Origin: Liolophura sinensis
Taxonomy: Eukaryota; Mollusca; Polyplacophora; Chitonida; Chitonidae
Direction of reading: 5' to 3'
DNA length: 64,000 nucleotides
NCBI RefSeq assembly: GCF_032854445.1
Contig: NC_088305.1
Span: forward strand, 32,513,645-32,577,644
Each line of letters opens with the position of its first letter. Position 1 is the stretch's first letter. Positions 1 through 64,000 of the stretch are shown one piece after another. Position numbers and translations under genes: made by a program. Below the pieces are notes generated by a model. That model worked only from the letters and a program-made list of their open reading frames with translations, was not told the origin of the DNA and did not search any database.

Positions 1-3000
1 AACCATTATTCCTGGAAGGGGCATTGTGAATCATGATGCCCACTTCCTGTAGCAGTAAATCTATAACCATCACTATATACCATTATTACTGGAAGGGACA
101 TTGTGAATCATGATGACTGCTTCCTGTGGCAGTAAATCTATAACCATCACTTTATACCATTATTACTGGAAGAGACATTGTGAATCATGATGACTGCTTC
201 CTGTAGCATTAAATTTATAACCATCACTTTATACCATTATTACTGGAACGGACATTGTGAATCATGATGACTGCTTCATGTAGCAGTAAATCTATAACCA
301 TCACTTTAACCATTATTACTGGAAGAGACACTGTGGATCATGATACCCGCTTCCCGTAGCATTAAATTTATAACCATCACTTTAACCATTATTCCTGGAA
401 GGGGCATTGTGAATCATGATGCCCACTTCCTGTAGCAGTAAATCTATAACCATCACTTTAACCATTATTACTGGAAGGGGCATTGTGAATCATGATGACT
501 GCTTCCTGTAGCAGTAAATCTATAACCATCACTTTATACCATTATTACTGGAAGGGACATTGTGAATCATGATGACTGCTTCCTGTAGCAGTAAATCTAT
601 AACCATCACTTTAACCATTATTACTGGAAGAGACATTGTGAATCATGATGACTGCTTCCTGTAGCAGTAAATCTATAACCATCACTTTATACCATTATTA
701 CTGGAAGGGGCATTGTGAATCATGATGCCCGCTTCCTGTAGCAGTAAATCTATAACCATCACTTTAACCATTATTACTGGAAGGGACATTATGAATCATG
801 ATGACTGCTTCCTGTAGCAGTAAATCTACAAACATCACTTTATACCATTATTAATGGAAGAGACATTGTGAATCATGACGACTGCTTCATGTAGCAGTAA
901 ATCTATAACCAACACTTTAACCATTATTACTGGAACGGACATTGTGAATCATGATGACTGCTTCCTGTAGCAGTAAATCTATAACCATCACTTTATACCA
1001 TTATTACTGGAAGGGACATTGTGAATCATGATGACTGCTTCCTGTAGCAGTAAATCTATAACCATCACTTTATACCATTTTTACTGGAAGGGACATTGTG
1101 AATCATGATGACTGCTTCCTGTAGCAGTAAATCTATAACCATCACTTTATACCATTATTACTGGAAGGGACATTGTGAACCATGACGACTGCTTCATGTA
1201 GCAGTAAATCTATAACCATCACTTTAACCATTATTACTGGAAGAGACATTGTGAATCATGACTGCTTCCTGTAGCAGTAAATCTATAACCATCACTTTAT
1301 ACCATTATTACTGGAAGGGGCATTGTGAATCATGATGCCCGCTTCCTATAGCAGTAAATCTACAAACATCACTTTATACCATTATTACTTGAAGGGACAT
1401 TGTGAATCATGATGCTGGCTTCCTATAGCAGTAAAAATATAACCATCACTTTAACCATTTTTACTGGAAGGGACATTGTGAATCATGATGACTGCTTCAT
1501 GTAGCAGTAAATCTATAACCATCACTTTATACCATTATTACTGGAAGGGGCATTGTGAATCATGATACCCGCTTCCTGTAGCAGTAAATCTATAACCATC
1601 ACTTTAACCATTATTAGTGGAAGGGACATTGTGGATCATGATACCAGCTTCCTGTAGCATTAAATTTATAACCATCACTTTAACCATTATTACTGGAAGG
1701 GGCATTGTGAATCATGATGCCCACTTCCTGTAGCAGTAAATCTATAACCATCACTTTAACCATTATTACTGGAAGGGACATTGTGGATCATGATACCAGC
1801 TTCCTGCAGCATTAAATTTATAACCATCCCTTTAACCATTATCACTGGAAGGGGTATTGTGAATCATGATGCCCACTTCCTGTAGCAGTAAATCTATAAC
1901 CATCACTTTAACCATTATTACTGGAAGGGGCATTGTGAATCATGATGCCCATTTCCTGTAGCAGTAAATCTATAACATCACTTTATACCATTATTACTGG
2001 AACGGACATTGTGAATCATGATGACTGCTTCCTGTAGCAGTAAATCAATAACCATCACTTTATACCATTATTACTGGAAGGGACATTGTGAATCATGATA
2101 CCCACTTCCTGTAGCAGTAAATCTATAACCATCACTTTATACCATTATTACTGGAAGGGGCATTGTGAATCATGATGACTGCTTCCTGTAGCAGTAAATC
2201 TATAACCATCACTTTAACCATTATTACTGGAAGGGGCATTGTGAATCATGATGACTGCTTCCTGTAGCATTAAATCTATAACCATCACTTTATACCATTA
2301 TTACTGGAAGGGGCATTGTGAATCATGATGACTGCTTCCTGTAGCATTAAATTTATAACCATCACTTTAACCATTATTACTGGAAGGGGCATTGTGAATC
2401 ATGATGCCCACTTCCTGTAGCAGTAAATCTATAACCATCACTTTAACCATTATTACTGGAAGGGGCATTGTGAATCATGATGACTGCTTCCTGTAGCAGT
2501 ACATCTATAACCATCACTTTATACCATTATTAGTGGAAGGGGCATTGTGAATCATGATGACTGCTTCCTATAGCAGTAAATCTATAACCATCACTTCATA
2601 CCATTATTACTGGAAGGGACATTGTGAATCATGATGACTGCTTCCTGTAGCAGTAAATCTATAACCATCACTTTATACCATTATTACTGGAAGGGACATT
2701 GTGAATCATGATGACTGCTTCCTGTAGCAGTAAATCAATAACCATCACTTTATACCATTATTACTGGAACGGACATAATGAATCATGATGACTGCTTCCT
2801 GTAGCAGTAAATCTATAACCATCACTTTATACCATTATTACTGGAAGGGACATTGTGAATCATGATGACCGCTTCCTGTAGCAGTAAATCTATAACAATC
2901 ACTTTATACCATTATTACTGGAAGGGACATTGTGAATCATGATGACTGCTTCCTGTGGCAGTAAATCTATAACCATCACTTTATACTATTTTTACTGGAA

Positions 3001-4830
3001 GGAACATTGTGAATCATGAGGACTGCTTCCTGTAGCAGTAAATCATTCAACATAATGGCGACTGTGTTACTTGATCTGGAATTTCGATAATACTATGTTA
3101 TATGGCAATCACAGTCAGTGACTGTGTTAGCTGATCTGGAATTTCCATAATACTATGTTATATGGCAATCACAGTCAATGACTGTGTTACTTGATCTCGA
3201 AATTCTGTAATACTACGTTATACGGCAATCACAGTCAGCAAATTTACTTCATGTAGCAGTAAATCTATAACCACCACTTTAACCATTATTAGTGGACGGG
3301 GCATTGTGAATCATCATGCCTGCTTCATGTAGGAGTAAATCTATAAACACCACTTTATACCATTATTATTGGAAGGGACATTGTGAATCATGATAACTGC
3401 TTCATGTAGCAGTAAATCTATAACCATCACTTTATACCTTTATTACTGGAAGAGACATTGTGAATCATGATGCCCACTTCCTGTAGCAGTAAATCTATAA
3501 CCATCACTTTATACCATTATTACTGGAAGCGACATTGTGAACCATGATGACTGCTTCCTGTAGCGGTAAATCTAAAACCATCACTTTATACCATTATTAC
3601 TGGAAGGGGCATTGTGAATCATGATGCCCACTTCCTATAGCAGAAAATCTTTAACCATCACTTTAACCATTATTAGTGGAAGGGACATTGTGAATCTTGA
3701 TACCCACTTCCTGTCGCAGTAAATCTATAACCATCACTTTATACCATTAGTACTGGAAGAGACATTGTGAATCATGATGCCCACTTCCTATAGCAGAAAA
3801 TCTATAACCATCACTTTAACCATTATTAGTGGAAGGGACATTGTGAATCATGATACCCACTTCCTGTAGCAGTAAATCTATAACCATCACTTTATACCAT
3901 TATTACTGGAAGGGACATTGTGAATCATGATGCGCGCTTCATGTAGCAGTAAATCTATAACCATCACTTCATACCATTATTACTGGAAGAGACATTGTGA
4001 ACCATGATGACTGCTTCCTGTAGCAGTAAATCTATAACCATCACTTTATACCATTATTACTGGAAGAGACATTGTGAATCATGATGACTGCTTCCTGTAG
4101 CAGTAAATCTACAACCATCACTTTATACCATTATTACTGGAAGAGACATTGTGAATCATGATGCGCGCTTCATGTAGCAGTAAATCTATAACCATCACTT
4201 CATACCATTATTACTGGAAGAGACATTGTGAACCATGATGACTGCTTCCTGTAGCAGTAAATCTATAACCATCACTTTAACCATTATTACTGGAAGGGAC
4301 ATTGTGAATCATGATGACTGCTTCCTGTAGCAGTAAATCTATAACCATCACTTTATACCATTATTACTGGAAGAGACATTGTGGATCATGATACCCGCTT
4401 CCTGTAGCATTAAATTTATAACCATCACTTTAACCATTATTACTGGAAGGGGCATTGTGAATCATGATGACTGCTTCCTGTAGCAGTAAATCTATAACCA
4501 TCACTTTATACCATTATTACTGGAAGAGACATTGTGAATCACGATACCCACTTCCTGTAGCAGTAAATCTATAACCAACACTTTATACCATTATTACTGG
4601 AAGGGACATTGTGAATCATGATGACTGCTTCCTGTAGCAGTAAATCTATAACCATCACTTTCTACCATTTTTACTGGAAGGGACATTGTGAATCATGATG
4701 ACTGCTTCCTGTAGCAGTAAATCTATAACCATCACTTTATACCATTATTACTGGAAGGGACATTGTGAATCATGATGACTGCTTCCTGTAGCAGTAAATC
4801 TACAACCATCACTTTATACCATTATTCCTG
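1..4830. repeat. 75-77-bp minisatellite, about 60 copies
   Basis: Head-to-tail units spaced 77 bp (variant with 'ttataccat') or 75 bp (variant with 'ttaaccat'). Each unit carries 'ccattattactggaag', 'cattgtgaatcatgatg', a 'tgtagcagtaaatc' block and 'tataaccatcactt'. Unit starts at 80, 157 and 234 give the period. The array runs off the left edge of the window and is broken once at about 3050-3243 by a different repeat. Read on the minus strand, each unit contains 'ccagtaataatgGTAAAG' or 'GTATAAAG', matching the 5' splice site of the exon at 5806-5929. Units differ at scattered positions and variants are interspersed, as expected from repeated local duplication. Confidence 0.95.
3050..3243. 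repeat. 60-bp unit, three tandem copies inside the 77-bp array
   Basis: Three ~60-bp units containing 'ctgtgttacttgatctgg' and 'tatggcaatcacagtca' interrupt the 77-bp array. The same ~60-bp sequence occurs once at about 5995-6058. On the minus strand that copy lies just upstream of the small exon, so flanking intron sequence has been copied about 2.8 kb away into the array and tripled. Confidence 0.9.
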
Positions 4831-4884
4831 TTGCAGTAACTCCACAAGCCTTACTCACTGTTAATATTGGAAAGAGTCTGGAGA

Positions 4885-5690
4885 ATCATGACACCCACTG
4901 TTACTTAAGATTATTACTTGAAGAGGGACCGGATGAATCATAACACCCATTACATGTACATTGTACAGGTTCATCTACAACTGTTACTTACGATTATTAC
5001 TTGAAGAGGGACCGGATGAATCATGACACCCATTACATGTACATTGTACAGGTTCATCTACAACTGTTACTTACGATTATTACTTGAAGAGGGACCTGAT
5101 GACTCATAACACCCATTACATGTACATTGTACAGGTTCATCTACAACTGTTACTTACGATTATTACTTGAAGAGGGACCGGATGAATCATAACACCCATT
5201 ACATGTACATTGTACAGGTGCGTCTACAACTGTTACTTACGATTATTACTTGAAGAGGGACCTGATGAATCATAACACCCATTACATGTACATTGTACAG
5301 GTGCGTCTACAACTGTTACTTACGATTATTACTTGAAGAGGGACCTGATGAATCATAACACCCATTACATGTTCATTGTACAAGTGCGTCTACAACTGTT
5401 ACTTACGATTATTACTTGAAGAGGGACCGGATGAATCATAACACCCATTACATGTTCATTGTACAAGTGCGTCTACAACTGTTACTTACGATTATTACTT
5501 GAAGAGGGACCTGATGAATCATGACACCCATTACATGTACATTGTACAGGTTCATCTACAACTGTTACTTACGATTATTACTTGAAGAGAGACCTGATGA
5601 ATCATAACACCCATTACATGTACATTGTACAGGTGCGTCTACAACTGTTACTTACGATTATTACTTGAAGAGGGACCTGATGAATCATGA
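4885..5690. repeat. 83-bp minisatellite, about 10 copies
   Basis: Unit starts ('gattattacttgaag') at 4909, 4992 and 5075 give an 83-bp period. Units are nearly identical and contain 'acatgtacattgtacagg'. The block 'attattacttgaagaggga...tgaatcatgacaccca' is homologous to the 77-bp unit, so the two arrays are diverged subfamilies of one ancestor. On the minus strand every unit contains 'aataatcGTAAGTaac', a consensus 5' splice site. Confidence 0.93.
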
Positions 5691-5805
5691 CACCCATTTT
5701 GTATTGAGGTAAATCTATAACTACTGCTCACCGTTATGACTGGAAGGAACTTAGTGAATCATGACACCCATTTTGTATTGAGGTAAATGTATAACCACTG
5801 CTTAC
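5690..5805. repeat. Junction-proximal units linking the exon to the arrays
   Basis: One full unit and part of a second, about 73 bp each, bridge the 83-bp array and the exon at 5806-5929. They share 'aatcatgacacccattttg' and 'tgaggtaaat' with each other and with the 3' part of the exon. This stretch shows that the minisatellites and the exon end are one repeat family. Confidence 0.8.
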
Positions 5806-5929
5806 CGTTATTACTGGAAGGGACCTGGTGAATCATGACACCCGTTTCATGAAGAGGTAACTCTGTATCTTCTTCTTCATCATCGTCATATGTGCCCAGA
5901 GCCTGGTAGCCTGTTTCATACTGCGCCAT
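5806..5929 (-). CDS. Putative first coding exon of an unidentified minus-strand gene
   Basis: I do not recognise this protein. An ATG at 5929-5927 in a strong context (gacaATGG) opens 41 codons plus one base, beginning MAQYETGYQALGTYDDDEEE and turning acidic (DDDEEEDTE). The exon ends in a good donor, aacG|GTAAGC, at 5806/5805. Upstream, a T-run and 'gtacag' at 5955-5960 give a 3' splice site, so about 25 nt of 5'UTR precede the ATG in the same exon. The next exon would lie beyond the left edge, across more than 5.8 kb of minisatellite. The last ~55 nt of the exon (from LPLHETGVMIH onward) are homologous to the repeat unit. The start context, acidic non-repetitive N-terminus and two splice signals support a real exon; lack of a recognised family keeps confidence moderate. 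Confidence 0.5.
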
Positions 5930-6062
5930 TGTCTCCTCCTTACCAACACTAACTCTGTACAAAAAAAAAACTTTACTCTGTATAAAATAATAATTCTATG
6001 TTATATGGCAATCACAGTCAATGACCATGTTACTTAATCTGGAATTTCTGTAATACTGTACC

Positions 6063-7014
6063 TTTATTTCATCTTTAGTTTGGTACCTTATCTAAAAATG
6101 CATATTTAAATGCACACAAGCCCCTGAAAATTTGAGGTCAACATTTGTTTTTCTGCATACCTACAGTCCAGCTTTCACCTTGTTCATAACTAACACCTAA
6201 TACTTGCCACAAGTCCAGGCATTAAAAGTGTCTCGTAATGAAAAAATGTGTTCCCTCCTGTAATTAATTGGCTTTTATATTATAGAAAGAGATTCTGTTT
6301 TGGATTTTGAAAAATTTTGACTGATTGATTTGGATTGCTTGAAATCATTCGTAGGTCATTTGGAGTTCAACAAGGTTGCCTTCACTGGAATACCCACCCA
6401 CGCCCTCATCTCCAAAGTAGTTCAAACAGCAAAGTTACGTGTAGTTAAAAGAAAAGAGAACAAATAACATTTGACCATAGTTATTTCTGATTAGGAGTGG
6501 AAACACACTTAAACAACTACCACCATGTTACATTTCTCAGGTGCTTGGTAATTATTCATATTTTCAAGCATACAGGTTTCTCACAAGGAGCTAAATGGGC
6601 AAAATCCTGATTTCTGCTGATTCCTAAAATTTACTAACTACGTACAGGACGCTGAAACTATCACGTCTGAAGGCCAGGAAAATTTGGATTACTTTTCCTA
6701 GATTACTTTTCTTACCTAAGAGCTATGTTTTTTATTTTTCATGCTAAAATGGTCTTCAATGCCTATCTCACCGGGATTAAATTCGCTTTGTTTCCACTTC
6801 CAGTACGCGAATCATGTGACAAAAGATTCTGTAATACATCATTTCTCCTTCACTTTTACCCTCGTCGGTACTTCAAGGTGTCCTGTGAGTCTCACAAAGC
6901 CTGTAGTTCGTGGAAAAAATATCAATAATGGGCAAAATCCATAAAAAAAAAACACGTAAATGAGTGACTTATCTGGACACAGTGTCATTGTCTGGTGAAT
7001 TCTATCCCATGATA
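6063..7014. other. Unique non-coding sequence
   Basis: AT-rich sequence with no convincing coding potential, repeat or element end. By position it is the upstream intron or promoter side of the small minus-strand exon. Confidence 0.4.
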
Positions 7015-7017
7015 TAA

Positions 7018-7128
7018 TTTATTAATTTATTTATTTGATTGGTGTTTTAGGCCGTACTCAAGAATATTTCACTTATACGACGACGGCCAGCAAGACGGCT
7101 AACCAACTGAGCCACAGAGCCCCCCCGA
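7018..7128 (-). mobile_element. SINE, 5'-truncated
   Basis: On the minus strand this reads 'ggccgtcgtcgtataagtg', 'aaatattcttgagtacgg', 'aaaacaccaatcaaataaat', which is the 3' half of the SINE family seen full-length at 11127-11368, 57479-57742 and 61038-61303. The proximal 'gctctgtggctcagttggtta' side also resembles the tRNA-like head, so the middle appears deleted. Confidence 0.8.
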
Positions 7129-7164
7129 CCCCCACCCAATGATATGACATATCAAGATAATGAG

Positions 7165-8782
7165 CAGTGCAACAAAAGTAAGTTCCCCCTAAAATGTTGT
7201 TTGATATCTCCCGTGGTATGTATCAGATCGCAATGAAATTGTACACACACTATCCCAGTAATCAGGCAGGCGCGGTATATCAAGGATTAACATGCAGGTG
7301 CAGTTTTGCGCTAATGGGCATGCGCAAAACTGAAAATCTGTCAATTTTGAAAATTTCATAAAAGGAGTTTTGATTACATCACAAAATTCATGTTACCAGT
7401 TGTGATATATTCATGTGGGTGGGCATTAAGGACACGACACACACCACAAGAAATTCATGCGGTTAAACTTGACATGCATCGGGTCCGAGGTGACCAATAT
7501 AGGATTCTCAGACCTGAATCGCCCATATTACTGTCCAGAAGTCTTGGACATTCAATGTGACACGTTCTGTGACTGTGGTATACCATGCCTGGATTATGCC
7601 ATACAGGCAGGGTGATTGCAATTGGCCTTTTGGAGGCTAACACCCCTGTAAAACAGGCTGCACATCAAATGGGGATGACACAAGACGCCTCTGGGAAATT
7701 GCGAGCGAAGTTTCTTGCATCAGATGTTAAGAAGTGGAAGGCCCAGGGCAACCACACAGGGCAAGATCAGCGGATCGAAAACGTCGCACTAAGGAACAGA
7801 ACGACATCAGGTTTGCAAGTCTGATTGTACCAGATCGAGATTATCTTACATGCTGGTGTCAGGGCTAGACAGTTGAGTGCCCAAACAATCAGGAGATGCC
7901 TAAAAGCTGTTGGAGTATGTCCCAGGCAGCTGGTGAAGAAAGCCTTATTGCTTTGCCGTCATAAGATAGCGCCTCTGCAGTGGGCGACAAATACAGTTCG
8001 ATGGACTAGACGACAAGGGGCAACGTTCTTTCCACTGTCGAAACGCATGTGTCCCCGTCATGTTGACTCTAGGAGACGTGTAGCATCGGCAGGGTGAACT
8101 GCATGCAACCAGTAACGCTGCTGGCTACTTTGCTCAAATTTTGTTGACATGTTGACTGCATGTTTTACCCTACATAGCCGCTGTTGGAGATGGATTTGCT
8201 ATCATGGATGACAATGAGCATCCAAATTGTGCAGGGATTGTGAATGACTTCTTCCAAACTGAAAGCATTAACCAGATCCAGTGGCCCGCATGTTCTCCAG
8301 ATCTCAACTCCATCAAACATCTTTGGGATCAGTTGAAATAATCAGTCTATCATCGAGTTGGGATGGAATCCACTCTTGACGATAGGAGACACCTCCTTTA
8401 GGAATAGTGCTTAGCCATCCCGCAACGTCAGATCATACGCCTCATCAACATGTGCGAGCACGTTGTCGAAATGTGATACAACCTCGTGGCGGCTACACAC
8501 AATATTGATAATTACTGGTCTTCGAGTGAAAATGATCAAATTCTGCGATAAAATAAAGAGTTGGTGTTAAAACATCTGCTTGACTCCTTTTATGAAATTT
8601 TCAAAATCGACCAATTTTTAGTTTGTGTATGACAATTAGCCCACAACTGCACCTGCACGTTAATCCTTGATACACTGCGTTCACCTGATTACTGACAGAG
8701 ATTGTGGAAAATTTCACTGCCATCTGGTACATACCACGAGAGATATCAAACGTTTTAGGGGGAACTTACTTTTGTTGCACTG
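7165..8782 (+). mobile_element. Decayed Tc1/mariner-type DNA transposon with long inverted repeats
   Basis: The ends are inverted repeats of about 210 bp: 'cagtgcaacaaaagtaag' at 7165 and its complement ending at 8782, with similarity running to about 7375 and 8577. Total length of about 1.6 kb fits Tc1. Plus-strand remnants of transposase are visible: a helix-turn-helix-like segment near 7600-7700 (GRVIAIGLLEANTPVKQAA) and a degraded 'SPDLNPIEHLW' catalytic motif near 8290-8330. The coding region holds many stops and frameshifts, so no functional transposase is made. A TA lies close to each end, but a clean target-site duplication is not preserved. Confidence 0.85.
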
Positions 8783-10403
8783 TTTATATGACACCAATCT
8801 ATCTCTTTGATGGGCAAGTTTTTTTGGACATCCATTCTTTCCACAAGGAAAGTCCCTAAACGGCAGGTCTTAGAAAATATCTTTTGGCGGGATTTCGCAG
8901 CTACTGAGAATTTGCGCTTGTTCTCAAAAGTACTGAAAGTGAAATTTGATTCCACAGGCCATTAAGAAACACAGTCTACATGCACACAGCTCATTATGAC
9001 AGCTTTGCATCATTCTTGTCATAACTGACAGGACCCAATCCATCAAAATGTGTAATAATAAAGGATGCTTACATTTCACTTGCATTCAGTCTATTCAGTT
9101 ATTGAATACTCATATACTGAGGTCGAAAAGGTCGACCTTAAAATCGACGCAGTGTCACTGTCAGTAAACATGAAACACGCAATTCATCTTAAACAGCAAG
9201 AAACAGCCATATCACACAACTTACCACTAAATCTACCAGTTTCTTAATCATTCCAAAACACTCATAATTTGCCTTCGTCTAAATTTAAATCTGATTGAAT
9301 GCTGACTAGCTTTTGCTATGATAGGCGTCTGTCAAAAGACGCATTTCCACTTCCGATCAAAACACGGATGTTGTTAATGTCTAGAATGCACCAAATAATT
9401 CAAAGGCGATGAATTGGTTAAAATTATTTTCTCATAGTTTTTTCAGCATACGCTGAAGATGATGTAAATTTATATATATATATATTTTTTTCTTTTTTAA
9501 TTTGTTTCAACATGTAATTTTTTTAAGTAGCCTATACTATTTGACAATACGTCGATCGCTCTATGGACAGGTTCCATGCAAATATAGTAAGATGGCAGTA
9601 GGACTCTTGTAACCTGGCAAGAGCATATATATATATGTGTGTGTCCTCCTAGCTGTAATGTTTTAGCATGTTTCCAATATGCATTGAAAACCAAGCGTTT
9701 ACATGCAGGTACAAGGCGAATCAGAATGTAAAAACAAAAGAAAAATAAGGACAACGAGCTTTTTATCATTTCCCCATGTCCATTCAAATGGGAGACAACT
9801 CATGATGCTGTTCATACGGCGGTCTCTGCAGATATTTATAACATAAACGTTCACCAAATGTGATTGAATTATTTAAGTAATCGTATCATATATTGATACA
9901 TGTACTTTGCAGTTATGAACATACCGATACATGGGTGGATACAATGATCCGAAGGTACATCAAAAGATATGACTGATGTACGTAATGAATGTTTATTCTT
10001 TCGTCCTTGTCTTAACTCATGACACTGGCGCTGCTCAACATTTCTGTTGCAGCTAAATTTTTAGCACCTTGTCAATGTAATTATACCAACAACAATGCAC
10101 AGGCCTACGGGCTGCTTGAAAGTTCAAGAGCATAACATTATACCACTTATTATCCTCTTGTACAGAAACTCAAATCCCGTCAATGCTGTTTCTGAAAAAA
10201 TAAGCCACTGATGCTTAATTTCCTACCCAATTTTATCGCGCTCACTTGTCGCATGGACAGTACAAAGTGATTGGAACAAAAATTAAACCATACCAGACTA
10301 TCCGGAAGTGAAGACGTCTTGGCCCAGGGCCGGAGATCTAGGCTACGCTGTAGTCGGCTTCTTGTTTTTCTTGTTTTGTAAAACTCACCCTTTCGACTCC
10401 AAA
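8783..10403. other. Intergenic sequence and upstream region of CNOT9
   Basis: No convincing coding exon is seen. The stretch holds short TA runs (about 9470-9485 and 9626-9637) and otherwise unique sequence. The CNOT9 promoter and 5'UTR should lie towards the right end; no TATA box stands out, as is usual for a housekeeping gene. Confidence 0.4.
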
Positions 10404-10427
10404 ATGAATGCAATTGCCTCACAACAG
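10404..10427 (+). CDS. CNOT9: CNOT9 coding exon 1 (24 nt, residues 1-8)
   Basis: ATG in a good context (tccaaaATGa) encodes MNAIASQQ and stops at a donor CAG|GTAGGT. Splicing to the acceptor 'ttgttgagcag' at 12924 adds PR and continues in frame into [11 protein letters not shown]. Frame, donor and start context agree, but there is no conservation evidence for these eight residues, so an initiator at 12931 remains possible. Confidence 0.6.
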
Positions 10428-13400
10428 GTAGGTAAAGCTGTATACTACTCTTACAATATCATTTAAATTCCTGAGAGCGCCCATGTCTCCTTTGCTTGTG
10501 AAATTTTCGCGTTTATCATCATTGGTGGTGCTGTTGTTGTTGTCACTGTTTATTGTCTATTATCCACTTTATAGCCCAGTTTGGATGTTGTTTGTTGAGT
10601 GGTAAGCTCACAACGCTTAGCGCGCTATTGCAAGTATGGAGACATTGTGGATGTCTTTGTCAGTACATAAAGCTTCATTGTGGCTTAAAGGGCTTTCCTC
10701 GTTGTGTTGAAAATTCCGTGCGTTAACGAAAATTGAGCCACAGAAGCTTTTATCTACACACATACTTTATCATACAGTACGAGTTAGTACGTGTGGAGAG
10801 ACAAGATTGGACTAGGGGTAGCTGAAAACTTGTGTGAACTGAGCATTGGTCATTGCGTTTATATTATTACTTCATATTGCTGTTAGCAACCTTTGGATAG
10901 CAGTGGGTTTTGTCCAAACTCTGCCGGGTTTCCTCCAACCACGATGCTGGCCGCCATCGTATAAATGAAATATTCTTGAGTGCAGCGTAAAACACCAGTG
11001 AAATAAATTACTTTGTTCTGCGTAGCATTAATGTAAAATTTTGGATGTAATGATACATTATTAAGGCAGAACTTGCTGTCATTTGATAGACTGACAGTTG
11101 AGAGTCCTCCTCAAAGTCGAGACGGGGCCTTCGTGGCCTCAGGTGGCGCACCAGCAAAGTGCAGTGACGAAGGTGCCTCTCACTAATGCGGTTGCTATAA
11201 GTTCAAGTCTAGCTCATGCTGGCTCTCTCTCTTGCCGTAAGTGGGAAGGTCTTCCAGCAGCCTGCGGATGGTCATGGGTTTCCCCTCACTATAATGCTAG
11301 CCGTCCTCGTATAAGTGAAATATTCTTGTGTATGGCATAAAACACCAATCAAATAAATAAATAAATCAGAGTTGGGGAAATCAGGGAGTAAACCCAAGTC
11401 AGGTCATACCAAAGACTTTAAAAATGGCACTTGCTGCCTCTAGCTTGCTTGGCACTCAACACTGGGAAGTTAGAGCAGTCCTGACTGCTTGGATGGATGA
11501 CTGGGTGGGTGTCATGCCTGGTGTCTTCTGCATGATTCCTCAGTGGCAGCATCACTTTGGCAGCATGGACTCACCCTGCCTCAAGAAGACGCAGTATATA
11601 CATACACTAAGTGAATCCTCGTCATCATATAACTAAAAATTTGTCGAGTATGACAGATCAGTTGGTACGTCAGTCATGTTGAGAAACTGACACTTTCTTA
11701 AAATTTGTTATTTGAGTATCTCAAGCTATACAACAGTTCAACATGCAACAATGGACAACACTGATGTTTTGAAAGCTTATTATGGAGTGAGGTAGAAGTC
11801 TGAAGTGCCAGATGCTTTTAAAATGACAAGGAATTGACATTCTGACAGTGAGTTGATACGTTTTGGCACGAAAGATCAAACACAGGTGTGCTTGTGCATG
11901 CTGTCACATGTAAAAATGTTGACATTGTGACAGTTGTAAGGCACAATTGTTAGATATGGAATTACCACTCATATACTCCAAGGAATAAGATAAAAATTGA
12001 CCAGAAGCCGGCATGAATGTAATTCCACAGACGCTTGTACATAATACAGTTGGTGTGCTTGTGCATGCTGTCACATGTAAAAATGTTGACATTGTGACAG
12101 TTGTAAGGCACAATTGTTAGATATGGAATTACCACTCATATACTCCAAGGAATAAGATAAAAATTGACCAGAAGCCGACATGAATGTAATTCCACAGACG
12201 CTTGCACATAATACAGTTTTGCCTCAGATTTTCATTCTGTCAACATTCTCATTGGAAGGCTCTGTTCCCATACTATGGACGCATTTCTCCGGCCATACAT
12301 GAAGAGGTCTGATAGCAAACTGCAGATGGTCATGGGTTTCCCCCAAGCTCTGCCCGGTTTCCTCTCACCATAATGCTGGTATGAGTGAAATATTCTTGAG
12401 GGCAGCTTAAAACACCAATCAAATAAATAAAAAATAAAGTAAATGTTTACGTCCTCTCCTCTGTGAACTAGACCTTACCTGATATTAAAGATTCACAGCC
12501 AATTTCTTGTCTAAACTGTAACAACTTGCTGCATTTGATGTTGGCACTTCCCCAAAGAGTTACTGCAAGCTTTACCTGGTCGATCAGAAGCACATTCTGC
12601 TGGTGTACTCGCTCAGCTTGCAGTCCACAATATTTTTCAGCAGACTTAACTGCCCATACCCTGCCACATTGTTGTGGTGACCATTCCATCCACGTTTCCT
12701 CTATATGAGAAAGGGTAACCTGTCTTACTTGCTCCAGACTTAGTCCAGCTGTAAACTTGAGACGTGACACAAGTAGATATGCGTGAATTTGCCCCATTTT
12801 GTCATCCACTACACTTACAACACCACAGCATTTTAATAACAGAGAGGTTTAGTAACATTCCATTGTTTTAAAACTTCAGATTATAAGTAAACTTACAACA
12901 TGCCTATTTTGTGTTGTTGAGCAGCCAAGGATGTTAAACCCTGCACAGCCCGGACCAGCTGCAGCCAGCTCTCTACCACAGGTGGACAGAGAGAAGATTT
13001 ACCAGTGGATTGTCGAGCTGACCAGTCCTGACACCAGGGAGAACGCTCTACAGGAGCTCAGGTGCTTAGCTGAAAAGTGCAAACATTTCCAGTTGTGCTA
13101 AAATAGTGACTTATTACTGTCCTAATTTAAGGTGTGCTGCATGTATCACGTACCCACACCTAGCAACCTCCTGAACAAAGTCTAACAAAGTAGCCTAGTG
13201 AGACACACCTAAATCAAAAATCTGGGGAGAATGAATATAGGTGTGCAATCCACACTTCTGGTCTTTTGCAAGGTGTGGTAAACACACTCCTGCTCAAACA
13301 CACATACACAACTGTAGGTCTGCCATAAACATCTTTATTTTGCAAGTTGTCACACTTTTTGATGTGTCTCAGAAGCCCAGATGGATGATTGAAGTGTACC

Positions 13401-16400
13401 CTTTCAGTCAGACTTGACTAATTATCACACATTATTGCCTTACATTGTTACAGTTACATGTATTTTTAAATGTCAGAAATTAGAAATGGTTGTGGGTTTC
13501 CCCCAGGCTCTGTTCGGTTTCCTCCCACCATAAACCTGACCGCCATCATATAATTGAAATGTTCTTTAATACTTTAACCCACCAATAGAATAAGTAAATA
13601 AAATTGCTAAAAATGTTTTCGTTAGAATGTAACTTGACAGACCCTCCCCGAAAGTCCCTACTCTTTTAGGTTTTGTTGGCAGTTCAATAAAAGCTTTTCT
13701 TAATGCTGATTTCTTTAAAACCCCTATCGTTTTTAGTAGCCAGAGCGTTCACTTATTATTCTTTGTTCTGTTGACAGCAAGAAGAGAGAAGTTGTGCAAG
13801 ACTTGGCACCTATGTTATGGCATTCTTTTGGAACCATAGCTGCTTTGCTGCAAGAGATCATCAATATTTACCCAGCCATAAACCCTCCTCATTTGACGGT
13901 AGGCACCCGATTTCAGTTGACTTATTCCTTTTTTTACTGTTTGGAAGGGGTTATGGTACAGTATTGTGACAATGTAGCATTTTTAATATGCAAGCATTAT
14001 CAGGCAGGCTCATTTGACATATTAAAGATGGTGTGTTATGTTATGATGCTGTATTTCAGGCTCAATAGCGTAATAGAATGTCCTTGTGCTGTATTTCAGG
14101 CTCAAGTTAGCATAAGAGGATGTGTGGTGGAGCTGTATTTCAGACTCATTAGCCTAATAGAATGTGTCTTGATGCTGTATTTCAGGCTCATTAGCCTAAT
14201 AGAATGTGCCTTGATTCTGTATTTCAGGCTCATTAGCCTAATAGAATGTGTCTTGATTCTGTATTTCAGGCTCATTAGCCTAATAGAATGTGCCTTGATT
14301 CTGTATTTCAGGCTCATTAGCCTAATAGAATGTGTCTTGATTCTGTATTTCAGGTTCATTAGCCTAATAGAATGTGTTTAGGTGATGTATTTAAGGTAAA
14401 TAGTAGCGCATTTTCCTTCCTATTTATGTGGTAAATTTGTCAACTTCAACGTCAAAAATATACATCCCTAGATTTTTGTATGATACCATGCCAACATATC
14501 CAAAAGTCAAACTAGCATGACTACCATTTTTTTCAACTGCGGCTGTTGGAAGTGAAGCTACAACAGCTTGTTACTTTGGTAAGAACACTGGGCAAAAAGT
14601 TTTCATTTATATCCAAAACACTGTGTCTGTGTAGCATTACTGTATTATTCAGTCAGTGGTCCTTCACACTTCTGTTACGAGACAAATTTGGGTCTCAGTT
14701 GCCCAAATTCCACAACTAAGGGCATAATACCATTGCCCAACCTTAAGGCTCATCGGTCTTACGTGTGCCAGAATATCTTTCAGGTTATAACTGAGTATTT
14801 TCAGGTCCACTGGTCTTACCAGAAATGTTTTAGTGCTGTATTTCAGGTTATAACAGAATGTATTTTAGGGCTGTATTTTAGGTTACAACAATGTATTTTG
14901 TTGCTCTATTTCAGGCTCACCAGTCTTATCAGAATGTGGTTTGATGCTGTTTTTCAGGCTCACTGGTCCTGTCAGAGTATGCTTTGGTGCTTTATTTCAG
15001 ATTCACTGATCCTATCAGAATGTGTTTTGGTGCTGTATTTCAGGTTCACCAGTCATATCAGACTGTGTTTTGGTGCCGTATTTCAGGTTATAACAGGATG
15101 TATTTTGTTGCTGTATTTTAGGTTACAACATTGTATTTTGTTGCTTTATTTCAGGCTCGCCAGTCTTATCAGAATGTGGTTTGATGCTGTTTTTCAGGCT
15201 CATTGGTCCTGTCAGAGTGTGCTTTGTTGCTGTATTTCAGATTCACTGAATCTATCAGACTGTGTTTTGGTGATGTATTTCAGGTTACAACAATGTATTT
15301 TGCCATATTTCAGGTTCACTGGTCCTATCAGAATGTGTTTTGGTGCTTTATTTCAGATTCACTGATCCTATCAGACTGTGTTTTGGTGCTGTATTTCAGG
15401 TTACAACAATGTATTTTGCCATATTTCAGGTTCACTAGTCCTATCAGACTGTGTTTTGGTGCCGTATTTCAGGTTACAACAATGTATTTTGCCATATTTC
15501 AGGTTACAACAATGTATTTTGCCATATTTCAGGTTCACTAGTCCTATCAGACTGTGTTTTGGTGCCGTATTTCAGGTTACAACAATGTATTTTGCAATAT
15601 TTCAGGTTCACTAGTCCTATCAGACTGTGTTTTGGTGCCGTATTTCAGGTTACAACAATGTATTTTGTTGCTGCATTTCAGGCTCATCAATCTAACAGAG
15701 TGTGCAATGCCCTCGCTCTGCTCCAGTGTGTTGCCTCCCATCCAGAGACCAGGTCTGCTTTCCTACAAGGTGAGCTGACTCCTTGCTGTTACTGTCGTAA
15801 GAGCTCACGATCCATTCGTAGTGGCTCAATTTCCTCTCTTTTAGTCACCCACAGTTCTCCCAAACTTATATTGCATGGACTTGTGTACTCTCATTGGGAA
15901 GGTGGCAAAGTGATGCATCACTGAAAACAAGCAGCTCGACACCGTGCTGGTTTGGAAACCACAGTGGCACCTCCTCAGATTTTAATTTACGAATTACATT
16001 AAACTAGAATTAGTGTAATTCTAGAATGTTCTGAATGGTTGCATTGTTGGTCAGAAAACATTCTTTCTGATCAACACGTTGTTTTCTCCCACAATTAAGG
16101 ACATAATGAATGCATTGCTGCTGATTTAGTCTTATCCCTATCACTGTACTTGACAGTTTAATGCCCACAAATGCCAATGAATCCAGTCTCGTATCACCCT
16201 CTTTACCAGTCACAAAGGTCAATTAAAAACACTCGGGAATGTCATAAAGACAATATCACGGTAGGCATTCTCCACGGCTGGGTGTGGAGGCATAGAAGCT
16301 TTTTCTGTAGCATACAGTGTCTGAAATCTAACACATAGGTGGAGAATGTCGACCACATGGTTCACTGTGGAGATTTACTTTTTAATTTTGACAGAACTGT

Positions 16401-19400
16401 CTGCTTTAAATCTTGCATGTACGCTAGCTTGCAGAACTTAGGTGTAGACACAAATCTTCAGGCGTATACTGCACTATATTAGAAGGGTATCTAGTTTTTT
16501 AAGCGTAGTTACGCTTGTACGCCCCTTGTGTGTAGCACTGCATACATTGTGTCATGGAAGTTACAGCTGCTGCATTTTGCAACTCCATTGAAAACCGGCC
16601 TGAAAGGATGAATTCATGAGGGTTGTGTAAGACAGGCCAGGTACATCTGTCCCCAGAGCCATCTATGTTCTGTCACTGTATAAATAGGGCTGCTGACCAT
16701 ATAAAATAAATACACATATAGACAGAGTGCAATCCATGGTGATTTAAATATTGACCACCAAATTTCATGAAGTGTGGTAATCATTGTTCTCACTTGATTC
16801 TGATCAAGCCACTGTGCTAGGGGTGTATACATTGCTGCTATTTAACCATCAGTACATGAATACATACATCATCACTGCCCTCTGAATATTCTTATATAAG
16901 AGAGATAGCTTGGATTTTGAGCACCTCTCCAGCAATGACCATACAGATATATGTACTAGCACCTTGATTGTCTTCCATGTGTACATGTATTTGTCTGTCT
17001 TTGCAGCTCACATACCATTGTTTCTGTATCCATTCCTACATACGGTCAGCAAGACACGGCCTTTTGAGTACCTCCGGTTGACCAGCCTAGGGGTCATTGG
17101 AGCTCTTGTCAAGGTAAGTAAAAGCAGTAGACAGTGTACAGTACACATCCAGGCTTACCAGGGTACCGAGGACCTTGCTAGTTGAGCAAATATTAGTTTC
17201 ACACCATTTAATAATAAAGGGAATTGAGACAAATATATGTAATGTTTTTCTTTATGTCGAAAGAAGGTACATATCTACGTATTTGCTACTGATTGGCAAT
17301 AATTGCCCCTATTCAGATGAGGGCTGTGTATAACCCAGTTGGGACCTGCCGAACGCCAGCCAGCAGGAACTTGACATCAAATAATCCTTTCTTTGCTCAT
17401 CATGACAACATTCACATTAATTCATTTATTTGTTCTATCGGTGTTTTACGTTCTACTCAAGAGTATTTCTCTCACACAGTGGCGGCCAGCACTATGGTGG
17501 GATAAAACTGAGCAGAGCCCAGGGGAACCCACGAACATGCGCAGAACATCGCATTTAAGACAGCGTGGCCTTTACAACAGAAACTCAAACATTTTAGACG
17601 TTGTGTTATTATCCATTTTGGACATAACAATGGCTCAATGTTCTGCTTCACTTAGGCATCATCTAGCGGATTTTAGAAATATGCTGTCTGCCCATTCCAA
17701 CGCTAAGCGTACCTGATTTGAGAAACGGGTCAACAACCTGCCAGTTCAGGTGGCCAAGCAAATCAGACACTGCTAGCCAGTTCAGGTAGTCAAGTGAATC
17801 GAATACTGCTAGCCAGTTGGAAGTGGTCAAGTAAATCAGATACTGCTAGCCAGTTCAGGTGGTGATGTAAATCAGATACTGCTAGCCAGTTGAAGTAGTC
17901 AAGTAAATCAGACACTGCTAGCCAGTTGAAGTGATCAAGTAAATCAGACACTGCTAGCCAGATCAGGTGGTGATGTAAATCAGACACTGCTAGCCAGTTC
18001 AGGTAGTCAAGTAAATCAGACACTGCTAGCCAGATCAGGTGGTGATGTAAATCAGATACTGCTAGCCAGTTCAGGTGGTGATGTAAATCGAATACTGCTA
18101 GCCAGTTGGAAGTGGTCAAGTAAATCAGACACTGCTAGCCAGTTCAGGGTAGTCAAGTAAATCGAATACTGCTAGCCAGTTGGAAGTGGTCAAGTAAATC
18201 AGACACTGCTAGCCAGTTCAGGTGGTGATGTAAATCAGATATTGCTAGCCAGATCAGGTGGCCAGGTAAATCAGACACTGCTAGCCAGTTCAGGTAGTCA
18301 AGTAAATCGAATACTGGCAGCCAGTTGAAGTGGTCAAGTAAATCAAATGCTGCTAGCCAGTCGAAGTGGTCAAGTAAATCAAATACTGCTAGCCAGTTCA
18401 AGTGGTCAGGTAAATCAAATACTGTTAGCCAGTTCAAGTGGTAATGTAAATCAAATACTGCTAGCCAGTTGAAGTGGTCAAGTAAATCAAATACTGCTAG
18501 CCAGTTGAAGTGGTCATGTAAATCAGATACTGCTAGCCAGTTGAAGTGGTCAGGTAAATCAAATACTGCTAGCCAGTTGAAGTGGTCAAGTAAATCACAT
18601 TCTGCTAGCCAGTTGGAGTGGTCAAGTAAATCAAATACTGCTAGCCAGTTCAGGTAGTCAAGTAAATTGAATACTGCTAGCCAGTTGAAGTGGTCAAGTA
18701 AATCAAATACTGCTAGCCAGTTTAGGTGATGATGTAAATCAACTACTGCTAGCCAGTTCAGGTGGTGATGTAAATCAAATACTGTTAGCCAGTTGAAGTG
18801 GTCAAGTCAGTCAAGTACTGCTAGCTTGTTGAAGTGGCCAGGTAAATCAGATACTGCTAGCCAGTTTAGGTGGTGATGTGAATCAGATACTGCTAGCCAG
18901 TTCAGGTGGTGATGTAAATCAGATACTGCTAGCCAGTTCAGGTGGTGATGTAAATCAGATACTGCTAGCCAGTTCAGGTGATCAGGTAAATCAGATACTG
19001 TTAGCCAGTTGAAGTGGTCAAGTAAATCAGATACTGCTAGCCAGTTTAGGTGGTGATGTAAATCAGATACTGCTAGCCAGTTCAGGTGGTGATGTAAATC
19101 AGATACTGCTAGCCATTTCAGGTGATCAGGTAAATCAGATACTGCTAGCCAGTTGAAGTGGTCAAGTAAATCAGATATTGCTAGCCAGATCAGCTGGTGA
19201 TGTAAATCAGATACTGCTAGCCAGTTGAAGTGGTCAAGTAAATCAGATACTGTTAGCCAGTTGAAGTGGTCAAGTAAATCAGATACTGCTAGCCAGTTCA
19301 GGTGGTGATGTAAATCAGATACTGCTAGCCAGTTGAAGTGGTCAAGTAAATCAGATACTGCTAGCCAGTTGAAGTGGTCAAGTAAATCAGATACTGCTAG

Positions 19401-22400
19401 CCAGTTGAAGTGGTCAAGTAAATCAGATACTGTTAGCCAGTTGAAGTGGTCAAGTAAATCAGATACTGCTAGCCAGTTGAAGTGGTCAAGTAAATCAGAC
19501 ACTGCTAGCCAGTTGAAGTGGTCAAGTAAATCAGACACTGCTAGCCAGTTGAAGTGGTCAAGTAAATCAGACACTGCTAGCCAGTTGAAGTGGTCAAGTA
19601 AATCGAATACTGCTAGCCAGTTGAAGTGGTCAAGTAAATCAGATACTGCTAGCCAGTTGAAGTGGTCAAGTAAATCAGATACTGCTAGCCAGTTGAAGTG
19701 GTCAAGTAAATCAGATACTGCTAGCCAGTTGAAGTGGTCAAGTAAATCAGATACTGCTAGCCAGTTGAAGTGGTCAAGTAAATCAGATACTTCTAGCCAG
19801 TTTAGGTGGTCAAGTAAATCAGATACTGCTAGCCAGTTGAAGTGGCCAGTTGGAAGTGGTCAAGTAAATCAGACACTGCTAGCCAGTTCAGGTGGTGATG
19901 TAAATCAGATATTGCTAGCCAGATCAGGTGGCCAAGTAAATCAGACACTGCTAGCCAGTTCAGGTAGTCAAGTAAATCGAATACTGCTAGCCAGTTGAAG
20001 TGGTCAAGTAAATCAAATGCTGCTAGCCAGTCGAAGTGGTCAAGTAAATCAAATACTGCTAGCCAGTTCAAGTGGTCAGGTAAATCAAATACTGTTAGCC
20101 AGTTCAAGTGGTAATGTAAATCAAATACTGCTAGCCAGTTGAAGTGGTCAAGTAAATCAAATACTGCTAGCCAGTTGAAGTAGTCATGTAAATCAGATAC
20201 TGCTAGCCAGTTGAAGTGGTCAAGTAAATCACATTCTGCTAGCCAGTTGGAGTGGTCAAGTAAATCAAATACTGCTAGCCAGTTCAGGTAGTCAAGTAAA
20301 TTGAATACTGCTAGCCAGTTGAAGTGGTCAAGTAAATCAAATACTGCTAGCCAGTTTAGGTGGTGATGTAAATCAAATACTGTTAGCCAGTTGAAGTGGT
20401 CAAGTCAGTCAAGTACTGCTAGCTTGTTGAAGTGGCCAAGTAAATCAGATACTGCTAGCCAGTTTAGGTGGTGATGTAAATCAGATACTGCTAGCCAGTT
20501 CAGGTGGTGATGTAAATCAGATACTGCTAGCCAGTTCAGGTGGTGATGTAAATCAGATACTGCTAGCCAGTTTAGGTGGTGATGTAAATCAGATACTGCT
20601 AGCCAGTTCAGGTGATCAGGTAAATCAGATACTGTTAGCCAGTTGAAGTGGTCAAGTAAATCAGACACTGCTAGCCAGTTTAGGTGGTGATGTAAATCAG
20701 ATACTGCTAGCCAGTTGAAGTGGTCAAGTAAATCAGATACTGCTAGCCAGTTGAAGTGGTCAAGTAAATCAGATACTGCTAGCCAGTTGAAGTGGTCAAG
20801 TAAGTCAGATACTTCTAGCCAGTTGAAGTGGTCAAGTAAATCAGATACTGCTAGCCAGTTGAAGTGGTCAAGTAAATCAGATACTGCTAGCCAGTTGAAG
20901 TGGTGATGTAAATCAGATACTGCTAGCCAGTTGAAGTGGTCAAGTAAATCAGATACTGCTAGCCAGTTGAAGTGGTCAAGTAAATCAGATACTGCTAGCC
21001 AGTTGAAGTGGTCAAGTAAATCAGATACTGCTAGCCAGTTGAAGTGGTCAAGTAAATCAGATACTGCTAGCCAGTTGAAGTGGTCAAGTAAATCAGACAC
21101 TGCTAGCCAGTTGAAGTGGTCAAGTAAATCAGATACTGCTAGCCAGTTCAGGTGGTGATGTTCAGGCTTATAATAATAATATCTTTATTTATTGAAGGTA
21201 ACTCAGTCAATTTGTACAAAACTGTCTTTTCCCCAGGGCCTTCAGAGATAAAGACAAAACAATACATAGAAACAGTTAAACAATGACAAAGCACACAGGT
21301 GCTTTGTCACGCCATGCTTGTCCGATCCCGCCACATCTGTTCCAACCAGCAGGTCAGACAGTATAGTGGGAGACGGCCCCTTCCCTCCCCTTCCCGCCCT
21401 GCCTACTGGCTGGAACCCGCTACACACTTGTACAAAGCACAAACCAAGTGGGTGGGAGATGGCCTCATTCCCATCCCCCATTTGAAGTGATACTTTTTAT
21501 GCCAACACTAACTTTTCTGATAGGACATTAATCAGTCTTCATGGTGGTGGGTTTCCCCCGGCTGTGCCCGGTTACCACCCACCATAACGCTGGCCGCCAT
21601 CATATATGGGAAATATTCTTGAGTACGGCGTAAAACAGCAATCAAATAAATAAATAAATAATCAATCTTCACAACAATCGCCCTGTAAGGTCGACGAATG
21701 AGTCAAAGCCAAACAAAATGTCTTACTTGAAAAATACTTAACTTTTAGGTCATATACAGTAAGGACATGTCATACATGATCCCTGCTAGTTAAATTAATC
21801 AGCCTTTTGATCAGAGGTCGGTTTCACAAAAGTTGATAAGTTCAGTTAATTATTTAAGTCCAACATTGAGTGTTCGTTGGCAGAGCTGAAGTCAGATACT
21901 TCATAAGTGCAGAATCGTGTTGCTCAAGCAAAACACTTTTTGCAAAGCTTTCTAATAGTCTACATAAGGACATGCTTTTAGTAGTGTACATGTGGACAAC
22001 ATTTTAGTAGTCTACATGTAAATCTTATTTGGCCACACATTTAGTAGTCTAATTTGGCCACACATTTAGTAGTCTAATTTGGCCACACATTTAGTAGTCT
22101 AATTTGGGCACACTTTTAGTAGTCTAATTTGGCCACACATTTGGTAGTCTAATTTGGTAGCACTTTTAGTAGTCTAATTTGGCCACACATTTAGTAGTCT
22201 AATTTGGCCACACATTTAGTAGTCTAATTTGGGCACACTTTTAGTAGTCTAATTTGGGCACACTTTTAGTAGTCTAATTTGGTAGCACTTTTAGTAGTCT
22301 AATTTGGGCACACTTTAAGTAGTCTGAATTGGGCACCTTATTCACAGTCTAATTTGGGCACTCTTTTTGTAGTCTAATTTGGGCACACTTTTAATAGTCT

Positions 22401-25400
22401 AATTTGGGAACACTTTTAGTAGTCTAATTTGGGCACACTTTAAGTAGTCTGAATTGGGCACCTTATTCACAGTCTAATTTGGGCACACTTTTAGTAGTCT
22501 AATTTGGGCACACTTTTAGTAGTCTAATTTGGGCACACTTTTAGTAGTCTAATTTGGGAACACTTTTAGTAGTCTGAATTGGGCAACCATTTAGCAGTCT
22601 TAATTTGAACTCACAGGGACTGCATTGGTGAAAGGCTTTTAATTCTGGGTCATTACTAACCCCCTCAGCCTTGGAGGTCCTCACTTTTATTGTTAAAGTT
22701 CCATACATATCTTAGTAAAATCAGTGAACATGATTAGAGGGAGTTCTTTCATATACTCAAGTCGTGTGCTGTAGTATTGCCACGTAAAAGGAAAACATGA
22801 ATGAGGTTGAACATGAAGTCTAGAAGGCATTGAATTGAGTACAAGAACAGTGTCAAGATCAAACCAATCCTATTTGAACATGGTGTAAATATACAGATAT
22901 ACTTTTACAACTAATCCTACTTGTACATGTTGTAACTGTACAGATATACTTTTACAACTAATCCTACTTGTACATGTTGTAAATATACAGATATACTTTT
23001 ACAACTAATCCTACTTGTACATGTTGTAACTGTACAGATATACTTTTACAACTAATCCTACTTGTACATGTTGTAACTGTACAGATATACTTTTACAATT
23101 AATCCTACTTGTATGTGTTGTAACTATACAGATATACTTTTACAACTAATCCTACTTGTACATGTTGTAACTATACAGATATACTTTTACAACTAATCCT
23201 ACTTTTAGGTGTTGTAAATATACAGATATACTTTTACAACTAATCCTACTTGTACATGTTGTAACTGTACAGATATACTTTTACAGTTAATCCTACTTGT
23301 ACATGTTGTAACTGTACAGATATGCTTTCACAGAAACATGATCAAACACAGTATTTGACATGAGTGGAAAGATTTATTTATTTATTTGATTGGTGTTTCA
23401 TGCCAGACTCAAGATTTGGGTGGAAAGAAATTCATTTTAATGATGGTAATGCTGTATGTTTGTTTTTGCCACAGACTGATGAACAAGAAGTGATCAACTT
23501 TCTGCTTACCACCGAGATTATTCCCCTTTGTTTGCGGATAATGGAAGCGGGCAGCGAGCTTTCAAAAACAGTGAGTACAAGCTTAAGACTTTCAGATTGG
23601 CATTCTGGCATAGTAGGGGAGTTTCAGGTTCAGTTTTTGTTAGTCGCTGAAGATAAATGAAGTCCTGCTGTACAAGGTAACCTGTCAGAAATCTTAGGCA
23701 ACTTTTTATCACATAAAATGTAGTGTATGTAAATACTATAAAATGGCTGTCTAAAAAATGTTTCACAGAAGTTATTTTATAGATTAAATGGACATTGGCC
23801 AGCATTGAGGAGCTGATTGTGAACTGAATATTGAGGAGCTGATTGTGAACTGAATATTGAGGAGCTGATTGTGAACTGAATGACTGTCATTCTATAAACT
23901 TGTTGCATATGTGCAAGGTCTTTATGCAAAGGATATTCTGAGAACATTATTGTGGGTAGTCTGATAAAAATTATTTTTTTGTGAAGTTCAGAAATTGTCA
24001 ACCCAACAAATTTAGTTTTGTCTCTGAAAGCAAATTAAAAAAGTGTATAAGCCTCACTAAGAGTTGCTCTTTCATATGCAAAACCTTTGAGGAAGTAGGG
24101 CAGTTCCTGAAGGAAAGAGGTAGCATATATGTGCCTTGGGAACATGGTGAGACAGATAATCAGTCGGCAAAACAGCTAAAGTTTCCAAACATTTTTGACA
24201 TTGAAGTTAGATGATACAGTAGAGCTTTCTTTAACTTTAGAGAGAGTTTGATAAGACTTTAAGGTCAAATCTCCCCTGTGGGAGGTAGTTAGTATAAGAC
24301 ATACCACCATATGTGTCAACAAATTCAGGTTGATTTGTTTAGTTCTGTGTACTGCTGTTTAATAAATAATTGAATAACTAATAAAGAGGCAAAAGTGCTG
24401 TGACTGTCTTGGGTTTACCACTGCTCAAAGAATACACTGATCTTAACAAGGATGCAGATGCCAGCTGGGTATCCACAAAGCTACGAATCTTGTGTTGTGA
24501 TTAAAAAATTAGGGCATTTAAGACGTTTCAAACTGAATTGGTACTCTGAGGTACGCTGAGGCCGGTAATTTACTACAGCTCTCCAGTTTTCACCATTCTT
24601 AAACCTGACTGCTGTAATATAAGTGAAAAATTCTTGAGTACAGCATTAAACAACCATTGAGGTAAAAAATGAACAAATATAAAGGCAAATAACAATGTTC
24701 ATGAATTTTAAAAATACAAATTTTTCAGGTATATATTTAACTAGTACAACTTGTTTCTTTTTTGTTTGTTTTATTTTTTACACTGGAACTGCTCTCAGGA
24801 AGGTTAAAAAAGTTTTTCTTATGGTTCCTAAACATTTTTAAAAAGTTGTGATTGGTGGTGGTTTGTTGAAACCTGTATATGTATGTTTGATGGAGATTTT
24901 TACACCTGTGTGTGTTTGTGAGTAGTACATATATGTAAGTTTATGTGGACAGTTTCATGATCACATTTATCTATCATTCTTCATTTACAGGTAGCCACAT
25001 TTATCCTCCAGAAGATACTCCTGGATGAAACGGGTCTGTCCTACATCTGCCAGACCTATGAGCGCTTCTCACACGTGGCCATGATTCTGGTAAGAGTTCA
25101 GGAATTGGGGTCACCTCCCTTTCCACGGGGGGAGGGGTGGATGGGGGAGGTGTATATTCTCACATTGGATTCTAAATGAGCTGACTCAAAATTAATTAGT
25201 ACACACTTCACAGTCTTATAGAGTGTATTTGTCTTGTATTAGTGAAAACTCCTTTAGTAATGATAATGGTTTTGCTCACCAAGCAGGGCATGGGGGGAAA
25301 GTCGGAAAGAGCTCACTATAGAGGGACATTCAAAGACATACATACTTGTACATGCATCCGTTCATTTGTACATCCATCCATTCACTCATTTGTACATCTA

Positions 25401-27576
25401 TTCATTCATTGGTACATTCATCCATACATTCATCCGTTCATTTGTGTATCCATCCCTTCACTCATTTGTACCTTCAGCCATTCATTTGTTTCTACATTCA
25501 TCTGTTTGTTTGTACATCTGTTTATTTGTACATTCATCCTTTCATTTGTACATTATAATTGGGAAGGGCTGCATCAACCTGCAGATGGTCGTGGGTTTCC
25601 CCCCCGGGCTCTGCCCAGTTTCCTCCCACCATAATGCTGGTCGCTATCATATAAGTGAAATATTCTTGAGTATGGCGTAGAACACCAATCAGATAAATCA
25701 AATAAATACATCATTTGTACATTCATCCATTCGTTGGTATATTCATCCATTCACTTATACATTCAACCATTTATCCATCCATTTATTTGTGAACTCAACC
25801 ATTTATTTGTGAACTCAACCATTTATTTGTACATTCATCTATTTATTTGAACATGTACATTCATCCATTCATTAGATTCAGTATCATTTGTGGATACATT
25901 GTAGCAGCAGTATAATTTTATAACTGTTGTTTCTTCTCCAGTTGCACGGGGGAAGGTCCACCAGCAACCTGCAGATATGCATTGATTTCTCTCCTGCTCC
26001 CACCCTAATATTAGCCACCGTCATATAGGTGAAATAGCTCAGATAAATATTGCTGCTGCTGTTGTTGTTGTGACAGGGTAAGATGGTGCTTCACTTGTCC
26101 AAAGAGCCTTCAGCCAGACTCCTCAAGCATGTGGTCAGGTGCTATCTACGATTATCTGATAATCCCAGGTAAAACGACTGCCCTAATCACACCTCAGGTG
26201 TTATCTACAACTCTCTGATCAATCGTGGTAAAATGTCGCCACCACTCCTGTCTAAACTGCCTTAATCACACCTCAGGTGTTATCTACAACTCTTTGATCA
26301 ATCGTGGTAAAGTGTCGCCACCACTCCAGTGTAAACTGCCTTAATCACACGTCAGGTGTTATCTACAATTCTCTGATCAATCGTGGTAAAATGTCGCCAC
26401 CACTCCAGTGTAAACTGCCTTAATCACACGTCAAGCGTTATCTACAACTCTCTAATCAATCGTGGTAAAGTGTCGCCACCACTCCAGTGTAAACTGCCTT
26501 AATCACACCTCAGGTGTTATCTACAACTCTCTGATCAATGGTGGTAAAATGTTGCCACCACTCCAGTGTAAACTGCCTTAATCACACGTCAAGCGTTATC
26601 TACAACTCTCTAATCAATTGTGGTAAAGTGTCGCCACCACTCCAGTGTAAACTGCCTTAATCACACGTCAAGCGTTATCTACAACTCTCTAATCAATCGT
26701 GGTAAAGTGTCGCCACCACTCCAGTGTAAACTGCCTTAATCACACGTCAGGCGTTATCTACAACTCTCTGATCAATCGTGGTAAAATGTCGCCACCACTC
26801 CAGTGTAAACTGCCTTAATCACACGTCAGGCGTTATCTACAACTCTCTGATCAACCGTGGTAAAATGTCGCCACCACTCCAGTGTAAACTGCCTTAATCA
26901 CACGTCAGGTGTTATCTACAACTCTCTGATCAATCTTGGTAAAATGTCTTAATCACACGTCAGGTGTTTAATGTTAAGATACCATTTTTCATATTGATAC
27001 CAATGCTGTACAAGTTGTGTATAAAGGTTTGAATTGATATAATTTGAGGTTCAAAAATTCTGCATTTCACCTTATGTTTGCTTGTAAAGATGTACTTAAA
27101 GGCCTGAAAATGATACATTTCAGGCTGACGTGTCAGTTTTTGTAATAAGAAATTAATTATACTTCACAAAAAAAAAAATAGAAATATGCTAACCTTTAGT
27201 TGAAATACAGTAAGGCTTACATTGTGGGCAAGATTTTGACTTGCATGCTACTGTTGGGAGCTGCGGCCTCAAACTGTAAAGGGAAATATTGAAAAAGGCT
27301 AGGCTTCTGAGATTGGTGGTTAGGATTTTATCGAATAGTAACACATCTGATTTTACAAGAGGAATCGTTTACCTCACCCTATACTCGACCGTTTGTAATT
27401 GCAGGGCTCGTGAGGCATTACGGCAGTGTCTCCCTGACCAGCTGAAGGACAACACATTTGGGACATGCCTGAAGGATGACAACTCCACCAAACGCTGGTT
27501 GATGCAACTCCAGCAGAATCTTGAGACGCCCAGTGTACCAGACCCACGTGGTATGCCGTTACATCAACAACAATGA
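10404..27576 (+). CDS. CNOT9: CNOT9 (RCD1/RQCD1), CCR4-NOT complex subunit, complete
   Basis: CNOT9 is the armadillo-repeat subunit of the CCR4-NOT deadenylase. It binds the CNOT1 scaffold and offers tryptophan pockets to GW182/TNRC6, linking miRNA targets to deadenylation. Nine coding exons join in frame: 10404-10427, 12925-13061, 13778-13898, 15682-15769, 17007-17113, 23475-23570, 24991-25089, 26077-26168 and 27405-27576, giving 311 aa (human is 299). All junctions are GT-AG. Diagnostic stretches include [98 protein letters not shown] and QCLPDQLKD. Only the N-terminal ~25 residues and the C-terminus differ clearly from vertebrates. Exon 1 is inferred; the first in-frame ATG in exon 2 (12931) would give 301 aa. 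Introns 3 and 8 carry minisatellites built from copies of adjacent splice junctions, and intron 5 (6.4 kb) carries three further arrays. Confidence 0.96.
10890..11009 (+). mobile_element. SINE, 3' half
   Basis: Contains 'cagtgggttttgtcc', 'ctggccgccatcgtataa', 'gaaatattcttgagtg' and 'aaaacaccagtgaaataaat'. It lacks the tRNA-like head, so it is 5'-truncated. It lies in CNOT9 intron 1. Confidence 0.8.
11127..11368 (+). mobile_element. SINE, near full-length
   Basis: The head 'gtggcctcaggtggcgca' and 'gcggttgctataagttcaag' looks like tRNA-derived A- and B-box promoter sequence. The body is 'ctcatgctggctctctctc' and 'gcctgcggatggtcatggg', and the tail is 'aaatattcttgtgtatgg' followed by (AATA)n. 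About 240 bp, in CNOT9 intron 1. Confidence 0.85.
11424..11662 (+). mobile_element. SINE of a second type sharing the same tail
   Basis: The body ('tgcttggcactcaacactgg', 'tgactgggtgggtgtcatg') differs from the first SINE family, but the end 'tcgtcatcatataactaaa' and 'aatttgtcgagtatgac' is a diverged copy of the tail seen at 48714-48790. No clear tRNA-like head. Confidence 0.6.
11886..12219. repeat. 167-bp tandem duplication
   Basis: Two nearly identical 167-bp copies abut ('gtgtgcttgtgcatgctg' at 11886 and 12053). The few differences point to a recent duplication. It lies in CNOT9 intron 1 and has no coding signal. Confidence 0.92.
12303..12438 (+). mobile_element. SINE, 5'-truncated
   Basis: Contains 'ctgcagatggtcatgggt', 'ctctgcccggtttcctctc', 'gaaatattcttgaggg' and an 'aatcaaataaataaa' tail. 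Part of the 'gctggccgccgtcgtat' block is deleted. Confidence 0.82.
12468..12809 (-). CDS. Unidentified coding-like segment inside CNOT9 intron 1, antisense
   Basis: An uninterrupted minus-strand frame of about 113 codons with coding-like composition: charged amphipathic text such as [19 protein letters not shown] and [18 protein letters not shown]. There is no ATG at its head (the frame opens with GTG); a 3' splice site is possible at 'gtgtag' near 12807. A good donor, ATATCAG|GTAAGG, lies at about 12474/12473. It could be an internal exon of a gene nested antisense in CNOT9, or a fossil exon or retrocopy. I do not recognise the family and find no partner exons. Confidence 0.3.
   Translation of the reverse strand: MDDKMGQIHAYLLVSRLKFTAGLSLEQVRQVTLSHIEETWMEWSPQQCGRVWAVKSAEKYCGLQAERVHQQNVLLIDQVKLAVTLWGSANIKCSKLLQFRQEIGCESLISGKV
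13484..13602 (+). mobile_element. SINE, 5'-truncated and diverged
   Basis: Contains 'ggttgtgggtttcccccagg', 'ttcggtttcctcccaccata', 'gaccgccatcatataattg' and a degraded tail ending 'aagtaaataaaat'. In CNOT9 intron 2. Confidence 0.8.
14040..14390 (+). repeat. 42-bp array of copies of the CNOT9 exon 4 acceptor, first block
   Basis: Eight or so units spaced mainly 42 bp apart, each holding 'ctgtatttcag|gctcatta' and 'gcctaatagaatgtg'. The true exon 4 junction at 15681/15682 is 'ctgcatttcag|gctcatca' followed by 'atctaacagagtgtg'. Each unit is thus a copy of the 3' splice site plus the first ~23 bp of exon 4. In the phase of exon 3, most copies give A-H-stop. Because 42 is a multiple of 3, the block stays open in some other frames, which is not evidence of coding. 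Confidence 0.9.
14760..15681 (+). repeat. Acceptor-copy array, second block, ending at the true exon 4 junction
   Basis: About 22 further units of two kinds: ~43 bp ('tgctgtatttcag' then 'gttcactggtcctatcagaa') and ~30 bp ('catatttcag' then 'gttacaacaatgtatttt'). They alternate in compound patterns. The last unit is the functional acceptor of CNOT9 exon 4. Units at 14907 and 15147 ('caggctcaccagtcttatca') are closest to the exon start. Between the blocks (14391-14759) the intron is unique. Confidence 0.92.
17419..17540 (-). mobile_element. SINE, 5'-truncated
   Basis: Minus-strand copy: 'ccatagtgctggccgccact', 'aaatactcttgagtaga' and 'aaaacaccgatagaac' are recognisable. In CNOT9 intron 5. Confidence 0.78.
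17736..21160. repeat. 36-bp minisatellite, about 95 copies
   Basis: The unit is 36 bp ('gccagttgaagtggtcaag' then 'taaatcagatactgcta') with variants 'ttcaggtggtgatg', 'ttgaagtagtc' and 'ttcaggtgatcagg'. A higher-order structure is present: the variant order at about 18175-18840 recurs at about 19850-20437, offset by about 1.67 kb at first and 1.60 kb later, so the second copy has lost two units. Because 36 is a multiple of 3 and the unit has no stop in several frames, frames up to 255 codons (12-residue period such as [12 protein letters not shown]) run through it on both strands; I read these as by-products. It fills much of CNOT9 intron 5. Confidence 0.96.
21166..21490 (-). mobile_element. 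Possible retroelement 3' end, unclassified
   Basis: The left edge is a 'aataataatatctttattta' run, which on the minus strand is a 3' tail. Inside are two related segments ('tctgttccaaccagcaggtc' and the inverse of 'ctactggctggaacccgct') flanking a C-rich stretch, giving an imperfect inverted arrangement. This fits a SINE or LINE end but no family is certain. Confidence 0.35.
21538..21662 (+). mobile_element. SINE, 5'-truncated
   Basis: Contains 'ggtgggtttcccccggctgt', 'aacgctggccgccatcatat', 'aaatattcttgagtacggcg' and an (AATA)n tail. One of the better preserved 3' halves in the window. Confidence 0.87.
22010..22605. repeat. 25-bp minisatellite, about 23 copies
   Basis: The unit holds 'tagtctaatttgggcacac' and 'ttttag', with 'ggccacacat' and 'ggtagcac' variants. 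In CNOT9 intron 5, with no similarity to the flanking exon edges. Confidence 0.93.
22865..23335. repeat. 47-bp minisatellite, about 10 copies
   Basis: The unit contains 'actaatcctacttgtacatg' and 'tgtacagatatactttta'. Copies differ by one or two bases. In CNOT9 intron 5, shortly upstream of exon 6. Confidence 0.93.
23370..23412 (-). mobile_element. SINE tail fragment
   Basis: Only 'atttatttatttgattggtg' and 'ccagactcaag' remain, the minus-strand 3' tail of the main SINE family. Confidence 0.55.
23796..23881. repeat. 27-bp repeat, three copies
   Basis: Three tandem copies of 'attgaggagctgattgtgaa' plus 'ctgaat' in CNOT9 intron 6. Confidence 0.9.
24570..24662 (+). mobile_element. SINE remnant, strongly diverged
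   Basis: 'taaacctgactgctgtaata', 'agtgaaaaattcttgagtac' and 'agcattaaacaaccattgag' align to the 3' half of the main SINE family. In CNOT9 intron 6. Confidence 0.6.
25340..25890. repeat. Degenerate 'catttgtacattcatc' array split by a SINE
   Basis: Irregular short units such as 'catttgtacattcatcc', 'ttcatttgttt' and 'catttatttgtgaactcaac' occupy 25340-25557 and 25710-25890. The SINE between them inserted into the array. In CNOT9 intron 7. Confidence 0.85.
25558..25709 (+). mobile_element. SINE inserted in the 'catttgtacat' array
   Basis: Contains 'ctgcagatggtcgtgggt', 'ctctgcccagtttcctccca', 'gaaatattcttgagtatggc' and 'acaccaatcagataaatc'. Array units flank both sides. Confidence 0.88.
25941..26048 (+). 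mobile_element. SINE fragment, internally deleted
   Basis: 'gggggaaggtccaccagcaa', 'cctgcagatatgcattg', 'agccaccgtcatataggtga' and a short 'cagataaata' end. It lies just upstream of CNOT9 exon 8. Confidence 0.7.
26169..26965 (+). repeat. 79-bp array of copies of the CNOT9 exon 8 end and donor
   Basis: About ten units, 79 bp apart (26196, 26275, 26354 and so on). Each begins 'aggtgttatctacaactctc' and continues 'tgatcaatcgtg|GTAAAATG' or 'GTAAAGTG'. The end of exon 8 reads 'aggtgctatctacgattatc', 'tgataatcccag|GTAAAACG'. The exon frame gives [11 protein letters not shown] and the unit gives [11 protein letters not shown]-stop, so the repeat carries coding sequence and a 5' splice site copied from the exon. 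The founder interval (26137 to 26196) is 59 bp because it lacks a ~20-bp 'caccactccagtgtaaac' insert present in the other units. Confidence 0.94.
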
Positions 27577-29364
27577 CTAGTGTAATCCTTCAGCAACACA
27601 AACTGATGTTCCCCAGGCCTTAAACAAGTTTTAACAAAGCCTCATGGAGGTTTTATTCGTAAACGATGTCATATTATTCAGCCGAAAAAGGAGAAAGTGT
27701 ACACTTATGGAGAAAAAGATGCCATTGGTCAAATTTACACAAACTGTGCTGGACAGAAGTGGAAATTTCAAACTTTGTTGAAACCTTTGTTTGTTCATCC
27801 CGGAAATTTATTCCAGTATAGTTTGACCTGTTTAATTGTATCATCCTCAGTCAACAAATATCCGGTTCAGTAAATTTTGCCATTTGTTTGATAAATTTGC
27901 ATCCCCACCCCCAAATCATGTGCTGGACAGGCTAGGGCTGATGATCATCTCCTGTCAGTTCACTGGAGTGAGAATTCAAAACACCTTTCCCTAAGCTATC
28001 AATCAAAGCCTGTCCAAAAAACTGTTTTTCAGGCTTTGAATAAAACAATGTCAGAAATGTGTTTTTTCCCAGCTTACAAGTAAAATTTGTCAGAAATTCA
28101 GTTTTCTCAGCTTTAAAAGCTGCAAAAGGGTGTCTGAAAAGGTGGTTTTTGGCCAGCTTTATAATACCAGTAAAAAACAGGGTATCCATTTTTTTGTGTC
28201 ATGGGTTATTATGATAGCAGTTTCAGAAATACTTGGATTCTCAACACTTCAGTTTACAATCCCCCCTCTCTTTCAGTGAAATTGTGACCAATTCACTGCT
28301 TCGTCTTTTCTCTTCAGTCTTGAAAGGAAAAAGATAGACTCTAAGGTGATCAAATGAATCTTTGCTTTGATCAGACATGTTTTGTTAACAACACATCAGT
28401 TTTGTTATAGTGTAGCAATATTTAGAAGGATGGCATTTTGTGGTTGTGGGTTTCCACAAAGATTCACGTTTGGTCAAAGCGTGCTCGATTCGTGGCAGGT
28501 TGGTGAGAATTCGTGCGAATGCCACGCGGGTTTAAGGTCATTTATCGGATGTCCAAAACTTTATTTGGAAGGAACGTCAGTAAAGATTATAGTTGTGTTG
28601 TTGATATAGACTGTTTCAAGTGACATCATGTTGCAGTGGGTCTTGTGTCAGAGGTGTAGAAAGCGAGCTGTACATATCGAAGTATGTTCTGGTCAAATGA
28701 TAGTGATGGACAGTGTGCCGTCAGCAACAAGAGCAAAATTAAAACTACTTTTGAGTCCATGTTTTTCAGGTTGTCCGCGAATGTAGCGTAAGAATGTAAG
28801 AGATGTTTGACAGAGGAGTATTCTTCAACGATTTTGTTGATTTCTTTATTTGTATTATTTTTTGTTTTGCCATGTTGCACCAAAGTGAAAAGTGCACAGA
28901 TTTTACGTGCTATTTAAATTCAGGTGCTGAACGTTTATGCATACTCAAGGAACTGAGGTTTGGTTTAATTGTGTAAAGGTGGATTATACCCGATAAGGGT
29001 GCATTTTGGTGCCCTTCTCGACTGGGTGATGCTTTGATTATTTTTGCAAGTTGGAGTGAACAAGAAGTTAGTTTTTTTAACCACAATTATGTTAATTTGA
29101 AACAGTGTTCTCGTGCATTTTACGATTTTCTCCGAAGGGAAGCCGTTTTGTTTATTAAGAGATGTTAACAGATGTTAAGTATTATTCATTTAGTACGAAT
29201 TTCTCAGTTTCCTGGAGCATAATTAAGATATAACGTTATGTAATAAAAGCTTATTTTTTTAACAGCAGGGCTGTAAATATTTTCCTTAAAATTATCAGGC
29301 CGTTGGAAAAAGAGCCCGCATGAGCACAGACTTGGCTAAAAAGAATGTTGTTTGAACAATATAT

Positions 29365-29400
<36 letters not shown>

Positions 29401-29880
29401 GTGTGTTAAGTAAGGACCATATTAAATCCAGAAAGTATTTGCTCCAGAAATCAAGGTCTGTACTAAAGTCTACCGCGAGTTCCGCAAATAAAACGGTCTC
29501 TGTAACACACAATTAAGTTGTGCGACGCCCAACTAGTTGCGCCTGCCGCGAAATCACGCACTCTTTGTAGAAAGGCGTCAGGCCAGAAACCAACCGTGAT
29601 AGAGTATTTCGTTCGTCTTTGGGAGACTAATGTCCAGTTGTTTACCAATCAATAGAATCAACATATTGCTCCCATTCTCTCTGACCCCGCCATTAATGTG
29701 TACATATACATGTATCAAGCCGTACAACCGGTAATCGCTTGCCTTTGCGTGCGTTCAGAAGAAGTGAATGACATGTATAGATGTTGTATATTTTGTATAT
29801 GTTATAAATTGTTAAAAAGAAACTGTCACCAGTTACGTGTGGGCTTCCTTTTTTCGTAATATATTGCCGTTTTTTGAGTT
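27577..29880 (+). other. CNOT9 3'UTR and downstream sequence
   Basis: Two AATAAA signals lie at 28039-28044 and 29242-29247; either could end CNOT9 transcripts. A TA microsatellite occupies about 29368-29398. No coding exon is convincing. Confidence 0.45.
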
Positions 29881-30109
29881 AACCAAATTCTCGTCTACAG
29901 GAAGTAATATGAGGAGAATTTCTGTCAACAATACATAGCTGTACGCCTGAACTCTGGGTACGATTGCCTTTTAAACACAAAGAATGTTTTCCTGCATTCA
30001 CCTTACTGCACTGGCCCCGTCTGCATTTCCTCGACTGGACTGCCAGGTTTTTTCCACTGGGCTGTAACCGACTCCTCCACTGGACTGTTGCTCGTTTTCT
30101 CCACCGGGC

Positions 30110-30365
30110 TGTGCCCTGTTTCCGGACTTTCCCCGTTTCCTTCATCGAGATGTGCCCTGTTTCCGGACTTCTCCCTGTTTCCTTCATCGGGCTGTGCCCT
30201 GCTTCCGGACTTCTCCCTGTTTCCTTCATCGGGCTGTGCCCTGCTTCCGGACTTTTCCCTGTTTCCTTCATCGGGGTGTGCCCTGAATTCGGGCTTTTCC
30301 TTGTTTCCTTCATCGGGCTGTGCCCTGTTTCCGGACTTTTCCCTGTTTCCTTCATCGGGCTGTAA
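30110..30365. repeat. 42-bp minisatellite, about six copies
   Basis: The unit contains 'ttccttcatcgggctgtgcc' and 'ctgtttccggacttt', spaced 42 bp. It is open on both strands (14-residue minus-strand period such as PDEGNREKSGNRAQ). Flanking units of a shorter related motif (about 30040-30110) suggest local expansion. No splice site or start clearly supports translation. Confidence 0.85.
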
Positions 30366-30514
30366 CCCATTTTCTGCACAAGAATGTGCCCTGTTTTCTT
30401 CGGAAACCACATTAGTCATGTGATCGGAAGAAAACTTCTCTAGGGCGGAAAAACCTGGTTTGGTAGGAAAAGTTCGCACTTAAGGGTGAAAATGACAGTG
30501 AAAATGTTTTCATC

Positions 30515-31700
30515 TATATATTTAGGGACAAGCGGTTAGCAACCTATTTTAGCATTGGAAATGAAACTTTTATCTGAAACAGATGACCCATCAATATTAA
30601 AACATTTAGGCATGTTCTTGCATTTACCACGCCCAATTAGCTCATTCAATACTTTCCAAGTTCCTTTGATATTGTGATATTGATCGTTTTTTTCGAGTGA
30701 GTACTTGGGTACGTCGTACTTAATTTTTCAGTCATATGACGACGAAAGTTTTTTTTTCGAAGTAATCCTTTCGCGAAAAACAGATCAAGTTCTTCAGTTT
30801 ATTTCTGTACTTCATGTATTTGATGTGAGTCGGTATATTTATTTTGTTAAAAATATACCGGAGAAATTGGTAAAGATGTCTTTAGGGTTAGCAGGACGAG
30901 AACACACTCTAGTAGGTTTTGTAATGGAAGGGGAAAGGTGACACTTCATTAGTTCAAAAGAATCTTTTGATTGTAAATGGCTATCACACTTGAATAAGTC
31001 TATATTGAAGTCTCCTAAGATGATACTTTTTTATTCGCGGGTATATTACGAAAGGCTGGGCTTAGTTTTCAGCAAAAAGACACTTTTCACTGGAGGGCGA
31101 TAAATAAATCCAACAACATAGACATCTGGCGGAGCGGCGATCTCCACAAATAAAGACTTCATCAAAAAAGAAAGATCATTGCGTATTTTGCAAGATTCAA
31201 AAGAGCTATTAACATAGAGTGCAACCCCCCTTCCGTTTATCTCAGGAGGCAGGATATAAAGTGGATTTTAATCATTCAGTTACTGGGCTAAGTCAACTTT
31301 CCGATATCCAAGGACTGAAAAGTTAAGATTGAGAGTATGGAAAAAGCATGTAATTTCGTCAAAATTTTTAGCTAAGCTACGGGCATTTAAATGAAGGGTT
31401 GAAAATTGGTTTTGATTGTCATAATCGAGGGTTTCTTGTTGGTGAGTGAAACCTTTAGGGCTATAGTCGTTGGACAGATGAGAGTCTAAATTACCCAAAT
31501 AGGCAATTTGCTTTGTCATCGATATGTGTTTTAGATGCATCAGAGCCATTCATTTCAGCTGGATTGAAGTACATCTGGTCAATAATATAAAGATTATATT
31601 TTGGGACCGTAGACGAGACAGTTGATGATGAAGTAGGTGTTATGTAGGGAATATCGTGGAATGGCAGGTGAGAGAGTGTATTGTGAGATGGAACAGACAA
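30515..31700 (-). mobile_element. LINE ORF2 fragment (APE-type endonuclease and linker), decayed
   Basis: Minus-strand segments read as a non-LTR retrotransposon: 'FSTLHLNARSLAKNFDEI' near 31410, 'GRGVALYVNSSFES' and 'SLFVEIAAPPDVYVVGF' with 'IYRPP' near 31230-31100, 'IILGDFNIDLFKCDS' near 31000, then the linker 'GTWKVLNELIGRGKCKNMP' near 30650-30600. The order matches the endonuclease domain followed by the region ahead of reverse transcriptase. Frames change near 31500 and 31280, and stops occur. No reverse transcriptase is seen downstream. The clade cannot be fixed from this part. Confidence 0.75.
30694..30750 (-). mobile_element. SINE tail inserted in the LINE fragment
   Basis: 'gagtgagtacttgggtacg', 'tcgtacttaatttttcag' and 'tcatatgacgacgaa' match the minus-strand 3' end of the second SINE family (compare 48714-48782). 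It separates the endonuclease and linker parts of the LINE, so the LINE is older. Confidence 0.65.
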
Positions 31701-33046
31701 AAAAAGAGTCTGTCATTGTCCATATTTAGCTGAGTAATATGTGAATGATTCTGTACAATCAGTCCACGTAAAAAGCCAGGATGAGTGTTAATTATAAGTG
31801 TTAGGTACACATAAAGAAGTAATATATCTGAAAATTACCTAACGAATACAAAGAAAGTGAAAGGCCGATTTGTAAAAGAGCAACAATATTTACACCCAAA
31901 GCTAAAATTAACCATGCGGTTGTGTAGGATTTTCTAAAAGACGTAGGACAAGGTAAATGGATGTACTTAACATGAGGTGTCAAAACAGAGACGAAGGCAC
32001 ATAGTTCTTGCCGTGTGGGTGGATATAATGATAAGCTGTTGTGAGGTGAAAAGCGTGCACGCACTGTGGCTACGACACTGGGGTCACGAGAAGTGTCATG
32101 ACAATTCATAAACGTTCAGTCCGGTTTTCACTGTACAGAGTCTTTCAGTAAGAACTTGCAGAGCAAGCACGAAAGCAGCGTGCATGCAAACTAGTTTTAA
32201 CAAAGCGTGGTGTGCTATATTGAGGGAGCTGCGACAGTGAAAACAGTTTCAACACAGACTTTAACCCATGTTAGACTTACTCCCACGAAAGGTAAAAATC
32301 ACCAAAAAAAAAAAATTACAAAACCAAAAACAAAACAGCGCACACAATTGTTAGTGTGAGAATGCTTGCCGAAAGCTGTGCTCGCGGAGTAATATTGAAA
32401 ATACAACGGTTATACACGCGCAAATGCCTCCAAGTTTGTTCCATGTTCTACATGCTATGTGAGTCACATAGCACAAAAGAGCGTGTCCTACTTATATCTG
32501 GATGTAAACAACCATTGGCTTAGCGATACACTGGCTGTTTGTTACGGAGGAATGTAGTGTAGCCCCAGCGTACTTGCTGACCAAGACATAAAAAGGCTGA
32601 TGCAACTCCCTGTGAAATTTAAAAAGAAAGTGGCATGTACTTTCGCAAGAATACTAATCGAGTTAGTGGATATGAACATGTAGGGCGTTACGGCATGTGC
32701 CTGTAAGACGCTAGCTGGTCGCTGAAGTGGAGGTAAACAGCGGGCTTAAGGCATTTATGTACGGCTTGTTACGCATGTAGGACAGAACCAAATGCTGAGC
32801 AACTGGGAACACGAAGTTAGCAAAAGTTGTACGATTTGAACCGTGTGCCTGTAGTGCACCTGTAGTGCGCTGTAGTTTAAAAGATAGCCCAGCGAAGACT
32901 AACCCTGAGGTATATACATGCTTATTTATATACATATGCACAAGTGGACGGTTCTTCGTACTTGCTTGTGTGGTGTTGCACGTGTAGTAATCTGATGACA
33001 AACCAAGAAAAAAACCCACGAAGTAAGCGGTAAGTCTGATTCACAC
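31701..33046. other. Intergenic sequence upstream of the MFS gene
   Basis: No certain gene. The part next to the LINE may contain more of its 5' end (minus-strand open text near 31800-32110), but no motif proves it. The 5'UTR and promoter of the transporter should lie at the right. Confidence 0.35.
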
Positions 33047-36000
33047 ATGATGGCATCAAATACCATAAGTTTGACTCTGATTCGGAACAGAGTATCAGAA
33101 ACTGAGCAATCTGCCATTCCTATGACAGATTGCGCGAGAAAAGGATCTGCACTTAAGGCGGCTAATGATGGAACACCGATGTCATGTGCCGGTTCAGCCG
33201 GAGCTTCTGATTCCGGAGTGCATTCACCGATACCGAATGACCCAAGTGACAGCGTCATTGAAAAGAAGGGAACAGAGCTTGTACTGGTCGTGACAGGTGT
33301 GACAGGTGTGACAGGCATGACAACTGAACTGTGCGACAGCGCTTGTAGCGCTGCTGGAACTCACCCGTGTTCCCGTCCTAACGAGGTACCCCATGTGTCA
33401 CGGATTGCTGAAGATCTCGAAGGAAAGAAGTGTTGTCACGTGATGGGTTGCGACCAAGAACATTTTGAGAAGATCAAATACACAGCCTTTGTTTTTGTGG
33501 TCAACATTGCCTTGGTAAGCAGAATGTCACTGTAAAACCATTTGGTTGCAAAAAAGCGGAGTGAGCAAATGTTTTAAATGGGAAGAAATTTCCCATGATG
33601 AGTCATGGGTTATATCACTGTCATGGGTTATATCACTGAGTTATGGGTTATGTCACTGAGTCATGGGCTATATCACTGAGTTATAGGTTATATCACTGAG
33701 TTATGGGTTATGTCCCTGAGTCATGGGCTATATCACTGAGTCATGGGTTATGTCACTGAGTCATGGGCTATATCACTGAGTCAACTACATGGACACTTAC
33801 CTCTTTGTATAATTAACTTACTTATTTATTGTTCTGGTTCTCAATCGTCTTTACCTGGGTGATATAAAACGCTCTTTGAAGCAGTTACGCAGTCTCACTT
33901 TCGATGGAAACCACTTTTTTTCCAAAATGGCTTTCGTACACACTTCTTAGAGGTGTCGCTCTCTGCGCTCGTTTTACATTACTGCCACCACAAGACAAAC
34001 TTGACCTTTGCAACCTGTGCGCCTCCTGCAGGCTTGTTTAGGCTTTGCCTCATGACTGGTGTCCTCGCGCGGAACTATTTAATCAGTATTAAATGAATAA
34101 ATTGTCTCAAGACCATTTTGATGGTGAGAATACACGTGTATAAAGTATTATTAAAACAAAAGATGAGACGGAGATTTTCTTTTCTCTGACATGAATTCCT
34201 CCCTTATCACCGTGACCTTGAAAAAAACTTGTTAGTGGCGGCAGTGATGTAAAGCGAACGTGGAGAGCTGCGCATTGGCTACACATTCGTGAAAATGTTT
34301 GTTAGTAATTTGCTAAGGGCCTGCCTTTCACTCGTTGTACTCCGGTTTCCTTCACCAATGATAATCACCAATGGAAATTCTGGAGATTATCGGTAATCAG
34401 CAATGAGCTAAATAAATACTTCCCTCGCTCTCTTCAAATCTATGTTGGGGCGTGGTAGTAAGCGTACAAGCGCAGCACGATCCATCACCACCAATTCGAT
34501 CGCTGGGAGTTCAATGCCATACGTCGGAAAGTCTTACATTAACCTGCGAATGAGTGTGAGCTCCTCCGGGCTTTGCTTTGTTTCTGTCCACCATAATTCA
34601 GGCCGCCAATGTACGGGAGTGAAATATTTTTCGCACGGCTTAAAACACCAATCAAATAAATAAGTAAATAATTCAAATCCATGTTACACACACGATTTAC
34701 CTACGACAAAAATCGTTTATACTTTAGATCAAAGATTTCGATTTTCCTTAAAACCTCATCTCCATGCGATAGGAATCTATATTTCATTTCTATTTTCCCC
34801 GCAAATCTTAAACTTGTGACACCTGGAGATGTGTGTAACGTGTTGTATGAAAGCCAGCTATGACCATCAACGTTCCACCATAGTATAGCCTGATGATGAC
34901 TCAGGTTCGGATACAGATCGTTCTACTCCCGCTCCGTTTATTCACTGACATAGGAGGTTTATGATGGTTTAGAAGTTTACAAGGACGCGTTGCCATTACA
35001 ACTACCGGTATACATGTGTATATAACAAAGCAATTAAGGTTACTATGCATTGCATGAGGTAAAACATCTTTGATACTTTGTCTACATAATTTAATGATAT
35101 ATACAACCACAATTAACAATATTAGCTCACTGGTATGCCAAGAATAATTAACAGATTAACACACCTCTTGTTTATCAGCACACAAAGGTCAATAGTATAT
35201 GTACATTGTATTCGATTTCATAAAATGAAAGGTCCTTTAACCTGTCTGCAATATTCTTAAGCACAATTATTGCCGTACCCGGCCTTTAAGTACGTTTGGT
35301 GTATGAAATGTACTGAACTGCCCCACGTGTTCTCAGTGACTTCTGCTTAAAGCCGTATGTGACAGGGTGCCCGATCTGGCAGAGACACCGCCAATGTGCC
35401 GCAAGCACTCGTCCAATTCGTCGAGACTCATTCATCACGCGCAGTTCTGGGTTTACTGTTATGTTTGTAATCCTGTATCACAATAGTATCTACTTTTTGG
35501 TTCCGGTTGTCACAGCTAAACGTTCCGGGTAGGTTAAACTACCACACCCACAACGGCCTCTTAACTGCCGTCTCAGGCCTGGGGCACAGTACGACACCCT
35601 GTGTGGTAGCCAACATGAGCATATATTTATACTATATACATAACCTGAATTCTCGTCTAAATGTTATGCAGAGAGTCGTTTGTTTCCAATCGGTTTGCGT
35701 AAAGGGTACAAATTGTGTGAAATAGCGTTTGTCGTATTTCATTTCAGTAGTTGATTTCGAAGAGTTGATACGACAAATCGCAACCGAGAATGAGTTTTGA
35801 CTGCCTTATAAAACCTGAACTGTTGTATAATTATAAGTTAATTATGGTTACCTAAGCGTTACCGCAGCTATTAGATTTTAGTGACATAATTCAGTATACT
35901 GTCAGCCGAACAACAAAAGTACTAACAACACACCAAGGTCATCCTGACACGTAAGATAATATCTGAATATCAAACTGACTGTAAAAGACTTCAGCGTATA

Positions 36001-39000
36001 GAGTAATAAAGAAACGCTCTAGCCTATAGGGTAATACAGACTCCAGCCAATTGAGTAATAAAGACTCCAGCCTATAGAGTATTAACGACTCAAGCCTATA
36101 GAATAATAAAGACAGACTCCAGCACATAGAGTAATAAAGAAAGACTCCACCCTATAGAGTAATAAAGAAAGACTCCACCCTATAGAGCAATACTGACTTC
36201 AGCCTATAGAGTAATACAGACTCCAGCTCATATAGTAATACAGGCAGTTGACGTCAGAGGTAGTGTAGAACAATATTTCCAGCAAACACGATAAACAACC
36301 TGGAGTATGGAGTCAACTGCAGAATTTGTCAAATACGTTCTACTATTGGAAGCCATCGTAGCATCGTGATTAGGCTCGACAATGCCAGAAAGGAAATGAG
36401 AAAATGGTATACGAAACGATAAGTTGATATAAGGAAGCAAGGGCAAAGTAGCACGAAGGTGAACTGAAGTGATGGCACCAGTATAATTATTGATGGTACG
36501 ATGGTACGGTGGCACATCGTGTTATCGTTCCGAACTCTTGTGCCATCGTTTCGTACCATTCACGCTTTGCGTAGTGCGCATTAAAAAAATCTTTCGTGAA
36601 CGAAGCTGTGCATAATGACTTTTATTTCTTCCTTATAGTACACGTGCTTTCTCCAAATAGAGACGTTTTAAATTACCATATTGCGCCAGTAACATTCACT
36701 GCCGTCGTTTCGTGGCACCGTCGTGCGACACTGGGATGAATGGATAGTACGAAGATGGTCATAACCGGCTTGGCCCATATCAAAACGATTAAATTCCGCA
36801 CCAAATTTCTGAATTCATGTCCCTTGTATGTCTATTACAGGGAGGACTCTTCACCTTGACACCCACAGCTTTCCTGGACCTCTTACAGCAGACCGAGTCG
36901 AACGTTCAGCAAGGTTCTCTTATGTTTATCATTGGTTCGCTAGGATACACGCTTGGCTCACTCGTCAGTGGTCACCTATACGACAAACTCAACGTCAATG
37001 TTATCTTCAGCATTAGCGCCATACTGGCCGGATTCTTCATCATCTTCATACCGATGTCTAGCAGCTTGGCCGTGGTTATCTCCCTTCTCTGTCTCAGCAA
37101 GGTCTTCCAAGGAAGTCTTGATTCAGGTATCTGCTGCTTCACCTCCTGAAGACATTGCGTATATGGTTTTCTGTGGGATTTAACGTATCTTTCCGCATCA
37201 CGTTGTAGTCAGACACCTCATGATGTCTCATTGTAGAGCACCGAAGATGCTAGACATGGTGCCCCTCGGTATTCCTGATATCTACTCAGGAGAAGCCCCA
37301 AAGTAAACATCACCAAGATTACCATTGTTAAAAATATATATGTGTATGTACGTATTTATGTATGTATTTATGCTTGGAGTTTTACCCCGTACTTTACAAT
37401 TTTTCAGTCATGAGTCGACGAGGAGTCATTAGGTGTGTGTACATATACTGCGTCCTCATGTGACAGGGCCAACAAAGTGCTCTCGCCACTGCAGTATTTT
37501 GCCGAAAACAGCTGACATGATACCCCAACCAATCACATTGTATTACGTCGGGCCAATCACTAGTGTTTTCTTGCAGTAACCTCTCAGTGCTGAACACAAA
37601 GCGAGGCGGCAACCATATTATAGTCCTTGGTGTGACTCGACCCGAGTTTGCTTATGTGGCAAACCTTACCAGCCTCTCTTTCCGTTTAAGAGAAAGATTC
37701 TTTTATCAAAGAGTGGAATCAAGCCAGTCTAAAAACTTAGAATGGCTTTTACCATTACACGATGACATGTTTTCATATCTGCCTAGCAAGAGCTTCTGGG
37801 AGGCGAGCGCTAGTAAGCTGTTATGAAACTAATTGCCATATGTGGACCAAGCTATGGTATCAAAATAGTTGTCTTTAGGGTCTGTAAAACTGGCTCAAAA
37901 TAGTATGTCATAAACGCTGGATGTCAATCCGAGATAAAGAATGTGTTAAGAATGTTCATCTTCAGTGTGAGTAATTGCTTCAACCCGACAAAATGTCACA
38001 CACAGTAATTACCTAAATGCACTGCGGATTACGACAGTGAAATCATTATGTTATGACTCACTCTTCTCTTTGTGTAGCCAACCGCACATAGCATTACACA
38101 GAAGTCAGAATACAAAGTCCGTTTATATCTGGAAAGCATTCTCCGGAACCACGGCTAGATCCTCGCATAAGTCACGTGGTATTAGCCACTCCGTTATACA
38201 AACCAGTAAATAAGAATTTGTCTGAATTCTTCTCCTTCCGCCAGATGTTAAGAACATGTAATGACACATACCATTTGCAATGTTCATGCATCTGTCAACA
38301 TCCCATCCTTTTTGGTTTCAGGTAGTACTTTGTTGTGCGCAAGAATATGGGGTAATGCGGCGAATCCTTACCAGCAAGCTGTAACGTTCTTCTACGCACT
38401 GGGAGGAATTATTACGCCTTTCGCGATGGAGCCGTTCTTGTTTGTATCAAAAGAACCCCAGTTAGAAGCAAATCGATCCGGACACATCGCCTTGGGTACT
38501 TTTGTCATGGGCTGGAGCGACAGGAACGACAGTGCGATCGGAAAGTCCAGCCAAAGTCTTGCAATCCAATCAAACTCCAATTTATTCCTACCTTTCATTA
38601 TTTTTGGTACCTTTAGCGTGTTAACATCAATGCCTTTCGTCCTGAAGGTCTTCTGTGAGAAGGTCGTATGCAAACGCGATATATCTACGGGGTCTCCAGG
38701 AAGCAAGTCACGGTCGTCAGGCATTTCCGGGAAGCTAGTCGTCTTTACACTGATCCTGATCGGTGCATTTTTCATGGCTTACGGATACCTATGGGGTCTT
38801 GGTGAATATTCTATGCCATTTACCGTGGACTATCTGGGCTGGAGCAAGAAAGAGGGAACGCAGCTTAACTCAGTCACATGGAGCGCTCTGGCTGCTGGTT
38901 GTTTCGTTGGTATCTTCGTGGCTCGCTGTCTCCGGCCATCCTACATGATTCTTGTCACTCTGACCCCAATTACGTTAGGCCTTCTCGCTCTCCTCCTGGC

Positions 39001-39367
39001 TGCTCGCAGTTCGGGACAGGTCGTTTGGATCGCTTATATCTTTATCTTCGCCGGAGCGGGATCGCTGCATCCGGCCGCTGTTTCCTGGGTGGATCAGAGA
39101 CTGATCCGAGTAAATGGCAAAATCTGTAGCCTCTTCGTCGTGACCATGTCTTTAGGGGACGTGACAAACAACCTTCTTCTGGGCTACCTCTTCCAGAACG
39201 ACTCTCCGATGTGGTACGTTTATCTCACCTTCGGCAGCTCTGTGTTCCAATGGATGGTGTTACTCGGTTTGTACAGCACGAAGTTTGTCAAACGCGGACA
39301 GTTTGCCCTCAAAGATGCACGATCAGAACAGGCAGATGTTGCTAGCGTTCCTATCCCCCAAGATTAG
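33047..39367 (+). CDS. MFS transporter of the MFSD4 / sodium-dependent glucose transporter 1 group
   Basis: Three exons join in frame: 33047-33514 (donor TTG|GTAAGC), 36841-37126 (acceptor tctattacag, donor ATTCAG|GTATCT) and 38322-39367, for 599 aa ending in TAG. The loop 'GSLGYTLGSLVSGHLYDKL' is the MFS motif A between the second and third membrane helices, and the segments 'LDSGSTLLCARIWG' and 'QQAVTFFYALGGIITPF' match the MFSD4/NaGLT1 layout. Roughly 11-12 hydrophobic helices follow residue ~145; the last is about 'VFQWMVLLGLYS'. The ~140-residue N-terminal extension is polar, contains a small TGVTGVTGMT repeat and is longer than usual, so a later start is possible. It is probably a plasma-membrane solute carrier; the substrate cannot be read from sequence. 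Intron 1 holds a SINE and two small arrays; intron 2 holds one SINE. Confidence 0.85.
33597..33785. repeat. 20-bp repeat, about ten copies
   Basis: Tandem 'gagtcatgggctatatcact' with 'gagttatgggttatgtcact' variants in intron 1 of the MFS gene, shortly after the donor at 33515. It is not derived from the exon edge. Confidence 0.92.
34524..34671 (+). mobile_element. SINE, 5'-truncated
   Basis: Contains 'aacctgcgaatgagtgtgag', 'aattcaggccgccaatg', 'gtgaaatatttttcgcacgg' and 'aaaacaccaatcaaataaat'. In MFS intron 1. Confidence 0.78.
35985..36245. repeat. 24-bp repeat, about ten copies
   Basis: Degenerate tandem units of 'cctatagagtaataaagact' plus 'ccag'. In MFS intron 1, about 0.6 kb before exon 2. 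Confidence 0.88.
37371..37655 (-). mobile_element. SINE of the second family, diverged
   Basis: The left edge 'tgcttggagttttaccccg' and 'acaatttttcagtcatgag', and the right part 'ctgaacacaaagcgaggcgg' and 'ggtgtgactcgacccgag', align with the copy at 48714-49077 in the same orientation. In MFS intron 2. Confidence 0.75.
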
Positions 39368-39555
39368 ATGATGTGTATTCATGTATCTTTCGGTGCTGTC
39401 CACAAAATGCTTTCCACTTTCGTGCTAATATAAAAGACTAAGGCATGGACAGCGAAGACAGTGCTGTATATGTCGCTGGCAAATGACCATATGTACTAGA
39501 GGAGTGTATAAGGTACTAATTTTTAAGCATATGAATTAATAGTCGTAATATAATT

Positions 39556-39722
39556 ATTTGTTTATTTGATTGGTGTACTCAAGAATATATCTCTTATACG
39601 ACGGCTGTCAAAACGTTATATATGGTGAGCGGAAAGTGGAAAAAAAGTCCGGGGAAAACCCATGGCCATCCCTTGGACTTGAACTCGGAGCGACCCCATT
39701 GGTGAGGGGCTCCTGGTTTATA
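39556..39722 (-). mobile_element. SINE, minus strand, internally rearranged
   Basis: 'ttatttgattggtgtactca', 'agaatatatctcttatacga' and 'gggaaaacccatggccat' are the complement of the main SINE 3' half. It extends through 'gaactcggagcgaccccat' towards a degraded head. Just downstream of the MFS stop. Confidence 0.75.
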
Positions 39723-39739
39723 CCTCTGCCCCAGTAGAA

Positions 39740-39865
39740 ACAAACCCCTTTTCTAGTAAATTGACAAGAAGCCGGATTTCATCGCTAATACATGTGACTA
39801 TTTGCCAACTATCATACTGTCTCGCTGAATTACGGTTGGATTTTAACTGTTTGTGTAAATGCTTA
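39740..39865 (+). repeat. Dispersed repeat, copy 1
   Basis: 'agtaaattgacaagaagccg' and 'gactatttgccaactatcat' followed by 'actgtctcgctg'. It belongs to an unnamed family with at least seven copies in the window. Confidence 0.65.
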
Positions 39866-40219
39866 AAAACAGCCACTTACACGCCCTCTGCCACCATGGG
39901 TGACACAAAAAATCTCAGATAAATACAGTGCAGTGATGTTAATAGCTATTTATTAGATGTAACTGGCCTAGACAGTTTTTAATGTTAAGACAAAGCTTTG
40001 TCCTGAACAGTTCAGGAAAACGGGGCTTTCCTTGTACTCAACTCGACCTCGATCGCGGAACGTCTTTTTCTGTATTTGACGGAATCAACCCAGACTGAGG
40101 GACATACCTTAATCATGCACCAGGAGTTGAAGATTACTTCGAAGTTTGTGCCCCCTTTTTAACAGATCTGAAAACTTACGGCTTGTTCAGTATTTTCAGC
40201 AAAGTTGATAGACAAGTTA

Positions 40220-40365
40220 TTGCCTTTCGTTACGATATAATTGAAAGACGTACAGCAATGAGAGTAAGGCCAGAACAACGACAGAGTAGAAATTGGCAAA
40301 TGTTCACACGTAACCGATGAAATACGGCCTCTTGCCAATTTACCTAGGTCAGGGTTTTATTATAG
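40220..40365 (-). repeat. Dispersed repeat, copy 2
   Basis: On the minus strand: 'ggtaaattggcaagaggccg', 'tatttcatcggttacgtgtg', 'ctctgtcgttgttctggcc' and 'attgctgtacgtctttcaat'. The best preserved copy together with the one at 41995-42118. Confidence 0.75.
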
Positions 40366-41994
40366 CTGCTCATGTAATTGCATAAATAGTAGCGATTGGC
40401 TTAATAGAATTAGGTAAAACAAATATGCAGTGATATTAATTGCAATTTATTAAACGTCACAGGTCCAGAATTACTAAGTGCTGTGTTGTCATCACATTTA
40501 AAGTACAAGACATCATCTGGCCAAAACATATTGCAATCGAAAACAGGATTTTGAAGTTTTCCATAAAGGAACATATTTTGTCATTTTAATGAGATTTCAC
40601 CGAATAACATGTAGAACAAAATGTCAATACTGCACAAATGGCTGGTGTGAATTGCGGCAGACATCTTGAGAATTTTATCCAACCAGACACGTTGCTATCA
40701 GATTGCGCGGTTTAATGTGTGACGCAGCCTTTACCCATTCACTCCATGAAGTGACATATGAAAACACAGAAATACTGCATAAGACATCATTTTAAGATCG
40801 TTTACAACGATTTAGTTACGTGTAACCGAGAGGCCATTTCGCATTGTGTTGTGGGAAAGGTTTGTATCATTTGCAGGCCACCACAGACGTAAAATTAGAT
40901 GATTTACATGCCATGTAACATTCAACGACGGTGTCAGACAGTAGCATACAGTCTCGGCCTAAACCGTAGTAGATCCGTTGTAGATCTGTAGATCCAAGGT
41001 CTACTTAGACACGCTGTTCAAATTATACAAATATATTTTTTGTCGTTCATGTCATCGTTTAATTTGAAGTTTTTAAATAACAAATATTTGAGTGAAAAAA
41101 TTATCAAGGATGCCCAAAGTTTGTAGGAATGAGAAGACGGCATGTCACCGAACAATGCTTAAAATTAGTTATATCGTGTGATATTTTTCTGTGTCTTTTT
41201 CTCTGATCTTATGAGAATTGCTTCTTTCTTGCATACCAGGGACAATTTTTTTGTTTTCTTTAATGAAATACAGTAAAATTCTTTAAACCCCGTGTTCAAA
41301 CCCAGGTGATTTTTCTGACTTCCACGATAACTGGGTCAGTACTTCTCTCATCTTTGAAGCCACCACCACAAAACTGAAGCATAAAATTCAGGGACAGTTG
41401 AATGCTTAGATCAGCCTCGGTGGTACTTTTATTTACTTCCATATGTTTCAGAACTGAGCATGAATGTAGCTGCACAACAATCCCATTGTTATTTTAATAC
41501 TATTTCGTACAAATTTATTTAGTGAAATAATTTGTTTAATTTGTAAATATTTAGTGATCAAGATCAACAGCACATCCCCTCCGGAAGCTACGACCTGAAA
41601 CAGGAATAATCCGTCCGTGTATCTGCAGGCGTAAACTGTAAATGATGTAGCAGGCTTTCTGTATCAACAGTTCAAGCAGTGGAAGAAATACCCTCTTAGT
41701 ATGTCTAGTTATCGAGAAAGCTATTTATCACTTCAACCTTCATCGCCGAAGTTCACAGCTTTTACCTAACCTACGATACAAACGGAAAAAAACTTCGACA
41801 CTAGAGAGCTAGAGTAAACGTGACGTCACCTTGCTGTCGGAAAATGGTGACGCGCTGAAAATTCAGGTACCTTGAAAGGCAGTCTTTCAGCGAACATAAA
41901 CATTGGTCAGGTGCTGTCTTTCACTTCAACATACAATCACATTAGGCCTCGGGGATGCTTTATCCACCAGCAGAATCCCGGTTTATGCATGAAT
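40366..41994. other. Non-coding sequence without recognised features
   Basis: AT-rich sequence between two copies of the dispersed repeat. No exon-like frames, tandem arrays or transposon ends are apparent. Confidence 0.4.
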
Positions 41995-42118
41995 ACAATA
42001 TAATTAAAAGACGTACAGCAGTGAGTAAGACCAGACCAGCGACGAAAGTGTGATAGCTTGTAAATGGTCACACGTAACCGGTGAAATACGGCCTCTTGTC
42101 AATTGACCTCAGTCAGGC
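41995..42118 (-). repeat. Dispersed repeat, copy 3
   Basis: On the minus strand: 'caattgacaagaggccgtat', 'ttcaccggttacgtgtgacc', 'tatcacactttcgtcgctgg' and 'actgctgtacgtctttta'. It contains the closest match to the 45-bp minisatellite at 57951-60420. Confidence 0.75.
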
Positions 42119-42318
42119 TTTCGTGTAAATGCATAAATAGTATCAATTTACACGCCCCCTATTACCAGGTAAGCGTCATCTCAGTATGTGCCAGCTTCTT
42201 AAAGAGAACGTGCATCGGTCAAGCAGTTCTAGAGGTCGACAGTAGCCATACCGACTCATGAAAATGAATCATAACGGTCCTCCTACAGACCTAAAGGCAA
42301 TCTGTAAGTATGAAGTGA

Positions 42319-42500
42319 GGGGGGCGGGGGGGGGGGGGGGTGCTAATTCTTTGTCCTTGCCTGAACCCTCAGCTCGTGTGTAAGAGCCATTGAAAAGCAA
42401 GCTTCATTAACCACTGCCAAGGGCTATCTGCGGTTTCCGAACACCCTATTGCTGGTAACCGACGCATAAGTGAACTATTTTTGAGTACGGTCAAATATAA
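42319..42500 (+). other. G-run and SINE remnant
   Basis: A nearly pure G tract spans 42319-42340. Further right, 'cataagtgaactatttttga' with 'gtacgg' (42465-42490) is a decayed SINE tail. Confidence 0.5.
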
Positions 42501-43164
42501 TACATGCTAAATATGCATAATAGGAAGCCATATTTAGAAAGGTATTTACATTTACTATATATATGTAGGCACCTGTACCATAGAAACTATGGAAAGGTAT
42601 TAAAATATCCAAAATAATTATAGTCCAAGGTCGTGTTGACCAAAGAATTTGACCAAATGTCTTTCATTGGTCAATGAGTGGGTATCAACATAGATGATAG
42701 GAAAATGTGGAAACTTCCTTTTACCTTCATTTTAACCATTTTTTTACGTTTCTGTTTCATTTATTTCTTCATTTCTATATGTAAATTGCAATGTAGGATA
42801 AATCAAGTTTTGTTTCATTTTTTAATTATATGCACATATACAAATAAGGAGCAGGTATTTTTTTATTTCTTGAGGGAGCTGGTCGTGTTTGAGCGCTTTA
42901 AGTGCTTGATTTTCAGTTTTCAGAGCACATACGGTTGTTTCAATACTAACGCGGTGTCAAGGGTTTGGACCCGCTTTCACCGCTCGTGGCGCCGTGGTGC
43001 GTTAATGGCAAATAGCTCTCTAATGGCTCTTTGCACAGACTGATGTTCGTTACAAAACAGCTTGTCTTCCACCAATATGGTATTTTTATCTGTAATCCAA
43101 ATAACAGTGCTTTACCTCAGTCATTCCGTTTTGCTTCATCAATAAAACTGGCCTTCATAGTGTT

Positions 43165-43752
43165 TTGAGTGTGTACATGTATAATATATTTTCTGCAGTG
43201 TGTACATATATAACATTTATCCTGCAGAGTATACAAACATTCTGCAGTGTACATATTATATAATATATATTCCGCAGAGTGTACATATGAAACATATACT
43301 CCGCAGAGTGTACATATATAATATATACTCTGCAGAGTGTACATATATAACATACATCCTGCAGAGTGTACATATATAATATATACTCTGCAGAGTGTAC
43401 ATATATAATATATACTCTGCAGAGTGTACATATATAACATACATCCTGCAGAGTGTACATATTTAATATACATCCTGAAGAGTGTACATATATAACATAC
43501 ATTCTGCAGACAGTGCATATATAATATACATTCTGCAGAGTGTACATATACAATATACTTTCTAAAAGGGTACATATGTAATATACAATCTGCAGAGTGT
43601 ACGTGTATAATATACATGCTGCAGAGTGTACATATATAATGTATATGCAGAGGGTATATATGTTATATACACTCTGCTGAGTGTACATATATAATATACA
43701 CCCTACAGAGTTTACATATATAATATACATTCTGCAGAGAATACATATATAA
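43165..43752. repeat. 29-bp minisatellite, segment 1
   Basis: Tandem 'tctgcagagtgtacatatat' plus 'aatatatac', period 29 bp, about 20 units. Further pieces at 44806-44975, 45283-46024, 47072-47104 and 48669-48682 show that a single array was split by later insertions. Frames with a YIICTLC-like period result from the repeat and are not genes. Confidence 0.93.
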
Positions 43753-43754
43753 TA

Positions 43755-44803
43755 AACTGACGGCCAAAAGAAGCTTCACAAAAAGTTCAAATCAATTTAT
43801 TTTGCCAAAGCAAAAAACAAGATAACTGATGTTTAATATATTGAAAAGACGAATGCATTTAGATATTGAAAGTCTTCAGTAAGAACGGACAAACTAGCCC
43901 TCAAATCATTTTACAAGTGAACAAACAGAGCAGGGGTAGAAAAATAGCTATTCCATCTTGGTTAACAATGGGCAGAGTAAACAAAAAGTTGAATATTTTT
44001 TAAATCAGTCAATATCAAAACCAATCAGTATCGAATGTGAAAAAGTCAGTCGTCTGATGAGATGACGTTGGATTCGTTGCCATTCATTTTGGAGAGCTAA
44101 TGTCAGGTGTGGCCGTTGTCTTACTCCACAACCCATGATACTCCAAAGGTGTTCTATGGGGGACATATTTGGGGAAAGTGCATGCCGCGGCAAGACGTTG
44201 ACGTCGAGCTGTATGGGTCTGGCGTTGTGATGCTGGTACAGGACACCAAGTGGTTGCTCTTGAAGGAATGGCAGGACAAAAGGACGTAGAATATCATCCG
44301 CGTAACTTTGAGCAGTTATGTTCCCATAGATGATGACCAGTGGTGCCCGTTCCTCTCCACAAATCCCACTCCACACCATGATGTAGCCATTTGTTCACCT
44401 CTTCGACGGTAATATCGCTGTCTGCCATCGGCCAGAAACAGGCAGAAACGGCTTTCATACGTGAAAAAACACGTTGGCAATCACATCGCTGCGTACGGCG
44501 TAGAATTCGAGCCCATCGCAACCTCTGGCGACGATGTTCGGCTGTCAACAACTGCCCTCTAAAGGGTCGATAGAACCTAATTCCGTGAGCCATGAGTCTC
44601 CTGGACACGGTCTGCTGACTGACCCAGTGACCTAAGGCATGGATTGGCGATGACGTCATTGTCAGGAAGCGGTTCCTCAAGTTTGGTACACAGGTGCCTG
44701 TCTTCTCTGGGCGTAGTTTTCCTACAATAATTTGATATTAATTTGCTGAAAAGGCTGGTTAAATTTAACTCACGGAGTCGTAAAGTTTCTTTGGCCGTCA
44801 GTT
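43755..44803 (-). mobile_element. Tc1-like transposon A, internally deleted, inserted in the 29-bp array
   Basis: Inverted ends 'aactgacggccaaaagaagc' at 43755 and the complement of 'ctttggccgtcagtt' ending at 44803, flanked by TA. Minus-strand transposase text includes 'QQTVSRRLMAHGIRFYRP', 'WARILRRTQRCD', 'MVWSGICGEERAPLVII' and 'SPNMSPIEHLWS'. The helix-turn-helix half before 'KTTPREDRHL' is missing, and frames shift between about 44380 and 44290 and again near 44650. About 1.05 kb, non-autonomous. Confidence 0.87.
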
Positions 44804-44805
44804 TA

Positions 44806-44975
44806 TATATTTTGCGGGATGGACATAAATAAGATACATTTTTCAGAGTGTACATGTATAAGATACATTCTACTGAGTCTACATATATAATATACATTCT
44901 GTAGAGAGTAGAAATACAATATATGCACAGTGTACATATAAAATATATACTCTGCAAAGCGTACATATATAATAT
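44806..44975. repeat. 29-bp minisatellite, segment 2
   Basis: Units such as 'agagtgtacatgtataagat' and 'tctgcaaagcgtacatatat', continuing the array beyond transposon A. Confidence 0.88.
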
Positions 44976-44976
44976 A

Positions 44977-45280
44977 AACTTGGCGCCATTAAAAACGCAC
45001 GTTTGAAATTGTATCCGTGCGCCACAAAAGTCGATTGTTCAGTGACTGTGCGTGGTTCATCGTTTGTGAACGTTGCGTTGCAGGTAGTGCACGACCGTGT
45101 GTTATTCCGACGCACCCTTTGTGTGCGTTACGTAACAGTGCGGAATATCGGCCATTGAGTGCTGTGTCAGCGCTGAGAGCACATGTCACTGCACAGTTGT
45201 GGTGTGCTCAATACGTTACACCACGTTAACCACAAAGACAAACAACATTTCAAAAAAACGGTACCATGCCCAGACATTCG
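44977..45280. mobile_element. Unclassified ~300-bp insertion in the 29-bp array
   Basis: Unique, GC-richer sequence from 'aacttggcgccattaaaaac' to about 'accatgcccagacatt', with array units on both sides. The left edge after TA looks like a Tc1-type end, but no matching inverted end exists on the right. It may be a solo end or a one-sided deletion of a fourth transposon. Confidence 0.45.
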
Positions 45281-45282
45281 GC

Positions 45283-45374
45283 AGATTATACATATATAAA
45301 ATACATTCTGCAGAGTGTACATATATAAAATATAGTTTGCAGAGTGTACATATATAATATACATTCTGCAGGGA

Positions 45375-45420
<46 letters not shown>

Positions 45421-46024
45421 GTGTGTATACATATAATATACATTCTGAAAAGTGTACAAATATAACACATATTCTGCAGAGTGTACATATATACTATATA
45501 CTCTGCACAGTGTACATATATAATATATACTCTGCACAGTGTACATATATAATATATACTCTGCACAGTGTACATATATGCTATATACTCTGCACAGTGT
45601 ACATATATAATATATACTCTGCACAGTGAACATATATAATATATACTCTGCACAGTGTACATATATATAATCTATATTCTGCAGTGTGTACATTTATAAT
45701 ATATATTCTACACAGAGTACATATATAAAATATATTTTGCAGAGTGTAAATATATAATATATATTCTACAGAGACAACACATATAATATGTATTTAGTAG
45801 TTTGTACACATATAATATATATTCTTCAGAGTGTACATTTATAATATATATTTCGCAGAGTGTGCACATATGATATATATTCTGCACTGTGTAAGTATAT
45901 AATGTATATTCTGTACTGGGTACATATATATTATATATTTTGCGGAATGTACATATATAATATGTATTTTGCAGTGTGTAGATATATAACATGTGTTTTG
46001 CAGTATGTACGTATATAATATGTA
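45283..46024. repeat. 29-bp minisatellite, segment 3
   Basis: About 25 units, including a run of near-identical ones ('ctctgcacagtgtacatata') at 45481-45660 and a pure (TA)n stretch at about 45377-45413. Confidence 0.93.
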
Positions 46025-47071
46025 CTGAATTCCAAAAGCGACTGGGAGAAATAGTATAAACTGCAAATGAGTAAGAGCCAGTTAACTTATGAAGAACATA
46101 TTTCTCTTACACAAGACAATAACTCAATTAAAAGCTCATATCGTGCTGATTCTTCTGAATGAATGGAAATAGGAGAACTCATTTTATTTGTCTCAAGAGC
46201 CTTTTGGAATTATTTTTCTGCTGGAATAAAAATTAACGTCAATAGCGAGTTTGACCTCCATTTTTAGTGTCAGTAACAGCAGCACATCTACCCATGTTGT
46301 TGAAGAGACTTCGGATGAACCTCCGAGGAATGTTATTGTAAGTGTCAACGGCGCTTTGTTGCAGTTGTTGCAAGGTAACTGGTTGATGGCGAATGCGGTG
46401 CTTGATAAAATTTAAATCGGGACTTATACCAGGCCAATCCATCGTCTGGATGCCGTCGTTCATCCAGAAATGTCTGTGTCAATCTTTCGGTATGTCCTCT
46501 TTCATTATCTTGCTGTAGAACAAGATTGTAAAAAAATGGAACAACTACAGGCCTCAACACTTCATCGACGTAGCGATCCGCCGTGACGCCTCTACCACGT
46601 CCTTGTCCATTGTTTTGAAACGGGCGAAACCTGGCGTCCCCAGCTGAGTACACCCGCCACCCCCACCCCCCACCCTCAACACATGGATCACTGAACCAAT
46701 CACTTGTAAGTCACCATACCCTGACTCGGCCGTTCACTGCATCGATGCAAAATCGACTTTCATCGGAAAAGACCGTATTCTGCCATTGCCCATTGCGCTA
46801 GTTCCGATGACCCGCGGCCCAGTTAAGTCGAACGCGTCTGTGACGTGGAGTCAAACGTGACTCAACATAAGGTCGACGGCAACGCAAAAAATTAAAATCG
46901 GTACAATTTGGTGCCGCCTGGCACCACTGTTGCTGCGTTTGCGGAAGATACCCATCTTTAAAATTGAAAAACACTCCCTGGAACGTCCATTACATATCTA
47001 CTCACTTTTGATTACTCAGCATGTACTTCCGACTTGACAATGGAAAAATTCCCGTCTCCTTTGGAATTCAG
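46025..47071 (-). mobile_element. Tc1-like transposon B, internally deleted
   Basis: Inverted ends 'ctgaattccaaaagcgactg' at 46025 and the complement of 'gtctcctttggaattcag' ending at 47071, flanked by TA. Minus-strand catalytic remnants: 'SDESRFCIDAVNGRVRVW' near 46750, 'YVDEVLRPVVVPF', 'QQDNERGHTERLTQTFLDE', 'DWPGISPDLNFIKH' and 'TRY' at the end. The N-terminal DNA-binding part is missing and the frame breaks near 46450. Confidence 0.85.
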
Positions 47072-47104
47072 TATATATTCTGCAGTGTGTACGTATAAAA
47101 TATA
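47072..47104. repeat. 29-bp minisatellite, segment 4
   Basis: One unit ('attctgcagtgtgtacgtat') between transposons B and C. Confidence 0.8.
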
Positions 47105-48668
47105 AACTACCGGGCAAAAGAAACGTATAACCTTGTTCAGCACCACAAGAAAGAGAAAGAAAGACAGACAGACAGTATCAACATGATAAGCATTATATTG
47201 CAATAAACCATTTTCCAAGTTCTGTTCAAAAATTCAAAGCCATATGGATATTACACTTGCTGTCAGGCAGAGTAAAGAAGGCATGGGGTAAATCTGAAAA
47301 ATTACACAAATGCAAGTAAAGGGACTCCCTTAAAAAGGTGTACCTAATGTCCTATCCTGTCATAAGACAGATCGTTAGTAGCGTGTGTGAGCACCCATTG
47401 CATCAATTAAAGCCAAAATACGTCCTCTCATGGAAGTCGTTAGTCGCCGGATGACGTCATCAGGAATTCTGTCCCACTCCTCAAATAAAGCCTGTTTGAG
47501 CTGTTGCCTGTTTTGTGGAGGAGGGACGCGTTGTCTCAGACGTCGATCAAGATGATCCCACAGATGCTCTAAGGGATTCATGTCTGGCGATCGTGCTGGC
47601 CAAGGCAGTGCGTTGACATCAACGGTGTCCAGATAATTTAGTACAACTCTGGCGGTATGAGGTCGTGCAATGTCCTGCTTCAAAAGGATACCCCTTTGCT
47701 ATTGATGCACGAATGGCACCACAACAGGTTCCAATATTTCATCTCGGTATCTTTGGCCAGTCAGATTTCCCTGGATGATGACCAATCTCGTTCTCACCTG
47801 TCCACAAATTCCGCCCCATACAAGCACCCCACCAGCACCAAAAGGGTGGACATTCTGAATGCAGTTTTGTGCCAATCGCTCTCCCCTGCGTCGATACACA
47901 CGAATTCGACCATCATTTCTGAAGAGGTTATATCGGCTTTCATCAGTGAACAGCACCCTTTCCCAGTCTCGTCGCTGTCATCGACGTACAACTCTTGCCC
48001 AACGCAACCTGCTTTGACGGTGTAGGGGAGTCAATGCCATTCCACGGAAGGGGCGATAGGCTCTGATACCACTCACGCGGAGTCGTCGTAAGACTGTGCG
48101 TCTGCTGATGGAGTGTCCCAGTGCCGTTTCCGCCGTTTCCGCCGTTGACGTCGCCGTCACAAACCGGTTACGCAGGTGGATTGTGCGGATGTACCGGTCT
48201 TCGCCAGGCGTTCTAACACTTGGCCTGCCCGATCTTGGACGATCTTGTGTCCTGCCTGTTAGGCGGTAACGACCCAACAGTCTGCTGATGGTGGCTTGGC
48301 TGCAACTGAACGTTCTGGCAATGTGGTGTTGGCTGGCCCCCATGTCGGCCATACCAGTGGCTCTATCACGTTCTGCTTGTGTGAGTCTCGGCATCTCTTC
48401 GATGTTTTTATGGTATTGCACCCTTACCATGTGCTACATCGGTATTTATACGGCGGTCATTATCGAGAATTTTCAACAGGGCCCGAAAACCTGTTTTTCC
48501 GATTTTTCATGATGTCTTACACCAATTTCAATGAATCTCGTTAAAAAGTGACGTGTACACAGGGTGCTTATGTGCAAACGTATTCGCACAACGTTCAAAC
48601 TTATTCAACTTATTTTTCCATAGAAAAAACTGCATTTAAAAGTTATACGTTTCTTTTGCCCGGTAGTT
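47105..48668 (-). mobile_element. Tc1-like transposon C, nearly intact
   Basis: Perfect ~27-bp inverted ends ('aactaccgggcaaaagaaac' onward) flanked by TA; 1564 bp. The transposase frame runs on the minus strand from ATG 48430 to 47375: helix-turn-helix region (HHIARTFSCSQATISRLL), GRPR-like hook (DRPRSGRPS), first catalytic aspartate in 'FTDESRYNLFRNDGR', second in 'QDIARPHTARV' (usual form QDNARPH), and the acidic third position in 'SPDMNPLEHLWD'. The frame is unbroken by indels but has two internal stops, near 47976 and 47697, so the copy is inactive though young. Confidence 0.93.
47375..48430 (-). pseudogene. Tc1-like transposase of transposon C
   Basis: About 350 codons in one frame, the full Tc1 transposase length, ending in the family's typical 'AHTRY'. 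Two in-frame stops interrupt it: a TGA after 'WARVVRR' and a TAG after 'VPFVHQ'. Both are consistent with C-to-T changes (CGA and CAG). The upstream start at 48430 could instead be the second Met (MPRLTQAERD). Confidence 0.9.
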
Positions 48669-48713
48669 TATATTCTGCAGAAACTTGTTAGTTTAGTGTT
48701 TATTAATTGAATT

Positions 48714-49077
48714 GAGTGAGTGAGTGAGTGCTTGGGGTTTAACGTCGTGCTCAACAATTTTTCAGTTATATGACGACGAAGGAATCCTTAGGGTGCATGT
48801 ACGTGTAATGTGCCTCCCTGTTGCAGGATTTCCATCGCTCTTTGATTTAGTGCTGCTTCACTGAGACGACTTGCCGAAGGCAAGTAAGCCGACCCGCCCG
48901 AGCCATTATAGTGATACGGGTCAACCAGTCATTGCACTATGGCCTTCACGCTGAACACCAAGCGAGGAAGTTACAACTTCCTCTTTTAAAGTCTTAGGTG
49001 TGACTCGATCAAGGTTTGATCCTGGATCTACCGGTCCCGAAGCGGACGCTCTACCAATTGTGCTATCCGGGCCGTTC
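48714..49077 (-). mobile_element. Full-length tRNA-type SINE, second family
   Basis: On the minus strand it begins 'cggcccggatagcacaattg', 'gtagagcgtccgcttcggg', a tRNA-like head with an A box, and 'aggatcaaacc' in the B-box position. The body follows, then the tail 'gtcatataactgaaaaattg', 'ttgagcacgacgttaaaccc' and a (CACT)n end. The tail is homologous to that of the main SINE family although the bodies differ. Confidence 0.85.
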
Positions 49078-49508
49078 ATGTAAATGCTTTGATTGATACT
49101 TGTTGCTGCCTCTCTCAGTACCGAGAGATTAGAGTGACGAAACTGGCTTGATTGTCCCGGTTTTAGTATATTGTGACTGGGTGATGAGTCATATCTAGTG
49201 TCTTCAGCATGAGACTTCAATGGCCGCACGGACTTGCTCTGCCACAAGAAGCCACAGTATACGTATGCACATCTAATGACACAGCATCTTCACACAACTG
49301 AAGCATTGTTATGTTTGGCGTTGCTTTCTTGTCGAACTAATGCTGTCTGGCTTCGACAAATAGTGCATGTCGTCCAAAATTAAAAACCCCAACAAAAACA
49401 CACAGCACGATCACCTGTGCTTGATTTGTCATTGATGACATATATATATATAATATCTGGAACAATGTTTATATTTCTGGATAAAACAAAACCCCATGCT
49501 AATTGTTT

Positions 49509-49514
49509 TTTATT
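49509..49514 (-). terminator. Poly(A) signal of the galaxin-like gene
   Basis: AATAAA on the minus strand, 80 bp beyond the stop codon at 49594-49596. Confidence 0.55.
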
Positions 49515-49593
49515 TTGCCGGGATTTTTTTCATTTATACAGACGCCACATAAGTAAGTACGCCGCACAAACAGGATCAAATGGTGAGTAAAAG

Positions 49594-51833
49594 TTAGCAC
49601 CGGACCCAGTATCCTGCCTCGAGCTCTGAATAGGGCTTTGGTGAAAACAACAGTGTACAACATCTCTCCTTCTGCGGGTCGTATGGCTTGTGACCGCAGC
49701 ATCCTGTGCTCTCGTCACTGTACAACGGCAGTAGCACACTGCTGCAGCAGGAAAACACCCTGCTGTCATAGACATTCTGATGGCAACAGCCGGAAAACAT
49801 ACCGAACTCAAGTGCACGAACGGAATCACCGCAGCAGAACTCCTGTCCCAATTTGAATGGCTTTCCATGGCAGCAACCGGTGGTTTTACGGTCGTATGTC
49901 CCTCTGCCGCAACAGCCGGCCGATGGCGTGGAAACATTGTAAACAGTGTCATCACAGCAGCGCTGCGAAGCTATGTTGTATGCCGTACCACCGCAACAAC
50001 TCATCTGACCAGTACTGCTGAAGAGAGTTCCACCACAGCAGATTTTCTCGTTCTTGTTGTATATTTGAGAGTCACAACACAGATGATGTTTTGGATCCAA
50101 GTCGTACAATTGGTTACCACAACACACCTGGTTGTTCAGATCAAATGTACCGCTAGCGCAGCAGCCGTGGGTGTCGGGGCCATGGTTTTGAACAACCCCA
50201 GAGCAGCACAGCTGCGTGTGGGAGTTGAATGTGACCTCTCCACAGGGAAGGAATACAGAAGGCGTCTTTCGAACAGACCCTTCGTAGCAAAGCTCAGTCC
50301 GATAGTCTAGAGTCTGGTTTCCACAACATGGCTGCCCTGCTTTGCCCGCCCAAAGCGTCATCTGGTACATGCCTCCCTCCTTTGTGTAACAGCACACATC
50401 ATCTTTACGGTTCATCGGCTGTATACCACAACAACTGGAGTGAATATTGTCCGACATCACTCTCGGATATATCACCGTCCGACCGTAGGCGGTGCAGCAT
50501 ACTTCGTTGACCCGGTGGACAGGATGGTCGCCACAGCATCGGTAGTCCGTATAAGAGGCGTTGTGAACGTTGCCACTACAACAGCTCTGATAGTTAGCCA
50601 CATAGACCTGGGCGCCACAGCACCGTTCCTCATAGCCTCCCACTGTCTTCTGCCAAATCCGCCCCTCACAGCACAGCTGGCTTTGTGGGTTGTACAGGCT
50701 GTTTCCACAACAGGCGTTCCCGCGCTCAGACTTGACTTCGATTTTTCCACCACAACAGACTTGGGCTGCGGAGTTATACGGCTGGCCGTCACAACACTCC
50801 ATGAACGGCTTCTCCTTCTTCAGAACTTGGTTTCCGCAACAGAACTCCCGTGCTGGATGGTACATGAGGGAACCACAGCAGAGGGTGTCCATTGTGCTGA
50901 AGGGTTTCTTCAGGAGCATTCCCAAGCAGCAGGAGTGCGACCAGATGTTGTAGCTCTCACCATTACACAAGGCCAAGTCTGAAACATGAAGAGAAGAGAG
51001 GAAATTTTAACCAGAGACTTATGTATACGTGTACATCCCCAGATGGCAGTCCATGTATTTTCTTCTCGTTGTTTACTTATTTCATTTTACGCCCTAGTTC
51101 AGAATATTTCACATATATATTACGGTGTTCAGGTATATATACCAGGAGCTGACATAAACTGCCCAAGAAATCGTGTATTTTTCATTTAAACATACACACA
51201 AACTGTCTGTCCCAAACCAAAGCAAATAAAAAGCTACATTGTAGGCTGTAAAACCAGAGTACCGACTATTTTTAAAACATGGTGGATTTCGAGTAATAAC
51301 TGTTTTGTTTTTTTTTTCTTATCTGTCCGAACAGTTTTGTTTCATTTTTGATGTTCTCACTACTATATCAAAGACCTGAACCTCCTCGTCTTTTCACCTT
51401 GTTCTCGCCGCGATGAGGCTGAAATATTGCCGAAGTAGCGTTAAGCCATAATCATTCATTCATTCATTCATTCAGAGTAGCGACAATAGGGTAATAGTTG
51501 ACAAATGGTCACCCGTAACAAATAAAACAAATCTGGTAAACTTATTCTTTATGAGACAAAGTCATTAGCTTTAAAAGTGTGTATTTGTTGACGTGTTCAT
51601 GCTTCGCAGACTGTCATATTGAGTCAGTCCCATTAGTTAATTATGCGTGGTTTATTCAACTCGATACGTATTGCCGAAAAGCGATACCTTTTGAATGAGT
51701 TCAATAATTATCAGACGAGTTAAAGGCGAGGGAACATAACGCAATGGTACAGAAAGGTAAGAAACTTACCACTGGCCTTTGTCTGGATAAAGACTTGCCA
51801 AACGAAGATTACAACTAACGCGCTATTCTTCAT
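49594..51833 (-). CDS. Galaxin-like secreted cysteine-rich protein, complete
   Basis: Two exons: 51770-51833 (21 codons plus one base) and 49594-50978, giving 482 aa. Exon 1 encodes a signal peptide (MKNSALVVIFVWQVFIQTKA) and ends in AGTG|GTAAGT; exon 2 begins after 'atgtttcag' and continues DLALCNGESYN. The mature protein is a chain of 'CCG...YN....CC' modules with about 28 Cys-Cys pairs, the hallmark of galaxin, a coral skeletal matrix protein with homologues in molluscs. Two modules have lost one cysteine of the pair ('LCYEG', 'PCGEV'), and the last modules are diverged. It is longer than coral galaxin (about 340 aa), consistent with module expansion. It probably acts in extracellular matrix or mineralised tissue; expression is unknown. 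Long open frames on the plus strand here are shadows caused by regular CC codons. Confidence 0.92.
51081..51473 (-). other. Intron of the galaxin-like gene, upstream part
   Basis: The single intron (50979-51769) is unique apart from a possible SINE scrap at 51075-51125 ('tttacgccctagttcagaat'), an (ATTC)n run at 51449-51471 and one dispersed-repeat copy. Confidence 0.4.
51474..51530 (-). repeat. Dispersed repeat, copy 4 (fragment)
   Basis: The minus-strand segment 'gggtgaccatttgtcaacta' and 'ccctattgtcgctactctg' matches the middle of the family. In the galaxin-like gene intron. Confidence 0.55.
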
Positions 51834-51886
51834 CCTCTCTCTGTACAAACCCACTTACAATGTTTCTCTTTACCTCATAAACTCGC

Positions 51887-51894
51887 CTTTTATA
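51887..51894 (-). promoter_or_regulatory. TATA box of the galaxin-like gene
   Basis: TATAAAAG on the minus strand, 54 bp upstream of the ATG at 51833, placing the start site near 51860 with a 5'UTR of roughly 30 nt. A strong TATA box suits a highly expressed, tissue-restricted secreted protein. Confidence 0.65.
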
Positions 51895-52629
51895 AGAACG
51901 TCTAGGCAACGACGATCTCTAAAGTCACGATTTCAGACTTGCTGGAATTTTGACTTGGTTACCCAGCGGACAAACAATTTACATCAGCAAATACACTGTT
52001 TGGAATAAAGAGCGAAGTAAGTATATTGGGGATGGTTTAGACTTACTGACCGCACGTAAGGAATGTGGAATTCATTGTGACCTTACATAAATTCACGGCT
52101 TGCTTACAGGCGCTGATGTACTTTAATTAAGCAAAGGGGAAGTCCCAAATGACTGAGCGAATGCTTGATGAGATCTACATCAAATAAAAGCGGTTGATTA
52201 CGTACAGTGTAACATTTCAATGCATTCTGTATGCTTACGGTAGCAAAATGTGTGTTAAACGATACGTCCCCTAGTTGAAACGACTTGGTCTCTTCGAGAC
52301 ATATCATGCGTATATAAGAATTGCAGTCAGTGACCAAACATTTTGTGTAAAGCCGTTCTCTGCAACAACGCAAGTTTGTGACCTTTGATTTGAGAATCAA
52401 ACCACCTCAATTCTTTATCGCATATTAGTATATGCTCCTCTCTATACCGCTGCAACAGTTTTTTAACCCACCCATAACCCTTAACAGCACCAGAAAACTA
52501 TATTTGAGTAGACTGTAAATCAATCTAATAGCTAAATACAGGAACGTGTTCATGCTGTTTTAAACAAGGAAACAGTTCTGGAAAGATTTTTTAAAAAAGC
52601 GGACAACGTTTCCGAAAAGCAAAATCTGG

Positions 52630-52820
52630 TGTCAGTATATATACCCATAATATATGTAAATGGCTTGTCCCAGGAAGCACACAATAGGTGTAATGAGTTG
52701 TCTCAGTGCGCACACAGTAGGTGTAATTGTCTTGTACCCGGATTCGCACAGTAGGTTTAAATGGCTTGTCCCAGGATGCGCACATTAGGTGTAAATAGCT
52801 TGTGACAGGACCCACACAGT
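52630..52820. repeat. 36-bp repeat, about five copies
   Basis: Degenerate units of 'cacagtaggtgtaaatggct' plus 'tgtcccaggatgcg'. No coding signal. Confidence 0.85.
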
Positions 52821-53957
52821 ACCTGTATTACATTTACATCTTCGGGCACGGTGTGAATTCATCACGTCGGATATATGAACAGTTGCAATCAAACGCAACT
52901 GAGATACATATTTTCTTATCGACAACTTATATTGTAGCATGGTACACGATTTGAACACTGATTTGAGTCAGTCGTCTGGAACAACATCACTGAAAACTGT
53001 TGACCGCTTCAGTGTGCCTGATTCCGTCCTATTTTCGTACTTTACACACATTCTTGGCTCTTTGGTGGTTTGTCTTATACGCCGTTTTGGGGAATTGGCC
53101 TTGTGATTATTGACCCAGAACGTTATTCCATATGACCTTATTGGGTGACAGCTGGAATACAATTGTCTGTTTCGACGAATCAGTTCAAACATAATAAAAG
53201 GTGTGGGTTAACATGAAAAGACAGGATGCATACCGAACGTCCAAGAAGGGTTAGAACAAACTCCATTGCGAAGAGGTGAGAACTAATACCTATTCGTCCA
53301 GGTTCTCCGAAAGGTCAGATGCGTGCTGAGAAGATTCAAGACCTAGAAGATTCAAGATCAAGACAGAGGTTATAAAGAAGTCGGGATGTTAGTTGGATAT
53401 TGGATATATTCGTCTGTCAGAATACAGATAAAATTTTAGCCTTTTGAATGATCAATCAGCCTGAGACAAGCTACCGCATTCATCAAGCATGCTAAAAATA
53501 CATGCAGCCTCGCGCGGTGGATATTGTTTTTGTATCTACGGAGTCACGGACGCTTGTTCCGGTCGAAAGCAATACCCATCAACAACGTATACGTACTGTA
53601 GTTTATTTCTTTTAGCCACTCGCCGTTGTTCATCTGCCTGTAAAATCAATCATGCGCGCGACCAAAATTGCCGGTCAAACGTCTGCTTCTGTAAAGTTAT
53701 GTGGTACTATACTGATGGTGTATCTTTGTAATTGGTAAAGGGAGATAAATTATTCTTGTTTCTTATTCCTTCACGCGAACACCAAACATGGCGTCCCTTT
53801 TTGTACATGGGGAAATTTGGTCAGGATACCAAGGCCTATGAGACGGTTATTAGTTCGTTTTAAGTTAGTTATATGTTCGCATGTATACTATTATAAGCTT
53901 AAAAGTCAAATACTCCTTGACAGTTGATTCTCTTACACGCGAAAACGTCACATTTTT
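52821..53957. other. Intergenic, no recognised features
   Basis: Unique sequence. Short open frames show no family features or splice support. Confidence 0.35.
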
Positions 53958-54603
53958 CTATACGATGCTGTGATAACTTTGGACCTGTATATTCTAAGTG
54001 TTTCTGTCCAATGCTGAGGCAACTTTGAACTTGTAATGTTCCAAGGTTTTCTATCCGATGCTGTGGTAACTTTGGACCTGTAATGTTCCAATTTTTATCT
54101 GATGTAATGTTCTACATGTTTCTATCCGATGCTGAGGCAGCTTTGAACCTGTAATGTTCCAAGTTTTTATCCAATTTTTCTATCCGATGCTGTGGTAACT
54201 TTGGACCTGTAATGTTCCAATTTTTATCCGATGTAATGTTTTAAGTTTTTCTATCCCATGCTGTGGTAACCTTGAACCTGTAATGTTCCAAGTTTTTATT
54301 CGATTTTTCTATCCGGTGCTGAGGTAGCTTTGAACCTGTAATGTTCCAAGGTTTTCTATCCAATGCTGTGGTAACTTTAAACCTGTAATGTTCCAAGTTT
54401 TTATCCGATGTAATGTTCTGAGTTTTTCTATCCGATGCTGTGGTAACTTTGGACCTGCAATGTTCCAATTTTTATCCGATGTAATGTTCTAAGTGTTTCT
54501 ATCCGATGCTGTGGTAACTTTGGACCGGTAATGTTCCAATTTTTATCCGATGTAATGTTCTAAGTGTTTCTATCCGATGCTGTGGTAACTTTGGACCTGT
54601 AAT
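53958..54603. repeat. ~46/70-bp compound minisatellite
   Basis: About eleven units start 'ctatccgatgctgtggtaac' or a variant and continue 'tttggacctgtaatgttcca'. Spacing alternates between about 46-60 and 70 bp depending on whether a 'tttttatccgatgtaatgt' block is present. Confidence 0.9.
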
Positions 54604-54604
54604 G

Positions 54605-54740
54605 TACCCTGTGAGACAAATTGACAAGAGGTCGTGCTTCACCGGTACTACGTGTGATCAACGTGTGATCAACGTGTTATCAACGTGTGATAAATATTCC
54701 AGCCATCACACTGATATCACTGCTGCGCTTTTACACATCT
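54605..54740 (+). repeat. Dispersed repeat, copy 5
   Basis: 'gagacaaattgacaagaggt' and 'cgtgcttcaccggtactacg' match the 5' half; a small internal 'aacgtgtgatc' triplication follows. It directly abuts the preceding minisatellite. Confidence 0.6.
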
Positions 54741-54978
54741 ACGTTGTAAGCTGTTATACCATATTTCTGCACAAACCAAAATTCTGCCTTTTCAACTAAG
54801 CGTCCCACAAGCCTGGCCCCGTTGCATTGTTTTAGTTTTATTGTATGTTAAATGTGATGACAACATTGTGTGTTGAGTCATTCTTCAACTGCTGCGTTTA
54901 ACGAATTACAACTAACATTGCTGCATACATCTTACCTATGTCGGCTTAATCCATGCTGCTACATATACAAACAGTTGG

Positions 54979-55080
54979 AATGAAACCCTAATTGAAGGGT
55001 AATGATAAGAAGCAGTTTTTCACCGGTTATGTGTAACCACTTACCGACTATCACACCTTTCTCGCTGCTCTGGTCCCTAA
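54979..55080 (+). repeat. Dispersed repeat, copy 6
   Basis: 'tttttcaccggttatgtgta', 'accgactatcacacctttct' and 'cgctgctctggtccct'. The 'tcgctgctctggt' core is identical to the 45-bp minisatellite unit. Confidence 0.65.
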
Positions 55081-55734
55081 AAGGATCCACAGCTTGACAC
55101 TAAGGCTGTAATACTTTCTCATATTACTTGAAGCACACCTAGGTAAATAAATGATTAAGTTTAGCGCAAAACTACTGGCAGTATGATATTTTTTATATCC
55201 AGCAACGCTATCAACACACTGGAAAGCTGTGCTCTCAATCACGTACAAAATTGTTCACATTATAACTAGAAGGTTCCAATCTGTTCTGGGCCCTGAGTGG
55301 GTAGCATTTTACGCCATGTTCATGTATAAGGTCATTTTGTTTTCAACGCCGGAGAACTATGTCTACAGATAATACCTGCATCTTGAAAATAAGATCACGT
55401 TCCACACAGTGGTTTTCACAGCAAAGCTCATATCAACTCTCACCCCTTCTTTCGTGACAGCCATAGATCTACCATAAGTGAAACCTTTTCCAGTTCCGAA
55501 ATACATAGTATACTACAATCATCATAAGTTTCATATGCTGGTAGTTTATGGAACGATAATCGCAGCTCTAAAATCTATGAGAAGAGCAGACTCTGCTGTT
55601 GACTATATTTACACTGTGATGGGATGGACAACTGGCGTGTAAACGCTATAATTAGGTACGCAGAGAAGTAGGTCAGCGACCACAAATAGCAAACACTAAA
55701 TATCAATATGCGAATGTATTAACGGAGCAGTCAG

Positions 55735-55742
55735 TTATAAGC
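55735..55742 (+). promoter_or_regulatory. Possible TATA element of the P450 gene
   Basis: 'TTATAAGC' lies 79 bp before the ATG at 55814. Position fits; sequence is a weak match. Confidence 0.3.
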
Positions 55743-55813
55743 GCAGCACAGCTGCTGAAGAGCGGTACACAAATACCAGCACACACCAGAAACTGCAAAA
55801 CCTTTGCCCCAAG

Positions 55814-56362
55814 ATGGATTTCATCAGCTGGGCTCTATGTGGACTTATCACTATAGTGTGTCTTCTTCTTGCCAGAAAATGGCTCTCATCACCAACGGGT
55901 AAACTACCTCCGGGACCGTGGGGGCTGCCTTTCATCGGCAGCCCGTGGTACCTTGGTCGTGAAATGCACGTTCTCTTTACGGAGCTATCGAAGATCTACG
56001 GAGATGTGTTGTCCGTCAACATACTGGGTGAGAGGATGGTGGTCTTTAGTACGGGAGATAGTATCAGAAAGGCTTTTGGTTCTCCGGACACTGGTCAGCT
56101 TTTCTCTGGACGTCCTCCAGTCCCCGATATCAACGAATACATGGCCGAGGCCACAGCTTTTATCGCACCAACCGTACAGTGGTCAAAACAACGGAAACTT
56201 ATCCACAACGTTCTCAATTTACATGGAGAAGGTGGTCAGGCGATCGACGAGGCGATCGCGGACGAGTTGTCGCACATGATTGAGTGGCTAGAGAAGAAAG
56301 AGGGGGCAGTCAATTTAGATCACGTGATATACCCCAGTCTCATCAATGGCATCTCCATACTG
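55814..56362 (+). CDS. Cytochrome P450 (clan 2-like), first exon only
   Basis: P450s are haem-thiolate monooxygenases of the endoplasmic reticulum. This exon encodes residues 1-183, starting at an ATG with A at -3. Residues ~5-24 (SWALCGLITIVCLLLARKWL) form the membrane anchor, followed by the proline hinge 'LPPGPWGLPFIGSPWYLG'. The C-helix 'WSKQRKL' carries the W...R pair that contacts haem propionate. The exon ends in ATACTG|GTGAGT, phase 0. The rest (I-helix AGxDT, ExxR, haem-binding cysteine loop) is not visible before 64000, so the gene either continues past the window or is truncated. Its intron would contain the 45-bp array and several SINEs. Clan 2 is inferred from the hinge and 'FSGRPP' style. 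Confidence 0.82.
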
Positions 56363-56383
56363 GTGAGTGTTTTTGATCAATAA

Positions 56384-56460
56384 ATGACTGAGTTTTTAAC
56401 GCCACATTGGCAGTATTTCAGCAATATCGTGCCGAAAACATAGTATGTGGGCCATATGGG
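56384..56460 (-). mobile_element. SINE tail of a further family
   Basis: 'tgactgagtttttaacgcc' and 'cagtatttcagcaatatcg' resemble the complement of the 3' end of common mollusc SINEs. Just inside the P450 intron. Confidence 0.5.
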
Positions 56461-57477
56461 CCATTCCACTAAGGCTTTCCACTTAAGGAACGTAGCTCTT
56501 AACTCGATCAACACCAAGGGTTGGGAGAGTTACGGAGAGAAACTGCTTCTAATGTGGCGGATCGTCGGCAAGGAACATTTAACGCATCTTCACACGTGCA
56601 TTGAAACTTCATGGACGTAAATCGATGTCAACCGAGAGGGCCCCATAATCAACTAACCTGTTCGGAGGCTCGCCGAACCACAAGCGATCCATGACAACCG
56701 CACAAAATCACAAAATAAATACATTTTCAGACACTACACACACTGTGGCCGTAAAACCGTCTGTCATCGTTTTAACCACTTGCAAGAACGTTCGAGATTG
56801 AAGCGAAAAGCGCGATCTGACGTCAGGTTGAGGGAACCAGTCAAATGGGCGACTAGACTTGACTAGTGTTATTATAATGACTGTCCTAGGTATTATCTCC
56901 CTTCAACGACCATATCTTTTCTGCATTTACATCGATCACGCGACTATCAGAACGAGATAGCGGTAAAGTAGATGTGCTGTCTGAAAATGTGCTGTTTTTT
57001 CGTGAATTTGTGCGGTTGTCCTGGTTCGCGTTTGGTTCGGCGAGACTCAGAAAAGAACAATTAATTATGAGGACCACTCGGATGACATTTATTTACACCC
57101 GGGAAGTTTAAATGCGAGTTTTAATGTGAAGATGTGCTAAATGCTTACAGCCGTCGATCCGACACATTCGAAGTAGCCCTCTCCGTAACTCCCAAATTAC
57201 CAAACAACGTTCACCAAAAGTCACCAAAGAAAAAAAATTCCATATAAAGTAACGAATAAGACGGAATCCTGTAAAGAGAAGCAGCCAACAGCTTCCAGTG
57301 ATGATGGAAAAACGTGTGCACCATCCTTTTCATAAATTATCGTTAATCAAAATACGTATCTCGGCTGAGCTTCAATTACAAGTGTTCATACATCCAGCAT
57401 AGCTATATATTTGATATATATTGCTATTAAATTAAGGATAATTTAAGATATCAAGGCTGAAACTATCCCTCTTGTCG
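56461..57477. other. P450 intron, unique sequence
   Basis: No exon, array or element end recognised. Confidence 0.35.
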
Positions 57478-57478
57478 T

Positions 57479-57742
57479 GGGGGCGTCCGTGGCCGAAGGG
57501 TAGCACGCCAGCACCGCGCAATGACCCACGAGCCTCTCACCCATGCAGTCACTGTGAGATCAAGTTAAGCTCATGCTGGCTTCCTCTATGACCGTACGTG
57601 GGAAGGTCTGCATCAACCCGCGAATGGTCATGTGTTTCCACCGGGCTCTGTCCCGTTTCCTCCCACCGTAGTGCTGGTCGCCGGCGTATAAGTGAAATGT
57701 TCTTGAGTATAGCGTACAAAACCACATAAACAAATCAAATGA
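57479..57742 (+). mobile_element. SINE, full-length
   Basis: Head 'gggcgtccgtggccgaaggg' and 'tagcacgccagcaccgcg' with B-box-like 'gtgagatcaagttaagc', body 'cgtacgtgggaaggtctgca', tail 'gaaatgttcttgagtatagc' and 'aacaaatcaaat'. About 264 bp. Confidence 0.88.
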
Positions 57743-57839
57743 AAAGTGAAGTCGGCGTGACAGGAAACTCGGACACACTTATGACTTTGAACGTGAAAAT
57801 TAAAACTAAATCTAAAAAACAGCCGGGGAACACTTAAAA

Positions 57840-57950
57840 GAAGGCTCTGCTTGGTTTCCACCCACCATAATGCTGACCGCCGTCGTATAAGCGAAATGTT
57901 CTTGAATACGGCGTAAAACACCAATCAAATAAATAAATTAATTAATTAAT
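57840..57950 (+). mobile_element. SINE, 5'-truncated, abutting the 45-bp array
   Basis: 'ataatgctgaccgccgtcgt', 'gaaatgttcttgaatacggc', 'aaaacaccaatcaaataaat' and an (AATT)n tail. The first unit of the 45-bp array starts immediately after it. Confidence 0.88.
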
Positions 57951-60420
57951 GTCGTCGCTGCTCTGGTGTTGCACTAATTTGCTGTACATCATACTGTAGT
58001 CGCTGCTCTGGTGTTGCGCTAATACGCTGTCCATCATACTGTTGTCGCTGCTCTGGTGTTGCACTAATATGTTGTACATCATACTGTAGTCGCTGCTCTG
58101 GTGTTGCACTAATATGCTGTACATCATACTGTCGTCGCTGCTCTGGTGTTGCACTAATATGCTGTACATCATACTGTCGTCGCTGCTCTGGTGTTGCACT
58201 AATATGCTGTACATCATACTGTCGTCGCTGCTCTGGTGTTGCACTAATATGCTGTACATCATACTGTCGTCGCTGCTCTGGTGTTGCACTAATATGCTGT
58301 ACATCATACTGTCGTCCCTGCTCTGGTGTTGCACTAATATGCTGTACATCATACTGTCGTCGCTGCTCTGGTAATGCACTAATATACCATGCATCTTAAT
58401 GTCGTCGCTGCTCTGGTGTTGCACTAATATATTGTACATCATACTGTCGTCGCTGCTCTGGTGTTGCACTAATATGTTGTGTATCTTAATGTCGTCGCTG
58501 CTCTGGTGTTGCAATAATATGCTGTAAATCTTAATGTCTTCGCTGTTCTAGTGTTGCACTAATACACTGTACATCATACTGTTGTCGCTGCTCTGGTAAT
58601 GCACTAATATGCCATGCATCTTAATGTCGTCGCTGCTCTGGTGTTGCACTAATACGCTGTCCACCATACTGTCTTCGCTGCTCTGGTGTTGCACTAATAT
58701 ATTGTACATCATACTGTCTTCGCTGCTCTGGTGTTGCACTAATACGCTGTCCATCATACTGTCTTCGCTGCTCTGGTGTTGCACTAAAACGCTGTCCATC
58801 ATACTGTCTTCGCTGCTCTGGTGTTGCACTAAAATGCTATACATCACACTGTCGTCGCTGCTCTGGTGTTGCACTAATATGCTGTACATTATACTCTCTT
58901 CGCTGCTCTGGTGTTGCACTAATATGCTATACATCACACTGTCGTCGCTGCTCTGGTGTTGCACTAATATGCTATACATCACACTGTCGTCGCTGCTCTG
59001 GTGTTGCACTAATATGCTATACATCACACTGTCGTCGCTGCTCTGGTGTTGCACTAATATGCTATACATCACACTGTCGTCGCTGCTCTGGTGTTGCACT
59101 AATATGCTATACATCACACTGTCGTCGCTGCTCTGGTGTTGCACTACAATGCTATACATCATACTGTCGTCGCTGCTCTGGTGTTGCACTAATATGCTGT
59201 CCATCATACTGTCGTCGCTGCTCTGGTGTTGCACTAATACGCTGTCCATCATACTGTCTTCGCTGCTCTGGTGTTGCACTAATACGCTGTCCATCATACT
59301 GTCTTCGCTGCTCTGGTGTTGCACTAAAATGCTATACATCACACTGTCGTCGCTGCTCTGGTGTTGCACTAATATGCTGTACATTATACTGTGTTCGCTG
59401 CTCTGGTGTTGCACTAATATGCTATACATCACACTGTCGTCGCTGCTCTGGTGTTGCACTAATATGCTATACATCACACTGTCGTCGCTGCTCTGGTGTT
59501 GCACTAATATGCTATACATCACACTGTCGTCGCTGCTCTGGTGTTGCACTAATATGCTATACATCACACTGTCGTCGCTGCTCTGGTGTTGCACTAATAT
59601 GCTGTACATCACACTGTCGTCGCTGCTCTGGTGTTGCACTACAATGCTATACATCATACTGTCGTCGCTGCTCTGGTGTTGCACTAATATGCTGTGCATC
59701 ATACTGTCGTCGCTGCTCTGGTGTTGCACTAATACGCTGTCCATCATACTGTCTTCGCTGCTCTGGTAATGCACTAATATGCCATGCATCTTAATGTCGT
59801 CGCTGCTCTGGTGTTGCACTACAATGCTATACATCACACTGTCGTCGCTGCTCTGGTGTTGCACTAATATGCTGTACATCATACTGTCGTCGCTGCTCTG
59901 GTGTTGCACTAATACGCTGTCCATCATACTGTCTTCGCTGCTCTGGTAATGCACTAATATGCCATGCATTTTAATGTCGTCGCTGCTCTGGTGTTGCACT
60001 AATATGCTGTACATCATACTGTCTTCGCTGCTCTGGTAATGCACTAATATGCCATGCATCTTAATGTCGTCGCTGCTCTGGTGTTGCACTAATATGCTGT
60101 ACATCATACTGTCGTCGCTGCTCTGGTGTTGCACTAATACGCTGTCCATCATACTGTCGTCGCTGCTCTGGTGTTGCACTGATATGCTGTACATCATACT
60201 GTTGTCGCTGCTCTGGTAATGCACTAATATGCCATGCATCTTAATGTCGTCGCTGCTCTGGTGTTGCACTACAATGCTATATATCACACTGTCGTCGCTG
60301 CACTGGTGTTGCACTAATATGCCATGCATCTTAATGTCGTCGCTGCTCTGGTGTTGCACTAATATGCTGTACAACTTACTGTCGTCGCTGATCTGGCATT
60401 GCACTATCATGCTGTATATC
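57951..60420. repeat. 45-bp minisatellite, about 55 copies
   Basis: The unit is 45 bp: 'gtcgtcgctgctctggtgtt' then 'gcactaatatgctgtacatc' and 'atact'. Variant blocks recur in order (for example the 'taatgcactaatatgccatg' form), indicating multi-unit duplications. Because 45 is divisible by 3, frames of up to 620 codons run through it (15-residue period QHQSSDDSMMYSILV on the minus strand) and of 386 codons on the plus strand; openness on both strands argues that this reflects the period. The whole unit aligns to the internal part of the dispersed repeat (40220-40365, 41995-42118). Confidence 0.95.
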
Positions 60421-60424
60421 TTAG

Positions 60425-61035
60425 GTGTTTAAACATTTCACAATACCTGTTAGTGGTTTGAACGAGTTCTATTCTTTTTGTATTCTTTTAATTCTCTGAA
60501 GAATTACATTATTTTTGGAACGGATGTATAACAAAAGCCAGATATATCGTTTCTGTTAATCATTATTAGGACAACACCTTTATTAGATTCAAACGGCAGT
60601 CTCTGACGTTTAAACAGTTACGTACTGATCCCTATCCATCTTTCACACAGTTTACGTAATTTCCACCCACTTCTTTCACTCCCCACACCCCACAATGCTC
60701 AAGAGGATTAAAAGAGACGTTTTGCCTATCTTGAATCATAAGTTGTTTAGACGTCACTGGTGTAGAATACCTCAGAATCCTGAATTTCCATATCAATCAA
60801 TCTATATTTCGACTGCCATGTTTGTGCCATCACTAAGAAATGATTGTCCCTCTACTCCAGTTAAAACTCCAGAAGATTAAAAGTAGAACGTCACTACGTA
60901 CTCTCAATAACGACTGTGTGGGTTAAAATTGACACATCCACACTAACATGTCATTGCGAAGGCGCTACACAATTACACAGCATTATGTGGATATCCCTTT
61001 TCGTCACAATAATATGCCCCACTCATACACATTAT
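60425..61035. other. Unique non-coding sequence
   Basis: No exon or repeat recognised between the 45-bp array and the next SINE. Confidence 0.35.
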
Positions 61036-61037
61036 TT

Positions 61038-61303
61038 TCGGGACCTCCGCGGCCTCGTGGGTTTGCACGCTAGCACGGTGCAATCACCCAGAAGCCTCCC
61101 ACTAATGCATTTACTGTGAGTTCAAATCCAGATTATTCTGGGATCCTCTCGGGCCGTGCCTGGGAAGGTCTTCCAGTAATCTGGCGATAGACGTGGGTTT
61201 CCCCTTGGCTCTGCCCGGTTTCTTTTCATCATAGTGCTGGCCGCCGTCGTATAAGTGAAATAGTCTTGCGTAAAACATCAATCAAATAAATAAGTAAATA
61301 CAG
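61038..61303 (+). mobile_element. SINE, full-length
   Basis: Head 'gggacctccgcggcctcgtg' and 'tttgcacgctagcacggtg', B-box-like 'gtgagttcaaatccaga', body 'tgcctgggaaggtcttccag', tail 'ctggccgccgtcgtataagt' and 'acatcaatcaaataaataag'. Part of the terminal 'gagtacgg' block is missing. Confidence 0.87.
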
Positions 61304-61478
61304 CTTAGATTCGGAGACTTAATTGGACACAAAATATTACACCATTTGCCTCACTATTGTCCACAATGTGAAGAGCCATATTAATTGGTTGTCGATGAGC
61401 AATTTCTTTAGGATGTATGGCTTTAGTGTTAGAACAGGGTGTATGTTTACAATGTATGGCTTTAAGGTCATCAACAGT

Positions 61479-61590
61479 TAGAGTAAAACCCTGACTGAAG
61501 TAAATTGACAGGAGGCCTTATTTCACCGGTTGTGTTGTTCACCTTATTTCACCGATTGTGTGCGACCATTTGCTGGACGTCTAATTATTT
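61479..61590 (+). repeat. Dispersed repeat, copy 7
   Basis: 'accctgactgaagtaaattg', 'acaggaggccttatttcacc' and 'gtgtgcgaccatttgctgga', with an internal duplication of 'ccttatttcaccg'. Confidence 0.7.
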
Positions 61591-61766
61591 TTTTACAGTT
61601 TCATATACTGTTTGATGCCAGAGATCATTATACGTAAATATTATCCTCAACATAGTTTTGACTTATTTCAGCTTCGTATTTGAATGTTAGTTGCAAATTA
61701 AACCATCTCCACAAGATTACATTTGTAATAGAATAAAAAGGAGCATGTTTCATAACTTACCTATCT

Positions 61767-61928
61767 CATGCTGGCCTCCTCTCAGGTCGGACGTTTGAAG
61801 GGCTGTCAGAAATCTGTCGATTGTCGTGGGCTCAGTTTCTGCACAGCTTCCGCTTACCATAAATGGCCGCCGAGGTATGTGAAATATTCTTGAGTACGGC
61901 GGACAATCGCCACAAAAAGAAATAAAAC
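61767..61928 (+). mobile_element. SINE, diverged
   Basis: 'ctcatgctggcctcctctca', 'atggccgccgaggtatgtga' and 'aatattcttgagtacggcgg' with a degraded tail. Confidence 0.75.
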
Positions 61929-61929
61929 A

Positions 61930-64000
61930 TAACTTCCTACAAGAAAACTATGACCCCATCTAGCCGTGCAATGGAAGACAGTTTCACCCACAAGTTCATC
62001 ACTTACTGAACAAAGCTTTCTTAAACGTTATTTAAACAAACTGAGCATTAAAACTTCAAAAATCCACTGTGTTCGAATGGAGCTAACGACGTATCCGGCA
62101 AAAGGATGTGATTTCTCAGATTTCTGCACGCTCCTCGCGTAAATGAGACATTCGTACTATAAGTGAACCATTTTTGAATACGGCTTCATGAATCATAATG
62201 GGGAGGCGTCATATATTTAATCCCGTGGGGTGACGCTAGTGTGAAGCAGAACCTCAAGCCACTCTTATGAATGCATTGTAGCGTAACGTCTACACCGTTA
62301 CAAAATACTTGTTTCTATTGTAACGTCGTATTGTCTTTAATGTGACTTCATCATGATGGGCTGGGAAAGGAACATTTCACGTCAACAGAATGACGTCAAG
62401 GTCCTGCTGCAGCGGGAGGTTGCCATTATTTTAACACCCTATTACCGCATTACTGCAATGGCTTGAAACTTGCTGAGACGCTTTTTACGATAAGTTACAT
62501 CATTGACGGGCGGGGCTCTGATGGTCAAGAAGAGTAATGGTTTGAATCTATACGTCGAAACAGAAAAAGTCGAAACGTCGAAAAGTACAATAATAGGACG
62601 GAATCATGCTGAGAATCATGTAATCAGTTTTCACTGATGTTGGAAAGACTTAAGGTATGTTCTTGGGGACTGAATGAAATCAGTATTTCAAATCTTGTAC
62701 TATGCTAAAATACCAGTTGTCGATAATAAAATATGTATCCAACGCGAAGATTTAATTCAACACGATGAATAGAGCGCCTTAGACCCGGATTAAGCGGAAC
62801 AAGACATTCTCATGAAGTGCCACAGATCATGCTTTTAAACTCGTAACACTTGGCAAATTAAACCAGCTTGTAGCCCAATTGGCAGAAAGCCCACAAATCC
62901 TTATATTTTAGGCTGATTTATTTCATTTGAGTACGTGTGACCAAATCATGTTGTCAGCCATGAACTACATTGATTAAAAGGTCACCGCCATCTTGAACCA
63001 GATGGTCTATAAATAACATATGGTGAATGACCTATAGGTTGTTACTATTAGCATGGATTTTGACATTTTGTAAATAAGTCATATAACGGTCATGTGAGAA
63101 TAGTTATTTCTGACCTATACGTAATCACTGCAATGATGACGGATAGACCCGCTCCGCATTTTTTGCGTAATGGACAGTTAAGGTTTTTGGAGGACCAACA
63201 AAGCTTCAGGAAAGATCGACGGAATGCAACGCAGATTATGTTAATGTTTTGTCCAATTTACAGACGTTTAAGTTGAATATTTGGGATATTTGTTTTGAAC
63301 AAGGTGTATAGTGTATTGGTTAAGAGATAGGCGTAACGTTTTAGCACATATATTGAAAATTACACCGAAAAGTGCGTCCCGGCCTGAATCCTTGTTGCAG
63401 GTAAATTAAGTGTCGTTCTATTTGATACATCGTTAATAGTAAGGTAATTCGAGCTTTTGTTTTTTAATACAGCTTGAACATAAGCGTTCCTAATCGTAAG
63501 TAAGTGTACCTGAGAGTTCCAGATCGTATCTGATCACTCCTGAATGCCAATGATTACAACGCATTACCCATCTGTATGCCAGTCTGTATAACTTAACCTA
63601 CCTCCTGTGTGATAGTGCAGTAAGCATTCTACGTAGCGTTATAAATGATGGGGTAACAAAGGCATGTATCCGTGTACAAGATTCCAATGGCCAATTGTGT
63701 TGAATTTATCGCCTGCAAGCACAAACCCTCAGATATCCACGAAATCCGTCATGCAACTGTTCAGCACAAAACCTGGAAGTACCCACTTTCCAGAAACAAA
63801 AGTCTGAACACGTCCAAAACTTTAGAAAGTGTGTCAAAGACACCCAAAACTTCCGATTTAGGTACAGAGAAAGTTCAGCTCCACATCGGATTAAAGTACA
63901 CTCCGGACTCCCTACAGGCCACTGTCCCTACTATGTCTTCATACGAAAAGACTGGTAAACACTTCCTTCTTGTAACAAAGCCTTTGGTCAAGGGCCTGTC
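61930..64000. other. Unique sequence to the right edge
   Basis: No convincing exon, including no further P450 exon, and no tandem array. A short decayed SINE tail ('agtgaaccatttttgaatac') lies at about 62162-62185. Confidence 0.4.

Follow-up and report, generated by a model that had tools for sequence, protein, structure and literature searches.

Minisatellites that copy the adjoining exon-intron boundary in genes of a chiton: a mirage-type repeat in a mollusc

Introduction

Three long minisatellites abut exons in a 64,000-nucleotide stretch of the genome of the chiton Liolophura sinensis (hereafter the window), and the question that they raise is why each of them should copy the very splice junction beside which it lies. 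The answer that we regard as highly probable is that they are mirage-type minisatellites, in which a duplication spanning the junction was tolerated and then expanded in the intron.

Papers citing the original work (PMC3087553) state that the name mirages was coined for lancelet Adh3, in which tandem repeats extend over exon-intron boundaries. The lancelet globin paper describes mirages that have units of 150-160 bp and occur at 5′ as well as 3′ boundaries, offers a model of intron gain and reports RT-PCR suggesting that splicing ignores the decoys (PMC3087553). A paper on PGBD5 (PMC3902484) describes 60- and 108-bp repeats across splice sites, with a citation of troponin C. The sequence-only reading of the window that we followed up had held that no named class of repeats answers to this definition, which is contradicted by these publications on lancelet genes. 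In potato, a new intron was made by tandem duplication across an intron-exon boundary (PMC4974935), and a review describes tandem duplication as the sole route of intron gain with in vivo support (PMC3443670). In the titles and abstracts of the open-licence literature searched, no report of mirages outside lancelets was found, molluscs included. The repeats described here are a known kind in a new occurrence, in another phylum.

Results

Genes and exon models

The genome searched comprises 609 Mb in 632 contigs, and the window is part of contig G000:C11. The host COX1 (447 residues, translation table 5) matches that of Acanthochitona defilippii at 94% and that of Callochiton at 93%, some gastropods also reaching 93% (best 120 of 7998 matches). 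SINE pieces, considered as markers of the taxon, yielded nothing. Seven COX1 copies spaced about 15.5 kb apart lie on contig G000:C99, a concatemer of mitochondrial genomes that perhaps was produced by the assembly; a separate mitochondrial contig, C632, measures 15,209 bp.

The arrays of the window, named A1 to A3, and the genes are listed in Table 1. The joined reading frame of CNOT9 is conserved with respect to the human protein. The identity of ATG9 was taken from its later exons, within the 30 kb to the left of the window (loci L002-L004). Exon 1 of this gene ends in phase 1, which is matched by exon 2 (ARWNHIKNLDDFFTRVY), found left of the window in L002, where the protein continues as ARWNHIKN; hence the donor beside A1 is genuine. 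No Pfam match over the cut-off was obtained for the last exon of the transporter-like gene. A1 to A3 sit within introns, with conserved exons on both sides, and the models of CNOT9 and ATG9, drawn from this genome alone, contain no extra exon. Two further elements were observed in this part of the window. The segment 7180-8780, between ATG9 and CNOT9, looks by eye like the decayed remains of a DNA transposon, in which the ends are inverted and some frames resemble a transposase, and at 11885-12218, in CNOT9 intron 1, a 167-bp segment occurs twice with 98% identity, a young simple tandem duplication.

Table 1. Location of genes, exons and junction arrays (window positions unless another locus is named; TRF, Tandem Repeats Finder)
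Feature	Location	Strand	Description
A1, ATG9 intron 1	1-5805 (TRF 2-5847)	minus	77-, 83- and 74-bp units
ATG9 coding exon 1	5929-5806	minus	41 codons + 1 nt; donor at 5805/5804
CNOT9 (RCD1/RQCD1)	10404-27576	plus	9 exons; human CNOT9/RCD1 match E 2.6e-162; Pfam Rcd1 E 2.4e-129
A2, CNOT9 intron 3	14044-15681 (TRF 14044-15667)	plus	42/43-bp and 30-35-bp units
CNOT9 exon 4	15682-15769	plus	first 24 nt copied in A2
CNOT9 exon 8	26077-26168	plus	A3 copies about 35-50 nt of its end
A3, CNOT9 intron 8	26169-26965 (TRF 26177-26948)	plus	79-bp unit, about 10 copies (9.8)
Transporter-like gene	about 33041-39367	plus	MFS label by appearance
Galaxin-like gene	about 49594-51834	minus	repeat protein; Pfam PF24748 E 5.9e-80 (49594-50978)
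Cytochrome P450 exon	about 55815-56362	plus	
ATG9 exon 13 array, intron 12	L004 7586-9688 = G000:C11:32491231-32493333 (outside the window)		21 copies of a 99-bp unit

Three arrays in register with their junctions

The sequence-only reading had proposed that the three arrays, which prove to lie at ATG9 exon 1 and at CNOT9 exons 4 and 8, each copy the boundary that they adjoin, and a register test bore this out at all three. In this test the units were extended over the junction into the exon, and the null was provided by 400 random non-array positions per array, none of which reached the score of the array concerned. A1 scored 40 when all 61 units were taken and 38 when only the 25 on which the null was based were taken, the null maximum being 9. 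A3 scored 21 across 51 nt (null maximum 11), and A2, for which 20 of the 34 anchors were used and the short-unit type was excluded, scored 14 across 24 nt, 19 of them matching (null maximum 11). Taken without register, the similarity of A2 to the exon is weak, being equalled by 16 of 500 shuffles and by 233 of 2050 control positions.

A2 consists of about 30 copies of the acceptor region of CNOT9 exon 4, and Tandem Repeats Finder reported no array between window positions 14397 and 14825, while the unit of A3 is a copy of the donor region of exon 8. A1 holds in its interior a different 60-bp repeat (3060-3238) and runs on to the left of the window, from L002:9197, reaching a total of about 6.6 kb and 82 units. 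When the units of A1 to A3 were compared with the whole genome by DNA search, all 93 matches fell at their own three sites, a lower bound given that the search omits very common words. Each junction has a unit of its own. The independence that the same reading had claimed for the arrays is supported, and its further propositions also held: both types of site are involved, ATG9 exon 1 and CNOT9 exon 8 being donors and CNOT9 exon 4 an acceptor, and expansion took place on the intron side.

Further junction arrays at ATG9 exon 13 and at kinase exons

A fourth array (A4) lies in ATG9 intron 12. Its unit comprises the polypyrimidine tract, the acceptor and, from exon 13, about 50 nt; the product of this exon is RNVAFFMGSILAVLVVLTV. 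A sample was also taken of 40 of the 138 protein-kinase matches in the genome, with 700 bp of flank on each side; the exons were hand-chosen for short open frames with the sequence unseen, 37 of them being of at most 135 aa and the rest of up to 179. Six loci were inspected as sequence and 34 were judged by Tandem Repeats Finder alone, so that short or degenerate cases may have been missed among the latter.

Junction arrays were found, on other contigs, at four of these 40 exons. Register is kept over all 33 exon nt in the acceptor array of L029 and over 43 nt in the donor array of L036, and in both cases none of 400 random positions reached the same value. The other two are weaker: about 12 nt are clear in the acceptor array of L028, reached by 1 of 400 random positions, and the donor array of L043 was reached by 15 of 400 when gaps were excluded and by 1 of 1000 when a local test with gaps was used (27 nt). 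An array 16 nt beyond the donor of L053 has no match in register and was left uncounted as a near miss. In the kinase sample 12 arrays were counted, and eight of them make no contact with the exon. The units of the ATG9 exon 13 and L029 arrays gave 29 genome matches, at least, all 29 at their own junctions. Donors are accordingly represented by ATG9 exon 1, CNOT9 exon 8, L036 and L043, and acceptors by CNOT9 exon 4, ATG9 exon 13, L029 and L028.

Frequency of junction arrays against random placement

Junction arrays occur at 8 of 134 boundaries (6%, exact interval 2.6-11.4%), four of them among the 54 boundaries of CNOT9, ATG9 and the transporter, galaxin and P450 genes and four among the 80 of the kinase set, which provides a first frequency estimate for arrays of this kind. 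Coding-score gene finding over the surrounding 294 kb (G000:C11:32383646-32677644, the window included) recovered only 4 of the 9 CNOT9 exons; for this reason the extra 200 kb, for which no exon set was available, were left out of the 134 boundaries. The edges of the arrays in those 200 kb yielded no further clear junction case. The introns of ATG9 also contain long arrays with units of 31, 30, 32, 53, 62 and 39 bp and no obvious junction origin.

The frequency bears on whether minisatellites of this mollusc arise preferentially at splice junctions, with arrays at roughly one boundary in twenty, several-fold above random placement, a proposition to which we give close to, although under, an even chance. 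Its main competitor, a serious one that falls further short of even, is that there is no preference: duplications would land anywhere, those within exons would be purged, and those spanning a boundary would survive as edge cases. The founding step is common to both and only the frequency differs. Minisatellites fill 16% of the 294 kb (61 loci), an abundance that favours edge cases. In a model of random placement, in which the observed arrays were relocated with at most one unit allowed within an exon, ATG9 outside intron 1 showed no excess, with one junction array against 0.74-0.94 expected. Against the absence of preference, the window holds three against 0.22-0.31 expected (P 0.00025-0.0025). 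The kinase set, where exon edges are the ends of profile matches with an error of up to about 15 nt, points the same way, with four against 0.71 for an overlap of at least 5 nt (P 0.0028) and three against 0.58 for at least 12 nt by Tandem Repeats Finder ends (P 0.016). Pooled, there are 8 against 1.96 expected (Poisson P 0.001), and 5 against 1.65 (P 0.027) once the three cases of the sequence-only reading are removed, both P values resting on summed expectations from unlike overlap thresholds.

A plainer check put forward with that reading, the recurrence of exon ends in the adjacent intron, gave a weak outcome that agrees with edge cases: the exon-end 50-mer recurred in the flank with a score of at least 42 at 3 of 54 boundaries, against 1.93% of 1500 control positions, little excess; the positions of the control matches suggest that they include dispersed repeats. 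Taken together, an enrichment of arrays at junctions is likely but modest. Of the genome-wide process that had been suggested, the recurrence stands, at ATG9 exon 13 and at four of 40 kinase exons, and such a process is plausible, whereas its being directed to junctions receives modest support. The specific cause advanced in the sequence-only reading, hot spots at junctions arising through slippage or template switching, for example in transcription-coupled repair, would account for the modest enrichment, but other causes could yield the same enrichment, and we consider it improbable.

Discussion

Relation to mirages and to other tandem duplications

The arrays share with lancelet mirages, as these are described in PMC3087553 and PMC3902484, tandem units that span the exon-intron boundary in register, the involvement of both 5′ and 3′ exon boundaries, the retention of AG or GT in many units, and growth on the intron side with the boundary copy outside the homogenization. 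They differ in the host, a mollusc and not a lancelet, and in the greater length of some arrays, such as that of ATG9 intron 1. The characters of lancelet mirages also include undisturbed splicing, as RT-PCR suggests, and instability of length among haplotypes or in somatic cells; the chiton arrays are known from the DNA of one assembly. The founding duplication, like that of the potato case and those in the review of intron gain (PMC4974935, PMC3443670), would extend across a splice junction and take its signals along, but here there are many copies in place of one extra and no new intron is seen. In unit size, copy number and internal homogeneity the arrays resemble ordinary intronic minisatellites, from which they are set apart by a unit that takes in the end of the adjacent exon together with the splice site.

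Origin and evolution of the arrays

We propose that each array was founded by a short tandem duplication across a splice site, separately at each junction. After duplication of a donor the original site would stay first, and after duplication of an acceptor the original would stay last. If the exon-proximal original site is still the one used, the mRNA would be unchanged and the extra copies would be intron; since the copies could be removed by splicing, leaving an intact mRNA possible, the duplication would be nearly neutral and tolerated. Splicing would thus proceed normally past the decoys in this genome. The intronic copies would then be multiplied by slippage or unequal exchange, while selection on the coding sequence would keep the exon copy single, and homogenization would act among the copies in the intron and pass over the one in the exon.

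The divergence of the units fits this sequence of events. Mean identity between unit and exon is 97% in L029, 86% in A1, 83% in the ATG9 exon 13 array, 77% in L036, 75% in A3 and 73% in A2, and in none of these six arrays does identity rise or fall significantly as units lie farther from the exon (for A2, over 20 of 34 anchors). Varied divergence without a distance trend is what separate founders followed by intronic homogenization are expected to leave. Outward copying from the exon was also considered and is rejected, the trend with distance being absent in all six.

The repeated splice sites could instead have been retained for a function, for example as decoys that tune splicing. AG is present in all 34 acceptor-like anchors of A2, as defined by a pattern that allowed three changes, and GT in 10 of 10 A3 units and in 59 of 59 units of the 77-bp block of A1. 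However, the other columns are conserved about equally, and the combined P over four arrays is 0.10, not significant, in a test that took the site of A4 with an offset of one base and did not include the 83-bp block of A1 (G in 9 of 10). Such retention is in our view quite unlikely.

Less likely still is exonization, by which the array would come first and the end of the exon would derive from it. About 60 nt of ATG9 exon 1 are similar to the A1 unit and lie in a poorly conserved N-terminal stretch, as exonization would have it. Against it, the residues copied from CNOT9 exons 4 and 8 are identical in the human protein, so these exons predate the arrays and seeded them. Exon 13 of ATG9 likewise aligns with human ATG9A at the corresponding place, copied residues included. 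In the case of ATG9 exon 1, too, the direction was probably from exon to array. Two other readings, the insertion at exon borders of a dispersed repeat, whether satellite or mobile element, and an artefact of assembly, found no support and are together most improbable. The unit differs at each junction, and the junction arrays lie on several chromosome-sized contigs. The units of the five arrays searched are, among the matches obtained, private to their own junctions, which argues against a dispersed repeat of either kind.

Significance

The arrays carry a practical warning for gene prediction: in a single ATG9 intron there are 21 decoy acceptors, and behind every one of them the true start of the exon is repeated. 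In lancelets, mirages were proposed as raw material of new introns from few genes in a single lineage (PMC3087553). Several chitons have reference-quality genomes according to PMC12005716, so that the age of the arrays, their turnover and a passage to a new intron would be traceable in this group. If the preference for junctions is true, mirages would be a recurrent class across distant phyla and not a peculiarity of lancelets, and they would constitute a steady source of duplicated splice sites.
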